In this document: positions 1 through 56,150 of the stretch, one piece after another | Numbering within the stretch: position 1 is the stretch's first letter | Layout of the letters: every line of letters starts with the position of its first letter | From: a virus | Length of the DNA: 56,150 nucleotides | Reading direction: 5' to 3' (one strand) | IMG/VR virus record: IMGVR_UViG_3300048014_000023 | Span: 1-56,150 of that record | Made by a program: the position numbers and the translations under genes | Notes under the pieces: generated by a model | Seen by the model: only the letters and a program-made list of their open reading frames with translations | Told to the model about the DNA's origin: nothing | Database searches by the model: none

Positions 1-2
1 GG

Positions 3-98
3 TGTGAATCATATTATGGAAAGGAAGCTCCTTGCTTGAAGGTCTTTACAAAGGCTGAGCAAGGTGTTTATAGGGCGGTATGTGGAAAAAACAAGTAA
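3..98 (+). CDS. 3' end of an unidentified gene (partial)
   Basis: An open frame runs in from the left edge and stops with TAA at 96-98, giving 31 residues that end in AVCGKNK. The composition (two cysteines, several lysines, aromatic residues) looks like a real protein tail. The next gene starts inside it, which is the usual packing in this genome. The product cannot be named from so little sequence. Confidence 0.45.
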   Translation, partial: CESYYGKEAPCLKVFTKAEQGVYRAVCGKNK

Positions 99-459
99 GA
101 TAATAAAGAATGAATCAGTGGTTACTTTTGACATAGACCAGACTCTTTTGATGGATGTCGACGAAAACAACTGGCCAGGAAGAAAGGTCCAGGTGTACCA
201 CAAAGCAAGTCATAAATTTATGACAAAGATAATTCACGAACCACACCTCAAGCTTTTAATAGAACAAGCCGACAGAGGAATGTACATAATCTTGTGGAGT
301 CAGAGAGGGTTTGAGTGGGCAAGGGCAGCAGCGATAGCATTAGAGATAATGCCAATAGTTGATTTGATAATTACTAAGCCTAGGACTTACGTCGATGACA
401 AGAAGTGCAAAGAATGGATGGGACCGCAGATCTATTTAAACCCTAAAGCAAAGTATTGA
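64..459 (+). CDS. HAD-superfamily phosphatase-like protein
   Basis: This 131-residue protein has the HAD motif I, FDIDQTLL, at about residues 22-29, with nucleophile Asp23 and acid/base Asp25. It is followed by a hydrophobic strand ending in Ser (IILWSQRG, motif II-like) and a KPRTYVDD stretch (motif III/IV-like). These phage enzymes usually dephosphorylate nucleotides or DNA/RNA 3' ends. The substrate here is unknown. The first possible start is GTG at 64; a GTG at 82 keeps motif I and overlaps the upstream gene less, so the start is uncertain. It lies at the head of the replication genes, which fits a nucleotide-metabolism or end-processing role by inference only. Confidence 0.7.
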   Translation: MFIGRYVEKTSKIIKNESVVTFDIDQTLLMDVDENNWPGRKVQVYHKASHKFMTKIIHEPHLKLLIEQADRGMYIILWSQRGFEWARAAAIALEIMPIVDLIITKPRTYVDDKKCKEWMGPQIYLNPKAKY

Positions 460-466
460 GGATTAT

Positions 467-679
467 ATGAGCAATAGAATGGATTTAGCTTTATTAGAGT
501 TTACCGAGAGCGGAGCAGAATTGGCAGAGTCAGTGAAGCGCAACATCTTGAAGGCTAAGAATAACGTCGCAGTTATAGACGACGAAACTGTCAACAAGCT
601 TAACAGATTTATGCAGGCGTTTAACGCCATAGCAGATTTACGTGATTATTTAAATAATAATGTCGCTAGAATGAACTAG
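467..679 (+). CDS. small helical protein, unknown function
   Basis: A 70-residue, largely helical protein starts at ATG 467 behind a GAGGAT ribosome site, 7 bases after the HAD gene. No motif is recognised. Its position between the phosphatase and the ssDNA-binding candidate suggests it is co-transcribed with the replication genes. Confidence 0.6.
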   Translation: MSNRMDLALLEFTESGAELAESVKRNILKAKNNVAVIDDETVNKLNRFMQAFNAIADLRDYLNNNVARMN

Positions 680-696
680 CCATTAAAGGAGGCAAT

Positions 697-1149
697 ATGG
701 CATATGAAGAAGTAACAGATCTTAGCACACCTACAGTCGTTAAGATCGGCGGACCAAAAGACACAGATCCAGATTCTCTTGAGGGCTACTATCTTGGAAC
801 AAAACCCTATAAGAACGAGAACGGCACAGGAGTAATTCATGTGTTTCAAACGAAGAAAGGTAACATCGGTGCTTGGGGTAGTAAAGACCTCGACACTAAG
901 TTACTTCAGGTTCCAGTAGGAACTTGCACGTTGGTTACATACGTAGAGAAGAAGAAGCTTGCAGGCGGTAAGACTATCCACGTATTTAGCGTCAAGAAAG
1001 ACAGCTCAAATACGATTAAAGTCGGCGCTGAAGATAATTATGACTCTACTGAATTAGACGCTGCTTCCGAGGCAGAAGAACTTACTCCAGTTCGAACTAC
1101 TGCACGACGCTCTGTTCAAGAACTTTTGAATAGCCGCGCTAAGAACTAA
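697..1149 (+). CDS. putative OB-fold ssDNA-binding protein
   Basis: This 150-residue protein begins behind a strong AAAGGAGG site. Residues 1-105 alternate short hydrophobic and charged strands with aromatic residues (LEGYYLGTKPY, HVFQTKKGN), a pattern compatible with a small beta barrel. The tail after residue 108 is acidic (AEDNYDS, ASEAEEL) before a basic end. A beta barrel plus acidic tail directly upstream of the primase-helicase is the usual place and shape of a phage single-stranded DNA-binding protein. There is no decisive motif, so the call rests on context and general shape. A rho-independent terminator follows its stop codon. Confidence 0.5.
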   Translation: MAYEEVTDLSTPTVVKIGGPKDTDPDSLEGYYLGTKPYKNENGTGVIHVFQTKKGNIGAWGSKDLDTKLLQVPVGTCTLVTYVEKKKLAGGKTIHVFSVKKDSSNTIKVGAEDNYDSTELDAASEAEELTPVRTTARRSVQELLNSRAKN

Positions 1150-1151
1150 TC

Positions 1152-1176
1152 AAAGGGGCCTCACGGCCCCCTTTTC
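1152..1176 (+). terminator. rho-independent terminator after the ssDNA-binding candidate
   Basis: An AAAGGGGCC arm, a TCAC loop and a GGCCCCC arm are followed by TTTT. The stem is very GC-rich. It sits immediately after the stop codon at 1149 and just before the ribosome site (GGAGGAAAC) of the primase-helicase gene. It would lower expression of the replication enzymes relative to the ssDNA-binding candidate. Confidence 0.85.
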
Positions 1177-1189
1177 CTGGGGAGGAAAC

Positions 1190-3037
1190 GTGTACTGCCG
1201 AATGATATTAGCAGATTGGGCGTATAGCAGTAACCCGAGTCTAAACAAGGTCCTAGAGGGAGAATTTAAAGATGAAGATGTCAGAGAACTCAACGCTAAA
1301 GGATACAACGTATACTATTTGCCAAATTACCCTAGCCAGTATGAGCGCGACACTATTGTTGACGGGACTCATATTGATTGCTTCGAGTATGTATTTGTCG
1401 ACTGCGATTTCAAAGATAAAAAATACAAAGACGAAATAGAGTTTGTAGAAACTCTAATGATATCAGGCATAAGACCTACGAGAGTCGTAAGCTCTGGTAA
1501 CGGCGTTCATGCCTATTGGAGAGTCGTAGATTTAGACGGCATGAGCTACTTGCGTTTTCAGCGAAGATTGATGCGTTTGTTCAACACTGACCCAGCCGTC
1601 GGAAAGCTTTTTCAATTGATGCGACTTCCCAACACGATTAACGTAAAGAAAGGTCAGGACGGCCCTTTTTGCCACGTCATAGGAGAGACTGACATATCCT
1701 ACACGGCAGAAGAACTTCACAAGCTACTTCCGCCAATTACTTTGGAAGATGAGGATTACTGCAAGAGACACTACGATAAGACGTTTAACTTAAACCAGGT
1801 GAACATTAGTAGCGATATGCCCGCTAAATGGGGAAAGCTGTTAAACAGCAACCTCGAAGTAAAGGCTCTTTGGACTGAGCCATCTGACGACAGAAGCGGC
1901 AACGACTTTAGGCTTGGCCATATAATGTTTGCCAACGGATTTACTAAGGAAGAAGCTGCTACGGTACTGGCGAGCAGCGCTAAGGCTCTTCAAAGATCCC
2001 CCGTACACAGGATTTCGTACGCTAGCAACATCATAGACAAGATATGGACTTTTGAGATAGCTCCAGACAAATCTAAGTCGAAGCTTTCTAAGTCTATAAA
2101 AGAGATACTTCAGCAAACTAACGGCGACGTCAAGGGTAAGCCTTTTAGATGCCACCCGAGGATAGACAATACGGCTCACGGCTTTAGGTTAACTCAGGTG
2201 ATAGGTTTGGTCGCAGGCTCAGGCGTTGGTAAGACTGCGTTTGCCCTTAACATGTTTCGATGGTTTGCTCAGAACAATCCAGAGTACCATCATTTCTTCA
2301 TACCGTTGGAGCAGCCTGCGATAGAGGTCGCCGACAGGTGGAAAACAATGTGCGGCGAAGACACGAGCCTTCACGAGAAGATCCACGTAATATCAAATTA
2401 CGATGACGACGGAACGTTTAGGCACCTGTCGTTTGACGAGATAAAAGATTACATCGTGAATTTTCAAAAGGAGAACAACATCAAGGCGGGATGCGTAGTA
2501 ATAGATCACATAGGGGCGCTTAAGAAGAAAGGAAAGGACGGAGAAAACCAGGACATAATGGACATATGTCATGCCATGAAGGCGTTTGCCATAGAAACTC
2601 AAACGCTCTTAGTTATGCAGTCCCAGACTAGCCGGGAGAAGGCTAAGAGCGGGGACATAGAGCTTGACAAGGATGCAGCCTACGGCACAGTCTATTTTGA
2701 GTCTTACTGCGATTACTTGATAACTTTGTGGCAGCCTTTGAAGAGGTGTCATAGCGAAGAGGGGTGCCCCTCGGTAACGGCTTTTAAGTTTTGTAAGATA
2801 CGTCATAAGAAGGTCAAGAAAGACGTCATACAGGAAGACGTGCCCTATTACATGTACTTTGATTCAGATAACGAGCACATGAGAGACATGACCGAAGAAG
2901 AGAAGATAGCTTTTAAGTTTTTTGCTCCAAGAGCTTTGAACAAGAGAAAAGCAGACAAATCTACAGACGTAGTAGAATATAAGTCGGTATTTTACACAGA
3001 GGAGGACGTCCATGCAGCCCAGTCTCAAAGTGCTTGA
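1190..3037 (+). CDS. primase-helicase fusion (AEP-type primase plus DnaB-like helicase)
   Basis: The 615-residue protein starts at GTG 1190 behind GGGGAGGAAAC. The N-terminal half carries the hallmarks of an archaeo-eukaryotic primase/PrimPol fold: FVDCDF at 69-74 (metal-binding Asp71 and Asp73) and SSGNGVHAYW at 101-110 (His107). The C-terminal half is a RecA-fold replicative helicase: Walker A AGSGVGKT at 342-349, Walker B VVIDH around 436-440, and a MQSQTSREK stretch typical of DnaB/gp4 motif 3. It would unwind the fork and lay primers for the adjacent polymerase. T7 gp4 has the same logic but uses a TOPRIM primase, so this is a different primase lineage. The gene overlaps the polymerase gene by 26 bases. 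Confidence 0.88.
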   Translation: MYCRMILADWAYSSNPSLNKVLEGEFKDEDVRELNAKGYNVYYLPNYPSQYERDTIVDGTHIDCFEYVFVDCDFKDKKYKDEIEFVETLMISGIRPTRVVSSGNGVHAYWRVVDLDGMSYLRFQRRLMRLFNTDPAVGKLFQLMRLPNTINVKKGQDGPFCHVIGETDISYTAEELHKLLPPITLEDEDYCKRHYDKTFNLNQVNISSDMPAKWGKLLNSNLEVKALWTEPSDDRSGNDFRLGHIMFANGFTKEEAATVLASSAKALQRSPVHRISYASNIIDKIWTFEIAPDKSKSKLSKSIKEILQQTNGDVKGKPFRCHPRIDNTAHGFRLTQVIGLVAGSGVGKTAFALNMFRWFAQNNPEYHHFFIPLEQPAIEVADRWKTMCGEDTSLHEKIHVISNYDDDGTFRHLSFDEIKDYIVNFQKENNIKAGCVVIDHIGALKKKGKDGENQDIMDICHAMKAFAIETQTLLVMQSQTSREKAKSGDIELDKDAAYGTVYFESYCDYLITLWQPLKRCHSEEGCPSVTAFKFCKIRHKKVKKDVIQEDVPYYMYFDSDNEHMRDMTEEEKIAFKFFAPRALNKRKADKSTDVVEYKSVFYTEEDVHAAQSQSA

Positions 3038-5054
3038 CCGTGGAGAAGACGTACTAGGGCTTATTGATTACGTACGAGAGTTTGAGTACGTAGCCTATGA
3101 CTGCGAAACTACTGGGGTTCAAATAGGTACTGAGGTCATAGGTTACTCTATCTGTTGTGAGGATAATACTGCGTATTACGTAATATTACAGAGGTGGGAT
3201 CCCGTCGAAAAGAAGATGGTAATGACGGACTGCCACGACGCAAGCGTGAAATTAATTGCTAGTTTAACTGATAAAAAGCTAATCATGCACAACGCCATAT
3301 TCGATTGCCGCGTCACCGAAGATTATTTTCATATAACTCTAATAAACAGCTTACACACAGACACCATGGTCCTTGCGCATCTCTTAGACGAGAACCGCCG
3401 GATAGGTTTGAAGGAGCTTGGAAAGTCTTTATTTGGTGAGGACGCAGCCGAAGAGCAGAAGCTAATGAAAGAAAGCGTTTTAAACAACGGAGGAAGCCTC
3501 ACCAAGAGTTCCTACGAGATGTACAAGGCTGACGCCCACATAATGGGCAAGTACGGCGCTAAGGACGCTTGGTTGACTTATAAGCTGTTTCTTGAGTTAG
3601 TTCCCCAGCTGATAGATCAGGGGCTAGATAAGTTTTTTTACGACGACGAGTCTATGCCTCTATTGAAGGGACCTACGTACGAGTTAAATAAGACTGGATT
3701 GAGAGTAGACAATAAGGCGCTGCTTAAGTTAAAGAACGAGCTCATCGCGGAATGCGCCAAAGATAAGGCATTTATTGAGTCTGAGATAAAGTCTTTTGTT
3801 GCAGAGGTTTACCCAGGAACTAACAAAAAGAACACGTTTAATTTTGGATCTAACCAGCAGTTGTCTTGGCTACTCTTTGAAAAGCTTGATCAGCCTTTCA
3901 CAGCTTTGACTGACAAGGGGAAGAAAGTCTGCAAAGACATATTGAATTTGAGCCTACCTTACACGAGGGCTGCGCAAAGAGCTTTTATTACCGGTTGCAA
4001 GACATCGCAAGATAAGAAGCTACAAAACCCTCATAAGTTCATTAAAGTTGATAACAAAACTCTATCGGTTTTTGTTAACAGGTATGAGTGGGTTAAAAGA
4101 CTATTGAGTTACAAGAAGAAGCTAAAGATATTAAATACCTACGTTGAGGGGATAGAAGAAAAAATTCAGTACGGAATAATATACCCATCCTTTCTTCAGA
4201 CGGGGACTACTTCAGGCAGGTACTCTAGCCGCAATCCAAACTTTCAAAACCTTCCTAGGGACGACAAGAGCGTCAAGGCCTGCATAGTTTCTAGACCAGG
4301 AAAGGTTTTTGTTGGCGCAGATTACAGTCAGCTAGAGCCGAGGGTCTTTGCTTACTTTTCAAACGACGAAAGGCTCTTGGCTTCGTTTAACTCAGAGGAT
4401 GATTTTTACAGCGTCATAGGAATGGAAGTATGGAACAAGACTGATTGCGTGCCCAGGAAAGACGGGTCGCCAGACGCTTTTGGGATAAAGTACAAGAATC
4501 TTAGAAATCTAGCAAAGGTAATAGCACTGGCAAGCACCTACGGAGCAACTGCGAATAAGCTTTCGGCTACAACCGGTAAAAACGTAGAAGACACACAGCT
4601 CGACATAGATAACTACTTTGAGAGCTTCCCTGGCGTAAAGGAGATGATGCTTAAGTCTCACGAGGAAGCCAAGACTCACGGCCAGGTAAAGAACCTCTTT
4701 GGAAGGCCAAGACGCATGCCTGAGGCTAAGAAGATCTACAAGAAGGCCTCTCACGATGAGTTGCCTTACGATCAGCGCAACCTTTTAAACTTGGCCGTTA
4801 ACCACAGGATACAAAGCACAGGTGCTTCCATAGTCAACCGAGCTGCCATAATGTTCAACAATAACTGTAAGTTAGCTGGCATAGAGGCAAAGCTAGTCCT
4901 ACAAGTTCACGACAGTTTGGTAGCAGAATGCTCAGAGAAAGATGCAGATGACATTGTAACTCTATTGCAGGACGCCATGGAGAATGCCGTAAAGCTGCCG
5001 GGAATTAAGCTCGAAGCAATTCCAAAGATAGGTAAAAACTTAAGCGAAGTTTAA
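3012..5054 (+). CDS. family A DNA polymerase with 3'-5' exonuclease
   Basis: This is a 680-residue replicative polymerase. Exo I is YDCETTG (Asp30, Glu32), Exo II is IMHNAIFDCR, and Exo III is YGAKDAWLTY, so proofreading looks intact. Polymerase motif A is DYSQLEPR (437-444). Motif B has Arg498, Lys502, Tyr510 and Gly511. Motif C is QVHDS (631-635). Two positions stand out: the residue equivalent to E. coli Pol I Phe762 is Leu506, and the usual HDE of motif C is HDS. The 5' nuclease domain of Pol I is absent, as is normal in phages. The start at 3012 lies inside the primase-helicase gene behind AGAGGAGG, suggesting translational coupling. Confidence 0.95.
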   Translation: MQPSLKVLDRGEDVLGLIDYVREFEYVAYDCETTGVQIGTEVIGYSICCEDNTAYYVILQRWDPVEKKMVMTDCHDASVKLIASLTDKKLIMHNAIFDCRVTEDYFHITLINSLHTDTMVLAHLLDENRRIGLKELGKSLFGEDAAEEQKLMKESVLNNGGSLTKSSYEMYKADAHIMGKYGAKDAWLTYKLFLELVPQLIDQGLDKFFYDDESMPLLKGPTYELNKTGLRVDNKALLKLKNELIAECAKDKAFIESEIKSFVAEVYPGTNKKNTFNFGSNQQLSWLLFEKLDQPFTALTDKGKKVCKDILNLSLPYTRAAQRAFITGCKTSQDKKLQNPHKFIKVDNKTLSVFVNRYEWVKRLLSYKKKLKILNTYVEGIEEKIQYGIIYPSFLQTGTTSGRYSSRNPNFQNLPRDDKSVKACIVSRPGKVFVGADYSQLEPRVFAYFSNDERLLASFNSEDDFYSVIGMEVWNKTDCVPRKDGSPDAFGIKYKNLRNLAKVIALASTYGATANKLSATTGKNVEDTQLDIDNYFESFPGVKEMMLKSHEEAKTHGQVKNLFGRPRRMPEAKKIYKKASHDELPYDQRNLLNLAVNHRIQSTGASIVNRAAIMFNNNCKLAGIEAKLVLQVHDSLVAECSEKDADDIVTLLQDAMENAVKLPGIKLEAIPKIGKNLSEV

Positions 5055-5056
5055 AT

Positions 5057-5087
5057 TTGACACTTATTAAGAATTATGTCATAGTAT
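5057..5087 (+). promoter_or_regulatory. candidate sigma70-type promoter upstream of 5120
   Basis: A perfect TTGACA (5057-5062) follows the polymerase stop codon. The -10 is weak: CATAGT with a 17-base spacer or TAGTAT with a 19-base spacer. A ribosome site (AGAGG) and ATG at 5120 lie downstream. A frame also opens at TTG 5057, but using it would place the start codon on the -35 box. Confidence 0.5.
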
Positions 5088-5119
5088 TAGTACAACACTG
5101 TACGACAACAAGAGGTAAT

Positions 5120-5464
5120 ATGAAACAGTTCTTAGCTAAGGTTAAACTCCTATTAAAACAAGTTCGTTCTTATCTTCCTTCACAGCTACCAGTAGGTCTT
5201 ACGGCTTTTAACGCTTACGCCGATGATATCATTGAATTATCAGGAAATTTTGCCGATAAAGACTCGATGGTATTTGCCATAGCAAGCATTTTGATTCATA
5301 TCGACGCTGGTACAGCTTCTGTTTCTAAGCAGTATTTTGTTAAGCGTTTGAGAAAATCTGCAGCAAATCAAGTAGCGTCTCAAGTATTTCAAGACATCAA
5401 AACAAAACAACAAGCCGCCTTAGAAGCAGCAAAGACAGCGCAAAGTGCGACGCAAACTGTCTGA
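5120..5464 (+). CDS. unknown protein, first gene after the polymerase
   Basis: The 114-residue protein starts at ATG 5120 behind AGAGGTAAT. The frame is open back to a TTG at 5057, but that codon coincides with a -35 box, so the later start is preferred. It is basic at the N-terminus (KQFLAKVKLLLKQVR) and ends in a Gln/Ala-rich helix. No family is recognised. It overlaps the next gene by 20 bases. Confidence 0.6.
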   Translation: MKQFLAKVKLLLKQVRSYLPSQLPVGLTAFNAYADDIIELSGNFADKDSMVFAIASILIHIDAGTASVSKQYFVKRLRKSAANQVASQVFQDIKTKQQAALEAAKTAQSATQTV

Positions 5465-5849
5465 GTACGAAAAACTCAAAAAAGTATGGTATAAGAAATT
5501 AGCAGACTCTGGGTTTGTTGACATAGAAAGCAATTCAGATCGAATCTCTTCTACTCACGTAAGCAGGTTTAGCGGTCTAAAGAAATACGGAGAGTTTTCT
5601 AACGAATGGCGGGCCTCGAAAGAAATGTACTATAGATACGCAACGTCATTCCTTAACGAGTATCAATTTGAGACAGAGTTAGAAAAAACCATATGGGAGT
5701 ACCATAGCAATGGAATGTCTAGCAGACAAATAGCATTGACATTGAAGAACGTCGGCCTATTCAAATACGGACGCATGGCCATATGGAGACGACTCCAAAA
5801 GCTTAAAAAAACCATGAAAGACATGTACATAAACAAGAAGGCTGAATGA
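5445..5849 (+). CDS. helix-turn-helix protein (possible regulator or small terminase)
   Basis: The 134-residue protein starts at GTG 5445. The C-terminal third (IWEYHSNGMSSRQIAL and onward to RMAIWRRLQKLK) reads as a helix-turn-helix: a short helix, a Gly-Met-Ser turn, an Arg-Gln-Ile-Ala helix, and a basic recognition helix. The N-terminal part is helical and aromatic. The gene sits four genes upstream of the terminase large subunit, so a packaging role (small terminase) or a transcriptional role are both possible. The sequence does not decide between them. Confidence 0.6.
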   Translation: MRRKLSEYEKLKKVWYKKLADSGFVDIESNSDRISSTHVSRFSGLKKYGEFSNEWRASKEMYYRYATSFLNEYQFETELEKTIWEYHSNGMSSRQIALTLKNVGLFKYGRMAIWRRLQKLKKTMKDMYINKKAE

Positions 5850-6265
5850 ACTTTGAAGGATTGTTCACAGTAAGAATAAGCATTAAAGACGACGATAAGA
5901 ATTTTGTACTATCGACGTTTTTGCGTAGTTTATACCACGGCGATTCTTGGTTTTCTATGATCAAAAAATCAGTTTTTATGAACAACTACAAGTACATAGT
6001 GGAAAAACTGTACAACCATCCAAACTCTATAGTGTTTGTGGCATGCCTAAACGATGACCCATCAGTCATACTTGGGTACAGCATAGTGTCGACAGAGTTA
6101 GACACCCTTCACTGGGTCTATGTAAAAAAAGCTTGGCGCAACAAAGGCATAGCTAAAAACTTAGTCCCGCCTACTATTAAAACTGTTACTCACTTGTCAA
6201 GAACAGGGTTAAGCATATATAATAAAAGAAAAGATTTAGACTTTAACCCGTTCAAATTAGGATAG
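5846..6265 (+). CDS. GNAT-family N-acetyltransferase
   Basis: This 139-residue protein overlaps the previous stop by an ATGA junction. The acetyl-CoA-binding motif A is visible as LHWVYVKKAWRNKGIAKNLV (about 88-107), with Arg98-x-x-Gly101-x-Ala103. The preceding strand (ILGYSIV) matches the usual beta4. GNAT proteins next to phage terminase genes are common, but their substrates are mostly unknown. A second, divergent GNAT is encoded at 30491. Confidence 0.75.
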   Translation: MNFEGLFTVRISIKDDDKNFVLSTFLRSLYHGDSWFSMIKKSVFMNNYKYIVEKLYNHPNSIVFVACLNDDPSVILGYSIVSTELDTLHWVYVKKAWRNKGIAKNLVPPTIKTVTHLSRTGLSIYNKRKDLDFNPFKLG

Positions 6266-6273
6266 GAGAATCC

Positions 6274-6525
6274 ATGGCAACAAAATTTTTTAAGAACAAG
6301 CAACAAATCAAGGAAGAAGTAAAAGAACCACGGAAGATGGAAGAGATCAAGGCTGATTACGAAACGCTACGAAATCGATCAGGTGACGTACAATATCAAA
6401 TCTACGCTTTGAAAAGAGATTTAGAAAACATTAATCAACAGTTGGTTAATATTAATTACGAAGCCGCAGCTCGCAATGAGTTGGACAAAAAAGCAGCAGA
6501 GGTAAAAAATGAAGTCGCAAAGTAA
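6274..6525 (+). CDS. coiled-coil protein, unknown function
   Basis: The 83-residue protein starts behind TAGGAGAATCC. Residues 20-80 form a near-continuous charged helix with heptad-like leucine/isoleucine spacing, consistent with a coiled coil. It overlaps the next gene by 17 bases. Nothing links it to a named family. Confidence 0.55.
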   Translation: MATKFFKNKQQIKEEVKEPRKMEEIKADYETLRNRSGDVQYQIYALKRDLENINQQLVNINYEAAARNELDKKAAEVKNEVAK

Positions 6526-6739
6526 CATGAGAGAAGTAAGCTACGCACACCTCCATGCACCTATCTTTATTCCAGGACTAGGTAATTACAAAGAAACTAT
6601 TACGCCAGACGTAACTGGACCAGATCGTAACCTTAAGATGTTCTTAGAAGATGGGGCGACATGTTTAATGTTAATCACTAAAAACGTAGAAATTGCTATT
6701 CCTCTTAGCAACATTACCCACATGGTAGTTAAGAAGTGA
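6509..6739 (+). CDS. small beta-rich protein, unknown function
   Basis: The 76-residue protein is encoded in a different frame from its neighbours and overlaps both (17 bases upstream, 4 downstream). The C-terminal half alternates strands (CLMLITKNVEIAIPLSNITH), suggesting a small barrel. It is not recognised. The tight overlaps place it in one operon with the terminase. Confidence 0.5.
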   Translation: MKSQSNMREVSYAHLHAPIFIPGLGNYKETITPDVTGPDRNLKMFLEDGATCLMLITKNVEIAIPLSNITHMVVKK

Positions 6740-7029
6740 AGAGATTTGTAAGCCGTCCCAATACGGTATTACCAGAGAAGCCAAATGTAGATATTCCGAT
6801 GTCTGACATAAGCGTATCTAGGTTAATAGACGACGGCTTACTTATATTACACAGAGAGATAGCAAACTTAAAGCTCCTCTCTGTGTCAGGAAAGCTAGAC
6901 CCAGCATCCAGCAGAGACTTGAGAGACACGGTAAAATTACTGTTTGAGCTTAAAGACAGAGAAAACGAGTCTCTCAAAGGATTGACAGACGAGCAGCTTA
7001 AAGAACAGGCAAAGGCCGCACTTGAATGA
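6736..7029 (+). CDS. possible small terminase subunit
   Basis: This 97-residue protein directly precedes the large terminase and overlaps it by an ATGA junction. It is helical, with a SSRDLRDTVKLLFELKDRE segment followed by LTDEQLKEQAKAALE. The size, position and helical hairpin are those expected of a phage small terminase or DNA-recognition subunit, but no HTH is obvious. The helix-turn-helix protein at 5445 is the competing candidate. Confidence 0.45.
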   Translation: MKRFVSRPNTVLPEKPNVDIPMSDISVSRLIDDGLLILHREIANLKLLSVSGKLDPASSRDLRDTVKLLFELKDRENESLKGLTDEQLKEQAKAALE

Positions 7030-8453
7030 GCGTATCAAAAACAGGTATTCTTACTGAAGTAGTAGCAAGAAAAGCTACTAGCAAGACTATAAATCACATA
7101 GTCTTAAACGATAACTTTCCAAGACAGAACGCATTCATAAACGACACAGCAAGATACGTATCTGCACAGTGCTCACGTCGAGCCGGTAAGACTAACGGCT
7201 TGGCTTATAGGTTTTTTAAAACCATGGAGAAGTATCCTAAGAGCCAATGCGTATACCTGGGCTTGACAAGAGATTCAGCTAAAGGAGCAATGTGGCCGGT
7301 GCTAAACGAGATAAACGATCGTTTCAAGCTTAATTGCGTTTTTACAGAATCTAAGCTTACGATGACTCACCCAAACGGCGCCATACTCATAATCCTAGGT
7401 GCTGACATGCCTAACTACGCAAAACGTTTAAAGGGTCGTAAATACCCAGGCGTAGCTATTGACGAAGCCCAGGACTTCGGCAACCACATAGAGTACATTA
7501 TAGACGACGTTTTGACACCATCTATATCTGACTACGAAGACGGATGGTTAGCTGTGACCGGAACTCCAGGACCCGTACCACAAGGATACTTTTTTGATCT
7601 AACCATGAACAAGAAGTACGGGTTTAGCCACCATGCCTGGACGCTTTTTGAAAACCCTAACATGCCCAACCCGCAAGAATTTGTAGCAGACTTGAAGAGA
7701 CGTAAAGAATGGGACGACAACAACCCTACGTTGAAGCGAGAGTGGCTTAACCATTGGGTGTTAGACGTAGAAGCACTGTGGATTAAATACAACAGGGCAC
7801 AATGTCATTACGTAAATTTAGATAAAAATCATAAGTGGAATTACGTATTAGGTGTCGACATCGGGTTTAAAGATGCGGACGCCATAGCAGTCGTCGCTTG
7901 GTCTGAGACTAGCAGGGAAACGTATCTAGTAGAAGAAATGGTACAGAACAAGCAAGGCATATCAGATCTTATACTCCAGATAGACCACCTCCAGAAAAAA
8001 TACAACGCCTACAAGATCGTCATGGATGAAGGCGGACTCGGTAAGAAGATTGCCGAAGAGATTAGACGAAGGTTTAACTGTCCATTAGTTGCAGCTGAGA
8101 AAGAAAAGAAGCAAGACAACGTAGAATTCTTAAATGATGACATGCGTTTAGGAAAGTTTAAAGCAAAAGAAGATTCTCGTTTTGCTCAAGACTCTTACAT
8201 GGTGCAAATAGATTGGGATAAGAGCACCCCTAAAAGAATCATATTAAAAAAGACGTACCACTCAGACATTATAGATGCCGTGTTATACGCCTACAAAGAA
8301 TCATGGTCTTTTACCCATCAGCCTGAACCAGCTAAACCTCATTACGGCAGCAAAGAATGGGCAGAAGCTCAACAAAGTGAGATGTGGGAAAAAGAGTTGG
8401 AAGGCTATATGAAGCAAAAAGAGCATGAAAAATGGCAAAAAGGTGAGTTTTAA
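7026..8453 (+). CDS. terL: terminase large subunit
   Basis: The 475-residue packaging motor has the ATPase and nuclease halves in order. Walker A is SRRAGKT at 50-56, Walker B is VAIDEAQD at 143-150, and the coupling motif TGTP is at 178-181. The RNase H-like nuclease acidic residues are Asp278 (GVDIGF), Asp334 (VMDEG) and Asp414/Asp417 (HSDIIDA). It cuts and pumps genomic DNA into the procapsid through the portal encoded at 10766. The length is normal for a complete TerL. Confidence 0.95.
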   Translation: MSVSKTGILTEVVARKATSKTINHIVLNDNFPRQNAFINDTARYVSAQCSRRAGKTNGLAYRFFKTMEKYPKSQCVYLGLTRDSAKGAMWPVLNEINDRFKLNCVFTESKLTMTHPNGAILIILGADMPNYAKRLKGRKYPGVAIDEAQDFGNHIEYIIDDVLTPSISDYEDGWLAVTGTPGPVPQGYFFDLTMNKKYGFSHHAWTLFENPNMPNPQEFVADLKRRKEWDDNNPTLKREWLNHWVLDVEALWIKYNRAQCHYVNLDKNHKWNYVLGVDIGFKDADAIAVVAWSETSRETYLVEEMVQNKQGISDLILQIDHLQKKYNAYKIVMDEGGLGKKIAEEIRRRFNCPLVAAEKEKKQDNVEFLNDDMRLGKFKAKEDSRFAQDSYMVQIDWDKSTPKRIILKKTYHSDIIDAVLYAYKESWSFTHQPEPAKPHYGSKEWAEAQQSEMWEKELEGYMKQKEHEKWQKGEF

Positions 8454-8784
8454 GGCCAATTCCGTGACAAACCTGCTTTCTATGACAGGAGGCCTCTTGC
8501 TACCATTCCTTAAAAAACGCCAAGAAGGTTACAGTTCAGGCGTAATCGTAAAACAAAGACAGCCTGACGAAGTAGAAGACAAGAAAGACGAAATGTCTGA
8601 GAGCCACATGGCTTTTGCTAAAGATCTACTACAAGCCATTGAATCTAAAGACGTTAAAGGAATTGCAGAGGCCCTTAACAACGCATTTCAAATCATGGAT
8701 GCCGAACCTCACGTAGAGGGCGATCACATTGAGAAACACAGTTACGATGCCCAAAACCAAAAAGCTGGGCAGGAGAATAGATAA
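8425..8784 (+). CDS. small acidic head-region protein, unknown function
   Basis: The 119-residue protein starts at ATG 8425 inside the terminase gene; an internal ATG at 8482 is an alternative. Residues 50-100 form acidic amphipathic helices (AFAKDLLQAIESKDVKGIAE) ending in a DAEPHVEGDH segment. The product may be a minor head protein or an assembly factor. If 8425 is correct, the conserved GTGACAAAC element at 8464 is translated as part of this gene. Confidence 0.6.
   Translation: MKNGKKVSFKANSVTNLLSMTGGLLLPFLKKRQEGYSSGVIVKQRQPDEVEDKKDEMSESHMAFAKDLLQAIESKDVKGIAEALNNAFQIMDAEPHVEGDHIEKHSYDAQNQKAGQENR
8464..8477 (+). promoter_or_regulatory. conserved GTGACAAAC element, copy 1
   Basis: The sequence is GTGACAAACCTGCT, 10 bases after the terminase stop codon. 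Three further copies at 24126, 30441 and 37114 match at 12 or more of 14 positions and have the same orientation. The element resembles a -35 box (GTGACA) but has no convincing -10 at normal spacing. Confidence 0.5.
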
Positions 8785-9161
8785 TGGCTAATTTCGTTCA
8801 ATCAAGTTCATACGTAGGTTTAAACGCAGCAACGATCAATATACCAACTTCAGACCAGTACAACTTCAACGTCACTCTGTCATTACCTGACAACGACGGA
8901 AGCGCATCTCAAGGTGCTGGCGCAGGTGCTGGAACAGGATCGATTGCTCAATCTCCTTTTATCTCGCAAGTCGTAGTAACTGTTAAACAAAACGGAACAA
9001 CGATTTACACGTCTCAGGCCAGCTCTAAAGGTTTTACGCTCAACTCGGTGACATGCTCAGCTGGTGACGTCATTACTATTACTCCAAGCTCATCTCAGTC
9101 TCAAGACCAACAAATCGAGGCAGTAAAGATGGTCGTATCAGTATCAGAAGGATCGATCTAA
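8784..9161 (+). CDS. beta-rich structural protein
   Basis: The 125-residue protein overlaps the previous stop by one base. It is rich in Ser, Thr, Gly and Val with alternating strands, and contains a glycine/alanine linker (GAGAGAGTG) near residue 45. This is typical of a small virion decoration or head fibre protein. Its place between terminase and portal supports a head role, but the family is not recognised. Confidence 0.6.
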   Translation: MANFVQSSSYVGLNAATINIPTSDQYNFNVTLSLPDNDGSASQGAGAGAGTGSIAQSPFISQVVVTVKQNGTTIYTSQASSKGFTLNSVTCSAGDVITITPSSSQSQDQQIEAVKMVVSVSEGSI

Positions 9162-10468
9162 TGCCATTAATGCACTCAAAATCAAAGAAAGCGTTCGGTA
9201 AAAACGTAGAAGCAGAAATGAAGGCTGGAAAGCCTCAACCCCAGGCTTTGGCAATCGCATACTCAGTAAAGCGCAAGGCAGGAAAGAAAGCCTCTGGCGG
9301 AATGGTTAAGTCTGGTAGCAAAGACATGGACATGGCTCGCGGCGGAATGATGGCTCAAGGCGGAGAAGTATCCGCTAGTAACGAAAAACGCCCAATGCCT
9401 CAAGACATGCATAACGACAAGTTAATGGCTAGCCAGAACCGTGGCGACAAACCAGCAAAAAATGACAGCTGGACGGACAGATCTACGGTGGCGCAAGCTC
9501 AGATCAACAACGGCAGAAAAGTAATGCCGATTAAGCGCCCTAAGATGGTGCCAAGCGACGCTTTTAGCACCCGTTTATACGACGAAGAAGGCCGATTACA
9601 AGAATCAGACAAACCAGGACCATACGGCGAACAGCCACCTGAGCATGATAACGAGATGGGCCCAGACCGACACGGCGACGATGTCCCTGACATGCAAGAC
9701 GAGCACAGCACTAAGAGAAAGCCTTATGCCAAAGGTGGAGAGATTGAAGCTGGTGATGGTGAAAGCCATAACATGTTTAAGCGTACTATGATGGAACCAA
9801 TGGATCCACCAGAAGAGATGTACGAACGTGAAGACCAGCGTCACCACATGATTGAAGATGCACCAAGCATGGACGAAGGCAAGATGCATGCCATGGAGTT
9901 AGACGAGGAAGAGCGCATGAAGATGGGAGCAGACCCAGACATGTCAAAACCGCACAGCGCACCTAAGAGCTACGCCGAAGGTGGAATGGCTCAGTACGAC
10001 GACGCTATGGACCATATCGACCACGAAATGGAATATAACCCAGCATCTGGCAAGTTTACTAAATCAGGTGGAATGACCCGTCCAGAAGACGAGTACGAAG
10101 AAGACCACCACGACAGCATCGCAGCAGCCATAATGGCTAAGAAGTCACGACAAATGAAGATGATGTCAGACAGCGATGACGACGAGATGGCTATGATGGC
10201 TGAAGGTGGAATCTTATCACACGATTCTATCTATTCAGACAATAGCGACATGGCAGACATGAGCCGTAACAACGACGAAGACGCTAACGAAGAAGATCAG
10301 TTGAGTTTAAATGCATTACGCAAAGAAAACTATGATTCTAGCTACTTGGATAAAGACCAGCCGATGAACTCTAACGAGCACGGCGACGACGAAGAGAGTG
10401 ATTCAGAGAACAAGCATGACATGATTTCTAAGATCATGCGTTCAATGAAGAGTAAACGACAATTTTAA
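9161..10468 (+). CDS. acidic low-complexity virion-associated protein with GG motifs
   Basis: This is a 435-residue protein. A lysine-rich N-terminus (SKSKKAFGKNVEAEMKAGKP) leads into a long Met/Asp/Glu/His-rich, probably disordered region. At least six short motifs of the form [MLY]-A-x-G-G are spread through it: MARGG, MAQGGEV, YAKGGEI, YAEGGM, MAEGGIL and similar. The same motif occurs in the proteins at 30826 and 32448. No enzymatic domain is visible. Its location just before the portal suggests an internal head protein or assembly factor. The function is not known. Confidence 0.65.
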   Translation: MPLMHSKSKKAFGKNVEAEMKAGKPQPQALAIAYSVKRKAGKKASGGMVKSGSKDMDMARGGMMAQGGEVSASNEKRPMPQDMHNDKLMASQNRGDKPAKNDSWTDRSTVAQAQINNGRKVMPIKRPKMVPSDAFSTRLYDEEGRLQESDKPGPYGEQPPEHDNEMGPDRHGDDVPDMQDEHSTKRKPYAKGGEIEAGDGESHNMFKRTMMEPMDPPEEMYEREDQRHHMIEDAPSMDEGKMHAMELDEEERMKMGADPDMSKPHSAPKSYAEGGMAQYDDAMDHIDHEMEYNPASGKFTKSGGMTRPEDEYEEDHHDSIAAAIMAKKSRQMKMMSDSDDDEMAMMAEGGILSHDSIYSDNSDMADMSRNNDEDANEEDQLSLNALRKENYDSSYLDKDQPMNSNEHGDDEESDSENKHDMISKIMRSMKSKRQF

Positions 10469-10478
10469 TAAAGGTCTT

Positions 10479-10769
10479 ATGGTAATCAGCGACCTAAAGC
10501 AGCTCCGCGACCTAATCGCTTTGTGTAAAAAACAAGGCGTATTGCGCATTACTGTCGATAACATCGAGATGGAAATCTCGCCCATGGTTGCTAAGACCAG
10601 GACGACCAAAGTAATGGCTGACATTCCTGAAGCTTCCATTAAGGTGCCAAAGTTCAATCCTATTACTAAAGAAATCATTGCTGACGCAGACGTAGAATCA
10701 TTTGACGAGCTGACGGACGAGCAAAAACTATTCTACTCAGCCAGACCAGAAGTACCAGGTGATCAGTGA
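10479..10769 (+). CDS. small protein coupled to the portal gene
   Basis: The 96-residue protein starts at ATG 10479. An N-terminal helix (LKQLRDLIALCKKQGV) is followed by short strands (RITVDNIEMEISP) and an acidic tail. It ends in a GTGA overlap with the portal start, so the two are probably translationally coupled. The function is unknown. Confidence 0.6.
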   Translation: MVISDLKQLRDLIALCKKQGVLRITVDNIEMEISPMVAKTRTTKVMADIPEASIKVPKFNPITKEIIADADVESFDELTDEQKLFYSARPEVPGDQ

Positions 10770-12664
10770 AGGTAACTCCCAGCAAAGCCAAAAGCTCTAT
10801 TACGTTTAAGACTAAAGACATATCTGAGTCTTCAGTCATTACCCCATGGTGGGAACAAAAAGAATCTGACATGGCTGCAGGCTTCTTATTAACCTCGGCA
10901 GCGTATCTAAAAGAGTCACAGGCTTACAGATATAGACAAGCAGCCATTTATGCGAGATTATATGGTAATCAAAGCTTATATAGCTTCGCTGGTAATAATA
11001 TCAGCAAGATGGACCAAACTTATGGACTTCCTCAGGAACGCCCTACATTTAACATCATACAATCAGCTATCGATACTCTCGTATCACGTATCAGCCAGTC
11101 TCGTCCACAACCGGTATTTCTTACAGATGCTTCTGATTATAAGCAACGCAATCTAGCCAAGAAGCTCAACCAGTTCATCCAAGGTGAGTTTTATCAGACA
11201 AAGGCCTATGAGTTGGCCTCTATAGTGCTTAGGGACGCCTTGGTAGAGGGCACAGGCATAGTCCATACCTACGAGACTCCCGACCATAAAGTAGCCTTAG
11301 AACGCGTCCTATTGACTGAGATCCTCATAGACCCTAACGAAGCCATGTACGGTGACCCACGACAGCTCTACCGTATCAAGCTCGTAGACAGAGAAATACT
11401 CCTAGCTAACTTTCCTAAGCACAAAGACAAAATCCTCATGGCCGCTAACGCCTACCCAGACAACTCAGCAGACAGCTCTAAGACTGTCGCAGATCTAGTC
11501 ATGGTCGTAGAGTCATGGCATCTCAAGTCAGGTAAAGACATGAGAGACGGTAGGCACATGATGGCCATAAGCAGCGGAGCCTTGCTAGACGAAGAGTTCA
11601 CGAAAGAACGCTTCCCCTTCTCTTTTTTACACTACAGCCCAAGACTCCTAGGATTCTGGGCCCAAGGCGTGGCAGAGCAGCTCATGGGAACACAAATGGA
11701 GTTAAACTCTATACTCTTTACCATTAGCCGCGCCATCAAGCTCGTAGGCGTACCAAGGGTATTCGTAGAAGAAGGCAGCAAAGTAGCAGCTACGTCGCAT
11801 AACAACGAAATTGGAACTATCGTCAAGTACCGTGGAACAAAACCAATATACGAAGTCGCACCAAGTAACGCCCCGGAGTTATATGCAGAAAGAGATAAGC
11901 TCATACAGTACGGATACCAACAGTGCGGTGTGTCAGCATTGCAAGCGTCGTCTCAAAAACCACAAGGTCTTGATTCAGGCGAAGCCATTAGGACCTACGA
12001 TGACATCTCAACTGATAGGTTCGCTAGTTTGTCAAGACGGTACGACAACCTATTCATTGACCTTACCTACCAAATCGTCGAGCTTGCCAAAGACATCGCT
12101 GAAGAGCAAGGATCGTACCAAACGGTCTACCCAAACAAAAACGGCACGAAGGAAATAGACCTTCCCAAAGCCTCATTAATTAACGACCCTTTCATCGTAC
12201 AATGCTTTACTCAGTCTAGCCTACCAAAAGATCCAGCAGGACGTTTACAAAAAGTCACAGAAATGGTACAATCAGGTATGATTACGATCCAGGAAGGACG
12301 TAGGTTATTAGACTACCCAGACTTAGAACAAATCGAGAAGTTAGCAAACGCCGCTGAAGAACGCATCTTTATGATTTTAGACGACATCTTAGAAACAGGC
12401 AAGTACACACCACCAGACCCTTTCATAGACATAAATTTGGCTACTGACCTGACTACCAGGTACATCAACTTATACGCAACGGCCGGTTTAGAAGAAAGCA
12501 AGATGCAAAAGCTGAGAGACTTCTTCAACCAGATACAAGCCATTAAGATGGCAGCTATGCCGCCACCGCCTCCAGCTGGCGCCCCTCAAGGACAGCCTGC
12601 TCCTCAAGCCGCTCCACAACCAACACCCACCTCACCATTGGTTCCTAACGGGGCTCAACAATGA
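10766..12664 (+). CDS. portal protein
   Basis: The 632-residue protein starts at GTG 10766. Its size, position after TerL and overall pattern (an N-terminal helical region with RPTFNIIQSAIDTLVSRISQ, a central stem/clip region, a Pro/Gln-rich tail) match phage portal proteins. The dodecameric portal forms the DNA channel at one capsid vertex and docks the terminase and then the adaptor encoded at 24723. The last 45 residues (PPPPPAGAPQGQPAPQ) are low-complexity and probably disordered. Confidence 0.85.
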   Translation: MKVTPSKAKSSITFKTKDISESSVITPWWEQKESDMAAGFLLTSAAYLKESQAYRYRQAAIYARLYGNQSLYSFAGNNISKMDQTYGLPQERPTFNIIQSAIDTLVSRISQSRPQPVFLTDASDYKQRNLAKKLNQFIQGEFYQTKAYELASIVLRDALVEGTGIVHTYETPDHKVALERVLLTEILIDPNEAMYGDPRQLYRIKLVDREILLANFPKHKDKILMAANAYPDNSADSSKTVADLVMVVESWHLKSGKDMRDGRHMMAISSGALLDEEFTKERFPFSFLHYSPRLLGFWAQGVAEQLMGTQMELNSILFTISRAIKLVGVPRVFVEEGSKVAATSHNNEIGTIVKYRGTKPIYEVAPSNAPELYAERDKLIQYGYQQCGVSALQASSQKPQGLDSGEAIRTYDDISTDRFASLSRRYDNLFIDLTYQIVELAKDIAEEQGSYQTVYPNKNGTKEIDLPKASLINDPFIVQCFTQSSLPKDPAGRLQKVTEMVQSGMITIQEGRRLLDYPDLEQIEKLANAAEERIFMILDDILETGKYTPPDPFIDINLATDLTTRYINLYATAGLEESKMQKLRDFFNQIQAIKMAAMPPPPPAGAPQGQPAPQAAPQPTPTSPLVPNGAQQ

Positions 12665-12724
12665 TTACGAGATTTAAATCTTTTATCTTAAACACATTTT
12701 TAGACCTAAACCTCGGAGAATAGA

Positions 12725-13762
12725 ATGAAAATCACGCCAGTAGCATCCCCGACCCTCATCCCAGTAAACGGCACTCCAGAATCCGTAAGAACAGCCAAGG
12801 CCGTAGCAGCCTTTAACAAAGGTGCGTCATCTTACGACCAGCAGGCCCAAGAAACACCTGTTTCAAACCCAAACCAGGTGTCAGTAGAAGAATTGTCAGC
12901 TATTAAAGCCCCCGTCCAAGAAGAACAAGTAGAAACTAAGGAAGAAGTACAAGTAGAAGAAAAGCCTGCAGCTAAGACTCCAGAAGAAACAGCGTTGAGC
13001 CGTCAGTTTGCACAGCTCGCACGCCAAGAAAAGGCGTTACGCGCACGACAACAGCAACAAGAACAGGCTTTGAAAGCCAGAGAAGCACAGCTCCAGAAGC
13101 AAGAAGCTGAGCTCCAAACCAAGTATAACATCGATACGACCAAGTATATATCCAGGGATATACTAAAGCAGCAGACTCTCCAAGCCCTTGCTGAAGCAGG
13201 CGTATCATACGATGAGCTGACACAGCAAATCTTGAACCAACAGCCAAGCAACCCACAGGTTGACGCTACCATAAGCCGCTTAGAAGCTAAGATTAAGGCA
13301 TTGGAAGAGCAGACTCAAAACCAACAAAAACAGGCAGAGCAACAGCAACAAGAAAGCTACAAAGCAGCTATCCGTCAAATCGAACAAGACGCTAAGGCAT
13401 TAGTAGCAAACGATCCTAACTTTGAGACTATCAAGGCTACCAACTCGGTAAGAGACGTAGTAGAGTTGATAGAGAGGACGTTTAACGAAACGCAGCAGAT
13501 ACTCACCGTAGAGCAAGCTGCACAAGAGGTAGAAAACTACCTCGTCGATGAGGCATTGAAACTTACTAGAATCGGTAAAATTAAGACCCGACTCGAGCAG
13601 CCTAAGGCCACGGGGGCTCAAGTCGTAAAGCAGACAGCAGGTCAAACCGAGAAGCAGACACAACCAACAATGAAGACTCTAACTAACGCAGCAAGCGGCT
13701 CTAGGAAGCTATCGTCTAGAGAACGTGCCTTACTAGCGTTTAAGGGCGAGTTAAACCGGTAA
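12725..13762 (+). CDS. scaffolding protein
   Basis: The 345-residue protein sits between portal and major capsid protein, the standard scaffold position. It is Gln/Glu/Ala-rich with two long predicted coiled-coil stretches (about 98-140 and 185-225), an acidic N-terminal region and a basic C-terminus (GSRKLSSRERALLAFK). A basic C-terminal helix that contacts the coat is common in phage scaffolds. It would guide coat assembly and then leave the capsid. A CGGAGAATAG ribosome site precedes ATG 12725. Confidence 0.8.
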   Translation: MKITPVASPTLIPVNGTPESVRTAKAVAAFNKGASSYDQQAQETPVSNPNQVSVEELSAIKAPVQEEQVETKEEVQVEEKPAAKTPEETALSRQFAQLARQEKALRARQQQQEQALKAREAQLQKQEAELQTKYNIDTTKYISRDILKQQTLQALAEAGVSYDELTQQILNQQPSNPQVDATISRLEAKIKALEEQTQNQQKQAEQQQQESYKAAIRQIEQDAKALVANDPNFETIKATNSVRDVVELIERTFNETQQILTVEQAAQEVENYLVDEALKLTRIGKIKTRLEQPKATGAQVVKQTAGQTEKQTQPTMKTLTNAASGSRKLSSRERALLAFKGELNR

Positions 13763-13861
13763 CTCAAGAGAGTTACTGATCTATATCTAGGCTAGATCAC
13801 GAATAAGATGTTCATAATCACAACGATTGTGATGCCTCGATACGTCATGGTGGCGTATTGA
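13759..13861 (+). promoter_or_regulatory. cluster of four hairpins upstream of the capsid gene
   Basis: Four successive inverted repeats fill the gap: 13759-13776 (7 bp, loop AAGA), 13777-13799 (7 bp), 13817-13833 (7 bp, loop CGA) and 13837-13861 (8 bp with one G-T). None is followed by a T-run. A ribosome site (TTTTGGAGAATTAAA) and the capsid start come next. Likely roles are mRNA processing or stabilisation of the capsid message. Confidence 0.65.
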
Positions 13862-13887
13862 GAATAACTTAATTTTGGAGAATTAAA

Positions 13888-15186
13888 ATGGCTGCAACAT
13901 ATGCCAATAGTGCGAACCAGATCGCCGCACTTAAAGAATTGTACACTGATGATAAAGAGTACATGAAAGATCTAGTGTACAAGGAAAACCCATTCCTTGC
14001 ACTCGTCCCTAAGAACGAAAGTCCAGACGGATTTGCCGGTAAATACATTCCAGTTCCTTTGGAATACGGTACTCCCCAAGGACGAAGCCACACCTTCGCA
14101 AACGCACAAAGCCAGCAAACACCAACAGCGTTGGTTAGCTACTTTGTATACGTAATCGAAGATTATCAACTTGTTACTATCACTAACCTTTTAATGGAAC
14201 AGACTAAGACTAACGCCGGTGCGTTTGTTGATGCTGCTAAATTACAAATGGATGGTGGTTTCCGTAACATCACTAACAACATCGCTTTTGAACTGTTCGG
14301 TTCTGGAACTGCTACTCGCGGTATCAGCTCTGCAGCTTCGACTCAAAACGGCGTTGTAGTTGGTGGCGTTGTTCTTCCATTGAGCAACTCTCAACAGATC
14401 GTAGCTTTTGAAGTTGGAATGCTCCTCGTTGCTTCTGCAACTGATGGCGGCGCTCCCTCGACTGATACAGTCTTGATCACTGCTGTTGATCGTGCTAACG
14501 GTATCGTATACGGAACAGCTTCGGCTGCTACGCTTTCTGCTAACTGGGCTATCGGCACAGGCATTGCTTACTTGACAGTTTCTGGTGACCTTCCGTCAGC
14601 AGGCGCTGCCAACACTGGCTCGTACCTTGCATTGTCTGGATTGGCTGCATGGCTTCCTGTTACGACTCCTGCCGCTAACGACAGCTTCTGGAGTGTAAAC
14701 CGTTCTGCAGATCCTACTCGACTGGCTGGTTGCCGTTATAACGCGCAAGCCTACACGATCGAAGAAGGTCTGACTAACGCGTTGGCATTCTTAAACCGTG
14801 AAGGTGGAAAACCAGACCTTTGCATCATGGACTTTGCTTCATATGCTTCTCTGGTCAACAGCCTTGGCGCAAAAGTTCAGTACGTTCAAGTTGACCATGA
14901 CGAAGTTGAAGTATCATTTGAAGGTATTACCTTTCAATCTGCTTACGGCCGCGTCACTGTATTAGCTGATCGTTCTTGCCAACCTCAGACTGCATACTTA
15001 TTGACGATGAATACGTGGAAACTCCGATCACTCGGAAAAGTTCCTCATATCTTGACTTATGGTATGGAAGGTCTTGAAGGTCTCCGTGTTGGTAATGCTG
15101 ATGCATTAGAGATCCGCATTGGCTATTATGGCAACCTTATTTGTAGCGCACCAGGTTGGAACTGCGTAGTCCAATTAAGTGCTTAA
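13888..15186 (+). CDS. major capsid protein (HK97-fold)
   Basis: The 432-residue protein follows the scaffold and precedes a double terminator, the typical setting of a highly expressed coat gene. The N-terminal helix (IAALKELYTDDKEYMKDLVY), the QMDGGFRNITNNIAFELFGS segment (about residues 116-135) and the late YAQAYTIEEGLTNAL-like region fit an HK97-type coat. A Ser/Thr/Gly-rich insertion around 145-235 may be a surface domain. The fold is inferred from position, size and general sequence pattern. Confidence 0.87.
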   Translation: MAATYANSANQIAALKELYTDDKEYMKDLVYKENPFLALVPKNESPDGFAGKYIPVPLEYGTPQGRSHTFANAQSQQTPTALVSYFVYVIEDYQLVTITNLLMEQTKTNAGAFVDAAKLQMDGGFRNITNNIAFELFGSGTATRGISSAASTQNGVVVGGVVLPLSNSQQIVAFEVGMLLVASATDGGAPSTDTVLITAVDRANGIVYGTASAATLSANWAIGTGIAYLTVSGDLPSAGAANTGSYLALSGLAAWLPVTTPAANDSFWSVNRSADPTRLAGCRYNAQAYTIEEGLTNALAFLNREGGKPDLCIMDFASYASLVNSLGAKVQYVQVDHDEVEVSFEGITFQSAYGRVTVLADRSCQPQTAYLLTMNTWKLRSLGKVPHILTYGMEGLEGLRVGNADALEIRIGYYGNLICSAPGWNCVVQLSA

Positions 15187-15200
15187 TATTAGTTAATTAT

Positions 15201-15278
15201 AATAGCCTAGTTAAATCTGGGCTATTATTTAAATGCTTTGTAAGTGTTATGCTCCCTACGTTATGTAGGGGGCTTTTA
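15201..15278 (+). terminator. double terminator after the capsid gene
   Basis: The first hairpin (15201-15226) pairs AATAGCC with GGCTATT. The second, stronger one (15250-15278) pairs GCTCCCTAC with GTAGGGGGC around a GTTAT loop and ends in TTTTAT. It limits read-through from the capsid gene into the decoration genes. Confidence 0.85.
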
Positions 15279-15291
15279 TAAATAAGGTACA

Positions 15292-15627
15292 ATGAACTAT
15301 AACTTTCCCATCGCATTCTTTGATCCACCAGAGGTCGTCAACACGACGGTCACGCCTATACCTGGTTCTGGATCGTTACCCCTGCAGGTAATAGCGGATA
15401 CGGGATTTAGGAGTGGAGTCGCCATAGACTTCATTGACACCACCGGTGATTTCATCGGAGTGTATTTAGGTGCAGCAGGACACGAAGAACTTCTTTGCAT
15501 AATAGGAAACGGACAATCAGGCAGAAGCTGGGGAGTATTCCCAGCGCATAGTAGAGTCTCACTACGATCATTAACAGCAACTCCAATCACTAACGGTACC
15601 GTCGTAGGTACGATAATGAGTTACTGA
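15292..15627 (+). CDS. small beta-rich virion protein
   Basis: The 111-residue protein begins behind AAGGTACA, just after the capsid terminator. It reads as alternating strands with a central IGNGQSGRSWGVFPAHSRVS segment and a C-terminal TNGTVVGTIMSY. The C-terminal layout resembles the end of the protein at 37548 (GSRVAYKAL, then a short strand), so both may share a small beta domain. It is probably a decoration or neck protein. Confidence 0.55.
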   Translation: MNYNFPIAFFDPPEVVNTTVTPIPGSGSLPLQVIADTGFRSGVAIDFIDTTGDFIGVYLGAAGHEELLCIIGNGQSGRSWGVFPAHSRVSLRSLTATPITNGTVVGTIMSY

Positions 15628-16184
15628 TGGCATCAACACAGATTAAAGATGGATTCAATGGTGGTAGTGATAACCAGGCTAAGGTAGACAGCCAGGGTCG
15701 ATTGTACGTCTATGACGCAGGCGGAGGAACAGGCAGTAACGCCTCAGTAGGCCCTAACGGTTCTACGGCTCCTACAAGCTCTACAGAGATCGCAGGCATA
15801 AACCCTGAGGGAAACCTCACACCGGTATCTGTAACCGACAGCGGGGCTATTAACGTCGTAACCAGCGGCACTTCTACGGTGTCAGGAACAGTCGTATCAG
15901 AAACTGCAGGACTTAACAGCTTTCAAACTAGCCAATACACGATAGGAACAACTGCTGTACACTTAGCTCCGACACCGCTTGCAAACAGAAGCAGCATAAG
16001 CATTACGATTACGGCTTCTGCAGGTGTTCCAGTCTTTATAGGAAACTCAGCCGCAGTAACTATCACTACCGGCTACCCGCTATACAACGGATCTACGATA
16101 CAGCTAGACTTAACGCCCACCGGTAACGTCTACGCTATCTCAACTACGGCAGGACAAACTGCCTCAGTACTGGAGATAGCTTAA
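15627..16184 (+). CDS. beta-rich decoration/fibre-like protein with shared repeat module
   Basis: The 185-residue protein overlaps its neighbour by one base. Residues 1-35 contain a DNQAKVDSQGRLYVYDAG segment. Residues 38-75 (NASVGPNGSTAPTSSTEIAG, then NPEGNL) match a module found three times in the protein at 37548. The C-terminal part is a Ser/Thr-rich beta domain. Shared modules in separate virion proteins suggest a common structural repeat or a recombination-built fibre set. Confidence 0.6.
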   Translation: MASTQIKDGFNGGSDNQAKVDSQGRLYVYDAGGGTGSNASVGPNGSTAPTSSTEIAGINPEGNLTPVSVTDSGAINVVTSGTSTVSGTVVSETAGLNSFQTSQYTIGTTAVHLAPTPLANRSSISITITASAGVPVFIGNSAAVTITTGYPLYNGSTIQLDLTPTGNVYAISTTAGQTASVLEIA

Positions 16185-16628
16185 ATGGCAAGGATAAGTA
16201 CAAGCAGCACAGGTGGTAACGTCAACATACAGGATACCGATGGTAATCCTATATACTCTAGTAACGGGGCATTAGACGTAAACGTCGTCAGCACTGGGGC
16301 GGGCGGGAGTGCAATAAGTGCATATAATGAGATTACGAACGTTGCTATGGGCTCTTCTGCTACCGTACTGACTTATACGGTACCTACAGGAAAAACGTTA
16401 AGTATATCAAGGGTTTTGATGAGCAGTGACTCGATAGGGATAATAGAAGTGGACATAGCAGGCTCAGCCAACGCTAAAGGACGCTTCTCCTACACTGCCT
16501 ACAACATCGACTTTGAGTACGACGGATACCAAATAGCATCAGGAACAGTAATAACTGTCGTTGCAACTAACAGTAGTCTTCAAGGTGTTGCTAGCTTTAA
16601 CGCCACGCTACAAGGAACATTGGCTTGA
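16185..16628 (+). CDS. beta-sandwich virion protein
   Basis: The 147-residue protein starts at the base after the previous stop. The N-terminus contains the D-x-D-GN strand repeat (QDTDGNPIYSSNGALDVNVV). The C-terminal 90 residues (TVLTYTVPTGKTLSISRVLM) resemble the C-terminal domain of the protein at 16803 (VTLTYTVASGHTFTLEQVYA). The two are therefore likely paralogous domains. A decoration or fibre role is inferred from context. Confidence 0.6.
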   Translation: MARISTSSTGGNVNIQDTDGNPIYSSNGALDVNVVSTGAGGSAISAYNEITNVAMGSSATVLTYTVPTGKTLSISRVLMSSDSIGIIEVDIAGSANAKGRFSYTAYNIDFEYDGYQIASGTVITVVATNSSLQGVASFNATLQGTLA

Positions 16629-16810
16629 AATCATTAGAAGTAAAAAAGATCGAAGTAGAGATTCTCCAGGTTGAAGCAGCTAAGGCTTCTTTGGAGTTGA
16701 GAATAGCTGAGAGGCTAGACGAAATAGACAGGATTAAAGAAACCATAGCGGTTTCTGATGCAAAGATAATTGAACTTAAAGACAAATTAAAAGGAAGAGT
16801 AAATGGCTGA
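16625..16810 (+). CDS. short coiled-coil protein
   Basis: The 61-residue protein starts at TTG 16625 in a TTGA overlap with the previous stop. It is almost entirely one charged helix (KKIEVEILQVEAAKASLELR and onward), consistent with a coiled coil. It overlaps the next gene by 8 bases. It could be a small oligomerisation or assembly partner of the flanking beta-rich proteins; this is inference. Confidence 0.5.
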   Translation: MKSLEVKKIEVEILQVEAAKASLELRIAERLDEIDRIKETIAVSDAKIIELKDKLKGRVNG

Positions 16811-17996
16811 TTTTAACAGTTCACTACCAGTAAGAACCCAGAACAACGGCGACGTAAAAGTAAACATCGCCGACGGAACAACAGAATCACAGTTGATGTC
16901 AGTCGATGCCTCTGGCCGATTGACAGTCAAGATTGACGACGGAAGCGGTAACGCGCTTACCTCTCAAGCCAACGGTGCGCAGAGAGCGTTAGACGTTGGT
17001 ATCGACGTTGCTGGCGTTCAGATCGATCCTCGACAAATCAGGGCATTGACCTCTGCCGACGTAGTAACCGTACAGCAAGGTACTAGCCCTTGGGTTACGT
17101 CTGACCTAGCTGATGGCGCAGTCTCTGGCGGTACAGCTGGAACTAAATCGCTCCTAGCTGGCGGTATCTACAACAGCACAGCCTTGACGCTCACCAACGG
17201 TCAACAAGCCTCGCTGCAGTTAACAGCTGCTGGAGCACTCGTAGTTACGACTTCTTCTGGATCCAGCTCTACTACGGTATACCAAGGAACGACTCCTTGG
17301 GTTGACAACATCTCTCAGATCGGTGGAGCAGCATTGGCTCTCGGTCAGACGACGATGTCGGCCTCTATCCCAGTAGTAATTGCTTCTAACCAATCGTCTA
17401 TCAACGTTTTAAACACTGCAGACGGTTCACTGTCTGGCGGTACGGCAGGCAGCCAATCCTTGGCAGCTGGTGCTATCTACAACAGTACGGCGCTGACCCT
17501 GACTAACGGACAACAAGCTGCCTTACAATCTGACGTCAACGGTAACTTAAAGGTTAACCTCGAGACTTCAATTCCAGCTGGAACAAACTTAATAGGCGGC
17601 ACTAACGTATACGTCGGCGGAGCCATAGCCAGCACTACTAACCCAGTCCCTGTATCTCTTAGCACGATTCAAGCAGGCACACCTGTTCAGTACTACCAAA
17701 CTTCTGCATCGTTAGCTCCTGGGTCTTCTGTAACGTTGACTTACACCGTAGCATCTGGACACACTTTTACTCTCGAACAGGTCTACGCTTCGGCATCAGG
17801 TAAGATCAAAGCAGTAGTACAAAACAGCGGAAGCACGATATTCGTAGGATTTAACAGTACGGCAAACCCGAACATCAACTTTGTCCTAAGCGTGCCGCCA
17901 GTAATAGCTGCTGCAGGAACTGTCAGCGTCATCATCACTAACGATGACTTGTCAGCTTTCGACGTGTATGCTACTATCGAAGGTAACCAAAACTAA
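16803..17996 (+). CDS. repeat-containing fibre-like virion protein
   Basis: The 397-residue protein has an internal duplication: GGTAGTKSLLAGGIYNSTAL near residue 105 and GGTAGSQSLAAGAIYNSTAL near residue 210, each followed by TLTNGQQA. An N-terminal DASGRLTVKIDDGSGNA segment and a GNLKVNLETSIPAGTN segment recur in the protein at 37548. The C-terminal 90 residues resemble the protein at 16185. This mosaic of Ser/Thr/Gly-rich modules is typical of fibres, whiskers or decoration proteins. Confidence 0.65.
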   Translation: MADFNSSLPVRTQNNGDVKVNIADGTTESQLMSVDASGRLTVKIDDGSGNALTSQANGAQRALDVGIDVAGVQIDPRQIRALTSADVVTVQQGTSPWVTSDLADGAVSGGTAGTKSLLAGGIYNSTALTLTNGQQASLQLTAAGALVVTTSSGSSSTTVYQGTTPWVDNISQIGGAALALGQTTMSASIPVVIASNQSSINVLNTADGSLSGGTAGSQSLAAGAIYNSTALTLTNGQQAALQSDVNGNLKVNLETSIPAGTNLIGGTNVYVGGAIASTTNPVPVSLSTIQAGTPVQYYQTSASLAPGSSVTLTYTVASGHTFTLEQVYASASGKIKAVVQNSGSTIFVGFNSTANPNINFVLSVPPVIAAAGTVSVIITNDDLSAFDVYATIEGNQN

Positions 17997-18008
17997 TTAA
18001 GGAGCCGC

Positions 18009-19475
18009 ATGGCTGACTTAAGTAGGAACGTCGCAGACCTACCTACAGTAATCATAGGCGCAACAACGGCGGGAGTAGCAACTACTCCCGTTGGTGCTGA
18101 TACGTCTGGCAACATGTACGTCAACGCCCAAGTCGTAGCTCCTCCTACGGATTTAACTGTCAGCGGTACTTTGACGAGCGGATCGTCAGTAATAACTTTA
18201 AACATAAACGGGTCTTCGTCAGGAAACTTAGACGTTTCTGGAACTTGGGTCGGAACTATTCAGGTTCAAGAAGTAAGCGCCAGCGGAACTAGGACTTTAC
18301 CTGTCCAACAGTTTAGCTCTAGCATCAATACTAACGGCAACATCACGGCAAACGGTAACTACAGACTTCTCGCGATACCAACTAACAGCACAGTCCAAGT
18401 AGTTTTTTCAAGCTACACCTCTGGTACAGCAAACATAACTTTAAGAACGTCAACAGGCGTGTATGCAGTTGAAGCCTATAACGTAACACCAAGTAACCTA
18501 CAAACCGCAGCTAACTTATATGATGGTTCTGGTAACGCCCTCACATCTACAAGTGGAGCATTGAACGTAAGCGCAGTATCTGCTGCAGATACTTTTGTAT
18601 CAGGAACAATTACAGCACAAGACACTGCAAGTACGTCAACTACTTATTTTAACGCACAAATATGGTATTCAGGAACTCCTACAGCAGGTTCTGTGTTTGC
18701 TGTTTCTACGGTAGGTATTCAATCAGGAATGGTTGAGATTTCAGGAACTTGGACAGGAACACTTCAAACAGAAGTATCAGTAGACAACGGAGTTAACTGG
18801 ATTTCAAACACGATTCACACGGTAGGTGGGCCTGATTATGTAAATGCAGTGACCAATAACGTTACAGGATCTTTAAATTTAGGTGGGAAAACTAATTTCA
18901 GAGTAAGGTCGACGCAACCTTTTACAGGAACAGCTACAGTACGTCTTATTCAATCACAAAATGCTACAAATATTTACGTAGCAAATCCTATAAAGTTGCT
19001 AGACGGGTCTTCTCAAACTTCTACGACTACAATGAACATAGTACCTGCGTCTACTGCGGTAAGTTCGACCAATACCGCAATATCTGTAGGGTTATCTCCA
19101 AATAGCCCACTGCCTTCTGGCACAAACACATTAGGTACAGTCAGCAGTAAGACTCAAGATGGCTCAGGAAATTCCATAGTTTCTTACAATAGCCAGTTGA
19201 GCGCAAACGACATAATCAACACGAGCTTGTCTAGCGGTAACTTAACTGTGACAACTACGGCAGCCCCAGCGAGAGTCGGATCTACCAATTTGGCAAACAG
19301 GAAGATGCTCATGATAGCGCCTACAACCAGCACAGTGTACTTGGGTTCTAGCGCTACGACGTGTAACATTCCTATATATCCAGGCCAAGTCGTATCGTTT
19401 GCCTTTTCAGCAAACGTAACTCCTTATCTACTAGGAACGGTCTCATCAACAGTCATGATATTTGAAGGTGCTTGA
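18009..19475 (+). CDS. large beta-sandwich virion protein with two repeats
   Basis: The 488-residue protein starts behind AAGGAGCCGC. Two related blocks are visible: one begins with DVSGTWVGTIQVQEVS (about 75-150) and the other with EISGTWTGTLQTEVSV (about 245-315). Each continues to a G-NYRL or NFRVR strand and a TGTA-type strand. The 'SGTW-GT-Q' block is a recurrent phage structural beta domain. It ends in a TGATG overlap with the next gene. A fibre or decoration role is likely. Confidence 0.65.
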   Translation: MADLSRNVADLPTVIIGATTAGVATTPVGADTSGNMYVNAQVVAPPTDLTVSGTLTSGSSVITLNINGSSSGNLDVSGTWVGTIQVQEVSASGTRTLPVQQFSSSINTNGNITANGNYRLLAIPTNSTVQVVFSSYTSGTANITLRTSTGVYAVEAYNVTPSNLQTAANLYDGSGNALTSTSGALNVSAVSAADTFVSGTITAQDTASTSTTYFNAQIWYSGTPTAGSVFAVSTVGIQSGMVEISGTWTGTLQTEVSVDNGVNWISNTIHTVGGPDYVNAVTNNVTGSLNLGGKTNFRVRSTQPFTGTATVRLIQSQNATNIYVANPIKLLDGSSQTSTTTMNIVPASTAVSSTNTAISVGLSPNSPLPSGTNTLGTVSSKTQDGSGNSIVSYNSQLSANDIINTSLSSGNLTVTTTAAPARVGSTNLANRKMLMIAPTTSTVYLGSSATTCNIPIYPGQVVSFAFSANVTPYLLGTVSSTVMIFEGA

Positions 19476-20413
19476 TGTCGCAGGACGGGTATTTTTCATC
19501 TTACCAAACTGCCCAGAGTCTTTACAGTAGCTTTACGACTGGTTCTGTCATATTTCAAGGCACTAACTTTCTTGCTCAAAACAACGCTTTGTTTTTTTGG
19601 GACAACACTAACTACAGGTTAGGCATAGGAACAAATACTCCTACGTCGTCACTACAAATCGTTAACAACACGAACGGATCAGTAGTAGCCAACATAACAA
19701 ATTCCAACACAGGTAGCTCAAACAACATTCAATACACCCTAACAAACGACTCAGGGGCATATGGTCAATTGGCATTGTTTGGAAATACATTTGCCGGGTT
19801 ACCCGCGTTACAAAACGTAACTCGGCTAGCAGGAACAAGCGGAGTATGGATAGCATCTGACGTATCAAACGCTAGCGGCGGTACGGATCCTATTTCATTT
19901 TCTGTAGGCGGCTACAACAACATTACTGCACAAGCCACTACAAACGGATTGACCGCAATAAACATTACAGACACGGGCATACCGGCGTCTGCTTCAGGCG
20001 CACCGTTGACTATTACCAGCGGACAAGTCCTGAGTTACGGATTGGTAAACTATCAAGTCTCAAGCAGCACTGCTACGACAGTAACTACAACCGCTGCAAT
20101 ATTAAGCGGAGCAACCGTAACCCCAGCTGCAGGTACTTATCTAATCATATTTAGCTGCAACGCAACTGCCTCTTCCGCAGGTGGAAATACTTTAAATGTA
20201 GAGTTATTAGTTGGTGGAACTGCACAAGCAGACACTTTGAGGCAAGCAACTCCTACAAGCGCTAGTGCGTTTTCTGCATTTCAATACATGAATTCAGGAT
20301 TTAACAAAATCATAACTGTTAACGGCTCTCAAGCCATAGCGGTTCAAGGTCAAACTACTGCCGGTACTGTAACAATTACAGGTTACGATTTAAGCATAGT
20401 GAGGATAGCATGA
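19475..20413 (+). CDS. fibre/collar-like protein with C1q/TNF-like C-terminus
   Basis: The 312-residue protein starts at ATG 19475 in a TGATG overlap; the frame extends one codon further to a TTG. The N-terminal FFWDNTNYRLGIGTNTP segment (about 45-65) is the 'N-lGIGT-tP' motif found at the start of many phage fibres and collar proteins. Residues 190-312 form a jelly-roll-like beta domain (VTPAAGTYLIIFSCNATAS, GGNTLNVELLVGG), reminiscent of C1q/TNF-like receptor-binding heads. It may be a head fibre. Confidence 0.6.
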   Translation: MSQDGYFSSYQTAQSLYSSFTTGSVIFQGTNFLAQNNALFFWDNTNYRLGIGTNTPTSSLQIVNNTNGSVVANITNSNTGSSNNIQYTLTNDSGAYGQLALFGNTFAGLPALQNVTRLAGTSGVWIASDVSNASGGTDPISFSVGGYNNITAQATTNGLTAINITDTGIPASASGAPLTITSGQVLSYGLVNYQVSSSTATTVTTTAAILSGATVTPAAGTYLIIFSCNATASSAGGNTLNVELLVGGTAQADTLRQATPTSASAFSAFQYMNSGFNKIITVNGSQAIAVQGQTTAGTVTITGYDLSIVRIA

Positions 20414-20592
20414 CCCAAGAACAGATCATAGCAGCAATAACTGCAGCCCTTCAGCAGCAAGACAGCAACGGTGAATATTCTAACGTCATACTAGTCATGC
20501 AAACCATCTTAATTAACCAGCTTCAATTAATGGATGCCGCGCATTTGCAAATCATAGCTAACGCTTTGAATATCAATACGAGTCAGTCATGA
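20410..20592 (+). CDS. small helical protein
   Basis: The 60-residue protein overlaps the previous gene by ATGA and the next by four bases. It is rich in Ile, Ala, Gln and Leu and entirely helical. It has no recognisable motif and may be an assembly factor for the preceding fibre-like protein; this is inference from coupling alone. Confidence 0.5.
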   Translation: MTQEQIIAAITAALQQQDSNGEYSNVILVMQTILINQLQLMDAAHLQIIANALNINTSQS

Positions 20593-20750
20593 AATTATTG
20601 AGAAAGATTAAGGCTAAGCTCTTAGGAACATTCGTAACAGACTGCCCAGTCTGCCACAAGCATTTTTACGGTCATGAAGACCATGCGTCTCAAGTTAAGA
20701 TAGCCGGTAAAAATTACCGAATCGTCTGCCCCCGTTGCAAAAAATCCTAA
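20589..20750 (+). CDS. 53-residue zinc-ribbon-like protein
   Basis: This short frame starts in an ATGA overlap at 20589 and ends TAA at 20750. It has two CxxC knuckles, CPVC near residue 18 and CPRC near residue 48, separated by a His-rich segment (HKHFYGHEDH) and short strands. That spacing fits a zinc ribbon. Its role is unknown; small zinc ribbons in phages may bind nucleic acid or host proteins. Confidence 0.6.
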   Translation: MKLLRKIKAKLLGTFVTDCPVCHKHFYGHEDHASQVKIAGKNYRIVCPRCKKS

Positions 20751-20792
20751 AGTCTAACTAAGAACCTCCGATGAGTTATCATGGAGGTAATT

Positions 20793-20879
20793 ATGAAATT
20801 TAAATCAGTATTGTTAGAACTAGCGCTTTCTTTCTCAATTGGCTATACTTTAGGCTTTGTATTATACAATATATTCTAG
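20793..20879 (+). CDS. 28-residue membrane peptide
   Basis: An ATG behind ATGGAGGTAATT encodes a 28-residue peptide with one hydrophobic helix (LLELALSFSIGYTLGFVLY). The strong ribosome site and the adjacent similar frame support that it is real. It could be an inner-membrane micropeptide; function unknown. Confidence 0.5.
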   Translation: MKFKSVLLELALSFSIGYTLGFVLYNIF

Positions 20880-20887
20880 GGGGATCT

Positions 20888-20989
20888 ATGAGACCAGCAG
20901 AACGAATAGCTTTTTACTTCTCTTGTTTAATGCTAGGCTTTTGGCTAGGTTACGGGTTAGTTTTAGCCATATATTTATACGTCAAATAG
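20888..20989 (+). CDS. 33-residue membrane peptide
   Basis: It starts behind AGGGGGATCT, 8 bases after the previous peptide. It has a positively charged start (MRPAERIAFYF), one long hydrophobic segment (LMLGFWLGYGLVLAIYLY) and a short VK tail. It pairs with the 28-residue peptide upstream and the two share a GY-[TG]-LGF/LGFWLGYGL pattern, so they may be related. Confidence 0.5.
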   Translation: MRPAERIAFYFSCLMLGFWLGYGLVLAIYLYVK

Positions 20990-20997
20990 CAATAATT

Positions 20998-21094
20998 GTC
21001 ACAAATGCCGCTCAACGGCACTATTTGACAGCGTTTCCCAACTGTATTACGTCTCATATTGGTACGGCTTTCGCAGTACTTAATATTGCCAATA
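20998..21094 (+). promoter_or_regulatory. structured leader before 21116
   Basis: A hairpin TGCCG-CTCAA-CGGCA (21006-21020) is followed by TTGACA (21025-21030), then by a second inverted repeat pairing TATTGG (21057-21062) with CCAATA (21089-21094). TTGACA has only a poorly spaced -10 (TATTAC, 14 bases). The block may act as terminator and promoter for the small-gene cluster. Confidence 0.35.
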
Positions 21095-21115
21095 AAGGCG
21101 TAACAAAGGAAACGT

Positions 21116-21640
21116 ATGGAATTCGAAGTAGAGCGTAAATACAGTCAGACACAGAGCAAGCAAAAATCAAGGATGACACCTGAGATGGTGGCCAAGCTAA
21201 AGGAAGAAGCTGCTAAGACACCAGCATTTAGCAGCCTCTGTCATGTCCTAGCCCTTCGCGAAAGATCGAGAAGTCAGTTGACGTTGAGAAACTTAAACAT
21301 AGTAATGCAAAGGGAAGGCTTTAACTACGACTCAGAACAAAATAAGCAGTCCCTCCTTTTCCTAGCATCCATAGGTGTGGGCGTAATCGACAGAGATTTA
21401 AAAGGAAACGTCAGAAGTCTTAAGAACATCAGGGTCATGCTACAAAACGTAGGCCTTGCAGCTTTGTCTAAAGTTAAGACAGAAACTCCTAAAATATTAA
21501 TCCCTGAAATAAAACCACAGCCTACGACATCTAAAACTCCAGTCGTAGTCACTATATTTGGCAGATCTATAACTATAGAGATGACTACCGAAGAGGCCGC
21601 AGGCTTCTTGATAAAAATATTACAAGGAGGTCCAAAGTGA
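21116..21640 (+). CDS. unknown protein, possibly DNA-associated
   Basis: The 174-residue protein starts behind AAAGGAAACGT. The N-terminal third is basic and Gln/Lys-rich (SQTQSKQKSRMTPEMVAKLK). The middle is helical (CHVLALRERSRSQLTLRNLN). A linker leads to a small strand-helix end (VVVTIFGRSITIEMTTEEAA). The basic start and winged-helix-like centre could suit DNA binding, but no family is recognised. It overlaps the next gene by GTGA. Confidence 0.55.
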   Translation: MEFEVERKYSQTQSKQKSRMTPEMVAKLKEEAAKTPAFSSLCHVLALRERSRSQLTLRNLNIVMQREGFNYDSEQNKQSLLFLASIGVGVIDRDLKGNVRSLKNIRVMLQNVGLAALSKVKTETPKILIPEIKPQPTTSKTPVVVTIFGRSITIEMTTEEAAGFLIKILQGGPK

Positions 21641-21939
21641 AAATGTTTGTTGACAACCGCGTAGACGAGGCGGAGAAGCTCTTAAGCGAATTCCTTGAAA
21701 TTAAGGAGATGGTTAAACCATTATTAAAAAGACTCAAGGACATTAACAGCTGGTGCAAGACGCAAGGAAGTTTTTGCACCGACAAGTACGTATGCTCAGT
21801 TGAAGAGCGAGAAAGAGAAGCCATGGTTTCTAAGAAAGAAGCCATATTCATACTCACAGAAGAGGCAATAAGAAGTCTAGGACTTATGAAAAAGAGTAAG
21901 TATTTACTCGTACACATAAGTAGAAAGGGACCACATTGA
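21637..21939 (+). CDS. small helical protein with cysteines
   Basis: The 100-residue protein starts at GTG 21637, placed 6 bases after AGGAGG; the ATG at 21643 would be too far from it. It is highly charged and helical with cysteines in a central SWCKTQGSFCTDKYVC loop. It overlaps the next gene by TTGA. Function unknown. Confidence 0.55.
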   Translation: MKMFVDNRVDEAEKLLSEFLEIKEMVKPLLKRLKDINSWCKTQGSFCTDKYVCSVEEREREAMVSKKEAIFILTEEAIRSLGLMKKSKYLLVHISRKGPH

Positions 21940-22157
21940 AACACTTATACATACAACGAGCAAGAAGCATAATAGACAATATGAGAAGAAATCACAGTGG
22001 ATCTGACGTACATGACGCCCACAGCATCCTCGGGTCAGCCACGTCCTTAATAGAAGCTTTAGAAGCCAATATATTAAAAGAAGAAGAGGCTTTTGAAGTG
22101 TTAGTACATATAGAAAAGAGACAAATCGAATTTTTTAAGAAAAAGTTTGGTTTTTAA
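21936..22157 (+). CDS. small helical protein
   Basis: The 73-residue protein starts at TTG 21936 in a TTGA overlap, so translation is likely coupled to the upstream gene. It is a helical bundle-like sequence (DAHSILGSATSLIEALEANI) with an unusually basic, aromatic end (FFKKKFGF). Not recognised. Confidence 0.5.
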   Translation: MKHLYIQRARSIIDNMRRNHSGSDVHDAHSILGSATSLIEALEANILKEEEAFEVLVHIEKRQIEFFKKKFGF

Positions 22158-22182
22158 GAATTTTATCCGATAATAAGGAATG

Positions 22183-22494
22183 ATGTTAGAGGGGCTTTTA
22201 ATCACTACGTGTCTATACCAACCTAGCGCCTGCCAAAAGGTGGGCGACGTCTACATGAAGAACAACCCAGAGATAGGAACATACGTCTCAAACCAAGGCG
22301 ATAAGGTCAAGGATTTTTTTGAGACAGGTTTTGGAAAACAGCCTACGGAAGTGACAGCGTCTATCGCTTATGCAGTCTTTAAGCATACGGCACGTTTTAA
22401 AGCGGCACGAGATTTGTATATTGATCTAGGTAGCAAGACCATGCTCGGGGAACCAAATAGTTATTACTTTTTTAAGTTAATTTATAGTTTTTAG
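22183..22494 (+). CDS. unknown protein with hydrophobic N-terminus
   Basis: The 103-residue protein starts at ATG 22183 (an ATG at 22180 sits too close to the AAGGA site). Residues 1-16 (MLEGLLITTCLYQPSA) look like a short signal or membrane-proximal segment with two cysteines. The rest is helical with many aromatic residues. It may act at the envelope; function unknown. Confidence 0.5.
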   Translation: MLEGLLITTCLYQPSACQKVGDVYMKNNPEIGTYVSNQGDKVKDFFETGFGKQPTEVTASIAYAVFKHTARFKAARDLYIDLGSKTMLGEPNSYYFFKLIYSF

Positions 22495-22503
22495 GGGGAC
22501 AGT

Positions 22504-22701
22504 ATGACGCACGTAATATGCACGATGGTTTTTATGTTTTTAAACGCTCGTCACGTCGAGCAGGTCAAGGGAACAGTCGTATCTGACCAAAGCGAAGTTT
22601 GGACCGTTGATTTTCATGATTATTTTAAAGAGCACCCTGAGTATTTTATGGATAGAGACGTATTAAAAGTTAACAGTAACGAGTGTTTATATGATAGATA
22701 A
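22504..22701 (+). CDS. small unknown protein
   Basis: The 65-residue protein starts behind AGGGGGACAGT. A short hydrophobic start (HVICTMVFMFLNA) is followed by a soluble, aromatic and acidic part (WTVDFHDYFKEHPEYFMD). It overlaps the next gene by 11 bases. Not recognised. Confidence 0.45.
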   Translation: MTHVICTMVFMFLNARHVEQVKGTVVSDQSEVWTVDFHDYFKEHPEYFMDRDVLKVNSNECLYDR

Positions 22702-22897
22702 AATAGTTCGAATTCATGACAGCCTTTATATAATAGTGTACCAAGACGGCCATGCGGTACGCATATCATCTGACGTAGGTAACGCATTGGCCTTGGTTGA
22801 AGAAATATTGAGTCCTAAGTTTAACATGACTTATACAAGTTACTTTACTGCAGTAGCTATGGAAGGAGAAGAAACATGTCCAATAATAGCGGCTTAG
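22691..22897 (+). CDS. small unknown protein
   Basis: The 68-residue protein lacks a clear ribosome site and probably depends on translation of the upstream gene, which it overlaps. It begins with strands (IVRIHDSLYIIVYQDGHAVR) suggestive of a small beta-hairpin domain. It overlaps the following gene by 22 bases. Confidence 0.4.
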   Translation: MIDKIVRIHDSLYIIVYQDGHAVRISSDVGNALALVEEILSPKFNMTYTSYFTAVAMEGEETCPIIAA

Positions 22898-23121
22898 ATT
22901 ACTTAGCCGGAGATTTGATTCCTGCGTGCCCAGTAATAGCTAACATGAATGAATTTGATTGGTCGCAACTTAACGAAGAAGATCCAGACATAAAGGTAGA
23001 TACTACTTTACCCGTTGGTAAACCTCTGACTCCATATAAGTGCGAGTGTGGGTGCGATTCTTTATATGGGGAAAATAACAAATTTCATTCACCGTGGTGC
23101 CCAAAGTATGAAAAACAATGA
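22876..23121 (+). CDS. small acidic protein with C-terminal cysteine cluster
   Basis: The 81-residue protein starts behind GAAGGAGAAGAAAC. It is acidic in the middle (WSQLNEEDPDIKVD). The end has CECGC and then SPWCPKYE, a possible metal site like those at the ends of SEC-C-type or zinc-binding tails. Function unknown. Confidence 0.5.
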   Translation: MSNNSGLDYLAGDLIPACPVIANMNEFDWSQLNEEDPDIKVDTTLPVGKPLTPYKCECGCDSLYGENNKFHSPWCPKYEKQ

Positions 23122-23197
23122 GTCCTATATAGCTCCATAATACTTATTTTTGGAGCATTTTAAGACACAATTGGGAGGAAAATGAAAAACAATGAGT
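23108..23197 (+). repeat. 16-bp direct repeat spanning a gene end and the next gene start
   Basis: ATGAAAAACAATGAGT occurs exactly at 23108-23123 (end of the 22876 gene) and at 23182-23197 (start of the 23182 gene). The first copy opens a 10-codon frame that ends at TAA inside the hairpin at 23132. Confidence 0.7.
23132..23156 (+). terminator. weak terminator-like hairpin
   Basis: GCTCCA pairs with TGGAGC around a 13-base AT-rich loop, followed by ATTTTAAG. The stem is only six pairs and the T-run is broken, so termination would be partial. Confidence 0.4.
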
Positions 23198-23382
23198 TGA
23201 GAATAGTAATAATGGAACAAGTAGCACCTTGCCGTTGGCAGATAGTCAACAAACAAGGATATAAATTAATGGAAGACATAATGATAGGCATATACGACCA
23301 AGCAGAAGATTTTGTAAAAGCCTACATAAGCAGTTACGGTGATGTTTCGTATATAATGAAACCATTGAAGGAGAAGTTATGA
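23182..23382 (+). CDS. small unknown protein
   Basis: The 66-residue protein starts behind TTGGGAGGAAA. It mixes strands and a helix (RIVIMEQVAPCRWQIVNKQG; DQAEDFVKAYISSYGD). It is coupled to the next gene by ATGA. No family recognised. Confidence 0.5.
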   Translation: MKNNELRIVIMEQVAPCRWQIVNKQGYKLMEDIMIGIYDQAEDFVKAYISSYGDVSYIMKPLKEKL

Positions 23383-23585
23383 AAAGCACGAGCGACAGTA
23401 CTACTATTAAGAGCGTGGGCAATAAGTACTATGAGGTAGGATTGATGCAAAGACCAAGCGGTAAATATTACATATACACCATGAAATCGGGGGAACATAA
23501 GCAAGAATTGAGCTCAGAAGTATTAGATTATGGATTTGCATCAGAAGTCTTTGAAAAAACCGTACAGAGGATGGAGGATAATTAA
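23379..23585 (+). CDS. small unknown protein
   Basis: The 68-residue protein starts behind GAAGGAGAAGTT. It reads as a beta-hairpin domain (NKYYEVGLMQRPSGKYYIYT) followed by a helix (FASEVFEKTVQRMEDN). It may be related in plan to the flanking small genes, which share a strand-strand-helix layout. Confidence 0.5.
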   Translation: MKSTSDSTTIKSVGNKYYEVGLMQRPSGKYYIYTMKSGEHKQELSSEVLDYGFASEVFEKTVQRMEDN

Positions 23586-23810
23586 ATGACAAAATGGTTT
23601 TATAACAAGATCTTAGGCATATTAAGAACTAAAGAAGGCTGTACAATAGAGACCTACGTAGAATATACTGTAAATAGTTCTGCAGAAGCAATAGTAAGAG
23701 ACGTGCTAGGTTATAGGTACCGAGTCACAGTAGAGGCGTTAGGTAGAACATTTGATGATCGTAAGATGGATGATAACAACAATAAGCTCGATTTTACTCA
23801 AGTGGTATAA
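23586..23810 (+). CDS. small unknown protein
   Basis: The 74-residue protein begins at the base after the previous stop, behind GGAGGATAATTA. It has a basic aromatic start (TKWFYNKILGILRTKEG) and then a strand-rich centre. Not recognised. Confidence 0.45.
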   Translation: MTKWFYNKILGILRTKEGCTIETYVEYTVNSSAEAIVRDVLGYRYRVTVEALGRTFDDRKMDDNNNKLDFTQVV

Positions 23811-23826
23811 ACCGATAGGTGCAGCT

Positions 23827-24129
23827 ATGATTACTACGTCAACTTCACGTCTATTATTCAAAGTAGGAAGCTTGCAAGTATTTGAATTAACTGCAGCTTC
23901 TTACATTCCCAAAGAAAGAGTTTATCATCAGTACGTATGGAGAGACAATAGGATGCAGGCGCACCAAGGGACTTTTCCTACGCTCTATGAATGCATGGAA
24001 AATTATGGAAACAACTTACAAGCCTACCTGATGGGCAGTAAAGTTCCTCTAAATGCCCAAAAACCCCTGTCAGTCGTTGAAGACAACGTCATACAAGTGT
24101 CTTTTAGGGACAAAAAACGCATTAAGTGA
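23827..24129 (+). CDS. small unknown protein
   Basis: ATG 23827 gives a 100-residue product; a TTG at 23752 would extend it but overlaps the upstream gene by 59 bases, so it is not preferred. The sequence has alternating strands, then WRDNRMQAHQGTFPTLYECM. Its TGA stop lies inside the second GTGACAAAC element. Confidence 0.5.
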   Translation: MITTSTSRLLFKVGSLQVFELTAASYIPKERVYHQYVWRDNRMQAHQGTFPTLYECMENYGNNLQAYLMGSKVPLNAQKPLSVVEDNVIQVSFRDKKRIK

Positions 24130-24139
24130 CAAACATGCT
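24126..24139 (+). promoter_or_regulatory. conserved GTGACAAAC element, copy 2
   Basis: GTGACAAACATGCT overlaps the stop codon of the upstream gene and begins a 120-base untranslated stretch before the virion gene at 24249. It matches the copies at 8464, 30441 and 37114. Confidence 0.55.
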
Positions 24140-24248
24140 CTTTATGGAGTCGGCGTTAGATCGGTTCCTGGGAATCGCGTGGGTGCTAAATTTCCAATAA
24201 TACCTCTACCCTCCCGTAAACATCGGGTTATATGTAAATGAGGACCAT

Positions 24249-24647
24249 ATGTCAAATGTAAACTACCGCTCACAATTCATGTCTAGCTACGCAGGTCAAT
24301 TCGTAAAATTGATGGCCAAAGTATCTATCGGCGCTTCTGGAGCTCCTACCATAGCTTCTAAGTCTGGAATGGGCATTTCTTCTATCGTAAGAAACAGCGC
24401 AGGTAACTATACTATTAACTTAACTCAGGCTTTTTATAATTTATTTGGAATTCAAGTAGTTAGCATCTCAGGATCGAGCGCTCCTGCTGCTCCATTATTA
24501 AACATTGTTTCAAACAACGTTCAAACAAGTTCAGCTCCCTCTGTAATCATTCAACTGCGAAACGCTTCAGGTGCAGCTACAGACCCTGCTTCTGGCGAAG
24601 TACTGTTAATTGAAATTGACCTTAACAGAAGTAGCACCGGTAACTAA
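24249..24647 (+). CDS. beta-rich virion protein
   Basis: The 132-residue protein starts behind ATGAGGACCAT. The sequence (GMGISSIVRNSAGNYTINLT; SAPSVIIQLRNASGAATDPA) has the Ser/Ala/Asn-rich alternating strands of small phage structural proteins, with a C-terminal strand (GEVLLIEIDLNRSS). It opens the tail/neck gene block, and its long leader suggests its own promoter. Confidence 0.6.
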   Translation: MSNVNYRSQFMSSYAGQFVKLMAKVSIGASGAPTIASKSGMGISSIVRNSAGNYTINLTQAFYNLFGIQVVSISGSSAPAAPLLNIVSNNVQTSSAPSVIIQLRNASGAATDPASGEVLLIEIDLNRSSTGN

Positions 24648-24659
24648 GTTATAAGCAAT

Positions 24660-24705
24660 AGCAGGTGCGGAGTGAGGGTGCCGCTTAAAGACTGGACCGC
24701 CTGCT
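24660..24705 (+). promoter_or_regulatory. structured RNA leader before the adaptor gene
   Basis: AGCAGG (24660-24665) pairs with CCTGCT (24700-24705), and inside it GCGG pairs with CCGC (24667-24684). The GCGG arm could instead extend the outer stem with ACCG next to CCTGCT. There is no T-run. A ribosome site (AAGGAGCTT) follows before ATG 24723. Confidence 0.45.
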
Positions 24706-24722
24706 AAACGTCTAAGGAGCTT

Positions 24723-25781
24723 ATGGCTACATTACCTGGTATCCCACAGAACTTTGCTGTTCAAACTGGTAACCAACAAATCCTCGTCTCCTGGGCTCAA
24801 ACCTCAGGAGCTACTTCTTACGTCGTACAAAGAAGTCTAGACAACGTAACCTTCACTACAGTCGCTACGGTGTCAGGCTCTCCATTGGCTACGTCCTATC
24901 TAGACACCACTGTATCTTTAGGCACTAACTACTGGTATCAAGTCGCTGCTCAGAATAGTAACGGATTGAGCCCTTATACGCAGTCTCAAAGTGCTACACC
25001 AACTCCAGCAGCTGAAATGACGCTGGCTGAGATTAGGTTACAAGCCAAACAGAGAGCTGATAGGGTCAACAGTCAATTTGTAACAGACCCTGAGTGGAAT
25101 CAGTACATCAATAAAGCCATGTTCGAACTTTACGACCTCTTGACGACTGTTTACGAAGATTACTTCTTAGCTCCCCCCATTCAATTCGTATCTGACGGGG
25201 TAACGTACATATACGCCCTACCAAACGGCTCTAATACGTTCTTAAACGCGAATCAGCCGTCGCAGGTTGTAACTCCTCCACCTTTCTACAAACTCATGGG
25301 ATGTGACCTTGCCCTTAATAATGCTGTCAACGCTTACGTCACTATTAATAAGTTCAACTTCGTTGATAGGAACAGGTTCGTATACCCTAACACAGCTAGT
25401 ACTATCTACGGTGTTTTTAACCTCCAGTACCGCGTTATGGGTACTAATATCATATTTATCCCTACTCCATCAGCAGGACAAGCCATAAGACTCTGGTACA
25501 TACCACGACTCGTAGAACTCCTTCAAGACACAGACACTACGACGATGGGCATCTCAGGCTGGATCGAGTATACTATAGTAAGAGCAGCAAAATACGCATT
25601 GGATAAGGAAGAATCAGATACGTCAGTGTTAACCCAAGAACTGCTATTTTTAAAACAAAGAATAGAAGAATCTGCTGCTAATAGAGACGCTGGAATGCCA
25701 GACAAGATCAGCGATACTAACCAAGGTAATTGGTCTAACGGTTGGCAAGGCGGCACTAACGGCGCAATTGGAGGTTTTTAA
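24723..25781 (+). CDS. head-tail adaptor fused to an N-terminal fibronectin type III domain
   Basis: The 352-residue protein has two parts. Residues 1-95 form an FN3 domain (PGIPQNFAVQTGNQQILVSW, SYVVQRS, TNYWYQVAAQNSNGLSPYT). Residues 100-330 resemble phage adaptor proteins of the P22 gp4/T7 gp11 type: an N-terminal helix with EWNQYINKAMFELYDLL, a central beta region, and a C-terminal helical pair (YTIVRAAKYALDKEESD). The adaptor would sit below the portal. The FN3 domain, a common virion surface add-on, may project outwards and bind carbohydrate. Confidence 0.7.
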   Translation: MATLPGIPQNFAVQTGNQQILVSWAQTSGATSYVVQRSLDNVTFTTVATVSGSPLATSYLDTTVSLGTNYWYQVAAQNSNGLSPYTQSQSATPTPAAEMTLAEIRLQAKQRADRVNSQFVTDPEWNQYINKAMFELYDLLTTVYEDYFLAPPIQFVSDGVTYIYALPNGSNTFLNANQPSQVVTPPPFYKLMGCDLALNNAVNAYVTINKFNFVDRNRFVYPNTASTIYGVFNLQYRVMGTNIIFIPTPSAGQAIRLWYIPRLVELLQDTDTTTMGISGWIEYTIVRAAKYALDKEESDTSVLTQELLFLKQRIEESAANRDAGMPDKISDTNQGNWSNGWQGGTNGAIGGF

Positions 25782-26080
25782 TGCAGCTCCTCCCTCTTAG
25801 GCTGACGTTGGCTCAGATGCAAAACCAATGGGCAAGCATCATAAATCCCCTGCTTAGCAACCCAGCAGGTAACGTTTCTCTGTTAAAGTCTATTTCATTA
25901 GTGTCAGGCAGTAATACCGTCAACCACTTACTAGGACGAGAACTGCAGGGATGGTACATAACTAGGATGAGAAACGCCGCAGCTCAAATCTATGACGTAC
26001 AAAATACTAATCCAACCCCAACATTAACTTTAATCCTACACAGCTCTGCGCCTGTCGTAGTAGATATAGCGGTGTTTTAA
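25781..26080 (+). CDS. small virion-associated protein
   Basis: The 99-residue protein overlaps the adaptor by one base. The central segment SLVSGSNTVNHLLGRELQGW and the following strand-rich end (TPTLTLILHSSAPVVVDIAVF) match a small protein type often seen beside podovirus tail genes, though no function is established. It overlaps the following fibre gene by one base. Confidence 0.55.
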   Translation: MQLLPLRLTLAQMQNQWASIINPLLSNPAGNVSLLKSISLVSGSNTVNHLLGRELQGWYITRMRNAAAQIYDVQNTNPTPTLTLILHSSAPVVVDIAVF

Positions 26081-27234
26081 TGGCTTATACAATCTCCCCC
26101 AACATGAACCTCATAGTTCCTACGGTAGGAAGCGAAAGCGGCCCACAGTACGCCACAGACGTTAACAACTCCTTGACGCTGGTAGACCAGCACGACCACA
26201 GCACCGGCAAAGGCGTACAGATTCAGCCTGACGGTTTAAACATCTCATCAGCTTTGACATTCCAAAACAACCCCCTTACCAACGCTCAATACCTCAACAT
26301 GTACCTTCAGACTACCGCCCCTACGGTAGCGCAGAGCCTTTACGTCAAGGATGGGTCAGAAAGCCCCGCACTGCCAGATTTATGGTACTTTGACGGCACG
26401 AACCAGATTCAGATTACTAGCGGAGGCCAACTAGCCCCAGTAACCGCTAGCATCTCCGGTATTACGTACGCAGGCGGAACCTTTAGTTTTGAGCAAAACC
26501 AGAGCTCTCTCCCTACGACTCCTGCAAACTTAAGTGCAGGATCAATAATAATACGCCCTAACACGGCAGCTACAGCATATGGAGTCGAACTAAATCCACC
26601 AAGTGCCATAGCTAGCCAGTATTCATTGTTTTTACCGTCTGTACCAGCAAATCTCAGCTTCTTAACTATAGACAGCGGCGGCAACATAGGAACAGCTTCT
26701 AACGTTTCCGGAGCTCAGATTGAAGCTAATACTATTACAGGTTCTCAGCTCGTCAACAACACGATTACGGCAACGCAGATTGCTAACAACACTATTACAA
26801 CCAATCAGATCAGCAATTCAGCCGCCATTACAGTCACCCAGTTGCAACCTATCACTTCTTTTACGGCAAGTTTTTCAGGAAGCAATTCTACGACTAGTAC
26901 CTCTTACACCAACATCGTGAGCGTAAACGCGACGGGATTAGTGGTTGGTAGACCAGTATTTATTACTTTTACGGGGCAAAACGGTTATTTCGGTAACGTT
27001 GGAACTGGAAACACCGTGTTTCGAGTCGCCGAAAGCAGCACTGCCACAATATTAAACACGTTTCAACTAGACACAGCAAGCAACGTCACGACTTCTTACC
27101 ATCCTCCTTCTTCTATGAACACGGTAGATTTTGGCATAGCTTCTAGTTCTGTAAGTTACGTACTACAAGCAGCAAGTTTGACCGGCGTAGAAGCATACTG
27201 GCAAAACATAACAATCAACGTATTTCAACTCTGA
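26080..27234 (+). CDS. tail fibre-like protein
   Basis: The 384-residue protein starts with AYTISPNMNLIVPTVGSESG and a VDQHDHSTGKG segment, a motif typical of the N-terminal attachment region of phage tail fibres. A middle region holds repeated TI-x-x-x-QI-x-NNTIT-type heptads (about 215-250), compatible with a triple-stranded stalk. The C-terminal 110 residues form a Thr/Ser-rich beta head. It probably forms a trimeric fibre attached to the adaptor/nozzle. Confidence 0.7.
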   Translation: MAYTISPNMNLIVPTVGSESGPQYATDVNNSLTLVDQHDHSTGKGVQIQPDGLNISSALTFQNNPLTNAQYLNMYLQTTAPTVAQSLYVKDGSESPALPDLWYFDGTNQIQITSGGQLAPVTASISGITYAGGTFSFEQNQSSLPTTPANLSAGSIIIRPNTAATAYGVELNPPSAIASQYSLFLPSVPANLSFLTIDSGGNIGTASNVSGAQIEANTITGSQLVNNTITATQIANNTITTNQISNSAAITVTQLQPITSFTASFSGSNSTTSTSYTNIVSVNATGLVVGRPVFITFTGQNGYFGNVGTGNTVFRVAESSTATILNTFQLDTASNVTTSYHPPSSMNTVDFGIASSSVSYVLQAASLTGVEAYWQNITINVFQL

Positions 27235-27240
27235 GGCATC

Positions 27241-30200
27241 GTGGCACTTCAAAAGCAGCCAATTCCAATTAACTTTGCCAAAGGATTAGACACTAAATCT
27301 GATCCTTATCAATTATCCATGGATACGTTTCTTGTGATGCAAAACTCTGTCTTTACTACGACAGGGCGTATCACTAAGCGTAACGGCTTCACCAACGTCA
27401 CGACCGTCCCAAACAAGATTCAAACTACGCTTACGACTATCAACGACAACCTCGTAGCTACCGGCTCTAACCTCTACGCTTTGAGCCAAGACACTAGCCA
27501 GTGGTTAAATCAAGGCATCGTTCAGCCTATATCCATAAGCACCCTTCCTTTAGTAAGAAACAGCTACAGCCAGACGAGTCAAGACATGGCCGTTTCGTCT
27601 CTCGGTTTGGCTTGTCTAGTATTCATACAAAACGGTGTGGCTTATTTCCAAATATCAGATTCTTCGACAGGTCAGCAGATCGTCAAGCAAACTAGCTTAT
27701 TGTCAATAGATACAGGGTCTAGCGCCATAGTTGCTCCTCGCGTATTCGTCGTCGGTAATTACTTTTACATAACCTACCTAGCAACCGTATCAGGCCAAAG
27801 TCAGCTGAGGTACATTCCTATATCGATGGCCAACCCAAACACAGCGACTTCTTCTCAACTAATATCAAGTACAGTCTATTCAACTACTTCCGGATACAAC
27901 GCAGCAGTCCTTAACAACACGCTTTACGTGGCTTGGTGTTCTAGCGCAAGCGTAATATCGGTTACTTACATAATAGGGTTTAGCGTCCAAGTTCCAACTA
28001 CGATAACTGGCCATACTGCAACTTACATGTCGGTTACGATAGATCAGTACGACAGCATAACTCCTATTATATGGGTATCATTTTGGGACAGCACGAGCAC
28101 TAACGGCTATACGGCAAGTTTTTCTCAGTCTCTTGTTTTGTTGAGCGGACCTACGCAGATCATAACTGGCATGTCCCTCAACGCTTTCACGGCCGTCGCA
28201 GCAAACGGAAAGTTGAGCTTCTTTTACGAAGTAGCAAATACTTACGCTTCGCCCTACCCTGTCACCGGAGTTAAGACTGACTACATAGTAGCCAACACTT
28301 TGACAGGAACTACGCTCGGAACACCTAAAGTAATATTAAGATCGGTAGGGCTAGCTTCTAAAGCCTTTATAAACTACGTATACACTCTCCCATCAGCTCC
28401 GAGAGCCCAGGTGTCAGGCCCCACGCTTCCAACTGGAGCAACGTTAATATCTTCTACGATATACATGTTTGCAACTTACGGAGAAATTAATACCGACACT
28501 AACAACGGAGCCCCTGACCAGCCTACATACTTCTTAATAGATAGCGCTGGCAACATATATTCACGTCAAGCCTACAGCAACGGCGGCGGGTACACGACGA
28601 CTCAAGTCCTACCAAGCGTATCTTACGAAAACGGCAGTTACTTTTTTCCGTATTTGTTTGCAGATTTATTAGTCACCGTCAATAAGGGAACGAATAACGG
28701 AATTCCACAAAACAGCATATATACCCAGACAGGCGTAAGCTTGGCTCAGTTTCAGATTAACGCCGAGGCCCAGCAAAGCTCAGAGATCGGCGGATCTCTT
28801 TATTTGACAGGCGGACAGTTGTGGCAGTACGACGGCGTCAAACCAGTCGAGCAGGGATTTCAAGTATGGCCAGACAACGTCCAAGCCGTATGGTCTGCAA
28901 CTGGCGGATCGATGGCTGCAATTCCTGTATCAGGTGGAAGCAATACCAACGCTTATTACTATCAGTTTTGCTATGAGTGGACAGACGCTCAGGGCGTAAT
29001 CCAAAGATCAGCGCCGTCTATTCCTTTTGCAGTTACGACGACTGGATCAGGAACTACTGGCAGCGTAACACTTTACGTTCCGACGTTGAGGCTAACCTAC
29101 AAGATAGCACCAAACCCGGTGAGGATAGTCGGCTACAGGTGGTCTCAGGGTCAGCAAGTTTATTATGAATTCACAAGTGTTACGTCGCCAACAATAAACG
29201 ATCCTACGATAGATTTTGTGACGATTACAGACACTCAGGCCGACTCAAACATCCTAGGCAATACAATTATCTACACTACAGGTGGAGTCGTAGAAGACAT
29301 TGCAGCTCCTCCTTGCATCGACAGTTGCTTGTTTAACGACAGGTTATTCCTAATAGACGCAGAAGATCAAAACCTCCTGTGGTACTCAAAGCAGGTCATT
29401 GAGGCAACGACTGTCGAGATGTCAGATCTTTTGACGATATTTGTCGCTCCTACGTTGGGTGCGCAAGGTAGCACAGGATTCATGACTGCCTTATCAGCCA
29501 TGGACGACAAGTTAATAATATTCAAAAAAGACGCCATATATTACATCAACGGCACCGGACCTGACAACACTGGCGCTAACAGCACTTATTCCGATCCTAC
29601 GTTCATTACAGCCTCTGTGGGATGCGCAAACCCAAAGAGCATAGTCTTGATGCCGAACGGGCTGATGTTCCAGTCTGACAAAGGTATATGGCTCTTAGGA
29701 CGCGACCTGAGCACTAACTACATCGGCGCACCAGTAGAGATTTACAATTCACAAACCGTGAACAGCTCAGAGACTATACCAGGTACGAATCAGGTGAGAT
29801 TCATACTCGACAACAACATGACTCTTGTATACGACTACTATTTCAACCAATGGAGTACGTTCACTAACATTCAAGCAATATCGTCGTGCTTGTGGCAGGG
29901 GTATCAAACATACCTTAACACGCAGGGGCAGGTATTCCAAGAAACTCCAGGTACGTACGTAGACGGAAGCTCTCCAGTCCTAGTATCGCTGACAAGCGCA
30001 TGGATGAACTTAGCAGGGCTTCAAGGCTATGAGAGATTCTACTTCATGTACTTACTTGGAACGTATTACTCACCTTTCAAGTTAAACGTCCAGTTTGCAT
30101 ACGACTACAATCCCTCGTCTCTCCAAAACGTCATAGTAAGCCCAGACAACCAGGCACAGCCTTGGGGCGGAGAAGCTAACTGGGGAAGCGGCACACCTTG

Positions 30201-30408
30201 GGGCGCATCTGCCGACGGCGGCGTCTTCAGAGCTAGGATATTCCCGCAGAAGCAAAAATGCGAGTCTTTCCAAATATCGATAAACGAAATATACGACGCT
30301 AGTTACGCCCAGCCTCCAGGCCAAGGATTGACATTGTCAGGAATGAACATCGTAGCCGGCGTTAAGAAAGGCTACAGACCAAGCACAGCTGCAAGGTCAT
30401 TTGGGTAA
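27241..30408 (+). CDS. large tail nozzle / DNA-stabilisation protein
   Basis: The 1055-residue protein starts at GTG 27241 behind GAGGCATC. The N-terminal IPINFAKGLDTKSDPYQL and RITKRNGFTNVTTVP segments match the start of podovirus tail tube/nozzle proteins (T7 gp12 type, P22 gp10 type). The rest is continuous beta-rich sequence consistent with propeller or barrel domains. It would extend the adaptor and close the DNA channel. It is the largest protein in the window. No tape-measure protein exists, consistent with a short tail. Confidence 0.75.
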   Translation: MALQKQPIPINFAKGLDTKSDPYQLSMDTFLVMQNSVFTTTGRITKRNGFTNVTTVPNKIQTTLTTINDNLVATGSNLYALSQDTSQWLNQGIVQPISISTLPLVRNSYSQTSQDMAVSSLGLACLVFIQNGVAYFQISDSSTGQQIVKQTSLLSIDTGSSAIVAPRVFVVGNYFYITYLATVSGQSQLRYIPISMANPNTATSSQLISSTVYSTTSGYNAAVLNNTLYVAWCSSASVISVTYIIGFSVQVPTTITGHTATYMSVTIDQYDSITPIIWVSFWDSTSTNGYTASFSQSLVLLSGPTQIITGMSLNAFTAVAANGKLSFFYEVANTYASPYPVTGVKTDYIVANTLTGTTLGTPKVILRSVGLASKAFINYVYTLPSAPRAQVSGPTLPTGATLISSTIYMFATYGEINTDTNNGAPDQPTYFLIDSAGNIYSRQAYSNGGGYTTTQVLPSVSYENGSYFFPYLFADLLVTVNKGTNNGIPQNSIYTQTGVSLAQFQINAEAQQSSEIGGSLYLTGGQLWQYDGVKPVEQGFQVWPDNVQAVWSATGGSMAAIPVSGGSNTNAYYYQFCYEWTDAQGVIQRSAPSIPFAVTTTGSGTTGSVTLYVPTLRLTYKIAPNPVRIVGYRWSQGQQVYYEFTSVTSPTINDPTIDFVTITDTQADSNILGNTIIYTTGGVVEDIAAPPCIDSCLFNDRLFLIDAEDQNLLWYSKQVIEATTVEMSDLLTIFVAPTLGAQGSTGFMTALSAMDDKLIIFKKDAIYYINGTGPDNTGANSTYSDPTFITASVGCANPKSIVLMPNGLMFQSDKGIWLLGRDLSTNYIGAPVEIYNSQTVNSSETIPGTNQVRFILDNNMTLVYDYYFNQWSTFTNIQAISSCLWQGYQTYLNTQGQVFQETPGTYVDGSSPVLVSLTSAWMNLAGLQGYERFYFMYLLGTYYSPFKLNVQFAYDYNPSSLQNVIVSPDNQAQPWGGEANWGSGTPWGASADGGVFRARIFPQKQKCESFQISINEIYDASYAQPPGQGLTLSGMNIVAGVKKGYRPSTAARSFG

Positions 30409-30440
30409 TGATTGTTAAATGGGTAATAATTGGTAAGTTA

Positions 30441-30454
30441 GTGACAAACGTGCC
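30441..30454 (+). promoter_or_regulatory. conserved GTGACAAAC element, copy 3
   Basis: GTGACAAACGTGCC lies 32 bases after the nozzle stop codon and 36 bases before ATG 30491. It is the most divergent copy at the last position (C instead of T) but keeps the first nine bases exactly. Confidence 0.55.
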
Positions 30455-30490
30455 TTTTTGAGCCTGACGACCAGTGGCTCAGGGGTAATA

Positions 30491-30826
30491 ATGTCACTCT
30501 ACGGGGATTACATACTCGAAAACCGTGGCGACTATATTGTCGAAAACGACAAGGGTTTTGCTACTTACAGGTACCTAAACGAAGGTAAATCAGTGTATAT
30601 AGTAGACATTTACGTAAAACCTGAGCACAGATCAAACCACGTCGCATCTCAACTGGCAGACGAAGTAGCAAAGACAGCTAAGCTAACAAAACAATCCATA
30701 GAAATGTTAGGAACCGTAGTTCCAGGCGCTAACAAAAGCACCGAGAGTCTCCAAGTTTTATTAAACTACGGCATGAAGCTTCAATCAATCCAAGGTAACA
30801 TGATAGTAATGAGTAAGGAAATATAA
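30491..30826 (+). CDS. divergent GNAT-family acetyltransferase
   Basis: ATG 30491 behind AGGGGTAATA gives 111 residues; an upstream TTG (30458) is unlikely. Motif A reads VDIYVKPEHRSNHVASQL (38-55), with the canonical R-x-x-G replaced by Arg47-x-x-His50. Earlier strands (DKGFATYRYL) and the later ALTKQSIEML-like part fit the small GNAT fold. It sits among virion genes, so it may act on a virion or host protein. The His substitution raises doubt about acetyl-CoA binding. Confidence 0.6.
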   Translation: MSLYGDYILENRGDYIVENDKGFATYRYLNEGKSVYIVDIYVKPEHRSNHVASQLADEVAKTAKLTKQSIEMLGTVVPGANKSTESLQVLLNYGMKLQSIQGNMIVMSKEI

Positions 30827-32439
30827 TGGGAGCGGTTTCAGGACTTTTAGGAATAGGCGGAGGCGCTAGCGGTACAGGGTACTCGGCCCCTCAGCAAGCA
30901 AACATAACTAACGCTACTACGGCAGCTCAAGCCAATACAGCTTATGGCGGAGCTCAAAACAGCTTACAGCAGCAACAACAACTCCTACAAGCACTACAAG
31001 CTCAAAACGGACTTCAAAACCAAAGTAGCGTTTACAACCAGTTACAAGGTGTCGCCAACGGAACTGGCCCAAACCCAGCTCAAGCCCAGCTAGCCCAAGC
31101 TACAGGCTCTAACGTTGCTAACCAAGCAGCTTTGATGGCAGGACAGCGTGGATCCGGTGCCAATGCCGGTTTAATCGCACGACAAGCCGCACAGCAAGGC
31201 GCCAACACTCAACAGCAGGCAGCAGGTCAGGCAGCGTCTCTGCAAGCCCAGCAGTCTTTAAACGCGTTAAGCGGCCTAGGATCACTGGCAACTCAACAAG
31301 TAGCCCAACAGCAGCAACAAGCCAACACTAACGCTAATACTCAACTAGGCGAACAACAAAACATATTAAACGCCATAGCAGGACAAAACAGCGCAGCCGT
31401 AGGAAGTCAACAAAGCGTAAACTCAGGTAACGCCGCTTTGGCATCAACTGAGATGGGTGCTCAAAACAACTTAATCGGTAACGCAGCTGGTGGTGTAGGT
31501 ACGGCATTGCAGGCAATAAAATTAGCTCAAGGTGGCGTAATTCCTCATTACGTTAACGGCGGTGGAGTCAGCGTAGATTACGACAACCACGACGACGTGT
31601 TTAGCACAAGTCCCACCGCTAGCGGCGCAACTCCTCTTGATACTCCCGCTTCTACGGCACCTGCGGCTCCCGCCAAAGCAGCAGCTCCGGTCGCATCCGC
31701 TGCACCTGATGCTCCAGCAGCTAAGTCTGCCCTCGGTAACGTACTCCACGGAATACTAAATGGCGGAAGTAACACCTCAAATGGAGGTAATAACGCCTCA
31801 AATAGCGGTTCCCAGCTTCAAGGCATGGGCTACGCCGGTCAACAAATAGGTAAAGGAATAGGAACAGCGATAAGCGGTTTATTCGGCGGTTCTAGCTCCT
31901 CTTCAGCTCCAGAAAAGAACGCAAACCCGACTGACGACCAGATGGCAGCATTTATGGGCGCACCTGGAACTACGCAAGCGAACGGATTGCCAACAGACGA
32001 CGCAATGTACAAGATGATGTCTTCAGGTGACCCAAATTCCTTAGTAGGAACTCCATCGCAAACTACTATACCATCAGGACCTAGCCAACAGTTAGATGCC
32101 AGCAACGACGACGTAGGACTCATGGCAGCTCACGGGGGTAAGGTTCCAGCACTAGTTTCTCCAGGTGAAAGATACTTGCCTCCTAAGGAAGTAAAGAAAG
32201 TTGCAAAAGAAGGCAAAGACCCGATTAAAGCCGGAGAAAAGATACCGGGTAAACCAAAAGTCGGCGGCGCGAAGAACAGTTACGCTAACGATACTGTTCC
32301 TAAGACTCTCGAAGAAGGTGGAATAGTCCTTCCTAGAAGCGTAACTCAAGCCAAGAACCCCCACGAAGAAGCTTATAAATTTGTAAAAGCCATAATGGCT
32401 AAGAACAACGGTCAACTTCCATCGTCTAAGAAATCGTAA
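30826..32439 (+). CDS. internal virion / ejection protein (Gln/Ala-rich)
   Basis: The 537-residue protein overlaps the GNAT gene by one base. A small glycine-rich start (SGLLGIGGGASG) leads into a 220-residue Gln/Ala/Asn helical region (LQQQQQLLQALQAQNGLQNQ) like those of phage injection proteins. The second half is Pro/Ala/Ser-rich with GG motifs (LAQGGVIPHY, AAHGGKVPAL, LEEGGIVLPR) and a basic end. With the next two genes it forms a trio resembling the P22 gp7/gp20/gp16 or T7 gp14/15/16 ejection sets. Confidence 0.65.
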   Translation: MGAVSGLLGIGGGASGTGYSAPQQANITNATTAAQANTAYGGAQNSLQQQQQLLQALQAQNGLQNQSSVYNQLQGVANGTGPNPAQAQLAQATGSNVANQAALMAGQRGSGANAGLIARQAAQQGANTQQQAAGQAASLQAQQSLNALSGLGSLATQQVAQQQQQANTNANTQLGEQQNILNAIAGQNSAAVGSQQSVNSGNAALASTEMGAQNNLIGNAAGGVGTALQAIKLAQGGVIPHYVNGGGVSVDYDNHDDVFSTSPTASGATPLDTPASTAPAAPAKAAAPVASAAPDAPAAKSALGNVLHGILNGGSNTSNGGNNASNSGSQLQGMGYAGQQIGKGIGTAISGLFGGSSSSSAPEKNANPTDDQMAAFMGAPGTTQANGLPTDDAMYKMMSSGDPNSLVGTPSQTTIPSGPSQQLDASNDDVGLMAAHGGKVPALVSPGERYLPPKEVKKVAKEGKDPIKAGEKIPGKPKVGGAKNSYANDTVPKTLEEGGIVLPRSVTQAKNPHEEAYKFVKAIMAKNNGQLPSSKKS

Positions 32440-32447
32440 AGGATAAA

Positions 32448-34517
32448 ATGGCTAACCCATTAGGTATCGACCTCAACAAGTTCAAGCACGTATCTAGCGA
32501 TAAACATACGACTACGCTTCAACATAAAGACGGACATTTATTAAGAATAGCTCACAGCGTCCTAGCTCCGGCGTCTCGCAAACAATTAGAAGCGTTGGCC
32601 AACGTAGGTAAAGAAAACGCAACGCACGACCAAGCCGAAGAAGCTCAGTATCAAGACAGCAAGAAGATGGCTGACGGCGGAAGCATCCTTCCGCTTAAAG
32701 GCGTTAGGAACGCTCCAGCATTTGGCGGCGGTAAGAGCTTGTCAGGACATGAGCTAGAGAAGAGAGCAAAGACAGACAACCCTGAGCATAAGCAGACGCA
32801 CCTCAACAACGCAAAGCACCTATCAAAAGAAAACACGCAAAATATAAAGGAAATGCCAAACCCAAAGCTTCAAGGCTTAGCAGCTGGTGGGTCGGTAATG
32901 CCACTTGCATTAGATGACATGTACGCAGAAGGCGGATCTACAGACAAGGGCATCGTAGACATACGTCCAGACAAGGGGTTTGGTAAGATCATAGTAACTA
33001 ACGGGCAAGACGAGCCAAGTCCTTACGCCGACGGCGGAGACGTACAACCTCAAGACGACAGCGCTCCTCAGCAGAACATGAGCGTAGCAGTTCCTCAAGA
33101 CCAAACGTTCATGCAACAACTCCTAAGTAAGCAACAACCTCAGCAACCGCAACAGTTAGACGAAGCATCAATCCAACCTCAGATAGCTCAAGACATTCCT
33201 CCTGAGAAGAAAAAAGAAGAGCCTAAAGACAGTAAAGACAGTAAAGACAGTAAAGACAGTAAAGACAATTCTGACGTTGACAATATAGTTTCAAACCAGC
33301 AAGAACAACTTCAGAAGGCTTACACGGAACAAAAATTAGGAGCTCAACAACAAGAGCAGGCAGCAGCCCAACAAGCCCAGCAACAACAAAAAGCCATAGA
33401 CGACAACGCCACCGCCCAAAACCTCGCGCAAACGACTTTTCACGAAGAATTGGCAAAATTAAACACCGAACGTAACAACATATTAGACGACATTCAGACA
33501 AACAAGATAGACCCTCAGAAGTATTGGACAGGTAATGCCCAGGGCGAAGGTGGACACAGCAAGATCATGGCCGGACTTGGCATCATTCTTGCGGGTTTTA
33601 ATCCTACGAATAACCAAAACGCCGCTATTAACTTCTTAAAGTATCAGATGGATCAAAACTTAGAAGGTCAAAAAGCCGATCTGATGCGAAAGCAGACTCT
33701 CCTAGGCAACAACTTAGCTCAATACAGAAACGTCAGGGACGCGCTAGACGCATCACGACTCCAGCAAGCAGAGATACTGAGGGCTCAGATGATGCAGGCA
33801 AGTAACAACGCTGCAACACTTCAAGCCAAAGCTGCCATGAACAACAACATCGGGTTGTTAGACAAAGAGTACGGACCATTGCAAGCGAGCTTTGCGATGC
33901 GTAAAGCCATAATGAACTTGGCAAGCCAACCTGACGACGGATCTGGAATTAAAGACAAAGCCATCCAGCATACCTTGAATTATATGAATGCTACTCCTGG
34001 AATGCAAGAAGACGCGAAGAACTTGGCAGGACGGTACGTACCAAATGTTGGACTAAGCAATCAACAAGTTCCTCTGTCTGTTCGTGAACAAATAGTTGGT
34101 AGCCAAAAGTTAGACGCTGCTGTAAAAAACTTACAACAATACGTTGCACAACACGGCGGTTTGTTAGACAGGATGAATCCAAGGGAAAGAGCATTGGCAG
34201 CTCAGATGGTACTTCCAATTCAAGCTGCTTTCCGAGAAGGAACTCTTGGAACAGTCTACCGAGAAGGTGAGCAGCCACTTTTAGATAAGGCAGTCAAAGG
34301 ACAACCCTTAGACCTGCTTCAGTACTTTTTAAAGACAGAACCAGCTAAACTCAACGAATTGTTAAACGCAAACAAGAGAAGTACTGATATACTTAAGATT
34401 AATAATGGGTTGCCTGTTCAAAAGCAGATGCCGCAACAACAGCAACAACAACCTGTTATCGGGAAAGACGGTAAAAAATACGTCCGACAAGGTAACTACA
34501 TGGTACCAGTGAAGTAA
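32448..34517 (+). CDS. internal virion protein with GG motifs and coiled coils
   Basis: The 689-residue protein starts behind AAAGGATAAA. Residues 75-210 hold GG motifs (MADGGSILPL, AAGGSVMPLA, YAEGGSTD, YADGGDV). A charged KDS repeat near residue 265 is followed by Gln-rich coiled coil (about 280-345). The C-terminal half is helical (NFLKYQMDQNLEGQKADLMR). It ends in a Gln-rich tail with GKDGKKYVRQGNYMVPVK. It is likely packaged in the head and ejected with the genome. The function is inferred from position and composition. Confidence 0.65.
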   Translation: MANPLGIDLNKFKHVSSDKHTTTLQHKDGHLLRIAHSVLAPASRKQLEALANVGKENATHDQAEEAQYQDSKKMADGGSILPLKGVRNAPAFGGGKSLSGHELEKRAKTDNPEHKQTHLNNAKHLSKENTQNIKEMPNPKLQGLAAGGSVMPLALDDMYAEGGSTDKGIVDIRPDKGFGKIIVTNGQDEPSPYADGGDVQPQDDSAPQQNMSVAVPQDQTFMQQLLSKQQPQQPQQLDEASIQPQIAQDIPPEKKKEEPKDSKDSKDSKDSKDNSDVDNIVSNQQEQLQKAYTEQKLGAQQQEQAAAQQAQQQQKAIDDNATAQNLAQTTFHEELAKLNTERNNILDDIQTNKIDPQKYWTGNAQGEGGHSKIMAGLGIILAGFNPTNNQNAAINFLKYQMDQNLEGQKADLMRKQTLLGNNLAQYRNVRDALDASRLQQAEILRAQMMQASNNAATLQAKAAMNNNIGLLDKEYGPLQASFAMRKAIMNLASQPDDGSGIKDKAIQHTLNYMNATPGMQEDAKNLAGRYVPNVGLSNQQVPLSVREQIVGSQKLDAAVKNLQQYVAQHGGLLDRMNPRERALAAQMVLPIQAAFREGTLGTVYREGEQPLLDKAVKGQPLDLLQYFLKTEPAKLNELLNANKRSTDILKINNGLPVQKQMPQQQQQQPVIGKDGKKYVRQGNYMVPVK
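33225..33266 (+). repeat. 9-bp in-frame microsatellite (Lys-Asp-Ser repeat)
   Basis: The 9-base unit AAAGACAGT is repeated four times plus a partial copy, encoding (KDS)4KD inside the internal virion protein. Copy number change would keep the reading frame. Confidence 0.85.
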
Positions 34518-36943
34518 TGGATCAAATTCCAGAAGGAGCCATACCGGTTGATCAGTTTCAGCCGGCTCAAACTCCACAACCTCAGCAACAGCCTCAGCAA
34601 CAGCCCCAACAAGGTGAAGAGACTCCTCCGCCTGGCGCCATACCCGTAGATCAATTCCAGACACAAGATGAAACCTACAATACTCCTAGCCAGCAATTAA
34701 AAACAGCAGCCGAAGGTCTTGGAGAAGGGCTTATAGGACCAGCAGCCCCTTACTTAGAAAAGAAAATCCTAGGCGTAAAAGCAGAAGACATCCTAAACAG
34801 AGAGCAAGCGCACCCTTACATTAAGGGTGGTGCCCAGATAGCAGGTCTCTTCAGCCCAGTTGGAGAAGGCGCAGCCCTAGCAAAGGTAGGAGCGACTATC
34901 ACCAAGGCTTTTGGGTTGGCAAGTGATGCTAGCTTATTAGCAAAGATTGGTGTTAAAACCGTATCTCAAGCAGCAGAGATGGGTTTGTTTCAGGCCGGAG
35001 ACGAAGTCTCAAAGATGATCAAAGAAGATCCGCAGGCATCGGCAGAGTCAGCCATCGCCAACGTCAAGACAGCAGCAGCCCTCGGTGGTGCTTTTGGCGC
35101 TACGCTTGGGGCTGTATCTCCGTTATTTAAAGTCGCAATCGGGGATAAGGTAGGAAAACTCCTAGAAGATTTTAAAGGTGAAGCTAACTTTAGGTTAGAC
35201 AACCCTGATCTTCACGAAGCTTTTACAAACGAGCTTAACAATTACTACACTAAGACTAGCAAGGCTTTTGATTCTACCTGGGGCTTTGACGGAATTAAAT
35301 CACAAGCCGTAGAAAAACTAGCTCCCGAATTAAACGACAAGATCATAGGTCAAACTAATGATTTCTTGGAAAAATCTCAAAATTTAGTAGACGACATGAA
35401 GTCTAATCCTAATAGGTACCCAGCTTACCTCGTAGACAAGGTAGAAAATAGCCTTTCTAAGTACACAGAAAACGCTCAATCAGCCCAGAGCAGCTCAGAG
35501 TTGTTTCAAGCTACTAACCAGTTCAAAAGAGAGCTTCAAGGCTTGAGTAAGTTTGATAAGCAAGTCCTATCGATAAGCCCTGAATTCGAATTTTTGCAGA
35601 GTCTTAAAGGCATAGGAAAAGACATACGCGTCGGACTAGAAGACAAAGACGTGTGGGGTAAAGCCGGCGACGTGCAAGAAAAAATAAACGCCGCTGCCTC
35701 TAAGTATTTTGATCCTTTGAAAGATTTTGAAAAAGCTTTTGCTACTACGCTCAACGGAGAAAAGATAATAGATCCTGGTAAAACCAATACTTTCATAAAT
35801 CAGTTTGGTGACGTAAAGGCGACGATTAAGACTCAAAAATTAAAAAACTTCGTAGACGCTTCTGAAGAATTTCGAAACGAGTTGTCAAAGATTCACGAAG
35901 CAGCTGGAATAGAAAATACTGTCGAACCAGCATCTACGGCCATAATTGGACATTTATTAGACAAGCCAACGGCTGGAAGTAAGTTAGCCGCCAAACTTGT
36001 CGACCACGGCTTGTCTAGCATAGCCGGTAAGACTGCAGGAAGCTTAGTCGGAGGTTACGCAGGAAGCTTCATAGGTCACCCTGAGATTGGTGGACTGATA
36101 GGCGGTTACGCACTAGGACCAATGTTCAGCTCTGTCCTACCTGGCTTGACAAAACCAATATTAGAAAACGAAACCTCGGTTAACGGAGCAAAAGCTGCAA
36201 TAGATTACGCCGTAAACGTCATGAAGGGCGAAACAGCCTTAAACCGAGGTGTTGCAGGTATATTCAAACCAAGTACGGAAGTCATCGCTTCTAAGAACAT
36301 GCCTGACGACAAAGACAGAGAAAGAATAGACAACCTCGTCCAAAAAGTAAACGACGATCCAAACAGCCTGATACAAAACCAACCAGGCCATTTAGGACAT
36401 TACTTACCAGATCATCAGGCTGCCGTAGGTATGACTACTACGAAGGTAATGACGTACTTAAACCAGTTGAAACCACGAGCAACAAGGAACAGTCCGCTAG
36501 ACGCCAACATAGACCCAACTCCTGCCGAAGAAGCTCGTTACAAGCGGGCACTAGACATAGCTGTCAACCCTGACGTTGTAATGAAGCACATAAAAGACGG
36601 GACTCTCCAGACGACTGACCTTCAAGACCTACAAAACATGTTTCCTAACAGATACCAAAGAATGTGCGGTAAGTTGACAAACGAGATTGCCGGATTAAAA
36701 GAAGACAACAGGAACATACCCTACAAGACAAAGATAGCTTTGAGCTTATGCCTAGGACAACCGCTAGACTCTTCGATGAGCCCTCAATCCATAGTCGCTG
36801 CACAACCTCAACCTAAACCGCAGCCCCAGCAACAACCTCAAGGTAAGACTAAGAAAGGCACATCAACCTTAGGTAAGAGTAATCACTCGTATCAAACTCA
36901 GACGCAAGCAGCAGAATCTGACAGAAACGGCAGAAACGACTAA
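34517..36943 (+). CDS. large internal virion protein (ejection protein)
   Basis: The 808-residue protein starts in a TAATG overlap. GAIPVDQFQ occurs twice within the first 50 residues, separated by a Pro/Gln-rich linker. Small-residue helices that could insert into membrane follow (about 100-125 and 185-210: AALGGAFGATLGAVSPLF). Two more lie at about 495-540 (GKTAGSLVGGYAGSFIGHP; GGLIGGYALGPMF). The Gly/Ala zipper-like segments suit an ejection protein that forms a trans-envelope channel. No lytic transglycosylase motif was found. Confidence 0.65.
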   Translation: MDQIPEGAIPVDQFQPAQTPQPQQQPQQQPQQGEETPPPGAIPVDQFQTQDETYNTPSQQLKTAAEGLGEGLIGPAAPYLEKKILGVKAEDILNREQAHPYIKGGAQIAGLFSPVGEGAALAKVGATITKAFGLASDASLLAKIGVKTVSQAAEMGLFQAGDEVSKMIKEDPQASAESAIANVKTAAALGGAFGATLGAVSPLFKVAIGDKVGKLLEDFKGEANFRLDNPDLHEAFTNELNNYYTKTSKAFDSTWGFDGIKSQAVEKLAPELNDKIIGQTNDFLEKSQNLVDDMKSNPNRYPAYLVDKVENSLSKYTENAQSAQSSSELFQATNQFKRELQGLSKFDKQVLSISPEFEFLQSLKGIGKDIRVGLEDKDVWGKAGDVQEKINAAASKYFDPLKDFEKAFATTLNGEKIIDPGKTNTFINQFGDVKATIKTQKLKNFVDASEEFRNELSKIHEAAGIENTVEPASTAIIGHLLDKPTAGSKLAAKLVDHGLSSIAGKTAGSLVGGYAGSFIGHPEIGGLIGGYALGPMFSSVLPGLTKPILENETSVNGAKAAIDYAVNVMKGETALNRGVAGIFKPSTEVIASKNMPDDKDRERIDNLVQKVNDDPNSLIQNQPGHLGHYLPDHQAAVGMTTTKVMTYLNQLKPRATRNSPLDANIDPTPAEEARYKRALDIAVNPDVVMKHIKDGTLQTTDLQDLQNMFPNRYQRMCGKLTNEIAGLKEDNRNIPYKTKIALSLCLGQPLDSSMSPQSIVAAQPQPKPQPQQQPQGKTKKGTSTLGKSNHSYQTQTQAAESDRNGRND

Positions 36944-36946
36944 AGT

Positions 36947-36975
36947 TTGACAAAAGCCCTGCCGAATAGTAATAT
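36947..36975 (+). promoter_or_regulatory. sigma70-like promoter upstream of 36991
   Basis: A perfect TTGACA (36947-36952), a 17-base spacer and TAATAT (36970-36975) follow the end of the ejection gene. A CGGGAGGACGT ribosome site and ATG 36991 are close downstream. Confidence 0.6.
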
Positions 36976-36990
36976 AACTCGGGAGGACGT

Positions 36991-37113
36991 ATGGCAAAGT
37001 ACATCGTATTTACAATATTCTTAATTTCTGGCGTAGGAACCGTCCCAGCTCTATTATACCTCGTAGCCAGCATGGTTATAGACGCTTCGATAGAGAACGC
37101 TAAGAAGCAATAA
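36991..37113 (+). CDS. 40-residue membrane protein
   Basis: ATG 36991 with a strong GGGAGG site encodes 40 residues with a long hydrophobic stretch (YIVFTIFLISGVGTVPALLY and LVASMVI), enough for one kinked or two short membrane helices. It ends in a charged tail (ENAKKQ). It has its own promoter. A holin-like or membrane-modifying role is possible but unsupported by motif. Confidence 0.55.
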   Translation: MAKYIVFTIFLISGVGTVPALLYLVASMVIDASIENAKKQ

Positions 37114-37127
37114 GTGACAAACCTGCT
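37114..37127 (+). promoter_or_regulatory. conserved GTGACAAAC element, copy 4
   Basis: GTGACAAACCTGCT is identical to copy 1 and begins at the base after the stop codon of the membrane peptide, 45 bases before ATG 37173. Confidence 0.55.
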
Positions 37128-37172
37128 GTTAGTACTAGGGTAATCACCCCCTAATCCTATCAGGAAGGTAAT

Positions 37173-37547
37173 ATGTCGAGTCGTCCCCAGTTTAACCCGT
37201 ACCCGGTCATAAGTAACGGGAATATGGCATCGAGTATTACCTCCAAAGTAACTATAATCCAAAAACTATCTCTCGTCTCTTACGCCATATCCTGGACCGG
37301 GACTTCTCCTGTCGGTTCAATGTCCGTACAAGTATCAAACGATTACACTCAAAACGAAGCTGGAGTCGTGTTAAACGCCGGAACATGGAATACGCTGCCA
37401 TTAGGTGGAACTTACGGAGTATCTGGCAATACAGGTAACGGTTTCATAGATATTGACGCAAACGCAGGATACGCATTGAGATTAGTATATACAGCTTCTA
37501 GCGGTTCTGGAACGATGCAAGCCATCGTCACAGGTAAGGTGGCTTAA
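37173..37547 (+). CDS. beta-sandwich virion protein (paralogue of 41680)
   Basis: The 124-residue protein starts behind AGGAAGGTAAT. It shares an ordered set of segments with the protein at 41680: a VQVSNDYTQN/IQASNDYVVQ strand, a central W followed by a turn, and ALRLVYTASSGSGTMQAI versus HVRLVYTNTGSGTISVVF near the end. The two flank the fibre/adhesin block and likely arose by duplication. It is probably a decoration or fibre-base domain. Confidence 0.65.
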   Translation: MSSRPQFNPYPVISNGNMASSITSKVTIIQKLSLVSYAISWTGTSPVGSMSVQVSNDYTQNEAGVVLNAGTWNTLPLGGTYGVSGNTGNGFIDIDANAGYALRLVYTASSGSGTMQAIVTGKVA

Positions 37548-39386
37548 ATGAGTTTCTATGCTTTTTACCCACCCGAAGCTTCTGGAACAAGCACTAACGC
37601 GTCTATCGGTCCAACAGGTACGACTGCCCCTTCGTCTGCAACCGAAGTAGCTGGCGTCAACCCATCAGGCAACCTTCAGCCTCTTCAAACTGACTCAGCC
37701 GGTAATCTATTAGTCGACATAGCTTCTCCTATAGTATCAAGCGGTAACATTACAGAATTTGCAAGTAGTCCAGTGCAGACAGGAACAGGCGCTTCTGGCG
37801 CAGGTATTCCTAGGGTAACAGTTTCAAACGACTCAAGCGTCCTTGTAAGCTCTTTACCCAGCATTCCAGCAGGTAGCAACGCCATCGGATCCGTATCTGT
37901 AAGTAACTTCCCAGGTACGCAACCTGTATCAGGAACCGTTGCTGTAAGTTCTATTGCCTCAGCGCTGCCATCTGGAACTAATACCATAGGTGCCATATCA
38001 AATACTAGTTTTGCTGCAACACAGGCAACTGCATCAGCGTTAAACGCGACTGTCGTAGGTTCAGGTACCGCCGGTAGCCCTGCTTCTGGCGTAATAACTA
38101 TTCAAGGTATTACTAATGGAACAGCCATTCCTGTTTCTGGGACAGTAACCGCAAGTAACCCGTCAGTCGGTACAGACGGCGCCGCCGCTCCGACAAGTTC
38201 AACACAAATTGGAGGAAGTGACGGTACAAATCTACAGCCTTTACAAGTAGACGCTAGCAAGAATTTAAAAGTTAACCTCCAAACTTCATTGCCTGCAGGC
38301 ACGAATGCAATAGGTAGCATAACTAACACAAGTTTTATTGCAACTCAAGCAACGGCTAGTAACTTAAACGCTACAGTCGTACAAACAACCCCTGCAAACT
38401 TACAGACTACTGTAACTCCAGCTTCTGGTAGCACGTTTACAGTCGTACAACCTACAGGTACGAATCTTCATGCAGTGTTAGACAGCGGCTCTACAACTGC
38501 CGTTACACAACCTACTGCTTCAAACCTCAACGCGACTGTTGTAGGATCTGGAACAGCCGGAACGCCTTCAGCTGGCGTAGTAACTATTCAAGGTATTACA
38601 GGTGGCACAGCAATCCCAGTATCAGGTACTATCACTGCCTCTAATCCGTCAGTCGGTACAGACGGATCAGCAGCTCCAACAAGCTCAACACAGATTGGTG
38701 GATCTGATGGTACTAACCTCCAGCCCCTGCAAGTCGACGCTAGCAAAAACTTAAAAGTAAACTTACAGACAGCACTGCCGGCTGGAACAAACGCCATCGG
38801 TAGCATCACTAACACGTCTTTTGCGGTAACCCAAGCCACGGCTAGCAATTTAAACGCTACTATAGCCCCGCTGACGAGTTCTAGCACGGTAACGGTAGTT
38901 CAACCTACGGGAACTAATTTACACGCCGTATTAGACTCAGGCTCTACCACGGCAGTTACTCAAGCAACCGCTGCTAACCTCAATGCCACGGTAGTTGGAA
39001 CAGGAACTTTTGCAACTCAGGTAACTAGCCTTCCATCTACCCCCGCAGGAACTAACAGCATTGGTAAGGTAAGCATAAACGGAAGCCCAGGGCCAGCCAA
39101 CGCTCCTGTCTACAACGTCTACAGCACTACTAACATTACGACTTCTGCTTACACTCAGCTAATAGCAAGCACGACAAGCGCTACAAACTACGTTGACATA
39201 TTCGACAGCTCCGGCCAAGGCATGATATTGGCTGTAGGCGCTGCAGGTAGTGAAGTAATTCAAGCTTACATCTCTCCAGGTGGAGACGAGTTTGCGCTTC
39301 AAATACCTGCTGGATCTAGAGTGGCTTACAAAGCACTGACTGCAAACGCAACCACAGGGTACTTGTTACTCAACTTGTTTCAATAG
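37548..39386 (+). CDS. long repeat fibre-like protein
   Basis: The 612-residue protein begins directly after the previous stop. It contains repeat modules of about 150-180 residues: VGTDGAAAPTSSTQIGGSDG near residue 205 and VGTDGSAAPTSSTQIGGSDG near 370, each followed by TNLQPLQVDASKNLKVNLQT and a TNAIGSITNTSF end. The N-terminal NASIGPTGTTAPSSATEVAG is a third copy and matches the protein at 15627. The C-terminal 110 residues form a distinct domain (YVDIFDSSGQGMILAVGAAG). It resembles a repetitive side-fibre shaft with a small head. Confidence 0.7.
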   Translation: MSFYAFYPPEASGTSTNASIGPTGTTAPSSATEVAGVNPSGNLQPLQTDSAGNLLVDIASPIVSSGNITEFASSPVQTGTGASGAGIPRVTVSNDSSVLVSSLPSIPAGSNAIGSVSVSNFPGTQPVSGTVAVSSIASALPSGTNTIGAISNTSFAATQATASALNATVVGSGTAGSPASGVITIQGITNGTAIPVSGTVTASNPSVGTDGAAAPTSSTQIGGSDGTNLQPLQVDASKNLKVNLQTSLPAGTNAIGSITNTSFIATQATASNLNATVVQTTPANLQTTVTPASGSTFTVVQPTGTNLHAVLDSGSTTAVTQPTASNLNATVVGSGTAGTPSAGVVTIQGITGGTAIPVSGTITASNPSVGTDGSAAPTSSTQIGGSDGTNLQPLQVDASKNLKVNLQTALPAGTNAIGSITNTSFAVTQATASNLNATIAPLTSSSTVTVVQPTGTNLHAVLDSGSTTAVTQATAANLNATVVGTGTFATQVTSLPSTPAGTNSIGKVSINGSPGPANAPVYNVYSTTNITTSAYTQLIASTTSATNYVDIFDSSGQGMILAVGAAGSEVIQAYISPGGDEFALQIPAGSRVAYKALTANATTGYLLLNLFQ

Positions 39387-39393
39387 GTGAAAA

Positions 39394-40398
39394 ATGGCTC
39401 GTAGTCCTATAATCTTTGGCGGCGGAACAATAGGTAAATCTATTACTGCCACTGGAACTAACGGTCAAGCCATAATAACAGATGGTGCCGGTAACCTAAG
39501 CTTTGGAAGCGTTCCAACGGCCTACACAGCTCCGACAGTCCAGAGATTTACTTCGAGCGGAAGTCAAACGGGATTGTTGTTTAGCATAACTGCTCCTACG
39601 TCAAACGTTTCAGCTGGCGCAACGTACACTAACAACGGCAATACTTACACCGTATTATCGACGGTTACCACGGCTCAAAGCGGATTCGTCTTATATACTA
39701 GCGGAACTGGAAGCGTCACCGGAACTACGTTGACTAAAGCTTCTGGAACTGGCCCTACTACGATTACCTTTTCACTGGCTCAAGTACTGGCTACCTACAC
39801 AACTCCGACTAGCCCTACTACACCATTGTACTTACGAATCCAAGTCCTAGGCGGAGGTGGAGGTGGCGGTGGCGGAGGTTCTGGCACAGGGTTAACCGCA
39901 GGCGGTACTGGCGGGTTTACTTCTTTTGGAACAGCCATGCTAGGAGCTGCAGGCGGAGGTGGCGGTTTAACGTCTACTCCATCGGGCGGAGGAGTCGGAG
40001 GATTGACTACTATAGGAACTGGTCCTATAGTCTTAGTAGCAAACCAAGGCGGAGGCGGTAGCGCTGCAGACGGCATCGGAGCAACTCTCGCCGGCGGATT
40101 AGGTGGAATATCTTTCTTCGGTAACGCAGCTTCTCTCAACTACGGCATAGCGGCAGCTTCAGGAAACACCAACCAAGGCGGAGGCGGAGGTGGTGGCGGA
40201 ACTACATCTTCTGGTTCCATAGGATCAGGTGGTGGAGCAGGGGCTTACATCGATGCCATTATAACTTCTCCGGCTTCTACTTATTACTATTCTTTAGGTG
40301 CAGCTGGAAGTGCAGGTGCAGCTGGAGCTTCTGGCGGCGGTTTGGCTGGCGGTACTGGCGGTAGCGGCATAATCATAGTTACGGAGTATTACGAATGA
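39394..40398 (+). CDS. glycine-rich tail-fibre adhesin
   Basis: The 334-residue protein starts behind AATAGGTGAAAA. Residues 1-150 are a Thr/Ser-rich beta region. Residues 153-334 are packed with glycine runs (VLGGGGGGGGGGSGTG, GGGVGG, NQGGGGG) alternating with short variable strands, ending in GGTGGSGIIIVTEYYE. This is the layout of polyglycine-II sandwich receptor-binding tips such as the gp38 adhesins of T-even phages. The variable loops between Gly runs would contact the host receptor. The parallel is by architecture only. Confidence 0.65.
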   Translation: MARSPIIFGGGTIGKSITATGTNGQAIITDGAGNLSFGSVPTAYTAPTVQRFTSSGSQTGLLFSITAPTSNVSAGATYTNNGNTYTVLSTVTTAQSGFVLYTSGTGSVTGTTLTKASGTGPTTITFSLAQVLATYTTPTSPTTPLYLRIQVLGGGGGGGGGGSGTGLTAGGTGGFTSFGTAMLGAAGGGGGLTSTPSGGGVGGLTTIGTGPIVLVANQGGGGSAADGIGATLAGGLGGISFFGNAASLNYGIAAASGNTNQGGGGGGGGTTSSGSIGSGGGAGAYIDAIITSPASTYYYSLGAAGSAGAAGASGGGLAGGTGGSGIIIVTEYYE

Positions 40399-40847
40399 GC
40401 CCAGTAGACGTGGTACTTACATACAGTAACGGAATGACGTTCTTGACGGGTTTCAACAGCATGGCCGACGCGCAGGCATGGGTAGCCAACGAGCAACAAC
40501 AACCCTACTGGCAGTCTAGCACTCAAGTTGCTTATAATAGTCGTCCTGCACAACCATCCGTGCCTTCAAGCGTATCCTTAGGACTACAGTGTCAACAAGT
40601 CGGAGCCCAATGCATAGCACAGGTTTACGCTCTTAACGACGCTAAGTTTGCAGCAGGAACACTAACACAAGCAGATTTTCAAAGTATCCTAGCGGATACA
40701 ACTTTACAACAAATTGAAAGACTTTTATGGGCGGGTGCTCTTGCGACAGCTCAAAACATGTTAAGCACGTACACGAGCCCTTATTACACTTCGGCGGACA
40801 TAGCCACAGTATCTGCCATAATAACTAATTCAGGCTTAATGCCGTGA
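40395..40847 (+). CDS. possible fibre-assembly or tail-associated protein
   Basis: The 150-residue protein is coupled to the adhesin by ATGA. It starts with YSNGMTFLTGFNSMADAQAW, followed by helical sequence with several Gln-rich turns and cysteines (LQCQQVGAQCIAQVY). Small genes directly behind an adhesin often encode fibre chaperones, which is the only basis for the suggestion. Confidence 0.5.
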   Translation: MSPVDVVLTYSNGMTFLTGFNSMADAQAWVANEQQQPYWQSSTQVAYNSRPAQPSVPSSVSLGLQCQQVGAQCIAQVYALNDAKFAAGTLTQADFQSILADTTLQQIERLLWAGALATAQNMLSTYTSPYYTSADIATVSAIITNSGLMP

Positions 40848-41683
40848 AAACCATTGCTGAGTACACAAACGCTCAAGGCTTAATAACGGCAGGGCCGTCA
40901 GCCGGCATGAACGGTGGCGATACCTGCTCTCGTCAGATGTGTATCGGCTACTGCATAAAGGTGTGTTTCCCAGAACGAGACATATTCTCAGACTACGACC
41001 ATAAGATGACGCTGCTCATGGACCCTAAAACTCATCATTACATTCGCTGCCCAGACCCGGTCAACTGCAGCAACAATCCTTTAAACTGGTCTCGCGATCA
41101 GATGATTCCGTTCATGGCCATGTTAATGGCCGAGCCAAAGCATACGTGGCATAAGTGGAACCTCTTCTGGCAGCACATGAAGCATGGATTCTTACTGGCG
41201 TTTAACTGGAAGAACAACGATCAGTATCCTACTCAAGCCCTGCAGACACAGTATGGTGGCGAAAACCCTTGGGACTACAGTACGAAATGCCCAGATCCTA
41301 CGTTATTTGACGTGTGGGGCATGTGGATCAGGGTTTTACGGCTGTACCCACTGTGGCCTCTTTTGTTGATTTCAGACCTTTACAACTCAATCGGTTGCTT
41401 AATCCTCGTAATCCAGCAGTTCGTCTTCGATAAGTTCAATTGGGGGTCAGGTGCGAGCATAGACTGTCAAAACGTCATACTGACCTGCGATCAATCTACC
41501 CGCTTCATGCCAACTCCCCTAGCTTACGTTGCAATGTGGCTGTTGAAAAAAACCCCACTCCAATCGCAGATAAACCAATTCTTTACGTTGAGAGACGACC
41601 AACCACCTGTAGATCAATACCTATTAAAGTTATTGGGCTACGCATACCAAAACGACAAAGTATTACCTTGTGAGGTACAATGA
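40844..41683 (+). CDS. Cys/Trp-rich membrane-associated protein, unknown function
   Basis: The 279-residue protein starts at GTG 40844 in a GTGA overlap. It has an N-terminal cysteine cluster (DTCSRQMCIGYCIKVCFPE), a HisHis-rich centre (DPKTHHYIRCPDPVNCSNN, SRDQMIPFM), many tryptophans and one hydrophobic segment around 180-205 (YPLWPLLLISDLYNSIGCLI). About twelve cysteines occur in total. No known fold is recognised. Placement after the adhesin and before holin-like genes suggests a late, possibly envelope or virion role. Confidence 0.55.
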   Translation: MKTIAEYTNAQGLITAGPSAGMNGGDTCSRQMCIGYCIKVCFPERDIFSDYDHKMTLLMDPKTHHYIRCPDPVNCSNNPLNWSRDQMIPFMAMLMAEPKHTWHKWNLFWQHMKHGFLLAFNWKNNDQYPTQALQTQYGGENPWDYSTKCPDPTLFDVWGMWIRVLRLYPLWPLLLISDLYNSIGCLILVIQQFVFDKFNWGSGASIDCQNVILTCDQSTRFMPTPLAYVAMWLLKKTPLQSQINQFFTLRDDQPPVDQYLLKLLGYAYQNDKVLPCEVQ

Positions 41684-42018
41684 GACAAGTCAACGATAAC
41701 ATAATCCCGCTACAAGCAGCAGCTTCAGTAACTACTGCAGCCCTACCAAGCCTCAACTTGTTCAGCTGTTCGGCACAAATCACAACTACAGGCGCAGCTG
41801 CCGGAACCTTGAAGATTCAAGCTTCTAATGACTACGTAGTCCAAGCCAACGCTGTACCAGTAAACTGGAGCGACATCCCAAGCGCGTCAGTTGCTGTATC
41901 TGGTGCTGGATCCTACTTAATACCTTTTACTAACTTATGCTACGAACACGTTCGATTAGTATACACTAATACAGGATCTGGTACTATCTCGGTAGTATTT
42001 AAAGCCCTCGGAGAATAG
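41680..42018 (+). CDS. beta-sandwich virion protein (paralogue of 37173)
   Basis: The 112-residue protein overlaps the previous gene by ATGA. It shares the SNDY strand, the central tryptophan-containing turn (PVNWSDIPSASVAV) and the RLVYTNTGSGTI end with the protein at 37173. A decoration or fibre-base function is likely for both. Confidence 0.65.
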   Translation: MRQVNDNIIPLQAAASVTTAALPSLNLFSCSAQITTTGAAAGTLKIQASNDYVVQANAVPVNWSDIPSASVAVSGAGSYLIPFTNLCYEHVRLVYTNTGSGTISVVFKALGE

Positions 42019-42020
42019 TC

Positions 42021-42275
42021 ATGGAAGAAAAAATTGACAAGATAGTCGATAAGTTAACTCACATAGAAGTGACCTTAGCAAAGCAGCAAGTCATACTACA
42101 AGAACACATGAAACGATCTGAAGCCAACGAAAAAGCCATAGAGATCTTAAAAGAAGAGCAAAAGCCGGTAAAAGAACTGATGATAAAAATCAACTTCATC
42201 CACAAGTCCATACTATGGGTCGGTGGGATACTTGCTGCTCTACACGGGCTACTCAAGATCATATCGATGAGGTGA
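42021..42275 (+). CDS. XhlA-like holin-associated membrane protein
   Basis: The 84-residue protein has a helical, coiled-coil N-terminus (EEKIDKIVDKLTHIEVTLAK) with an EHMKRSEANEKA segment and one C-terminal hydrophobic helix (SILWVGGILAALHGLLKII). This order matches haemolysin XhlA-type phage proteins found beside holins. It would sit in the inner membrane. It is followed 3 bases later by another membrane protein, so the pair may form a lysis unit. The endolysin genes are elsewhere in the window. Confidence 0.6.
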   Translation: MEEKIDKIVDKLTHIEVTLAKQQVILQEHMKRSEANEKAIEILKEEQKPVKELMIKINFIHKSILWVGGILAALHGLLKIISMR

Positions 42276-42277
42276 TT

Positions 42278-42526
42278 ATGAAGAGCTTCATATATAACCT
42301 ATTGTCCCAGAACAGTAGCCTCTCTAGCATGCGATTTATGGCCCTTCTATGCCTTTTAACGGCCATGATTATAGCGATTTATGGCGTCATAGCAGGGCGC
42401 GACGCGTCAGGCATAGCTACCCTCTCAGGAGTGTTCTTAGCGGCTGCAATGGGCGGTAAAGTCGGTCAAAAAGCCATCGAGACCAAAAACACCAAGATAG
42501 TCTCAGATACCGAAGAAATCAAGTAA
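42278..42526 (+). CDS. two-helix membrane protein, holin candidate
   Basis: ATG 42278 behind GAGGTGATT gives 82 residues; an earlier in-frame start inside the upstream gene is not needed. Two hydrophobic segments are visible: FMALLCLLTAMIIAIYGVIA and, after the GRDASGIAT turn, LSGVFLAAAMGG. A charged C-terminus follows. Size and topology fit a class II-type holin. It is the last plus-strand gene before the convergent junction. Confidence 0.6.
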   Translation: MKSFIYNLLSQNSSLSSMRFMALLCLLTAMIIAIYGVIAGRDASGIATLSGVFLAAAMGGKVGQKAIETKNTKIVSDTEEIK

Positions 42527-42528
42527 AT

Positions 42529-42602
42529 TTTTGGCCGATCTTTTGGCCGATTTAGTATTGGGACAACGGTGTCCCAATTCATAATAGCGACACAAAATGT
42601 CG
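42529..42602. terminator. convergent-junction repeats and hairpins
   Basis: Two direct copies of TTTTGGCCGAT (42529-42539 and 42541-42551) are followed by a perfect 9-bp hairpin, ATTGGGACA-ACGG-TGTCCCAAT (42557-42578), and a 5-bp hairpin, CGACA-CAAAA-TGTCG (42588-42602). It lies between the plus-strand late genes and the minus-strand cassette, so it probably stops transcription from one or both sides. The remaining sequence to 42740 shows only a short GATGAC-T-GTCATC palindrome at 42690-42702. Confidence 0.6.
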
Positions 42603-42740
42603 TAAGTAAGTAAAGAAGTAAGAACGGCGGCTGTCCTCTAGTTAATGAGACTTGCACTCAAAGCCGACGTCCTTACAGCGACTACGTTAGATGACTGTCA
42701 TCCGCAGCCAAAAACACCTTAACTGTAGGGATGACGATTG

Positions 42741-42965
42741 TCAAACGTCTTTCGTATATTTATCAAACCTGGCCCACTGCTCCGGAGTCATTCCGTACTC
42801 CTCAGCAACCTGCTCAAGTAAAAACGTTATCTCAGCTTTGTTTCTAAGTATCTTTTCTAGCTTCGACTCAAACTTATCCTGCGTACACTCGCAGAACTTG
42901 TCTGGCTTTATGTAGAGCTTAGTTCTTTCTGGTACCCATCCCATGCACATCTTGCAGTATCCCAT
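42741..42965 (-). CDS. small cysteine-containing protein
   Basis: The 74-residue protein has an excellent ribosome site (AAAAAAGGAGGAAAT). It starts with GYCKMCMGW and a KFCECTQDKF segment (CxxC and CxC, a possible metal site) and ends in helices (LEQVAEEYGMTPEQWARFD). It is the most promoter-distal gene of the minus-strand cassette, beyond the 27-bp repeats. Function unknown. Confidence 0.6.
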   Translation of the reverse strand: MGYCKMCMGWVPERTKLYIKPDKFCECTQDKFESKLEKILRNKAEITFLLEQVAEEYGMTPEQWARFDKYTKDV

Positions 42966-43013
42966 ATTTCCTCCTTTTTTATGAGCGTATTAAAATATGG
43001 AATAAATGCTAGC

Positions 43014-43094
43014 TAAAAAGAATAAACTAGACTTATGGCTTAAAAAGAATAAACTAGACTTATGGCTTAAAAAGAATAAACTAGACTTATGGCT
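43014..43094. repeat. three perfect 27-bp tandem repeats
   Basis: Units at 43014-43040, 43041-43067 and 43068-43094 are identical. Each begins TAAAAAGAATAAACTAGACT and ends TATGGCT. The array is non-coding and lies between two minus-strand genes. Iteron-like origin, protein-binding or recombination roles are all possible. Confidence 0.9.
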
Positions 43095-43099
43095 AAAGG

Positions 43100-43178
43100 T
43101 GAGGTGGGGGTTCGCTACGCCCCTAGGTGCCGGCGTCCATTATGCTTGGAGGATTGCACCAGTGTTAACCTCCTAAGC
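43100..43178. other. structured non-coding segment
   Basis: Next to the 27-bp repeats, a GGGGG...GCCCC hairpin (about 43106-43123) is followed by a longer imperfect stem (43144-43178). In that stem GCTTGGAGG pairs with CCTCCTAAGC and an inner CAC-CA-GTG is enclosed. No tRNA fold could be drawn. It may be a small RNA, the leader of the minus-strand gene at 42741, or part of an origin. Confidence 0.4.
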
Positions 43179-43216
43179 TGCCCTCGGTTCCAGTCATAGA
43201 CAGCTACCGACTAACC

Positions 43217-43420
43217 TCAAGGAACATCGTACTCGTTTTTTAAATCGCTGATGATTTTTCTTAATTGATCAATCTTAATCGTTTCTTTGTTTTCGTATTT
43301 CCACAGACGTCGCAACTCTTCGTCTAAATCTTCTAGTACTCGCTCTGCTCGACCTGCCCTACTTGCTCGGTCAAAATCTTCTTGGTCTTCTGGTAAATTA
43401 AACCACATTGCTATCTTCAT
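43217..43420 (-). CDS. small helical protein, unknown function
   Basis: The 67-residue protein starts behind GGGGGAAGAA. The sequence is FNLPEDQEDFDRASRAGRAE followed by LDEELRRLWKYEN and a basic-acidic helix. Proteins with the 'LPED-E-F--A' start and 'LRR-LKYE' centre are common, uncharacterised phage products. No function is known. Confidence 0.6.
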   Translation of the reverse strand: MKIAMWFNLPEDQEDFDRASRAGRAERVLEDLDEELRRLWKYENKETIKIDQLRKIISDLKNEYDVP

Positions 43421-43448
43421 TTCTTCCCCCGCGCCTTTGCCGTGTTTT

Positions 43449-43475
43449 GCTACAAATTCGTGTTAAACTTGTAGC
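43449..43475. terminator. inverted repeat between minus-strand genes
   Basis: GCTACAA (43449-43455) pairs with TTGTAGC (43469-43475) around a 13-base AT-rich loop. It lies between the hexamer-repeat gene and the next minus-strand gene. No T-run accompanies it on either strand, so termination is uncertain. Confidence 0.35.
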
Positions 43476-43522
43476 GTTAGTGAAGGCTTTCCATGTTATT
43501 CGTTGTTTCGTTTCGCTCGGAT

Positions 43523-43792
43523 TTACATGCCATCGCCATAGCCATCGCCATCGCAATCTCCATTGCCATAGCCATTGCCATTACCATGGCCATTGCCATA
43601 GCCATCGCCATCGCCATAGCCATCGCCATCGCAATCGCCATTGCCATAGCCATTGCCATAGCCATCGCCATTGCCATTGCCATCGCCATCGCCAGTGCCA
43701 TCGCCATAGCCATTGCCATAGCCATAGACATAGCCATTGCCATATGTCGTTTGCGAATCTTCTCCAATGTTTATTTCAAATGATGTTTCCAT
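43523..43792 (-). CDS. (Gly-Xaa)n repeat protein encoded by GGCNAT hexamers
   Basis: The 89-residue protein starts at 43792 behind GAGGAAAA. After METSFEINIGEDSQTTY, residues 18-88 are almost entirely Gly alternating with Tyr, Asn or Asp (GYGNGYGDGTGDGDGNG). Several other frames are also open here because the tract is hexameric. This one is preferred because it has a ribosome site, a non-repetitive acidic start, the orientation of its neighbours and a 22-base overlap with the upstream gene. Function unknown; an extracellular, sticky or metal-binding repeat is conceivable. Confidence 0.6.
   Translation of the reverse strand: METSFEINIGEDSQTTYGNGYVYGYGNGYGDGTGDGDGNGNGDGYGNGYGNGDCDGDGYGDGDGYGNGHGNGNGYGNGDCDGDGYGDGM
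43529..43743 (-). repeat. degenerate GGCNAT hexanucleotide tract
   Basis: Roughly 35 consecutive hexamers of the form GGC-NAT fill the tract on the minus strand, with variation almost only at the first base of the second codon (T, A or G, giving Tyr, Asn or Asp; one His). Length changes by slippage would remain in frame. Confidence 0.85.
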
Positions 43793-44286
43793 TTTTCCTC
43801 ATTACAAACTATCGTTGCTACTTCGGTTAAAGGATGAAACTCAACAAGTCCATTTGTTGGATCAAGCCTGGTTGATTCTTTTGGACCTTCTGCGGCCAAT
43901 TCGCCAAGACCTTTGGTTGTTCCCCACGAACGGATAACCATCGCATTATAAATCTTGCACTTTTTCTCTCCATACTCGTAACGACCAATCATTACCCATC
44001 CACGCTGCAAGATAACAATGCGAACATCTCCTGTAGATGAATAATTTTGGTTTAATCCTTTTTGAACGTAAACAACTCCATTTACTATTATTTCTGTAAC
44101 TTCTGTTTCAATTCTATGTTTTAACTTTTCATTTTCATTTGCCAAAGCATCGTATGCGGCTTTTTCAATCATGTGGAGGGCGTCAGGGTCTAAACCATCT
44201 ACTCTCTCAATATAAGTATCTGCTGGTCCATCTGCGTTACCTTTTAACTCTACATATAATTCTTTAAACCCAGTAAAATCACTCAT
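43771..44286 (-). CDS. unknown protein
   Basis: The 171-residue protein begins MSDFTGFKELYVELKG and continues with a helical segment (DALHMIEKAAYDALANENEK), then a strand-rich part (VTEIIVNGVVYVQKGLNQNY; VRIVILQRGWVMIGRYEYG). Helix-then-strand order and the MIGRYEYGEKKCKIYNAMVI segment suggest a small mixed domain. It is coupled to the upstream gene by a four-base overlap. Not recognised. Confidence 0.55.
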   Translation of the reverse strand: MSDFTGFKELYVELKGNADGPADTYIERVDGLDPDALHMIEKAAYDALANENEKLKHRIETEVTEIIVNGVVYVQKGLNQNYSSTGDVRIVILQRGWVMIGRYEYGEKKCKIYNAMVIRSWGTTKGLGELAAEGPKESTRLDPTNGLVEFHPLTEVATIVCNEEKWKHHLK

Positions 44287-44573
44287 AACTCAACCCCCGC
44301 GTTAACAAGTAATAATGCGTTAATAATTCGTTCTTTCGGCGTGTCGCCAAGCTCTACGTATTCAAGGTATCCATCATTAATTTCAGCTGCGGAATCAAAA
44401 TAAAACAGACGCATCAGCCCTTTGACTTCTTCGGTATAATTTAGAGAATAGTAAGGCGCGCAATGTCCTATGGCGCAACGCTGTCCGTATTCGTTTTCAT
44501 AACTACCCGTTGTCCACTTTTCATCTGGAATAGCATCAAACTTATTAATAAAATAAATCGCATCGTATTTCAT
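44283..44573 (-). CDS. small conserved-looking protein (DUF6197-like)
   Basis: The 96-residue protein starts behind AGGAGTTTT. The order FDAIPDEKWTTGSYENEYGQ, RCAIGHCAPYY, AAEINDGYLEY, DTPKERIINAL follows the pattern of small proteins with W-x-x-G, RCA-x-GH and late I-x-AL segments (DUF6197-type). The match is from memory of the pattern and should be treated as tentative. Function unknown. Confidence 0.5.
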   Translation of the reverse strand: MKYDAIYFINKFDAIPDEKWTTGSYENEYGQRCAIGHCAPYYSLNYTEEVKGLMRLFYFDSAAEINDGYLEYVELGDTPKERIINALLLVNAGVEL

Positions 44574-44580
44574 AAAACTC

Positions 44581-44943
44581 CTATTCGTAAAAACACCATA
44601 CGTATATTCTAGCGCCTTCTAACCTATCTGCCAACCAGTCTTTGTCGTTAAGAAGCCTGTTCCTACCTGACGGATGAGGCAACTTGTAATGCTCAACCTT
44701 CATTTTTAATAGAGCCGTAGCGGCGTTATTGCCTAAAGCTATTATAGGCATGTCATTTAAATCTGCTTCTCTTACTATTTGCTGAAAATCATCGCTAGTA
44801 GTGTTGACTGCTTTGTACCACTTCATGTCTGGAGCAATGATCTTATGCCATTTCTTTAAAGTCTCGCCGCTCTTAGTGCCAACAAAAGCTAAGTCAGGAT
44901 TAGTATTTTTACGGCTAGGCTTATCGCCAACATAAAGAACCAT
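44581..44943 (-). CDS. uracil-DNA glycosylase-superfamily-like protein
   Basis: ATG 44943 behind GGGAGTTATA gives 120 residues; an earlier ATG at 44958 lies upstream of the ribosome site. The KLPHPSGRNRLLND segment (87-100, His90-Pro91-Ser92) is the C-terminal catalytic motif of the UDG superfamily. GDKPS near the start could replace motif 1, and IIALGNNAA (67-75) matches the central strand. It is shorter than typical UDGs (about 200 residues), so it may bind rather than excise bases. Three operator-like repeats lie just upstream. Confidence 0.6.
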   Translation of the reverse strand: MVLYVGDKPSRKNTNPDLAFVGTKSGETLKKWHKIIAPDMKWYKAVNTTSDDFQQIVREADLNDMPIIALGNNAATALLKMKVEHYKLPHPSGRNRLLNDKDWLADRLEGARIYVWCFYE

Positions 44944-44959
44944 TATAACTCCCGTCATA

Positions 44960-45027
44960 AACTATGCTAAACTACCCTAAACTATGCTAAACTTTTAATA
45001 ACTTAACCTAGCAGTTTAGCTATAGTT
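44960..45027. promoter_or_regulatory. operator-like repeats upstream of the UDG-like gene
   Basis: AACTATGCTAAACT occurs exactly at 44960-44973 and 44980-44993, a 20-base period equal to about two helical turns. A third, inverted copy with one extra base lies at 45013-45027. They sit 16-85 bases upstream of the start at 44943, the expected place for regulator binding. Confidence 0.55.
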
Positions 45028-45152
45028 CGTTCCGCCTTAGCAATCTCTCTTTCCATGAACGCTTTAAGGTGCTTATCAACAGCCATTTCTGCCTGTCTTT
45101 TGCATTTTTCTATGTAAATTCTTAGTCTTGCGACTTCTTTTATCAGGTCCAT
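45003..45152 (-). CDS. 49-residue basic helical protein
   Basis: ATG 45152 behind GGGAGGAAGA, inside the end of the upstream gene, encodes 49 residues of continuous charged helix (KEVARLRIYIEKCKRQAEMA). The strong ribosome site and 10-base overlap support reality. The stop overlaps the operator-like repeat region. Function unknown. Confidence 0.55.
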   Translation of the reverse strand: MDLIKEVARLRIYIEKCKRQAEMAVDKHLKAFMEREIAKAERTIAKLLG

Positions 45153-45493
45153 TCTTCCTCCCTATCGTAACGAGCTTCTTCTCTGTCCTCTAAAGCTTCA
45201 GCGACATCTATCTTAGATTCTATGTCGCAAGCAAGATTGTCCCAATCAATACGCAGATCCTTCTCGTCTAAATAAAATTCTTTGTTTGATATGACAATAG
45301 AATATGGAGTCACAAAAGGCAGATAATTAGTCCATTGAATCTCAAAATCGCCTTCGACTTCTAGTTCAAAGGGAGCGTTTTCTGTCGTGTAGTTAAGACT
45401 ATTGAGCTCACCTTCGCTAAGATCGTGCGAGTATATGACGCCTCGATATGCCGTTCCAAATACCTTACGGACTCTGACTCTAATCTTATCCAT
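45143..45493 (-). CDS. unknown protein with acidic C-terminus
   Basis: The 116-residue protein starts behind AGGGAGGCATT. A basic first strand (KIRVRVRKVFGTAYRGVIYS) is followed by an acidic beta-rich centre and a very acidic tail (EALEDREEARYDREEEWT). Such charge polarity is seen in DNA mimics and small regulatory proteins, but no family is recognised. Confidence 0.5.
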   Translation of the reverse strand: MDKIRVRVRKVFGTAYRGVIYSHDLSEGELNSLNYTTENAPFELEVEGDFEIQWTNYLPFVTPYSIVISNKEFYLDEKDLRIDWDNLACDIESKIDVAEALEDREEARYDREEEWT

Positions 45494-45513
45494 AATGCCT
45501 CCCTGAAATGATA

Positions 45514-45651
45514 TTACTGTATTTTTTTAATAGGCGCAACTAAGAAAACCAAAGTATCAGCCTTAAACATCGTATAAATAATACGATAGCCTGATTGCTC
45601 TATTTCTTTAGCTTTAACCTGTGTGCCTTTAGGATAAATGATTGTTTTCAT
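45514..45651 (-). CDS. 45-residue unknown protein behind a hairpin
   Basis: ATG 45651 behind AGGAGGGCAC encodes 45 residues (KTIIYPKGTQVKAKEIEQSG; then YRIIYTMFKADTLVFLVAPI). It has strand-helix-strand character with a hydrophobic end. Its ribosome site is one arm of the hairpin at 45654-45680. Function unknown. Confidence 0.55.
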   Translation of the reverse strand: MKTIIYPKGTQVKAKEIEQSGYRIIYTMFKADTLVFLVAPIKKIQ

Positions 45652-45653
45652 GT

Positions 45654-45680
45654 GCCCTCCTAATGACTTATCGGGAGGGC
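45654..45680 (-). promoter_or_regulatory. hairpin that sequesters a ribosome binding site
   Basis: On the minus strand GCCCTCC (45680-45674) pairs perfectly with GGAGGGC (45660-45654) around a 13-base loop. The second arm is the Shine-Dalgarno sequence of the 45-residue gene. The hairpin also lies just after the stop codon of the ClpP-like gene. Confidence 0.65.
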
Positions 45681-45695
45681 AGGTAAGAACTTAAG

Positions 45696-46436
45696 TTATT
45701 TCTTAGCAAATCCTAAACGAAATGTCGGACAGTTAGAATAAACCATAGTAAATGTGCCAAAAATTGACTCTTGTGTAATTTCGGTACGTTTATCTATGAG
45801 TTCTTGAGAGCAAGAGATGTCTACAATCTTATCTGCAGCCTTGTACTGTACTGCTTCTTTGGCGTTTAACCACCATTCGTCCTTAGCATGGCCTTTAAAC
45901 TCAAAGATGCTCATCTTGAGACGATTAGCTACCGTTGTCTCAAGGTCTAAGATCTGCTTCTTAGCAAACTCAAAGCGAGACTCAAGTTCTCCAACCTCAA
46001 ACTGTCCTTGAAACTGTCCTCGAGCCCTATGAAACATCAAAACACCTTTGTTGGTCATCATCCGTTCACCGGGTAGCGACTCGGTAATATCTGCAGCCAT
46101 AGAAGCTCCAAATATTACTATGGTACGAAGATTAGGAACTAGCTTAGCAACCTCAATAAAATCAAGTCCGGTGTCAACTTCGCCGCCGGGACTATCGATT
46201 ACTAAGTAAATCGGATAATCTTTGAACAATCGTTTTGCTACGACTTTAGCTAAGTCAAGTTCGAGTCGACCGATGCTGTCTTCGTTGACTTCGCCTCTCA
46301 ACAATACCATGTTGTTTGAGTTTAACATGACTTTTTCATTCATTGCGACTTGAGCCCCGGCCGCCTTCATGCCGATAAAATACGCAATCCCTGCGACTAA
46401 CAAAGCCTTTATTACCGTACCTGTGATCGTGTTCAC
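45696..46436 (-). CDS. exported ClpP-like serine protease
   Basis: The 246-residue protein has an N-terminal signal/anchor (residues 7-28, IKALLVAGIAYFIGMKAAGA). It then has a ClpP/SppA-type crotonase fold: IDSPGGEVDTG (80-90), FGASMAAD with probable nucleophile Ser112, LMFHRARG with probable His136, and KDEWWLNAKEAVQY with probable Asp186. Cytosolic ClpP lacks such a signal, so this enzyme probably works in the membrane or periplasm. It shares a four-base overlap with the DUF5675 gene. A second ClpP-like protein is encoded at 48113. Confidence 0.75.
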   Translation of the reverse strand: MNTITGTVIKALLVAGIAYFIGMKAAGAQVAMNEKVMLNSNNMVLLRGEVNEDSIGRLELDLAKVVAKRLFKDYPIYLVIDSPGGEVDTGLDFIEVAKLVPNLRTIVIFGASMAADITESLPGERMMTNKGVLMFHRARGQFQGQFEVGELESRFEFAKKQILDLETTVANRLKMSIFEFKGHAKDEWWLNAKEAVQYKAADKIVDISCSQELIDKRTEITQESIFGTFTMVYSNCPTFRLGFAKK

Positions 46437-46861
46437 GCTTTCTCCTTTGATGTTACTTTCAGTTTAAATTCGTTTATGTTATTTTGTAATGTCATGAACT
46501 TCTCAAAAGTGACGCGACTGTTGATTACGGCGTCTCCGACTCTCGCGCTCCCTAAGAGCACACAGCCTTCTGAGTCTTTTTCCGTGTTACCCGGGTGAAA
46601 CAAGATGTTTGAGTGGCCAGTCACTCCCGTTATCTCAAAAGTCGTAAAGTCGTGTGTCATGGTGGCGAGCCGGTGCTGGCCTCTGACGCAAGAAAACTCT
46701 CCGTCTGGAATTTTTGAAATGAAGCTCCCGTTGCCCAAGCCCGAATCATACGCGTGCTCGAGCGTCGCCGCAATTTCAACTTCGTTTCCATCTTGAAGGT
46801 AAGACAGAGTACCAAATACTCCGTTTGCCCCTTTGTCGTTTCTGTTTAATATCAGATCCAT
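46433..46861 (-). CDS. DUF5675 family protein
   Basis: The 142-residue protein carries the family signature ILFHPGNTEKDSEGCVLLG (86-104, with His89, Asp96 and Cys100) preceded by PDGEFSC and TTFEITGVTGHS. The His and Cys arrangement recalls L,D-transpeptidase-like catalytic sites, so a peptidoglycan-related role is possible but unproven. The start at 46861 has a GTGGGG ribosome site. A promoter with overlapping inverted repeat lies immediately upstream. Confidence 0.75.
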   Translation of the reverse strand: MDLILNRNDKGANGVFGTLSYLQDGNEVEIAATLEHAYDSGLGNGSFISKIPDGEFSCVRGQHRLATMTHDFTTFEITGVTGHSNILFHPGNTEKDSEGCVLLGSARVGDAVINSRVTFEKFMTLQNNINEFKLKVTSKEKA

Positions 46862-46876
46862 TGTAACCCCACAGTT

Positions 46877-46914
46877 AGTATAGTATTGAATTTATTTCCC
46901 CGTCAATACTATAC
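46877..46914 (-). promoter_or_regulatory. minus-strand promoter overlapped by a 12-bp inverted repeat
   Basis: On the minus strand TTGACG (46906-46901) and TATACT (46882-46877) are 18 bases apart. Perfect 12-bp half-sites (GTATAGTATTGA and its complement) at 46878-46889 and 46903-46914 cover the -10 and -35 boxes. A repressor bound there would block expression of the DUF5675-ClpP unit. The inverted repeat could also form a terminator-like hairpin. Confidence 0.65.
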
Positions 46915-46919
46915 GTCTT

Positions 46920-47486
46920 TTATTGAGAAATAGTTCCGTCGCTGTTGATGTAGAAGTTGCACGAATCGTTAATGCCGTCTGATGAGTACTCACCAGGTGA
47001 CAGTAAAGCCAAGAAACCGCCGTTAGCTGAATAAACCCCGTAGACCTGGTTATTCACGACGATACCGTACTCTGGAAACGTCCCAGGATAAGACGGCACA
47101 AATCCTGCGCAAAACTGAACGAATTGAATCTGTGTTCCAGCAGCGCCAACGGCCCCTGTAGCCCCTGTAGCTCCCGTGGCACCGGTTGCGCCCGTAGCCC
47201 CAGTTTGTCCTTGAGGCCCTGTAGCGCCGTTGCAGACGCTCGTAGTCATGCTGTTAACAGTAAGGTCTACGCCTCCGTTTGGACACTCAGCAACAGTAGA
47301 TGGCGATGTCTGCACTACAGGCGTAGCGCCGTTCAACCCTGGCGTTCCTTGCGGTCCCTGTGGCCCTTGATCACCAGTGTAACCCGTAGGTCCTCGGCAT
47401 GCCGTCAATAGGCTCACTAGGACGAGTAACGCTAATACGATAACCACCATTGCAGTGTAATTCACTTGTCTTTTTTCGTTGTTCAT
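46920..47486 (-). CDS. collagen-like lipoprotein
   Basis: The 188-residue protein starts at 47486 behind GGGGGTATT. A hydrophobic segment ends in a lipobox, SLLTAC, with Cys30 as the lipidation site. Two collagen-like Gly-X-Y runs follow: residues 32-55 (8 triplets, GPT to GAT) and about 91-123 (GPQGQT, then GAT repeats). A cysteine-containing C-terminal domain of about 65 residues ends at ISQ. It should sit on the host envelope facing the periplasm or outside. Collagen-like repeats are frequent in phage fibres, but attachment to a lipoprotein signal is unusual. A superinfection-exclusion or surface-modification role is a hypothesis. Confidence 0.75.
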   Translation of the reverse strand: MNNEKRQVNYTAMVVIVLALLVLVSLLTACRGPTGYTGDQGPQGPQGTPGLNGATPVVQTSPSTVAECPNGGVDLTVNSMTTSVCNGATGPQGQTGATGATGATGATGATGAVGAAGTQIQFVQFCAGFVPSYPGTFPEYGIVVNNQVYGVYSANGGFLALLSPGEYSSDGINDSCNFYINSDGTISQ

Positions 47487-47585
47487 AATACCCCCAATAA
47501 TGAAGTTATAAGACTCTTCGGCGTAATGCAATATTTACTTTAAAAAAAATAAGCCTTGACTTTGTTTTTTTAGTCGTTGCAATAT

Positions 47586-47599
47586 AAAGCCATGGCTTT
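47586..47599. promoter_or_regulatory. 14-bp palindrome in the divergent intergenic region
   Basis: AAAGCCATGGCTTT is a perfect palindrome between the divergent genes starting at 47486 (minus) and 47636 (plus). It follows TTGACT (47555) and overlaps AT-rich -10-like sequence, so it is a candidate operator for the plus-strand gene. The exact promoter could not be fixed. Confidence 0.4.
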
Positions 47600-47635
47600 G
47601 CATCATATTTTGGAATAAAGGGGAGGAAGAAAAGT

Positions 47636-47977
47636 ATGAGCTTAGAGACTGCATCAAAGTTACAAGCTGCAAGAATGATAGTATCACAAAGAGAAGCTGA
47701 GATAATGAAATTAGATAAGTACGCAGATTTATCTAGTTATATTTATAACAAAGACAGTCTATTTGAGACTAATAACTATATTCAGCATCTTGGAGGTAGA
47801 TTAAGAAAGCTTAAGAAGAATGTTGAAACCTCAAAGACATCAGATTACTTAATGGCAGGTAAGACACTTTCAGAGGCAAATAATTACATAAGGCATCTAG
47901 AAAGAGAGTTAACAAAGTCAAAAAACCTATTAGTTTACATGGCTAAGCTGCTCGACAGTCACAAAATCAAGTATTGA
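47636..47977 (+). CDS. helical protein with an internal repeat
   Basis: The 113-residue protein starts behind AGGGGAGGAAGAAAAGT. Two related blocks occur: SLFETNNYIQHLGGRLRKLK and TLSEANNYIRHLERELTKSK, about 33 residues apart. Both suggest a repeated helical hairpin or coiled coil. It is the first gene of the right plus-strand unit. Being AT-rich and divergently placed opposite the minus cassette, it could be regulatory, but no DNA-binding motif is seen. Confidence 0.55.
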   Translation: MSLETASKLQAARMIVSQREAEIMKLDKYADLSSYIYNKDSLFETNNYIQHLGGRLRKLKKNVETSKTSDYLMAGKTLSEANNYIRHLERELTKSKNLLVYMAKLLDSHKIKY

Positions 47978-48036
47978 CATACGTATTAAAATAATACACA
48001 CTATTATTATCAGCTTGATTCACATCTTCAGATTTG

Positions 48037-48070
48037 ACCCCAGGTAACCTCCCTACCTGGGGTTTTTTCT
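48037..48070 (+). terminator. strong rho-independent terminator
   Basis: CCCCAGGTA and TACCTGGGG form a perfect 9-bp stem (48038-48062) with an ACCTCCC loop, followed by TTTTTT. It ends the single-gene unit at 47636. Confidence 0.9.
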
Positions 48071-48112
48071 TTTCATAATATGAAAGTGTGTTACTATTAA
48101 TAAGGGGGAATC

Positions 48113-48610
48113 ATGAAATACGATATATTATTAATTGGTGACGTAGACGAAGATCTCTTGAAAACTTTTGTTGAGTTTCTCATCGAAGCCGAAAAAACCA
48201 GGGCTAAGAAAGAGTTGAAGGTACTGCTGAGCTCTAGCGGCGGAGATGCCCACGTAGCCATGGCTTTTTATGACGTCATCAAGTCTTCTAACTTAAAGAT
48301 GTCTGTCATTGGAACAGGCATAGTAGCGAGTGCTGCGAGCCTAATCTTTATGGCTTTTAAAGAGAGGTACATGACTCAAAACGCCTACTTCATGGTACAC
48401 GAAGACAGCATCAGCGGGCTTGAAGGAGCCAAGGTAAGCCAGATAGAAAAAGAAGCACAGCATGCCAGACGCATCGAAGATCTCTGGACGACACTTTTTC
48501 CCGAAACTCAAAAATTAAATTATCTTGACTGGGCATATTTGCACAGAGAAGAAACTTATTTCAATGCAGAAGAGTGCCTAGCACACGGTATAATTAAGGG
48601 GATAGTATGA
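48113..48610 (+). CDS. second ClpP-like serine protease (no signal peptide)
   Basis: The 165-residue protein starts behind AAGGGGGAATC. It has the ClpP-like order LLSSSGGDAHVAMAFYDVI (39-57), GTGIVASAASLIFMAF (67-82; Ser73 is the likely nucleophile), YFMVHE (92-97; His96) and REETYFNAEECLAHGIIKGI. The third catalytic acid is unclear: a Glu lies where ClpP has Asp. It lacks a signal, so it should be cytoplasmic, unlike the protein at 45696. Phage ClpP-like proteins often act as prohead proteases, but this gene is far from the head genes. Confidence 0.7.
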   Translation: MKYDILLIGDVDEDLLKTFVEFLIEAEKTRAKKELKVLLSSSGGDAHVAMAFYDVIKSSNLKMSVIGTGIVASAASLIFMAFKERYMTQNAYFMVHEDSISGLEGAKVSQIEKEAQHARRIEDLWTTLFPETQKLNYLDWAYLHREETYFNAEECLAHGIIKGIV

Positions 48611-48684
48611 TTACATTACTAGCTTTGTTGATATTTTCTATAGTAGGATTAGTATTTGTAGACATTATTATGGAGGACAAATGA
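48607..48684 (+). CDS. 25-residue membrane peptide
   Basis: It begins in an ATGA overlap with the ClpP-like gene. The sequence is a single hydrophobic helix (TLLALLIFSIVGLVFVDII) and a short MEDK tail. It is the first of three consecutive overlapping membrane genes. Confidence 0.45.
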   Translation: MITLLALLIFSIVGLVFVDIIMEDK

Positions 48685-48791
48685 TCGAATGGTTGGTTAT
48701 TCCTTTTTTAGCTGTTATTTTGTTCTTACTTCTTGTTATAGTTATACTTGCTTGTATTACTATTATTAAAGATTTTTGGAGGGATTTATGA
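48681..48791 (+). CDS. 36-residue membrane peptide
   Basis: ATG 48681 overlaps the previous stop (ATGA) behind GGAGGACAA. Almost the whole peptide is hydrophobic (LVIPFLAVILFLLLVIVILA), ending in KDFWRDL. It could be a holin-like or micro-membrane protein; function unknown. Confidence 0.5.
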   Translation: MIEWLVIPFLAVILFLLLVIVILACITIIKDFWRDL

Positions 48792-49261
48792 CCTTACCAA
48801 CCATTACGATTACTAGTAAACAAAAATACATCATAGCAGGAACTTTGATAGTAGTAGCCTTTATAGGCGGCAGGTATTCATCTCAGAAGCCTGACGTCCA
48901 CACCGTGACTCAAACGGCTGACGTTAAGAAAGTCAACGATCAAAAAGACACGCACACGCAAACGACGATTACGACAGTCAAGACTCCAGATGGAACCGTC
49001 AAGACCGTAGAGCAGATCAATCAGGTGGCAGACGAGGACACTAAAGTCGAAGATACGAAGCAGGTAAAGGTCGATCAAACGATCACCTCAGTAAAGGCTA
49101 AGAACAACATATCCGCCTTGGTGTCAAACGATTTTAGCGACGGAGTATTGAAACCTTCCTATGGCGTATCGTTTCAGCGCGAGTTGATAGGACCGGTAAC
49201 CGTTGGAGCATTTGGTTTGACGAGCGGGGTACTAGGATTATCAATCGGCATCAACTTTTGA
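48788..49261 (+). CDS. membrane-anchored periplasmic protein, spanin-like candidate
   Basis: ATG 48788 behind TTGGAGGGATTT gives 157 residues. A short cytoplasmic start (TLPTITITSKQK) is followed by one transmembrane helix (YIIAGTLIVVAFIGG), a long Thr/Lys/Asp-rich stalk (about 35-105), and a beta-rich C-terminus (GPVTVGAFGLTSGVLGLSIG). Such N-in, C-out topology resembles inner-membrane spanins, though the C-terminal beta strands are atypical. It is linked by ATGA to two membrane peptides. Confidence 0.5.
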   Translation: MTLPTITITSKQKYIIAGTLIVVAFIGGRYSSQKPDVHTVTQTADVKKVNDQKDTHTQTTITTVKTPDGTVKTVEQINQVADEDTKVEDTKQVKVDQTITSVKAKNNISALVSNDFSDGVLKPSYGVSFQRELIGPVTVGAFGLTSGVLGLSIGINF

Positions 49262-49268
49262 GGTTAAC

Positions 49269-49439
49269 GTGGCGTTAGACGACATCCCTAAGGATCAGCT
49301 AGAAAAATTGATAGAAGAAGCAAAGAGACTTTCCAAGGAATGGGGATAACCTACCTACATAGTTAGAGACACTGACACTGGGGAACTTTACATAGTGGGC
49401 GAATCCCAGATAAGCAAAGACCCACCACAGGTGCACTGA
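49269..49439 (+). pseudogene. small gene interrupted by an in-frame TAA
   Basis: GTG 49269 behind GAGGTTAAC opens 26 codons (ALDDIPKDQLEKLIEEAKRL...) that end at TAA 49347-49349. The same frame then continues with 29 coding-like residues (PTYIVRDTDTGELYIVGESQ...) to TGA 49437-49439, which overlaps the next start. The two parts look like one helix-plus-strands protein split by a nonsense codon. Readthrough, or a true 26-residue gene followed by untranslated sequence, are the alternatives. Confidence 0.4.
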
Positions 49440-49843
49440 TGAGCTTTAAAGAGTTATGCAAGAACTTAGAAAGTAAAATTAAGAACAGCTACGAGCAAGG
49501 TGTGACAATACCTGACGCAGAGTTGTTAGCTGCAGAGTTCCTCGCTGCGCAAATTAAGGTGTCAGAAGAGTTGAAGGTAGCAGACCTTGACGCGAGGATG
49601 CGCAAGTCAGGTGTCAAGGCAGTTCGAGCAGCGATTTACATGGAAGCCGCGACTAAAGATCAAAAAAAGCCTAGCGACGTCTTACTAGCAGCGATGGTAG
49701 ACATGAATCAGGTAGTACAGAGCGAGCAAGACGACTTAGATAAGGCAGAAGTAGAGAGAGACGATTTAGAACGGTATTACTCGATATTTCAACAAGCACA
49801 CATATATTTTCGCGGCATAGCTAAGGGGAACTTCGGTGGCTAA
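49439..49843 (+). CDS. helical protein coupled to the recombinase gene
   Basis: The 134-residue protein is helical with an acidic tail (VQSEQDDLDKAEVERDDLER) and a conserved-looking RMRKSGVKAVRAAIYMEAA segment. It overlaps the RecA-like gene by 8 bases. The context suggests a recombination accessory factor such as a mediator; no motif supports it directly. Confidence 0.55.
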   Translation: MSFKELCKNLESKIKNSYEQGVTIPDAELLAAEFLAAQIKVSEELKVADLDARMRKSGVKAVRAAIYMEAATKDQKKPSDVLLAAMVDMNQVVQSEQDDLDKAEVERDDLERYYSIFQQAHIYFRGIAKGNFGG

Positions 49844-50741
49844 GTTTGACATCCAAGGAATAGTATCTGACGTTCAAAAGCTTTACGCTAAGGACAACAA
49901 GTCAAAATCTATGATTACTACCGGAGCAGCACTCCGGAAAGAATATACGGACAAAGACGGCGTCCCAGTCCCAGCAGGCAGCCCATTGAGAGAGTTGGTA
50001 GGGCTTCCTTGCGTACCGTACAACAAGATCATACAGATAGCAGGACCTCCAGATTCAGGCAAGAGCACCTGCGCAGGGCAGTTAATGGCTGCAGCTCAAA
50101 AAGCCGGCAACGTCGTCATTTTGTGGGACAGCGAGCAAAAGTTTGACTCTAAGAGATTTCAAGACAAATTTGGCGGAAGCGTGGCCGACATCTTGATAGT
50201 ACAGACAAACGAGATTCTTCAAGGTGGCGAGAAAGTCAGAAAGCTAGCCATCGCCGTAAAAGACAGATACCCAGACGCGAAGATCCTCATAGTATGGGAT
50301 AGCGTCGGCGGCAGCCAAGCTCGTGGAGCAGCAGAGCGCGAACTAGACGACGAGAAGCACGGTCAGCCAGGACAAGACGCCAAAGAAAACGGCGCGGTCA
50401 TGAAGATGATCGTAGGACTTATTAACAAATATCCAGACAGCGTAGCAACGGTCCTTATTAACCAGGTGTACGCTAAGATCGGATTTATGCAGCACGGTAA
50501 CGCTGAATCCGGCGGTAAGAAGATTGAATTTCACTCGTCTCTCATCATTCAGTTAAAACAGATAAAAGTCTTAAAAAAGACAGTTAAAGGCCAAATTGTT
50601 AAATACGGTATCGTTTCTAGAGCACTTATGAAGAAGAACCATTTGTCTCAATCCGAGACTTCTCTTCATCAGCTAGATTTTGAGATTACGGCAAACGGTG
50701 CTAGAGTAAGTGATGATCAAGGCGAAGACGACGATGAATAA
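49836..50741 (+). CDS. RecA-like recombinase
   Basis: The 301-residue protein starts at GTG 49836. Walker A is GPPDSGKST at 70-78 and Walker B is ILIVWDSVGG (150-159, Asp155). A KENGAVMKMIVGLINKYP segment precedes VATVLINQVYAKIGF (central strand and L2-like region). The tail is acidic (DDQGEDDDE). It is shorter than E. coli RecA and closer in length to phage UvsX-type or Sak4-like proteins. It would promote strand exchange in phage recombination-dependent replication, together with the SbcCD-like pair and endonuclease VII downstream. Confidence 0.85.
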   Translation: MAKFDIQGIVSDVQKLYAKDNKSKSMITTGAALRKEYTDKDGVPVPAGSPLRELVGLPCVPYNKIIQIAGPPDSGKSTCAGQLMAAAQKAGNVVILWDSEQKFDSKRFQDKFGGSVADILIVQTNEILQGGEKVRKLAIAVKDRYPDAKILIVWDSVGGSQARGAAERELDDEKHGQPGQDAKENGAVMKMIVGLINKYPDSVATVLINQVYAKIGFMQHGNAESGGKKIEFHSSLIIQLKQIKVLKKTVKGQIVKYGIVSRALMKKNHLSQSETSLHQLDFEITANGARVSDDQGEDDDE

Positions 50742-51732
50742 CCCGATAGCCGTCATAATATCCGATGTACATTATAGCGTAAATACTCTCGATTTAGCAG
50801 ACGCTGCAATGAACATGGCTATTGAAAAGGCTAACGACTTAGAAGTTCCATTGATAGTATCAGGAGATTTGCACGACACCAAGGCAAACATGCGGGCAGA
50901 GTGCGTAAACGCCATGCTAAAGACTTTCAAGAAAGCCGCGTCTAAGCCCTTAGTATTAGTTGGTAATCATGACAGAATCAATGAAAAAAACGAAGAGCAT
51001 TCGCTTAATTTTTTAAATGACGTGGCTAACTTAATAAACAAAGAAGCCGTAGTAGAGTTACAAGGAAAAATCATTGATATTGTTAACTACAATCACGACG
51101 TCGAAGCGTTGAGAAGCTATCTTAAAAAACTTCCAGCAGGGTCATTCTTAATAATGCACCAGGGGCTTCTGAATTCTGAAGCAGGTGAATACATACAAGA
51201 TCACAGCGCGCTTAGCCACGACGACGTAAAAGATTTTAAAGTAATATCTGGGCACTACCACAAGAGGCAGCACCTAAAGACGGGGCCAAGCGGCTACTGG
51301 AATTACGTAGGAAACCCGTACACTCTCAACTTTGGCGAAGCTTACGATCCAGAAAAAGGATTTTTAATCTTATGCGAAGACGAAGGACTCGAGTTTGTTC
51401 CTACAAAACTACGAAAACATGTCGTCATTAAATACGACCTTGAGACAAAAGAAGCAGAGTGGTCGTCTGGGCCAACCTACAGTAAAGATTTGATCTGGTT
51501 AAAGGTGAGCGGACCAAATTCAAAGTTAAAAAAATTAGATAAAGAAAAGTTGTGCAGTGACATTGGAATTCTAAGAAATTGCAGGTTTGATTTAATTCCT
51601 ACGGACAAACAATCCTCAGTGTCAATCGATGCCAGCGTAACAAAAGAAAAGTTTTTAGATAAAGTCATAGACGCAGAACCTTTAGACCAAGAAAAAAAAG
51701 AACACCTCAAGAAGTTGTGGAGAAACCTTTGA
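50734..51732 (+). CDS. SbcD-like metallophosphoesterase (Mre11 family)
   Basis: ATG 50734 gives 332 residues; a GTG at 50710 would add eight. All calcineurin-like nuclease motifs are present: SDVHY (Asp11, His13), GDLHD (Asp45), GNHD (77-80, with Asn78 and His79), HQG (His142) and GHYH (173-176). It is the nuclease partner of the SbcC-like ATPase in the next gene, with which it shares a TTGA junction. Phage homologues (T4 gp47 type) process DNA ends for recombination. Confidence 0.9.
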   Translation: MNNPIAVIISDVHYSVNTLDLADAAMNMAIEKANDLEVPLIVSGDLHDTKANMRAECVNAMLKTFKKAASKPLVLVGNHDRINEKNEEHSLNFLNDVANLINKEAVVELQGKIIDIVNYNHDVEALRSYLKKLPAGSFLIMHQGLLNSEAGEYIQDHSALSHDDVKDFKVISGHYHKRQHLKTGPSGYWNYVGNPYTLNFGEAYDPEKGFLILCEDEGLEFVPTKLRKHVVIKYDLETKEAEWSSGPTYSKDLIWLKVSGPNSKLKKLDKEKLCSDIGILRNCRFDLIPTDKQSSVSIDASVTKEKFLDKVIDAEPLDQEKKEHLKKLWRNL

Positions 51733-53438
51733 AAATTTTATGGGCAAAGGCTAAAAACTTTGGCAGCTACGAAGAGCTTTACCTAGATTTTACTAGCATG
51801 GGGTTTCGCTTAATAGAAGGCCCTACAGGGTCAGGTAAGAGCACATTGTGCGATGTCATCCCCTGGGTGTTATTTGGCAAGACAGCTAAGAACGGTTTGG
51901 CAGACGACGTTTTACCTTGGGGGCAAAAGGTTGACACGACTGTAGAAATGTGCGTACAAAAAGACGACAAAGAATTATTAGTAAAAAGGGTGAGAGGAAA
52001 AAAGTCCGACCTTTACATTCAGGTAGACGACAAAGTCTTGAGAGGCAAGGATAATAACGACACCCAGGACTTAATTAACAGAACACTTGGTATGACTATA
52101 GAGTTTTACTTGGCCGGCAGCTATTACCACGAATTTTCCCAGACCGCTCAATTCTTTACTACGTCTGCTAAAAACAGACGGGTAATATGCGAGCAGATAG
52201 TAGACTTGTCCCTTAGCGTATTACTCCAAGAAAAGTTAGCCGAAGAATTGAAGTTGACTAACAAAGACCTAGAAGGCGTAGAAACTCTAGTCAATAAGTC
52301 AGAATCTGAGTTGAGTTTCATCAGTTCCGCCTTGGTTAATAATCAGAAAAAAGCCAGGCAGTGGAGAGATGAGCATCAAGAAAAAATACTGAGCCTCAGG
52401 GCTAAGCAAGATAACTGGGCTCTAGAGCATTTAGCTGCCGTAACGACTCTCCAAGAAAACTATGACAAGTTTGAAACTCAAACTGCCGTAGACATGAAGA
52501 AAGCCGAGCAGCAACTCTATGACGTTTACGATCTATTAGAGAAAGAGACGACTTCAGAAAGTCTGATAAGAGAAACTCTTTCCGCCATAGTTAAGAAAGA
52601 CAACTTTTGCCCTACTTGCGGACAAGTCTGTAAGACTGATGAGCACAAGAAAGAAGAAGAGCTTAAGATAAAGCTCAACAACTGCGACTGGAACATAAAT
52701 AAGCTTACAGAAACATGCGCATCATTGGAACAAAAGATAAAGACTTTGCAAAATTCCGTAAATCCTTTTAAATCAAGCTTAGAATTTAAAAAAGCCGAGA
52801 AAAATACTTACGGTGAGCAGGCAGCCGACCTTATGAAAGTCGAAAACCCTTTTGCCGACCTAATAAGAGAAGCAAAAGACAGTCAACAATCCTTGAAAGA
52901 TCATTTAAATTTTTTATACAAAGAACAAGAAGAGTTGGCTGACCAGGTAAACGACCTAGAAACTCTAAAAGAAATTTTCGTAAAGTTTAGGGCAGAATTA
53001 ATAAAGTTTGCAGTGTCTTCGATTGAACAAAAAACCAATGAATTCGTGAGACAGTATTTTAGCTCAGAGTTTACCGTAAACCTATCGGTAGAAAAAGCCG
53101 ACGCTATTGATATAGAAATATACAAAGACGGAAACATCTGTTCTTATTCTCAGTTGTCAAAAGGTCAGAGAGGAATATTAAAACTGTGTTTTTCAACCGC
53201 CGTTATGGAAATAGTAAAAACCAACTCAGGTAATAGCATACCCGTATTATTTTACGACGAAGCCTTAGACGGATTAGATGAGACTTTTAAGATGCAAGCC
53301 GTGAAGATGCTAGAAGCTCAGTCGATTAAGTACGATTCATTGTTCTTAGTAGACCACTCAGAAGCAGTTAAAGCGCAAGTAACAGATAAAATCACCGTTA
53401 AGTACAGCAAAGGACACAGTAGGATATGCCAGCACTGA
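51729..53438 (+). CDS. SbcC-like ATPase (Rad50 family)
   Basis: TTG 51729 behind GGAGAAACC gives 569 residues; a GTG at 51717 lacks a good ribosome site. Walker A is GPTGSGKST (31-39). A coiled coil with a zinc hook CPTC (294-297) divides the protein, and QLSKGQRG (475-482) is the ABC signature. Walker B is FYDEALDGLD (Asp510, Glu511). It is shorter than E. coli SbcC (about 1050), so the coiled-coil arms are short, as in T4 gp46. It works with the preceding nuclease. Confidence 0.92.
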   Translation: MKILWAKAKNFGSYEELYLDFTSMGFRLIEGPTGSGKSTLCDVIPWVLFGKTAKNGLADDVLPWGQKVDTTVEMCVQKDDKELLVKRVRGKKSDLYIQVDDKVLRGKDNNDTQDLINRTLGMTIEFYLAGSYYHEFSQTAQFFTTSAKNRRVICEQIVDLSLSVLLQEKLAEELKLTNKDLEGVETLVNKSESELSFISSALVNNQKKARQWRDEHQEKILSLRAKQDNWALEHLAAVTTLQENYDKFETQTAVDMKKAEQQLYDVYDLLEKETTSESLIRETLSAIVKKDNFCPTCGQVCKTDEHKKEEELKIKLNNCDWNINKLTETCASLEQKIKTLQNSVNPFKSSLEFKKAEKNTYGEQAADLMKVENPFADLIREAKDSQQSLKDHLNFLYKEQEELADQVNDLETLKEIFVKFRAELIKFAVSSIEQKTNEFVRQYFSSEFTVNLSVEKADAIDIEIYKDGNICSYSQLSKGQRGILKLCFSTAVMEIVKTNSGNSIPVLFYDEALDGLDETFKMQAVKMLEAQSIKYDSLFLVDHSEAVKAQVTDKITVKYSKGHSRICQH

Positions 53439-53746
53439 ACAAGCTCTATACTAAGAAGCAGATCGACAACATGCGGAAAGATTTGATAGAAAAGCACGGC
53501 AACAAATGTGCTTTGTGCATGAAGCCTAGAGAAATGTTTAAGATGAATTTAGCAGTCGATCATTCGCACACATCTGGTAAAATACGCGGTCTTCTTTGTT
53601 ATCATTGCAACCGATTTCAAGTAGGAAGGCTTACTTTAAAAAAAGCCATACCTATCTTTGAATATTTGATAAAATACGAAGGAGGAGAAGAATTATGTCA
53701 GAAATATGGAAAGATGTTGTTGGATTTGAAGGAAAATATAAAGTAA
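53426..53746 (+). CDS. recombination endonuclease VII-like
   Basis: The 106-residue protein overlaps the SbcC-like gene by 13 bases. CALCMKP (Cys28, Cys31), AVDHSHTSGKIRGLLCYHCN (43-62: Asp45, His46, His48, Cys58, Cys61, Asn62) form the His-Me finger and zinc site of endonuclease VII. It resolves branched recombination and packaging intermediates. It is shorter than T4 gp49 (157 residues). Its last 17 codons overlap the start of a homing endonuclease gene, which may have replaced its original C-terminus. Confidence 0.85.
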   Translation: MPALNKLYTKKQIDNMRKDLIEKHGNKCALCMKPREMFKMNLAVDHSHTSGKIRGLLCYHCNRFQVGRLTLKKAIPIFEYLIKYEGGEELCQKYGKMLLDLKENIK

Positions 53747-54150
53747 GTAATTTAGGCAGAGTTTACAGCGTCATAAAAAATAAAATATTGTCACCAAACG
53801 ATAATGGTAAAGGTTATTTATCTGTTTTATTAACAACTAAAAACAGAAGGTACATTCATAGATTAGTAGCTGAAGCTTTTTTTGAGTTTAAAGGGCTAGA
53901 AGTTAATCATAAAAACTTAAACAAAAAAGACAACTCATTTGATAATTTAGAATGGATTACAAGAAAAGGTAATCAAAATCATATGGTTTTAAATGGAAAA
54001 CACAATAAAGCAAAGTTAACGCTACAACAAGCACAAGAAATAAGAGAATTACTTTTACTTGGGGTTAATTGTAAAGATTTAGCAAAAAAATTTAAAGTAA
54101 CAAAAACAACCATATACAGTATAAAAACAAGAAAGAGTTGGAATCAATGA
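53695..54150 (+). CDS. HNH homing endonuclease (NUMOD4-HNH)
   Basis: The 151-residue protein starts behind GGAGGAGAAGAATT. It begins MSEIWKDVVGFEGKYKVSNL, the NUMOD4 DNA-binding motif, followed by an HNH domain (RRYIHRLVAEAFF; VNHKNLNKKDNSFDNLEWIT, with His55, Asn71-His72 and Asn84). A C-terminal HTH (LTLQQAQEIRELLLLGVNCK) completes it. Its base composition is clearly more AT-rich than the flanking genes, marking it as a mobile, selfish gene. It overlaps endonuclease VII by 52 bases. Confidence 0.9.
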   Translation: MSEIWKDVVGFEGKYKVSNLGRVYSVIKNKILSPNDNGKGYLSVLLTTKNRRYIHRLVAEAFFEFKGLEVNHKNLNKKDNSFDNLEWITRKGNQNHMVLNGKHNKAKLTLQQAQEIRELLLLGVNCKDLAKKFKVTKTTIYSIKTRKSWNQ

Positions 54151-54389
54151 AAGTAATAGGATGGTTAGGATCTATAATGTTGGCAACTTGCGGAGCGCCC
54201 CAAGCATGGAAGTCTTACAGGACTAAATCTTCAGGCGACATATCTTCGGCGTTTCTTTCTTTGTGGGCAGCAGGTGAGATATTTACCTTAATATACGTAG
54301 CGCCGACATTAAACTATCCGTTAATAGTTAATTACGTGTTCAATTTATTGTTCATAGGTGTGATAGTTAAGTACAAGGGGGGAAAATGA
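54147..54389 (+). CDS. PQ-loop (SemiSWEET-like) membrane protein
   Basis: ATG 54147, overlapping the upstream stop, gives 80 residues with three hydrophobic segments. The first holds the PQ motif GAPQAWKSYRTKSSGDIS (16-33), followed by SLWAAGEIFTLIYVA and then VNYVFNLLFIGVIV. Three helices with a P-Q in helix 1 is the SemiSWEET half-transporter plan. Those proteins dimerise and transport sugars or act as amino-acid exporters. No downstream partner indicates a substrate. Confidence 0.7.
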   Translation: MKVIGWLGSIMLATCGAPQAWKSYRTKSSGDISSAFLSLWAAGEIFTLIYVAPTLNYPLIVNYVFNLLFIGVIVKYKGGK

Positions 54390-55081
54390 AAAAAATAGTA
54401 TTAGCAATTCCTGATTTGCATTGCCCGTTTGAGCATAAAGATAGCCTTGCTTTTCTTAAAGCCGTAAAGAATATGTACAAGCCGACTGACATCGTCTGCT
54501 TGGGCGACGAAATTGACGCTCATGCCCTAGGCGATTACGATCACGATCCAGACGGCATGTCTGCAGGTCAAGAGCTAGAGAAGGCTATTGAGTCGCTCCA
54601 GCCGTTTTACAAGTTGTTTCCGAACGTAAAGGTGTGCACGTCCAACCACACGTCTCGCCCTTACAGACAGGCTTTTAAGCACGGCATACCGAGGGCGTTT
54701 CTTCGCGACTACGCCGAGTTCCTTTTAGCGCCAAAAGGTTGGTCTTGGGCTGATTCTTGGGAAGTCGACGGAGTGGTGTACGAGCACGGCGAAGGATTTT
54801 CAGGAGCAGCTGCAGCTATTAAATCTGCTCAGCAAAACATGCAGAGTACCGTAATAGGACACATCCACGCCTTTGCAGGTATTCAGTTTAGCGCCAATAG
54901 TAAACACTTGATATTTGGATTTAACGCCGGCTGTCTCATTGATAGACATGCTTACGCTTTTGCGTATGGAAAAAAGATTAAGTCAAAACCAATACTTGGA
55001 TGCGGCATAATCTCAGATGGCGTACCGACGTTTATACCTATGCTTTTAAACGGTAAGAGTCGATGGGTAGGAACTATTTGA
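54386..55081 (+). CDS. calcineurin-like phosphoesterase
   Basis: The 231-residue protein overlaps the previous gene by ATGA. Metal motifs are PDLHCPF (Asp10, His12), GDEIDAH (Asp41), SNHTSRPYR (Asn and His) and GHIHAF. It is distinct from the SbcD-like protein at 50734: shorter, no ATPase partner, with an NHTSRP rather than NHD motif. Phage members of this group act on nucleotides, RNA ends or phosphoproteins. The exact substrate is unknown. Confidence 0.8.
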   Translation: MKKIVLAIPDLHCPFEHKDSLAFLKAVKNMYKPTDIVCLGDEIDAHALGDYDHDPDGMSAGQELEKAIESLQPFYKLFPNVKVCTSNHTSRPYRQAFKHGIPRAFLRDYAEFLLAPKGWSWADSWEVDGVVYEHGEGFSGAAAAIKSAQQNMQSTVIGHIHAFAGIQFSANSKHLIFGFNAGCLIDRHAYAFAYGKKIKSKPILGCGIISDGVPTFIPMLLNGKSRWVGTI

Positions 55082-55090
55082 GACGCTAGT

Positions 55091-55119
55091 TTGCGCAGCT
55101 AACAATACTTTGATATACT
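55091..55119 (+). promoter_or_regulatory. promoter placing the start site at the lysin ATG
   Basis: TTGCGC (55091-55096) and TATACT (55114-55119) are 17 bases apart. The expected transcription start is about position 55126, the A of the lysin ATG. There is no ribosome site between them. Confidence 0.5.
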
Positions 55120-55125
55120 AGACCC

Positions 55126-55512
55126 ATGAATACAATCTGGGTCTTTTTTTTAATAACAAGTTCTCAGTACAATCTTCCTAAAGGACTCTTACCTGCATTG
55201 TGTTACGTAGAGTCGAACCACAAGGTAAACGCTGTTCATCACGACGACGGCAACGGAGACTCATTAGGGATATGCCAGATAAAGTTAGCTACCGCGCAGA
55301 GTTTAGGATTTAAAGGTACCGAAGAAGAGTTGATGAATCCTAAGACTAACATTCACTACGCAGGTAAATACTTGGCTAAGCAGTTAGTAAGGTACGACGG
55401 CTCGGTGAGGAAAGCAGTCATAGCTTACAATCAAGGAAGAGTAAAGACGTTGACTACTACTAAGTATCAAGTTAAGGTATTTAATAAGTGGAGGCAATAT
55501 TATGAAAATTAA
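55126..55512 (+). CDS. lytic transglycosylase-like lysin
   Basis: The 128-residue protein has a hydrophobic start (TIWVFFLITSS) that could be a signal-anchor, then a lysozyme-like SLT fold: LLPALCYVESNHKVNAVHHD with catalytic Glu29, GDSLGICQIKLATAQSLGF, and YLAKQLVRYDGSVRKAVIAYNQG. It would cleave peptidoglycan glycan strands at lysis or during entry. No upstream ATG exists before a TGA stop at 55111, and no Shine-Dalgarno is visible, so translation may be leaderless. Confidence 0.8.
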   Translation: MNTIWVFFLITSSQYNLPKGLLPALCYVESNHKVNAVHHDDGNGDSLGICQIKLATAQSLGFKGTEEELMNPKTNIHYAGKYLAKQLVRYDGSVRKAVIAYNQGRVKTLTTTKYQVKVFNKWRQYYEN

Positions 55513-55567
55513 AGAAATCCTTTTAGATCTAGATCCAGACGGCTATCCAGCAAGTCAGGAGGAATAA
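55502..55567 (+). CDS. 21-residue peptide between lysin and 55567
   Basis: ATG 55502, inside the lysin end, encodes 21 residues (KIKEILLDLDPDGYPASQEE) and stops in a TAATG overlap with the next gene. It also contains that gene's AGGAGGAATA ribosome site. It may only serve to couple translation. Confidence 0.3.
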   Translation: MKIKEILLDLDPDGYPASQEE

Positions 55568-56034
55568 TGGGACTTATTCCTGTTGCATGTCCTGATTGTA
55601 ATAAACAACACTTATGGTTTACTGGTAATCCAGATCAAAGGTGTGAAGATTGCGTCGGTAATATTAAAATCCCTTTAAAGCCTAGAATGGATTATAAAAT
55701 TACTACTAACAAAGTTGAATTAAACAAAAAACAAGGTACTAAGCACGACACAGATAAACCAGACTTGAGCTTGCTTCCAAGAGAGTTTCTTAACGAAGTA
55801 GCTAAGGCTATGATGCACGGAGAAAAAAAATATGGTCGATTTAATTACTTGGGGGGAATGGCTTGGCATCGTCTTATCGCTGCTGGGCTTCGGCACCTTA
55901 CTGCTTTTGCGGCAGGAGAAGACTTGGACGACGAGTCAGGGGTATCTCACCTTGGCCATTGTGCTGCTTGCATACTTATGCTTTGTGTTTACCGTAATAG
56001 GAAACTAGGAACTGACGACAGGGATAAGGTATGA
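55567..56034 (+). CDS. dATP/dGTP diphosphohydrolase-like protein with zinc ribbon
   Basis: The 155-residue protein has an N-terminal zinc ribbon (CPDC at 8-11 and CEDC at 26-29) fused to a helical domain. That domain follows the order KHDTDKPDLSLLPREFL, MHGEKKYGRFNYLGG, RLIAAGLRHLTAFAAGEDLD and HLGHCAACILML. This matches the phage dATP/dGTP diphosphohydrolase N-terminal family (MazG/HD-like, related to enzymes of modified-base phages). It would trim dNTP pools. The presence of the domain does not by itself show that the genome carries modified adenine. Confidence 0.75.
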   Translation: MGLIPVACPDCNKQHLWFTGNPDQRCEDCVGNIKIPLKPRMDYKITTNKVELNKKQGTKHDTDKPDLSLLPREFLNEVAKAMMHGEKKYGRFNYLGGMAWHRLIAAGLRHLTAFAAGEDLDDESGVSHLGHCAACILMLCVYRNRKLGTDDRDKV

Positions 56035-56150
56035 GTCCAATATTAATAGCCGCCATTTTGGGTTGTTCACAAGCTAAGATAGTTGATATGACTAATTCAT
56101 GGGGCGATGAGCAGGATTTGTGGGCTTTAAAAACTGCGGCTAAGCGGTGT
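56031..56150 (+). CDS. lipoprotein, cut by the window end (partial)
   Basis: ATG 56031 overlaps the previous stop (ATGA) and the frame is open to the right edge (40 codons). The start SPILIAAILGCSQAKIVDMT has a short hydrophobic segment and a lipobox-like ILGC, suggesting a lipoprotein. Close to the lysin, it could be an outer-membrane spanin; the missing part is needed to tell. Confidence 0.5.
   Translation, partial: MSPILIAAILGCSQAKIVDMTNSWGDEQDLWALKTAAKRC

Follow-up and report, generated by a model that had tools for sequence, protein, structure and literature searches.

A short DNA element that is repeated at fixed positions within a phage genome, and that is replaced by a different repeated element at the equivalent positions of each relative, points, as far as comparison of sequences can tell, to an on-switch for late genes that changes fast and is private to each genome. 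In the window (that is, the whole stretch of 56,150 bases analysed here) there are four copies, and the evidence argues strongly that the element is a promoter. The copies are probably late promoters read by the host RNA polymerase once a phage factor has redirected it; the most likely candidate for this factor is a predicted helix-turn-helix (HTH) protein encoded upstream of the first of them (Table 1).

The window holds almost all of a tailed-phage genome, whose clade is known here from metagenomes only. This virus record encodes a helicase-primase, a family A DNA polymerase, a terminase, a portal and a capsid protein, together with UvsX- and SbcCD-like proteins; because the two ends of the window are neighbours within a syntenic record (G003), it is close to complete, with little missing. 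Relatives were collected from IMG/VR in two scans, which gave 124 and 150 candidates and from each of which the best 80 were kept. No relative of the window's portal or HTH protein was found by tblastn among 50,697 phage records; cultured phages yielded partial matches to its terminase in three records only (26-28%) and no near DNA match to bases 1-25000; and a search via portal relatives gave no lead to a host among 84,980 bacterial and archaeal species genomes. The window also contains an array of many 6-base repeat units (CCATNG) at 43520-43760 and two ClpP-like head-protease homologues lying close together on opposite strands (45696-46436, minus; 48113-48610, plus). No tRNA genes were found in it; a tRNA gene does occur in a related phage contig (L184:6176-6247).

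A preliminary description of this DNA had reported four plus-strand copies of a 14-base motif, and the pattern GTGACAAAC[ACG]TGC[TC] indeed matches the window exactly four times, always on the plus strand, and not once in 100 dinucleotide shuffles of it. The first nine bases, GTGACAAAC, said to be invariant, are found at the same four places and nowhere else (the shuffles contain 0.50 such matches on average and 2 at most); allowing two mismatches in the full motif adds three sites, all on the minus strand, versus 2.5 expected in total. The copies are named here by junction, such that the first, second, third and fourth along the window are i, iii, iv and ii, respectively. Their placement within about 33 bases of gene ends, with two of them touching stop codons, likewise holds: copy i begins 11 nt past the terminase stop (8453) and copy iv 33 nt past a stop at 30408, with a likely ATG downstream at 30491; copy iii overlaps the TGA of the ORF at 23752-24129; and copy ii abuts the TAA at 37111-37113. 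Copy i lies outside any gene if, as is likely, the ATG listed at 8425 is not the true start; relatives place the start of this gene at the MLPFLK codon, which here is a TTG at 8497 preceded by GGAGG. The repeat is thus real, but the element is longer than the 14 bases described, extending over about 20-22 bp.

Table 1. Location of the repeated elements, their neighbouring genes and the candidate regulatory genes within the window.
Feature	Coordinates	Strand	Basis
Late-promoter-like element, copy i, between terminase large subunit and MLPFLK gene	8464..8485	+	Exact match; orthologous junction in relatives
Late-promoter-like element, copy iii, upstream of tail-fibre-like gene	24126..24147	+	Exact match; junction in relatives
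Late-promoter-like element, copy iv, after 1055-aa gene	30441..30462	+	Exact match; junction in relatives
Late-promoter-like element, copy ii, before M-S-S-R-P gene	37114..37135	+	Exact match; junction in relatives
Terminase large subunit, upstream of copy i	7026..8453	+	PHROG terminase matches
Gene downstream of copy i, TTG start, MLPFLK...	8497..8784	+	Start inferred from relatives
Gene downstream of copy iii, preceded by a leader of about 100 nt	24249..24647	+	Weak PHROG tail-fibre match
Gene downstream of copy iv	30491..30826	+	Weak acetyltransferase match
Gene downstream of copy ii	37173..37547	+	
Candidate late transcription factor, a helix-turn-helix protein of 134 aa; gene between those for DNA polymerase and terminase	5445..5849	+	In 20 of 20 records; predicted fold
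114-aa helical protein, possible partner, gene adjoining HTH gene	5120..5464	+	Conserved position; confident fold

The sequence of the window's element is not conserved in its relatives; rather, each relative repeats an element of its own, about 20 bp long, at the equivalent junctions, and this sequence differs in almost every genome of the clade. The junctions in question lie between the terminase and MLPFLK genes (i), before the M-S-S-R-P gene (ii), before a tail-fibre-like gene (iii), and after the gene for a 1055-aa protein or ahead of the large gene that comes next (iv). All four are occupied by GGGACGTAGCGGCCTTATAG in G008, by ACCTAATACGCTATATTA in G014 and by GGACTGTATCGCAAT in G016, with four-way identity at 15 of 15 positions within each of these genomes; in G006, TAATGAACGAATAGCCTTCTAT occupies three junctions and occurs once more upstream of gene iii. 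A site recognised by the host would not vary in this way, so that a genome-specific element at fixed junctions favours what the preliminary description had proposed--namely, that this is not a host promoter but a late promoter or activator site specific to the phage.

Two comparisons give this pattern quantitative form. Across 133 contigs, each of which yielded one junction or more, the best 16-mer match between junctions reached at least 14 of 16 positions in 21% of 254 within-contig pairs versus 0.3% of 762 between-contig pairs. Likewise, when the junctions of 25 long genomes were scored jointly and set against mixtures that combined junctions of different genomes (20 for each genome, 500 in all), 20 of the 25 scored above every mixture having an equal number of junctions; G007 and G026 scored above the 99th and the 95th percentile, respectively, and three (G013, G021 and G024) fell below the 95% level of the null. 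(G006 and G007 are near-duplicates and do not count as independent.) Several other genomes have one junction without a copy in the automatic test, from which the window's copy i is also absent, the ORF start at 8425 having been used there; copy i was added by hand for the averaging described below.

Matrices derived from 68 instances in 21 genomes--leaving out G007 as a near-duplicate, and G013, G021 and G024, which have no clear motif--find no other position on either strand that scores as high as the weakest instance. The genome scan recommended at the outset thus returns only the junction instances in these 21 genomes; because each matrix was built from its own instances, this outcome demonstrates specificity, not discovery. 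A k-mer repeat search of whole genomes, run with no intergenic filter, was swamped by coding repeats. Scanning viral contigs with the window's own motif gave isolated matches here and there, as chance would produce, and was set aside.

The shape of the element was obtained by averaging over 71 instances from 20 genomes, with instances matching at 10 of 15 positions being kept, including the doubtful ones at junction i of G020 and junction iii of G026. Within-genome identity stays near background (about 0.29) up to the base just before the block, where it rises at an abrupt edge; it is high over the first 15 bp, which are the selected and most constant bases, remains at 0.48-0.63 over positions 15-21, outside the selection made by the search, fades from about 22 bp downstream, and returns to background near +27. 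On this profile the element reads as a recognition block followed by a start-like tail, its end being TATAG-, TTAAG- or TTGAG-like. A short leader and then a ribosome site follow: the start codon lies 38-52 nt from the element at junction ii for most contigs whose motif is clear, and about 85-125 nt from it at junction iii, in a survey in which three contigs share identical sequence. As a sigma-70 -10 box the end of the element is poor (the T at position 6 is often missing), and no -35 is conserved. The hint of a -35 box in GTGACA is not borne out, because the corresponding sequence is wholly different in other genomes and no sigma-70-type pair starting at the element was found at the three copies scanned (the second to fourth along the window).

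The leaders downstream of element iii have features of their own. In some relatives (for example, 3300015171_000012, locus L220, and 3300005435_000036, locus L240) the leader before the tail-fibre-like gene contains an H-type pseudoknot of about 50 nt with AGAGAAAT as a joining strand; among 15 distinct sequences of this class, 10 of 10 pairs have changed on both sides and 99.3% of cells are paired. Six loci gave no Rfam match at the gathering threshold, and a search by E-value gave a stretch of L220 a single sub-threshold match (20.5 bits versus a gathering score of 50). In a second class, represented by G003, G006, G008, G010 and G014, a 5' GAGATnnCCTC is complementary to a GAGGnTATC that covers the ribosome site, and the core is GGTGAG; over 23 sequences the longest helix averages 8.0, versus 6.5 with shuffled partners. 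The window's own leader iii (24148-24248) belongs to neither class; its CCTC..CCTCC..GGG-type stretch resembles those of 3300037069_000697 and 3300010233_000106.

Contiguous elements of about 20 bp, present in several copies per genome on a single strand, situated in intergenic gaps right after stop codons and often ending, as the T7 promoter does, in a TATAG-like sequence (CTATAG, TTATAG), might also be promoters for a T7-like single-subunit RNA polymerase that is either too diverged to detect or supplied from elsewhere, and fast-changing specificity is typical of T7-like polymerase/promoter systems. Unlike such systems, however, the 20 long records contain no match to the single-subunit polymerase model (PF00940), which the T7 control matched at E 9.9e-110--in keeping with the earlier remark that the window holds no phage RNA polymerase. 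Moreover, the window's ORFs of more than about 300 aa all belong to other families or look like virion or fibre proteins, and the adjoining of its ends in G003 leaves little of the genome in which a polymerase gene could be sought. This reading is therefore unlikely, even though the contiguous form of the element is closer to that of a single-subunit polymerase promoter and to that extent speaks against the preferred one. The Rpb2/beta-subunit domain (PF00562), of which phage versions can be very diverged, was detected in 0 of 20 records and 14 of 14 controls, and sigma region 2 (PF04542) in 0 of 20 records and 10 of 14 control genomes, a model that a diverged region 2 could escape.

If the host polymerase reads the element, then a phage factor would be required to direct it there, and the predicted HTH protein is the most likely candidate. 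Exactly one copy is encoded in each of the 20 long records, and T7 has none. Members of the family are 120-160 aa long and are encoded between the DNA polymerase and terminase genes, upstream of copy i, which is the position expected of a factor made before the late genes. The 48 aligned members are 19-44% identical to that of the window (portal proteins: 62-75% in eight genomes). The structural model has a mean pLDDT of 86, with most of the C-terminal half above 90. Foldseek found nothing below E 0.7 with this model; a second look with VIA-align, from which alone the sigma-4 trend comes, gave matches mostly to sigma region 4 and LuxR-type HTH domains, with middling Z scores for the sigma-4 domains (7.4 down to about 5) and an rmsd of 2-6. 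At the sequence level, Sigma70_r4_2 matches two of the 48 members weakly. In a Mantel test over 20 genomes, motif similarity correlated only weakly with HTH identity (rho 0.22), and no less with portal identity (0.28); for the putative recognition helix, the correlation was not significant (rho 0.14, p 0.07). Because this test did not single out the HTH protein, its assignment rests on elimination and on its fold. In 42 of the 44 loci where both were located, the gene for the 114-aa protein lies at most 60 nt from the HTH gene; its model is confident (pLDDT 95) and has no PDB match below E 0.2.

The elements might instead act in RNA or during elongation--as loading sites for Q-like antitermination, or as processing or translation elements--in that they form part of 5' leaders and are on the coding strand, that the leaders downstream are structured in relatives, and that the Q21 complex is among the fold matches of the HTH protein. 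The four copies in the window, however, share no common leader fold (z-scores +0.42, +1.00, -2.71 and -0.58), their primary sequence is genome-specific and is kept identical, with no compensatory changes, and four well-separated sites at operon heads suit promoters better, all of which makes this interpretation rather improbable. Still less probable is that they are packaging, replication or recombination sites, with the HTH protein being a small terminase or other DNA-processing factor: although the HTH and terminase genes are near each other and the repeats mark module boundaries, a different short protein (6736-7029) directly adjoins terminase, the four directional copies are always just upstream of the same genes, and repeats that differ from one genome to the next could not support recombination among phages. 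Host promoters of the ordinary kind, or repeats due to chance, can hardly explain a motif that is absent from shuffles and that varies between relatives yet is repeated within each; in their favour one could cite the resemblance of GTGACA to a -35 hexamer and the chance frequency of promoter-like sites in the region.

Late promoters redirected by a phage factor have partial counterparts elsewhere, even though no description of such a system was found in the open-access subset of the literature. T4 late promoters have a short common -10-like box, unlike the long genome-specific block seen here, and sigma region 2, as noted, was not detected in the present records. In the cited accounts, so far as they go, the host polymerase is retargeted to T4 late genes by the phage-encoded factors gp55, gp33 and gp45 (PMC2988020, PMC6024815). 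Retargeting of the host enzyme to late genes by a phage factor is likewise what is proposed here. Phages of the phiKZ/AR9 type encode multisubunit polymerases, unlike the present phages, in which the PF00562 search described above found none. Phage-specific classes of late promoter are described for them in the accounts cited (PMC4666361, PMC5312081). In phage Mu, according to the account cited, the middle-gene activator C turns on the late promoters lys, I, P and mom through the host RNA polymerase and binds upstream of the -35 (PMC4461284). The resemblance lies in several separate late promoters being switched on together by one activator, as proposed here, and in one small phage HTH protein per genome, as with Mu C and Mor; the difference is that in the present element the putative start region follows immediately on the block, with no conserved -35, and the Mor model (PF08765) matches only one of the 48 HTH homologues (E 0.0026).

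On the preferred reading--late promoters used by a redirected host polymerase--early and middle genes would be transcribed by the host polymerase, and the HTH protein would accumulate as it is made from the upstream replication and packaging operon. Each copy would be an element of about 20-22 bp heading a late operon, in which a recognition block of about 15 bp is followed by an AT-rich start region. The HTH protein would bind the block at all four places and bring or retarget the host polymerase, with transcription starting at the block's downstream end. Once this one factor is expressed, four late transcripts would be turned on together, one starting past the terminase gene, one ahead of the tail-fibre-like gene and the other two ahead of further virion modules. 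Recognition would have diverged so quickly that almost every genome of the clade uses a code of its own. A bolder version is possible but doubtful: that the clade holds dozens of mutually orthogonal late-promoter codes, in which one sigma-4-like protein of about 130 aa reads a contiguous element of about 20 bp abutting the start, replacing the -35/-10 logic without a phage polymerase and having its specificity rewritten at almost every speciation.

With the rule of four junctions, sequence alone is enough to read the likely late promoter of any further genome of the clade. If the interpretation is right, it provides a late-gene strategy for a phage group for which no cultured relative was found here, along with about twenty promoter/regulator pairs from nature that are unequal in sequence and fixed in genomic position. 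Such pairs would make it possible to ask directly how changes in a regulator go together with changes in all of its sites, and they would be a source of orthogonal promoter parts.

Follow-up and report, generated by a model that had tools for sequence, protein, structure and literature searches.

A probable lysis cassette with a predicted exported serine protease in a family of tailed phages

Phage lysis systems use holins, endolysins and spanins to disrupt the membranes, the wall and the outer membrane, and the holin-endolysin-spanin cassettes that encode them sometimes add an envelope enzyme, such as LysB of mycobacteriophages. The locus described here is like these cassettes in that a holin-like gene, a wall hydrolase and a further envelope-acting gene are adjacent and endolysin types are interchangeable, but the fixed extra component in this phage family is a predicted exported serine protease drawn from two unrelated folds. 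A search of one open-access library found no prior report of an exported serine protease in a lysis cassette. The trypsin-like LypABC proteins of Caulobacter, needed for GTA lysis, were considered as a precedent and rejected because they belong to a bacterial immune-type system (PMC13236601).

The window, the whole stretch of DNA analysed, corresponds to an entire IMG/VR virus record (56,150 bases) and represents a tailed-phage genome, with genes for helicase, DNA polymerase, terminase, portal and capsid. As a preliminary description had stated, the genes from 47486 down to 42741 lie on the minus strand, opposed to the rest, with plus-strand genes on both flanks; cumulative GC skew reaches its minimum near 47-48 kb, where the strand changes. 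The features of the region are as follows.

42021-42275, plus strand: holin-like protein, coiled coil and one C-terminal transmembrane (TM) segment; weak PHROG holin match (0.0013)
42215-42526, plus strand: small membrane protein, second holin candidate, forming a conserved pair with the holin-like gene
42741-44573, minus strand: five small or low-complexity ORFs (96, 171, 89, 67 and 74 aa), the rest of the minus block
44581-44943, minus strand: uracil-DNA-glycosylase (UDG)-like protein; Pfam UDG 3.7e-6, above cut-off
44958-44993, minus strand: 10-bp phased TAAACTATGC repeats with two exact 16-mers 20 bp apart, preceding the UDG gene
45003-45152, minus strand: ORF, 49-aa protein
45143-45493, minus strand: ORF, 116-aa protein
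45514-45651, minus strand: ORF, 45-aa protein
45653-45681, minus strand: hairpin with 8-bp stem TGCCCTCC/GGAGGGCA, covering the Shine-Dalgarno sequence of the 45-aa gene
45696-46436, minus strand: ClpP-like serine protease, predicted to be exported; GTG start at 46436, signal at about residues 1-28; Pfam 1.7e-15
46433-46861, minus strand: DUF5675 protein, no signal peptide, probable endolysin; Pfam 1.9e-18
46878-46914, minus strand: perfect 12-bp inverted repeat GTATAGTATTGA-N13-TCAATACTATAC, preceding the DUF5675 gene
46920-47486, minus strand: collagen-like lipoprotein; ATG at 47486, lipobox LLTAC; Pfam collagen 8.5e-9
48113-48610, plus strand: second ClpP-like protein, no signal, of a separate cytosolic clade; divergent forward module
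48776-49261, plus strand: protein with an N-terminal TM segment; divergent module

The four Pfam matches listed for the minus block agree with the cassette contents first reported. The UDG-like gene, whose start was corrected to ATG 44943 from its Shine-Dalgarno sequence, lies just beyond the interval then considered (44960-47486) and has relatives in L066 and L058. Homologues in the fetched viral loci were found neither for the 49-, 116- and 45-aa proteins, the last of which also matches no confident family, nor for the four of the five ORFs in 42741-44573 that were queried. A long (GCCATC)n-type hexamer array occupies 43523-43743, where several frames are read and a GYGNGDG-rich ORF results; in relatives this slot contains other low-complexity ORFs (Ala-rich, SRSGS).

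About 80 viral loci were gathered by scanning for the terminase, polymerase, protease, lipoprotein and SbcD-like proteins, all the relatives being unclosed contigs or fragments; no isolated phage emerged as a close relative from searches with the whole region as DNA or with terminase, portal and trypsin-type protease as proteins. Synteny and HMM tallies give a common order, in which holin-like genes end the tail module and precede a variable stretch, which frequently lies on the opposite strand, and then a forward module of cytosolic ClpP (often), homologues of the 48776 and 49439 genes, RecA, SbcD and SLT lysozyme. In the window this slot lies between the holin-like genes (42021-42526) and the conserved forward module (48113-51732). 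In relatives the variable stretch contains genes for a peptidoglycan hydrolase and a serine protease with a signal, together with those for the collagen lipoprotein and a DEAD/ResIII helicase, and the minus-strand order trypsin-DUF5675-helicase-lipoprotein of L120, L121 and L133 matches in place the protease-DUF5675-lipoprotein order of the window.

Twelve genomes of at least 49 kb carry the RecA/SbcD block: the window, G005, G012, G013, G014, G015, G016, G018, G020, G021, G022 and G024. (G025, with a trypsin beside other genes, lacks the block and was omitted from the count.) All twelve have one peptidoglycan hydrolase and one signal-bearing serine protease between a holin-like gene and the 48776/49439/RecA/SbcD module, a placement that uses contig wrap-around in some genomes (G005, G014, G021). 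The hydrolase is a DUF5675 protein in six (window, G012, G013, G014, G016, G018), M15 in G015, G020 and G021, and GH24 in G005, G022 and G024. The protease is ClpP-type in four (window, G014, G015, G021) and trypsin-type in the remaining eight. The two types never occur together: Pfam searches for trypsin gave no match in the four genomes with the ClpP type, and the other ClpP matches carry no signal. Trypsin-type members carry His and Ser motifs, with the exception of G017, which has no clear Ser motif. The minus block had been read as looking like an accessory or moron-type unit, and comparison of relatives for gain or loss had been proposed. The comparison speaks against that view: absence from close relatives, as a moron would show, is not what the near-complete genomes display, and it is the protein fold filling each role, not its presence, that varies.

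Over all loci, hydrolase and protease lie within 3 kb of each other on 16 contigs, 11 of them within 100 nt; in G013, G020 and G024 other genes intervene, and the distance in G024 is about 4 kb. Several relatives arrange the pair in operons: holin-DUF5675-trypsin-48776 homologue, with overlaps of about 4 bp, in L063; holin-trypsin-GH24 lysozyme in G022; holin-TM2-trypsin-M15 in L056; and holin-signal ClpP-DUF5675 in G009. Overlap or near-contact in these four and in L129 and L135 implies that the protease belongs to the holin/endolysin unit. A holin-like gene adjoins a wall hydrolase in L063, G022, L056, G009 and G021, holin identity being weak by profile, and a homologue of the 42021 gene stands directly before the hydrolase and protease in relatives; in the window, holin-like genes and hydrolase share the interval on opposite strands. 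The product of 48776-49261, judged from its N-terminal TM segment and from the place of its homologue as last gene of the L063 operon, is possibly a spanin. The signal-less ClpP at 48113-48610 holds the same position in G006, G020, G021, L120, L124, L125 and L056. Small Rrf2-like regulators were recognized by eye from sequence near the cassette at L031:9494-9928 (minus strand) and L129:7393-7827 (plus strand).

The protease of the window overlaps the end of the DUF5675 gene by 4 bp and matches the ClpP profile PF00574 at 57.8 bits (cut-off 20.2). It is like ClpP in its fold profile, its Ser and His and its head-domain motifs, but the Ser-His-Asp triad is incomplete, with S112 and H136 present and Glu187 at the Asp position, and a cysteine pair, C209/C236, is found. 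A signal or lipobox and all five of these residues are common to the ten members that were aligned. Over the clade, an N-terminal signal occurs in 20 of 20 members, the Ser in 19, the His in 20 and the Cys pair in 16, and Glu replaces the catalytic Asp in most; cytosolic ClpPs lack the Cys pair. Signals were called by hydrophobicity and motif, and export is thus predicted from N-terminal sequence; the universal signal argues against a cytosolic tetradecamer serving a Clp ATPase, and outside the cytoplasm no ATPase partner would be expected. SppA and other ClpP-fold peptidases face the periplasm, and the predicted location of the present clade is similar; unlike SppA-type peptidases, it is unmatched by the families searched and forms a phage-borne clade of its own. 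The analysis names a clade of exported ClpP-like proteases expected to work without an ATPase.

In a tree of 44 ClpP sequences all 20 exported forms fall on one side of a 98/98 branch, and export state requires a single change, a count as low as which arose in 0 of 500 shuffles. The clade is mostly phage-borne: matches in bacterial genomes are mostly, to judge by their neighbours, phage contigs binned into MAGs, and one (L074) looks chromosomal. Within it, the window protein joins L037/L038 (93/87, not starred) and L125 joins L040/L044/L045 (84/65), while G006 and L139 cluster with proteins of large phages and G009 pairs with G011. Repeated exchange between phages would fit these groupings. 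Members from large phages are flanked by SbcC/D and an FmdB-like zinc ribbon, or by FtsH, and not by lysis genes; a link to lysis therefore does not hold throughout the clade. At L040:9923-12604 and L045:2540-5202 an exported ClpP-like lipoprotein adjoins a phage-encoded FtsH (Pfam M41 7.8e-69 for that of L040). The PHROG name, head maturation protease, was rejected as a function, because the jumbo-phage ClpPs so called lack signals and because the tree sets exported apart from cytosolic forms.

DUF5675 (PF18925) was assigned at 66.8 bits against a cut-off of 26.7. Single-sequence scans found nothing for either this protein or the ClpP-like protease, and alignments were required; an AlphaFold2 model of the former was built from six family members (pLDDT 84.6). 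Foldseek on this model is weak alone, its best match (E 5e-3) being an L,D-transpeptidase. In VIA-align the top 39 entries all have the L,D-transpeptidase/carboxypeptidase (YkuD-like) fold or are close kin, at Z 5.8-8.7 with the best to 4a1i, and the next, unrelated entry falls to Z 2.5; a Z below 8 can arise by chance, but these top rows are uniform. The model thus points to an L,D-transpeptidase fold, which by itself shows no activity. The protein is like YkuD, Csd6/Pgp2 and Bd1075 in predicted fold and in an invariant His (H89) and S-x-G-C (S97-x-G99-C100). It differs from L,D-transpeptidases as a short stand-alone domain without a YkuD match in the Pfam search. Their canonical motif, HXX14-17[S/T]HGC, is departed from in two respects: the His-to-Cys spacing is shorter, and E, D or S replaces the His before GC. 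A relative in the crAss-like phage cr126_1 is annotated as an L,D-carboxypeptidase/transpeptidase and lies three genes from a "lysis regulatory protein", and one in a Salinibacter phage sits near small membrane proteins. We therefore regard DUF5675, on the strength of its modeled fold, as a probable endolysin, which assigns a fold and a likely function to the protein family. An SLT transglycosylase/lysozyme conserved in the phage family, encoded at 55126-55512 (plus strand) upstream of replication genes, is another candidate wall enzyme and could be the real endolysin instead.

Relatives also encode the collagen-like protein as a lipoprotein, and its conserved C-terminal domain (VYSANGGFL..PG.YSSDGIN.SC) was found in 21 viral loci; a model of this domain (pLDDT 82.8) matched no solved structure in the PDB. 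Together with the signal-bearing protease clade and the predicted fold of DUF5675, its recurrence supports the earlier proposal that the products are directed to the envelope.

The three regulatory features that had been noted are all present, and each exceeds chance expectation. Apart from the palindrome, the record contains no perfect 12-bp inverted repeat with a spacer of 3-20 nt, and shuffling produced one in 0 of 20 whole-window and 2 of 200 regional trials. The palindrome overlaps the sequence TTGACG-18-TATACT, which matches a promoter at 10/12 positions (-35 at 46906-46901, -10 at 46882-46877), and is probably a promoter-operator for the DUF5675 and protease genes, at which a regulator would act. 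The ribosome-site hairpin has a folding energy of -18.4 kcal/mol (z -3.8). Repeats spaced by 20 bases do exist, as copies of TAAACTATGCTAAACT at 44958-44993, but the underlying period is 10 bp (x3.6). A promoter-like site over them is unconvincing: its TATAAT belongs to the UDG gene start region, where the Shine-Dalgarno sequence points to ATG 44943. An Rfam search gave no match. Neither the palindrome nor the phased repeats recur exactly in any fetched locus except those cut from the window, and a family-wide regulatory role was rejected for both. An intergenic promoter for DUF5675 is excluded in L063, L120, L129 and L133, where the gene overlaps its upstream neighbour. No match to the helicase that stands upstream in relatives was found in the window lineage, which likely, as we infer, drives DUF5675 and protease from its own operator-controlled promoter. 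Separate transcription of the minus block, as first proposed, is plausible given its strand and this window-specific promoter.

The minus block is, we think, probably this family's swappable lysis/envelope cassette, in which the constant additional component is an exported protease that aids the breakdown of the envelope. Membership of a conserved lysis region is well supported by the gene-order comparisons; an active, envelope-cutting role for the protease is plausible. The holin-like proteins (42021-42526) would let the signal-less DUF5675 endolysin into the periplasm, and the ClpP-like protein, exported by its own N-terminal signal, would act as a serine protease outside the cytoplasm and, because of that location, without ClpX/ClpA or ATP. 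It would most likely cut envelope proteins, for example ties between outer membrane and wall, so that lysis completes. The trypsin-fold protease would take the same role in most relatives, and the collagen-like lipoprotein would be an envelope companion of the cassette. Retention of a protease in the lysis slot across the family, with two unrelated folds substituting for each other, would suggest that the host envelope contains a protein barrier which these phages have to cleave. The more specific claim, that an exported serine protease recruited either from the trypsin fold or from an ATP-independent phage clade of ClpP is obligatory in the cassette throughout this uncultivated phage family, cleaves envelope protein tethers and so fills a further standard role in phage lysis, we put forward tentatively.

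Several observations count against a lysis role: the minus block of relatives also carries the DEAD/ResIII helicase, which is not a lysis gene; the holin profile match is weak and DUF5675 departs from canonical motif spacing; and the exported ClpPs of large phages lie beside DNA-repair genes or FtsH. The last of these, with the block's own strand, the window-specific promoter-operator, the co-oriented helicase of relatives and the conservation of an SLT lysozyme elsewhere in the genome, would suit a host-takeover or superinfection-exclusion cassette, in which protease and lipoprotein would act early to remodel the envelope (removing receptors, for example), the wall enzyme would help, and the SLT lysozyme would lyse the cell. 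We consider this rather unlikely, since in L063, G022, L056, G009, L129, L135 and G014 the protease abuts or shares an operon with holin-like genes in the late direction. Adjacency to the hydrolase and probable co-expression could also mean that the protease processes a phage lysis protein, releasing or activating the endolysin or a holin inhibitor, and cuts no host proteins; the occurrence of five of the six protease-hydrolase combinations speaks against a dedicated pair, neither a signal nor an evident pro-domain is present in the hydrolases, and this reading seems quite improbable. The original view of an accessory moron unit of no shared role can draw on the several small ORFs of the block without homologues in the fetched loci, but with the slot and both enzymatic roles found in 12 of 12 near-complete relatives it is hardly credible.

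Three further observations were made. Small cytochrome-c-like proteins with CxxCH are encoded at L023:5682-5960 (plus strand) and L167:4022-4285 (minus strand), in relatives G006 and G021, Pfam supporting the first only. In the window, three perfect 27-bp tandem copies of TAAAAAGAATAAACTAGACTTATGGCT at 43014-43094 adjoin a GC-rich non-coding stretch (43095-43200); they are iteron-like and may mark a replication origin. Positions 55567-56034 (plus strand) encode a dATP/dGTP diphosphohydrolase N-terminal domain (Pfam 3.5e-29).
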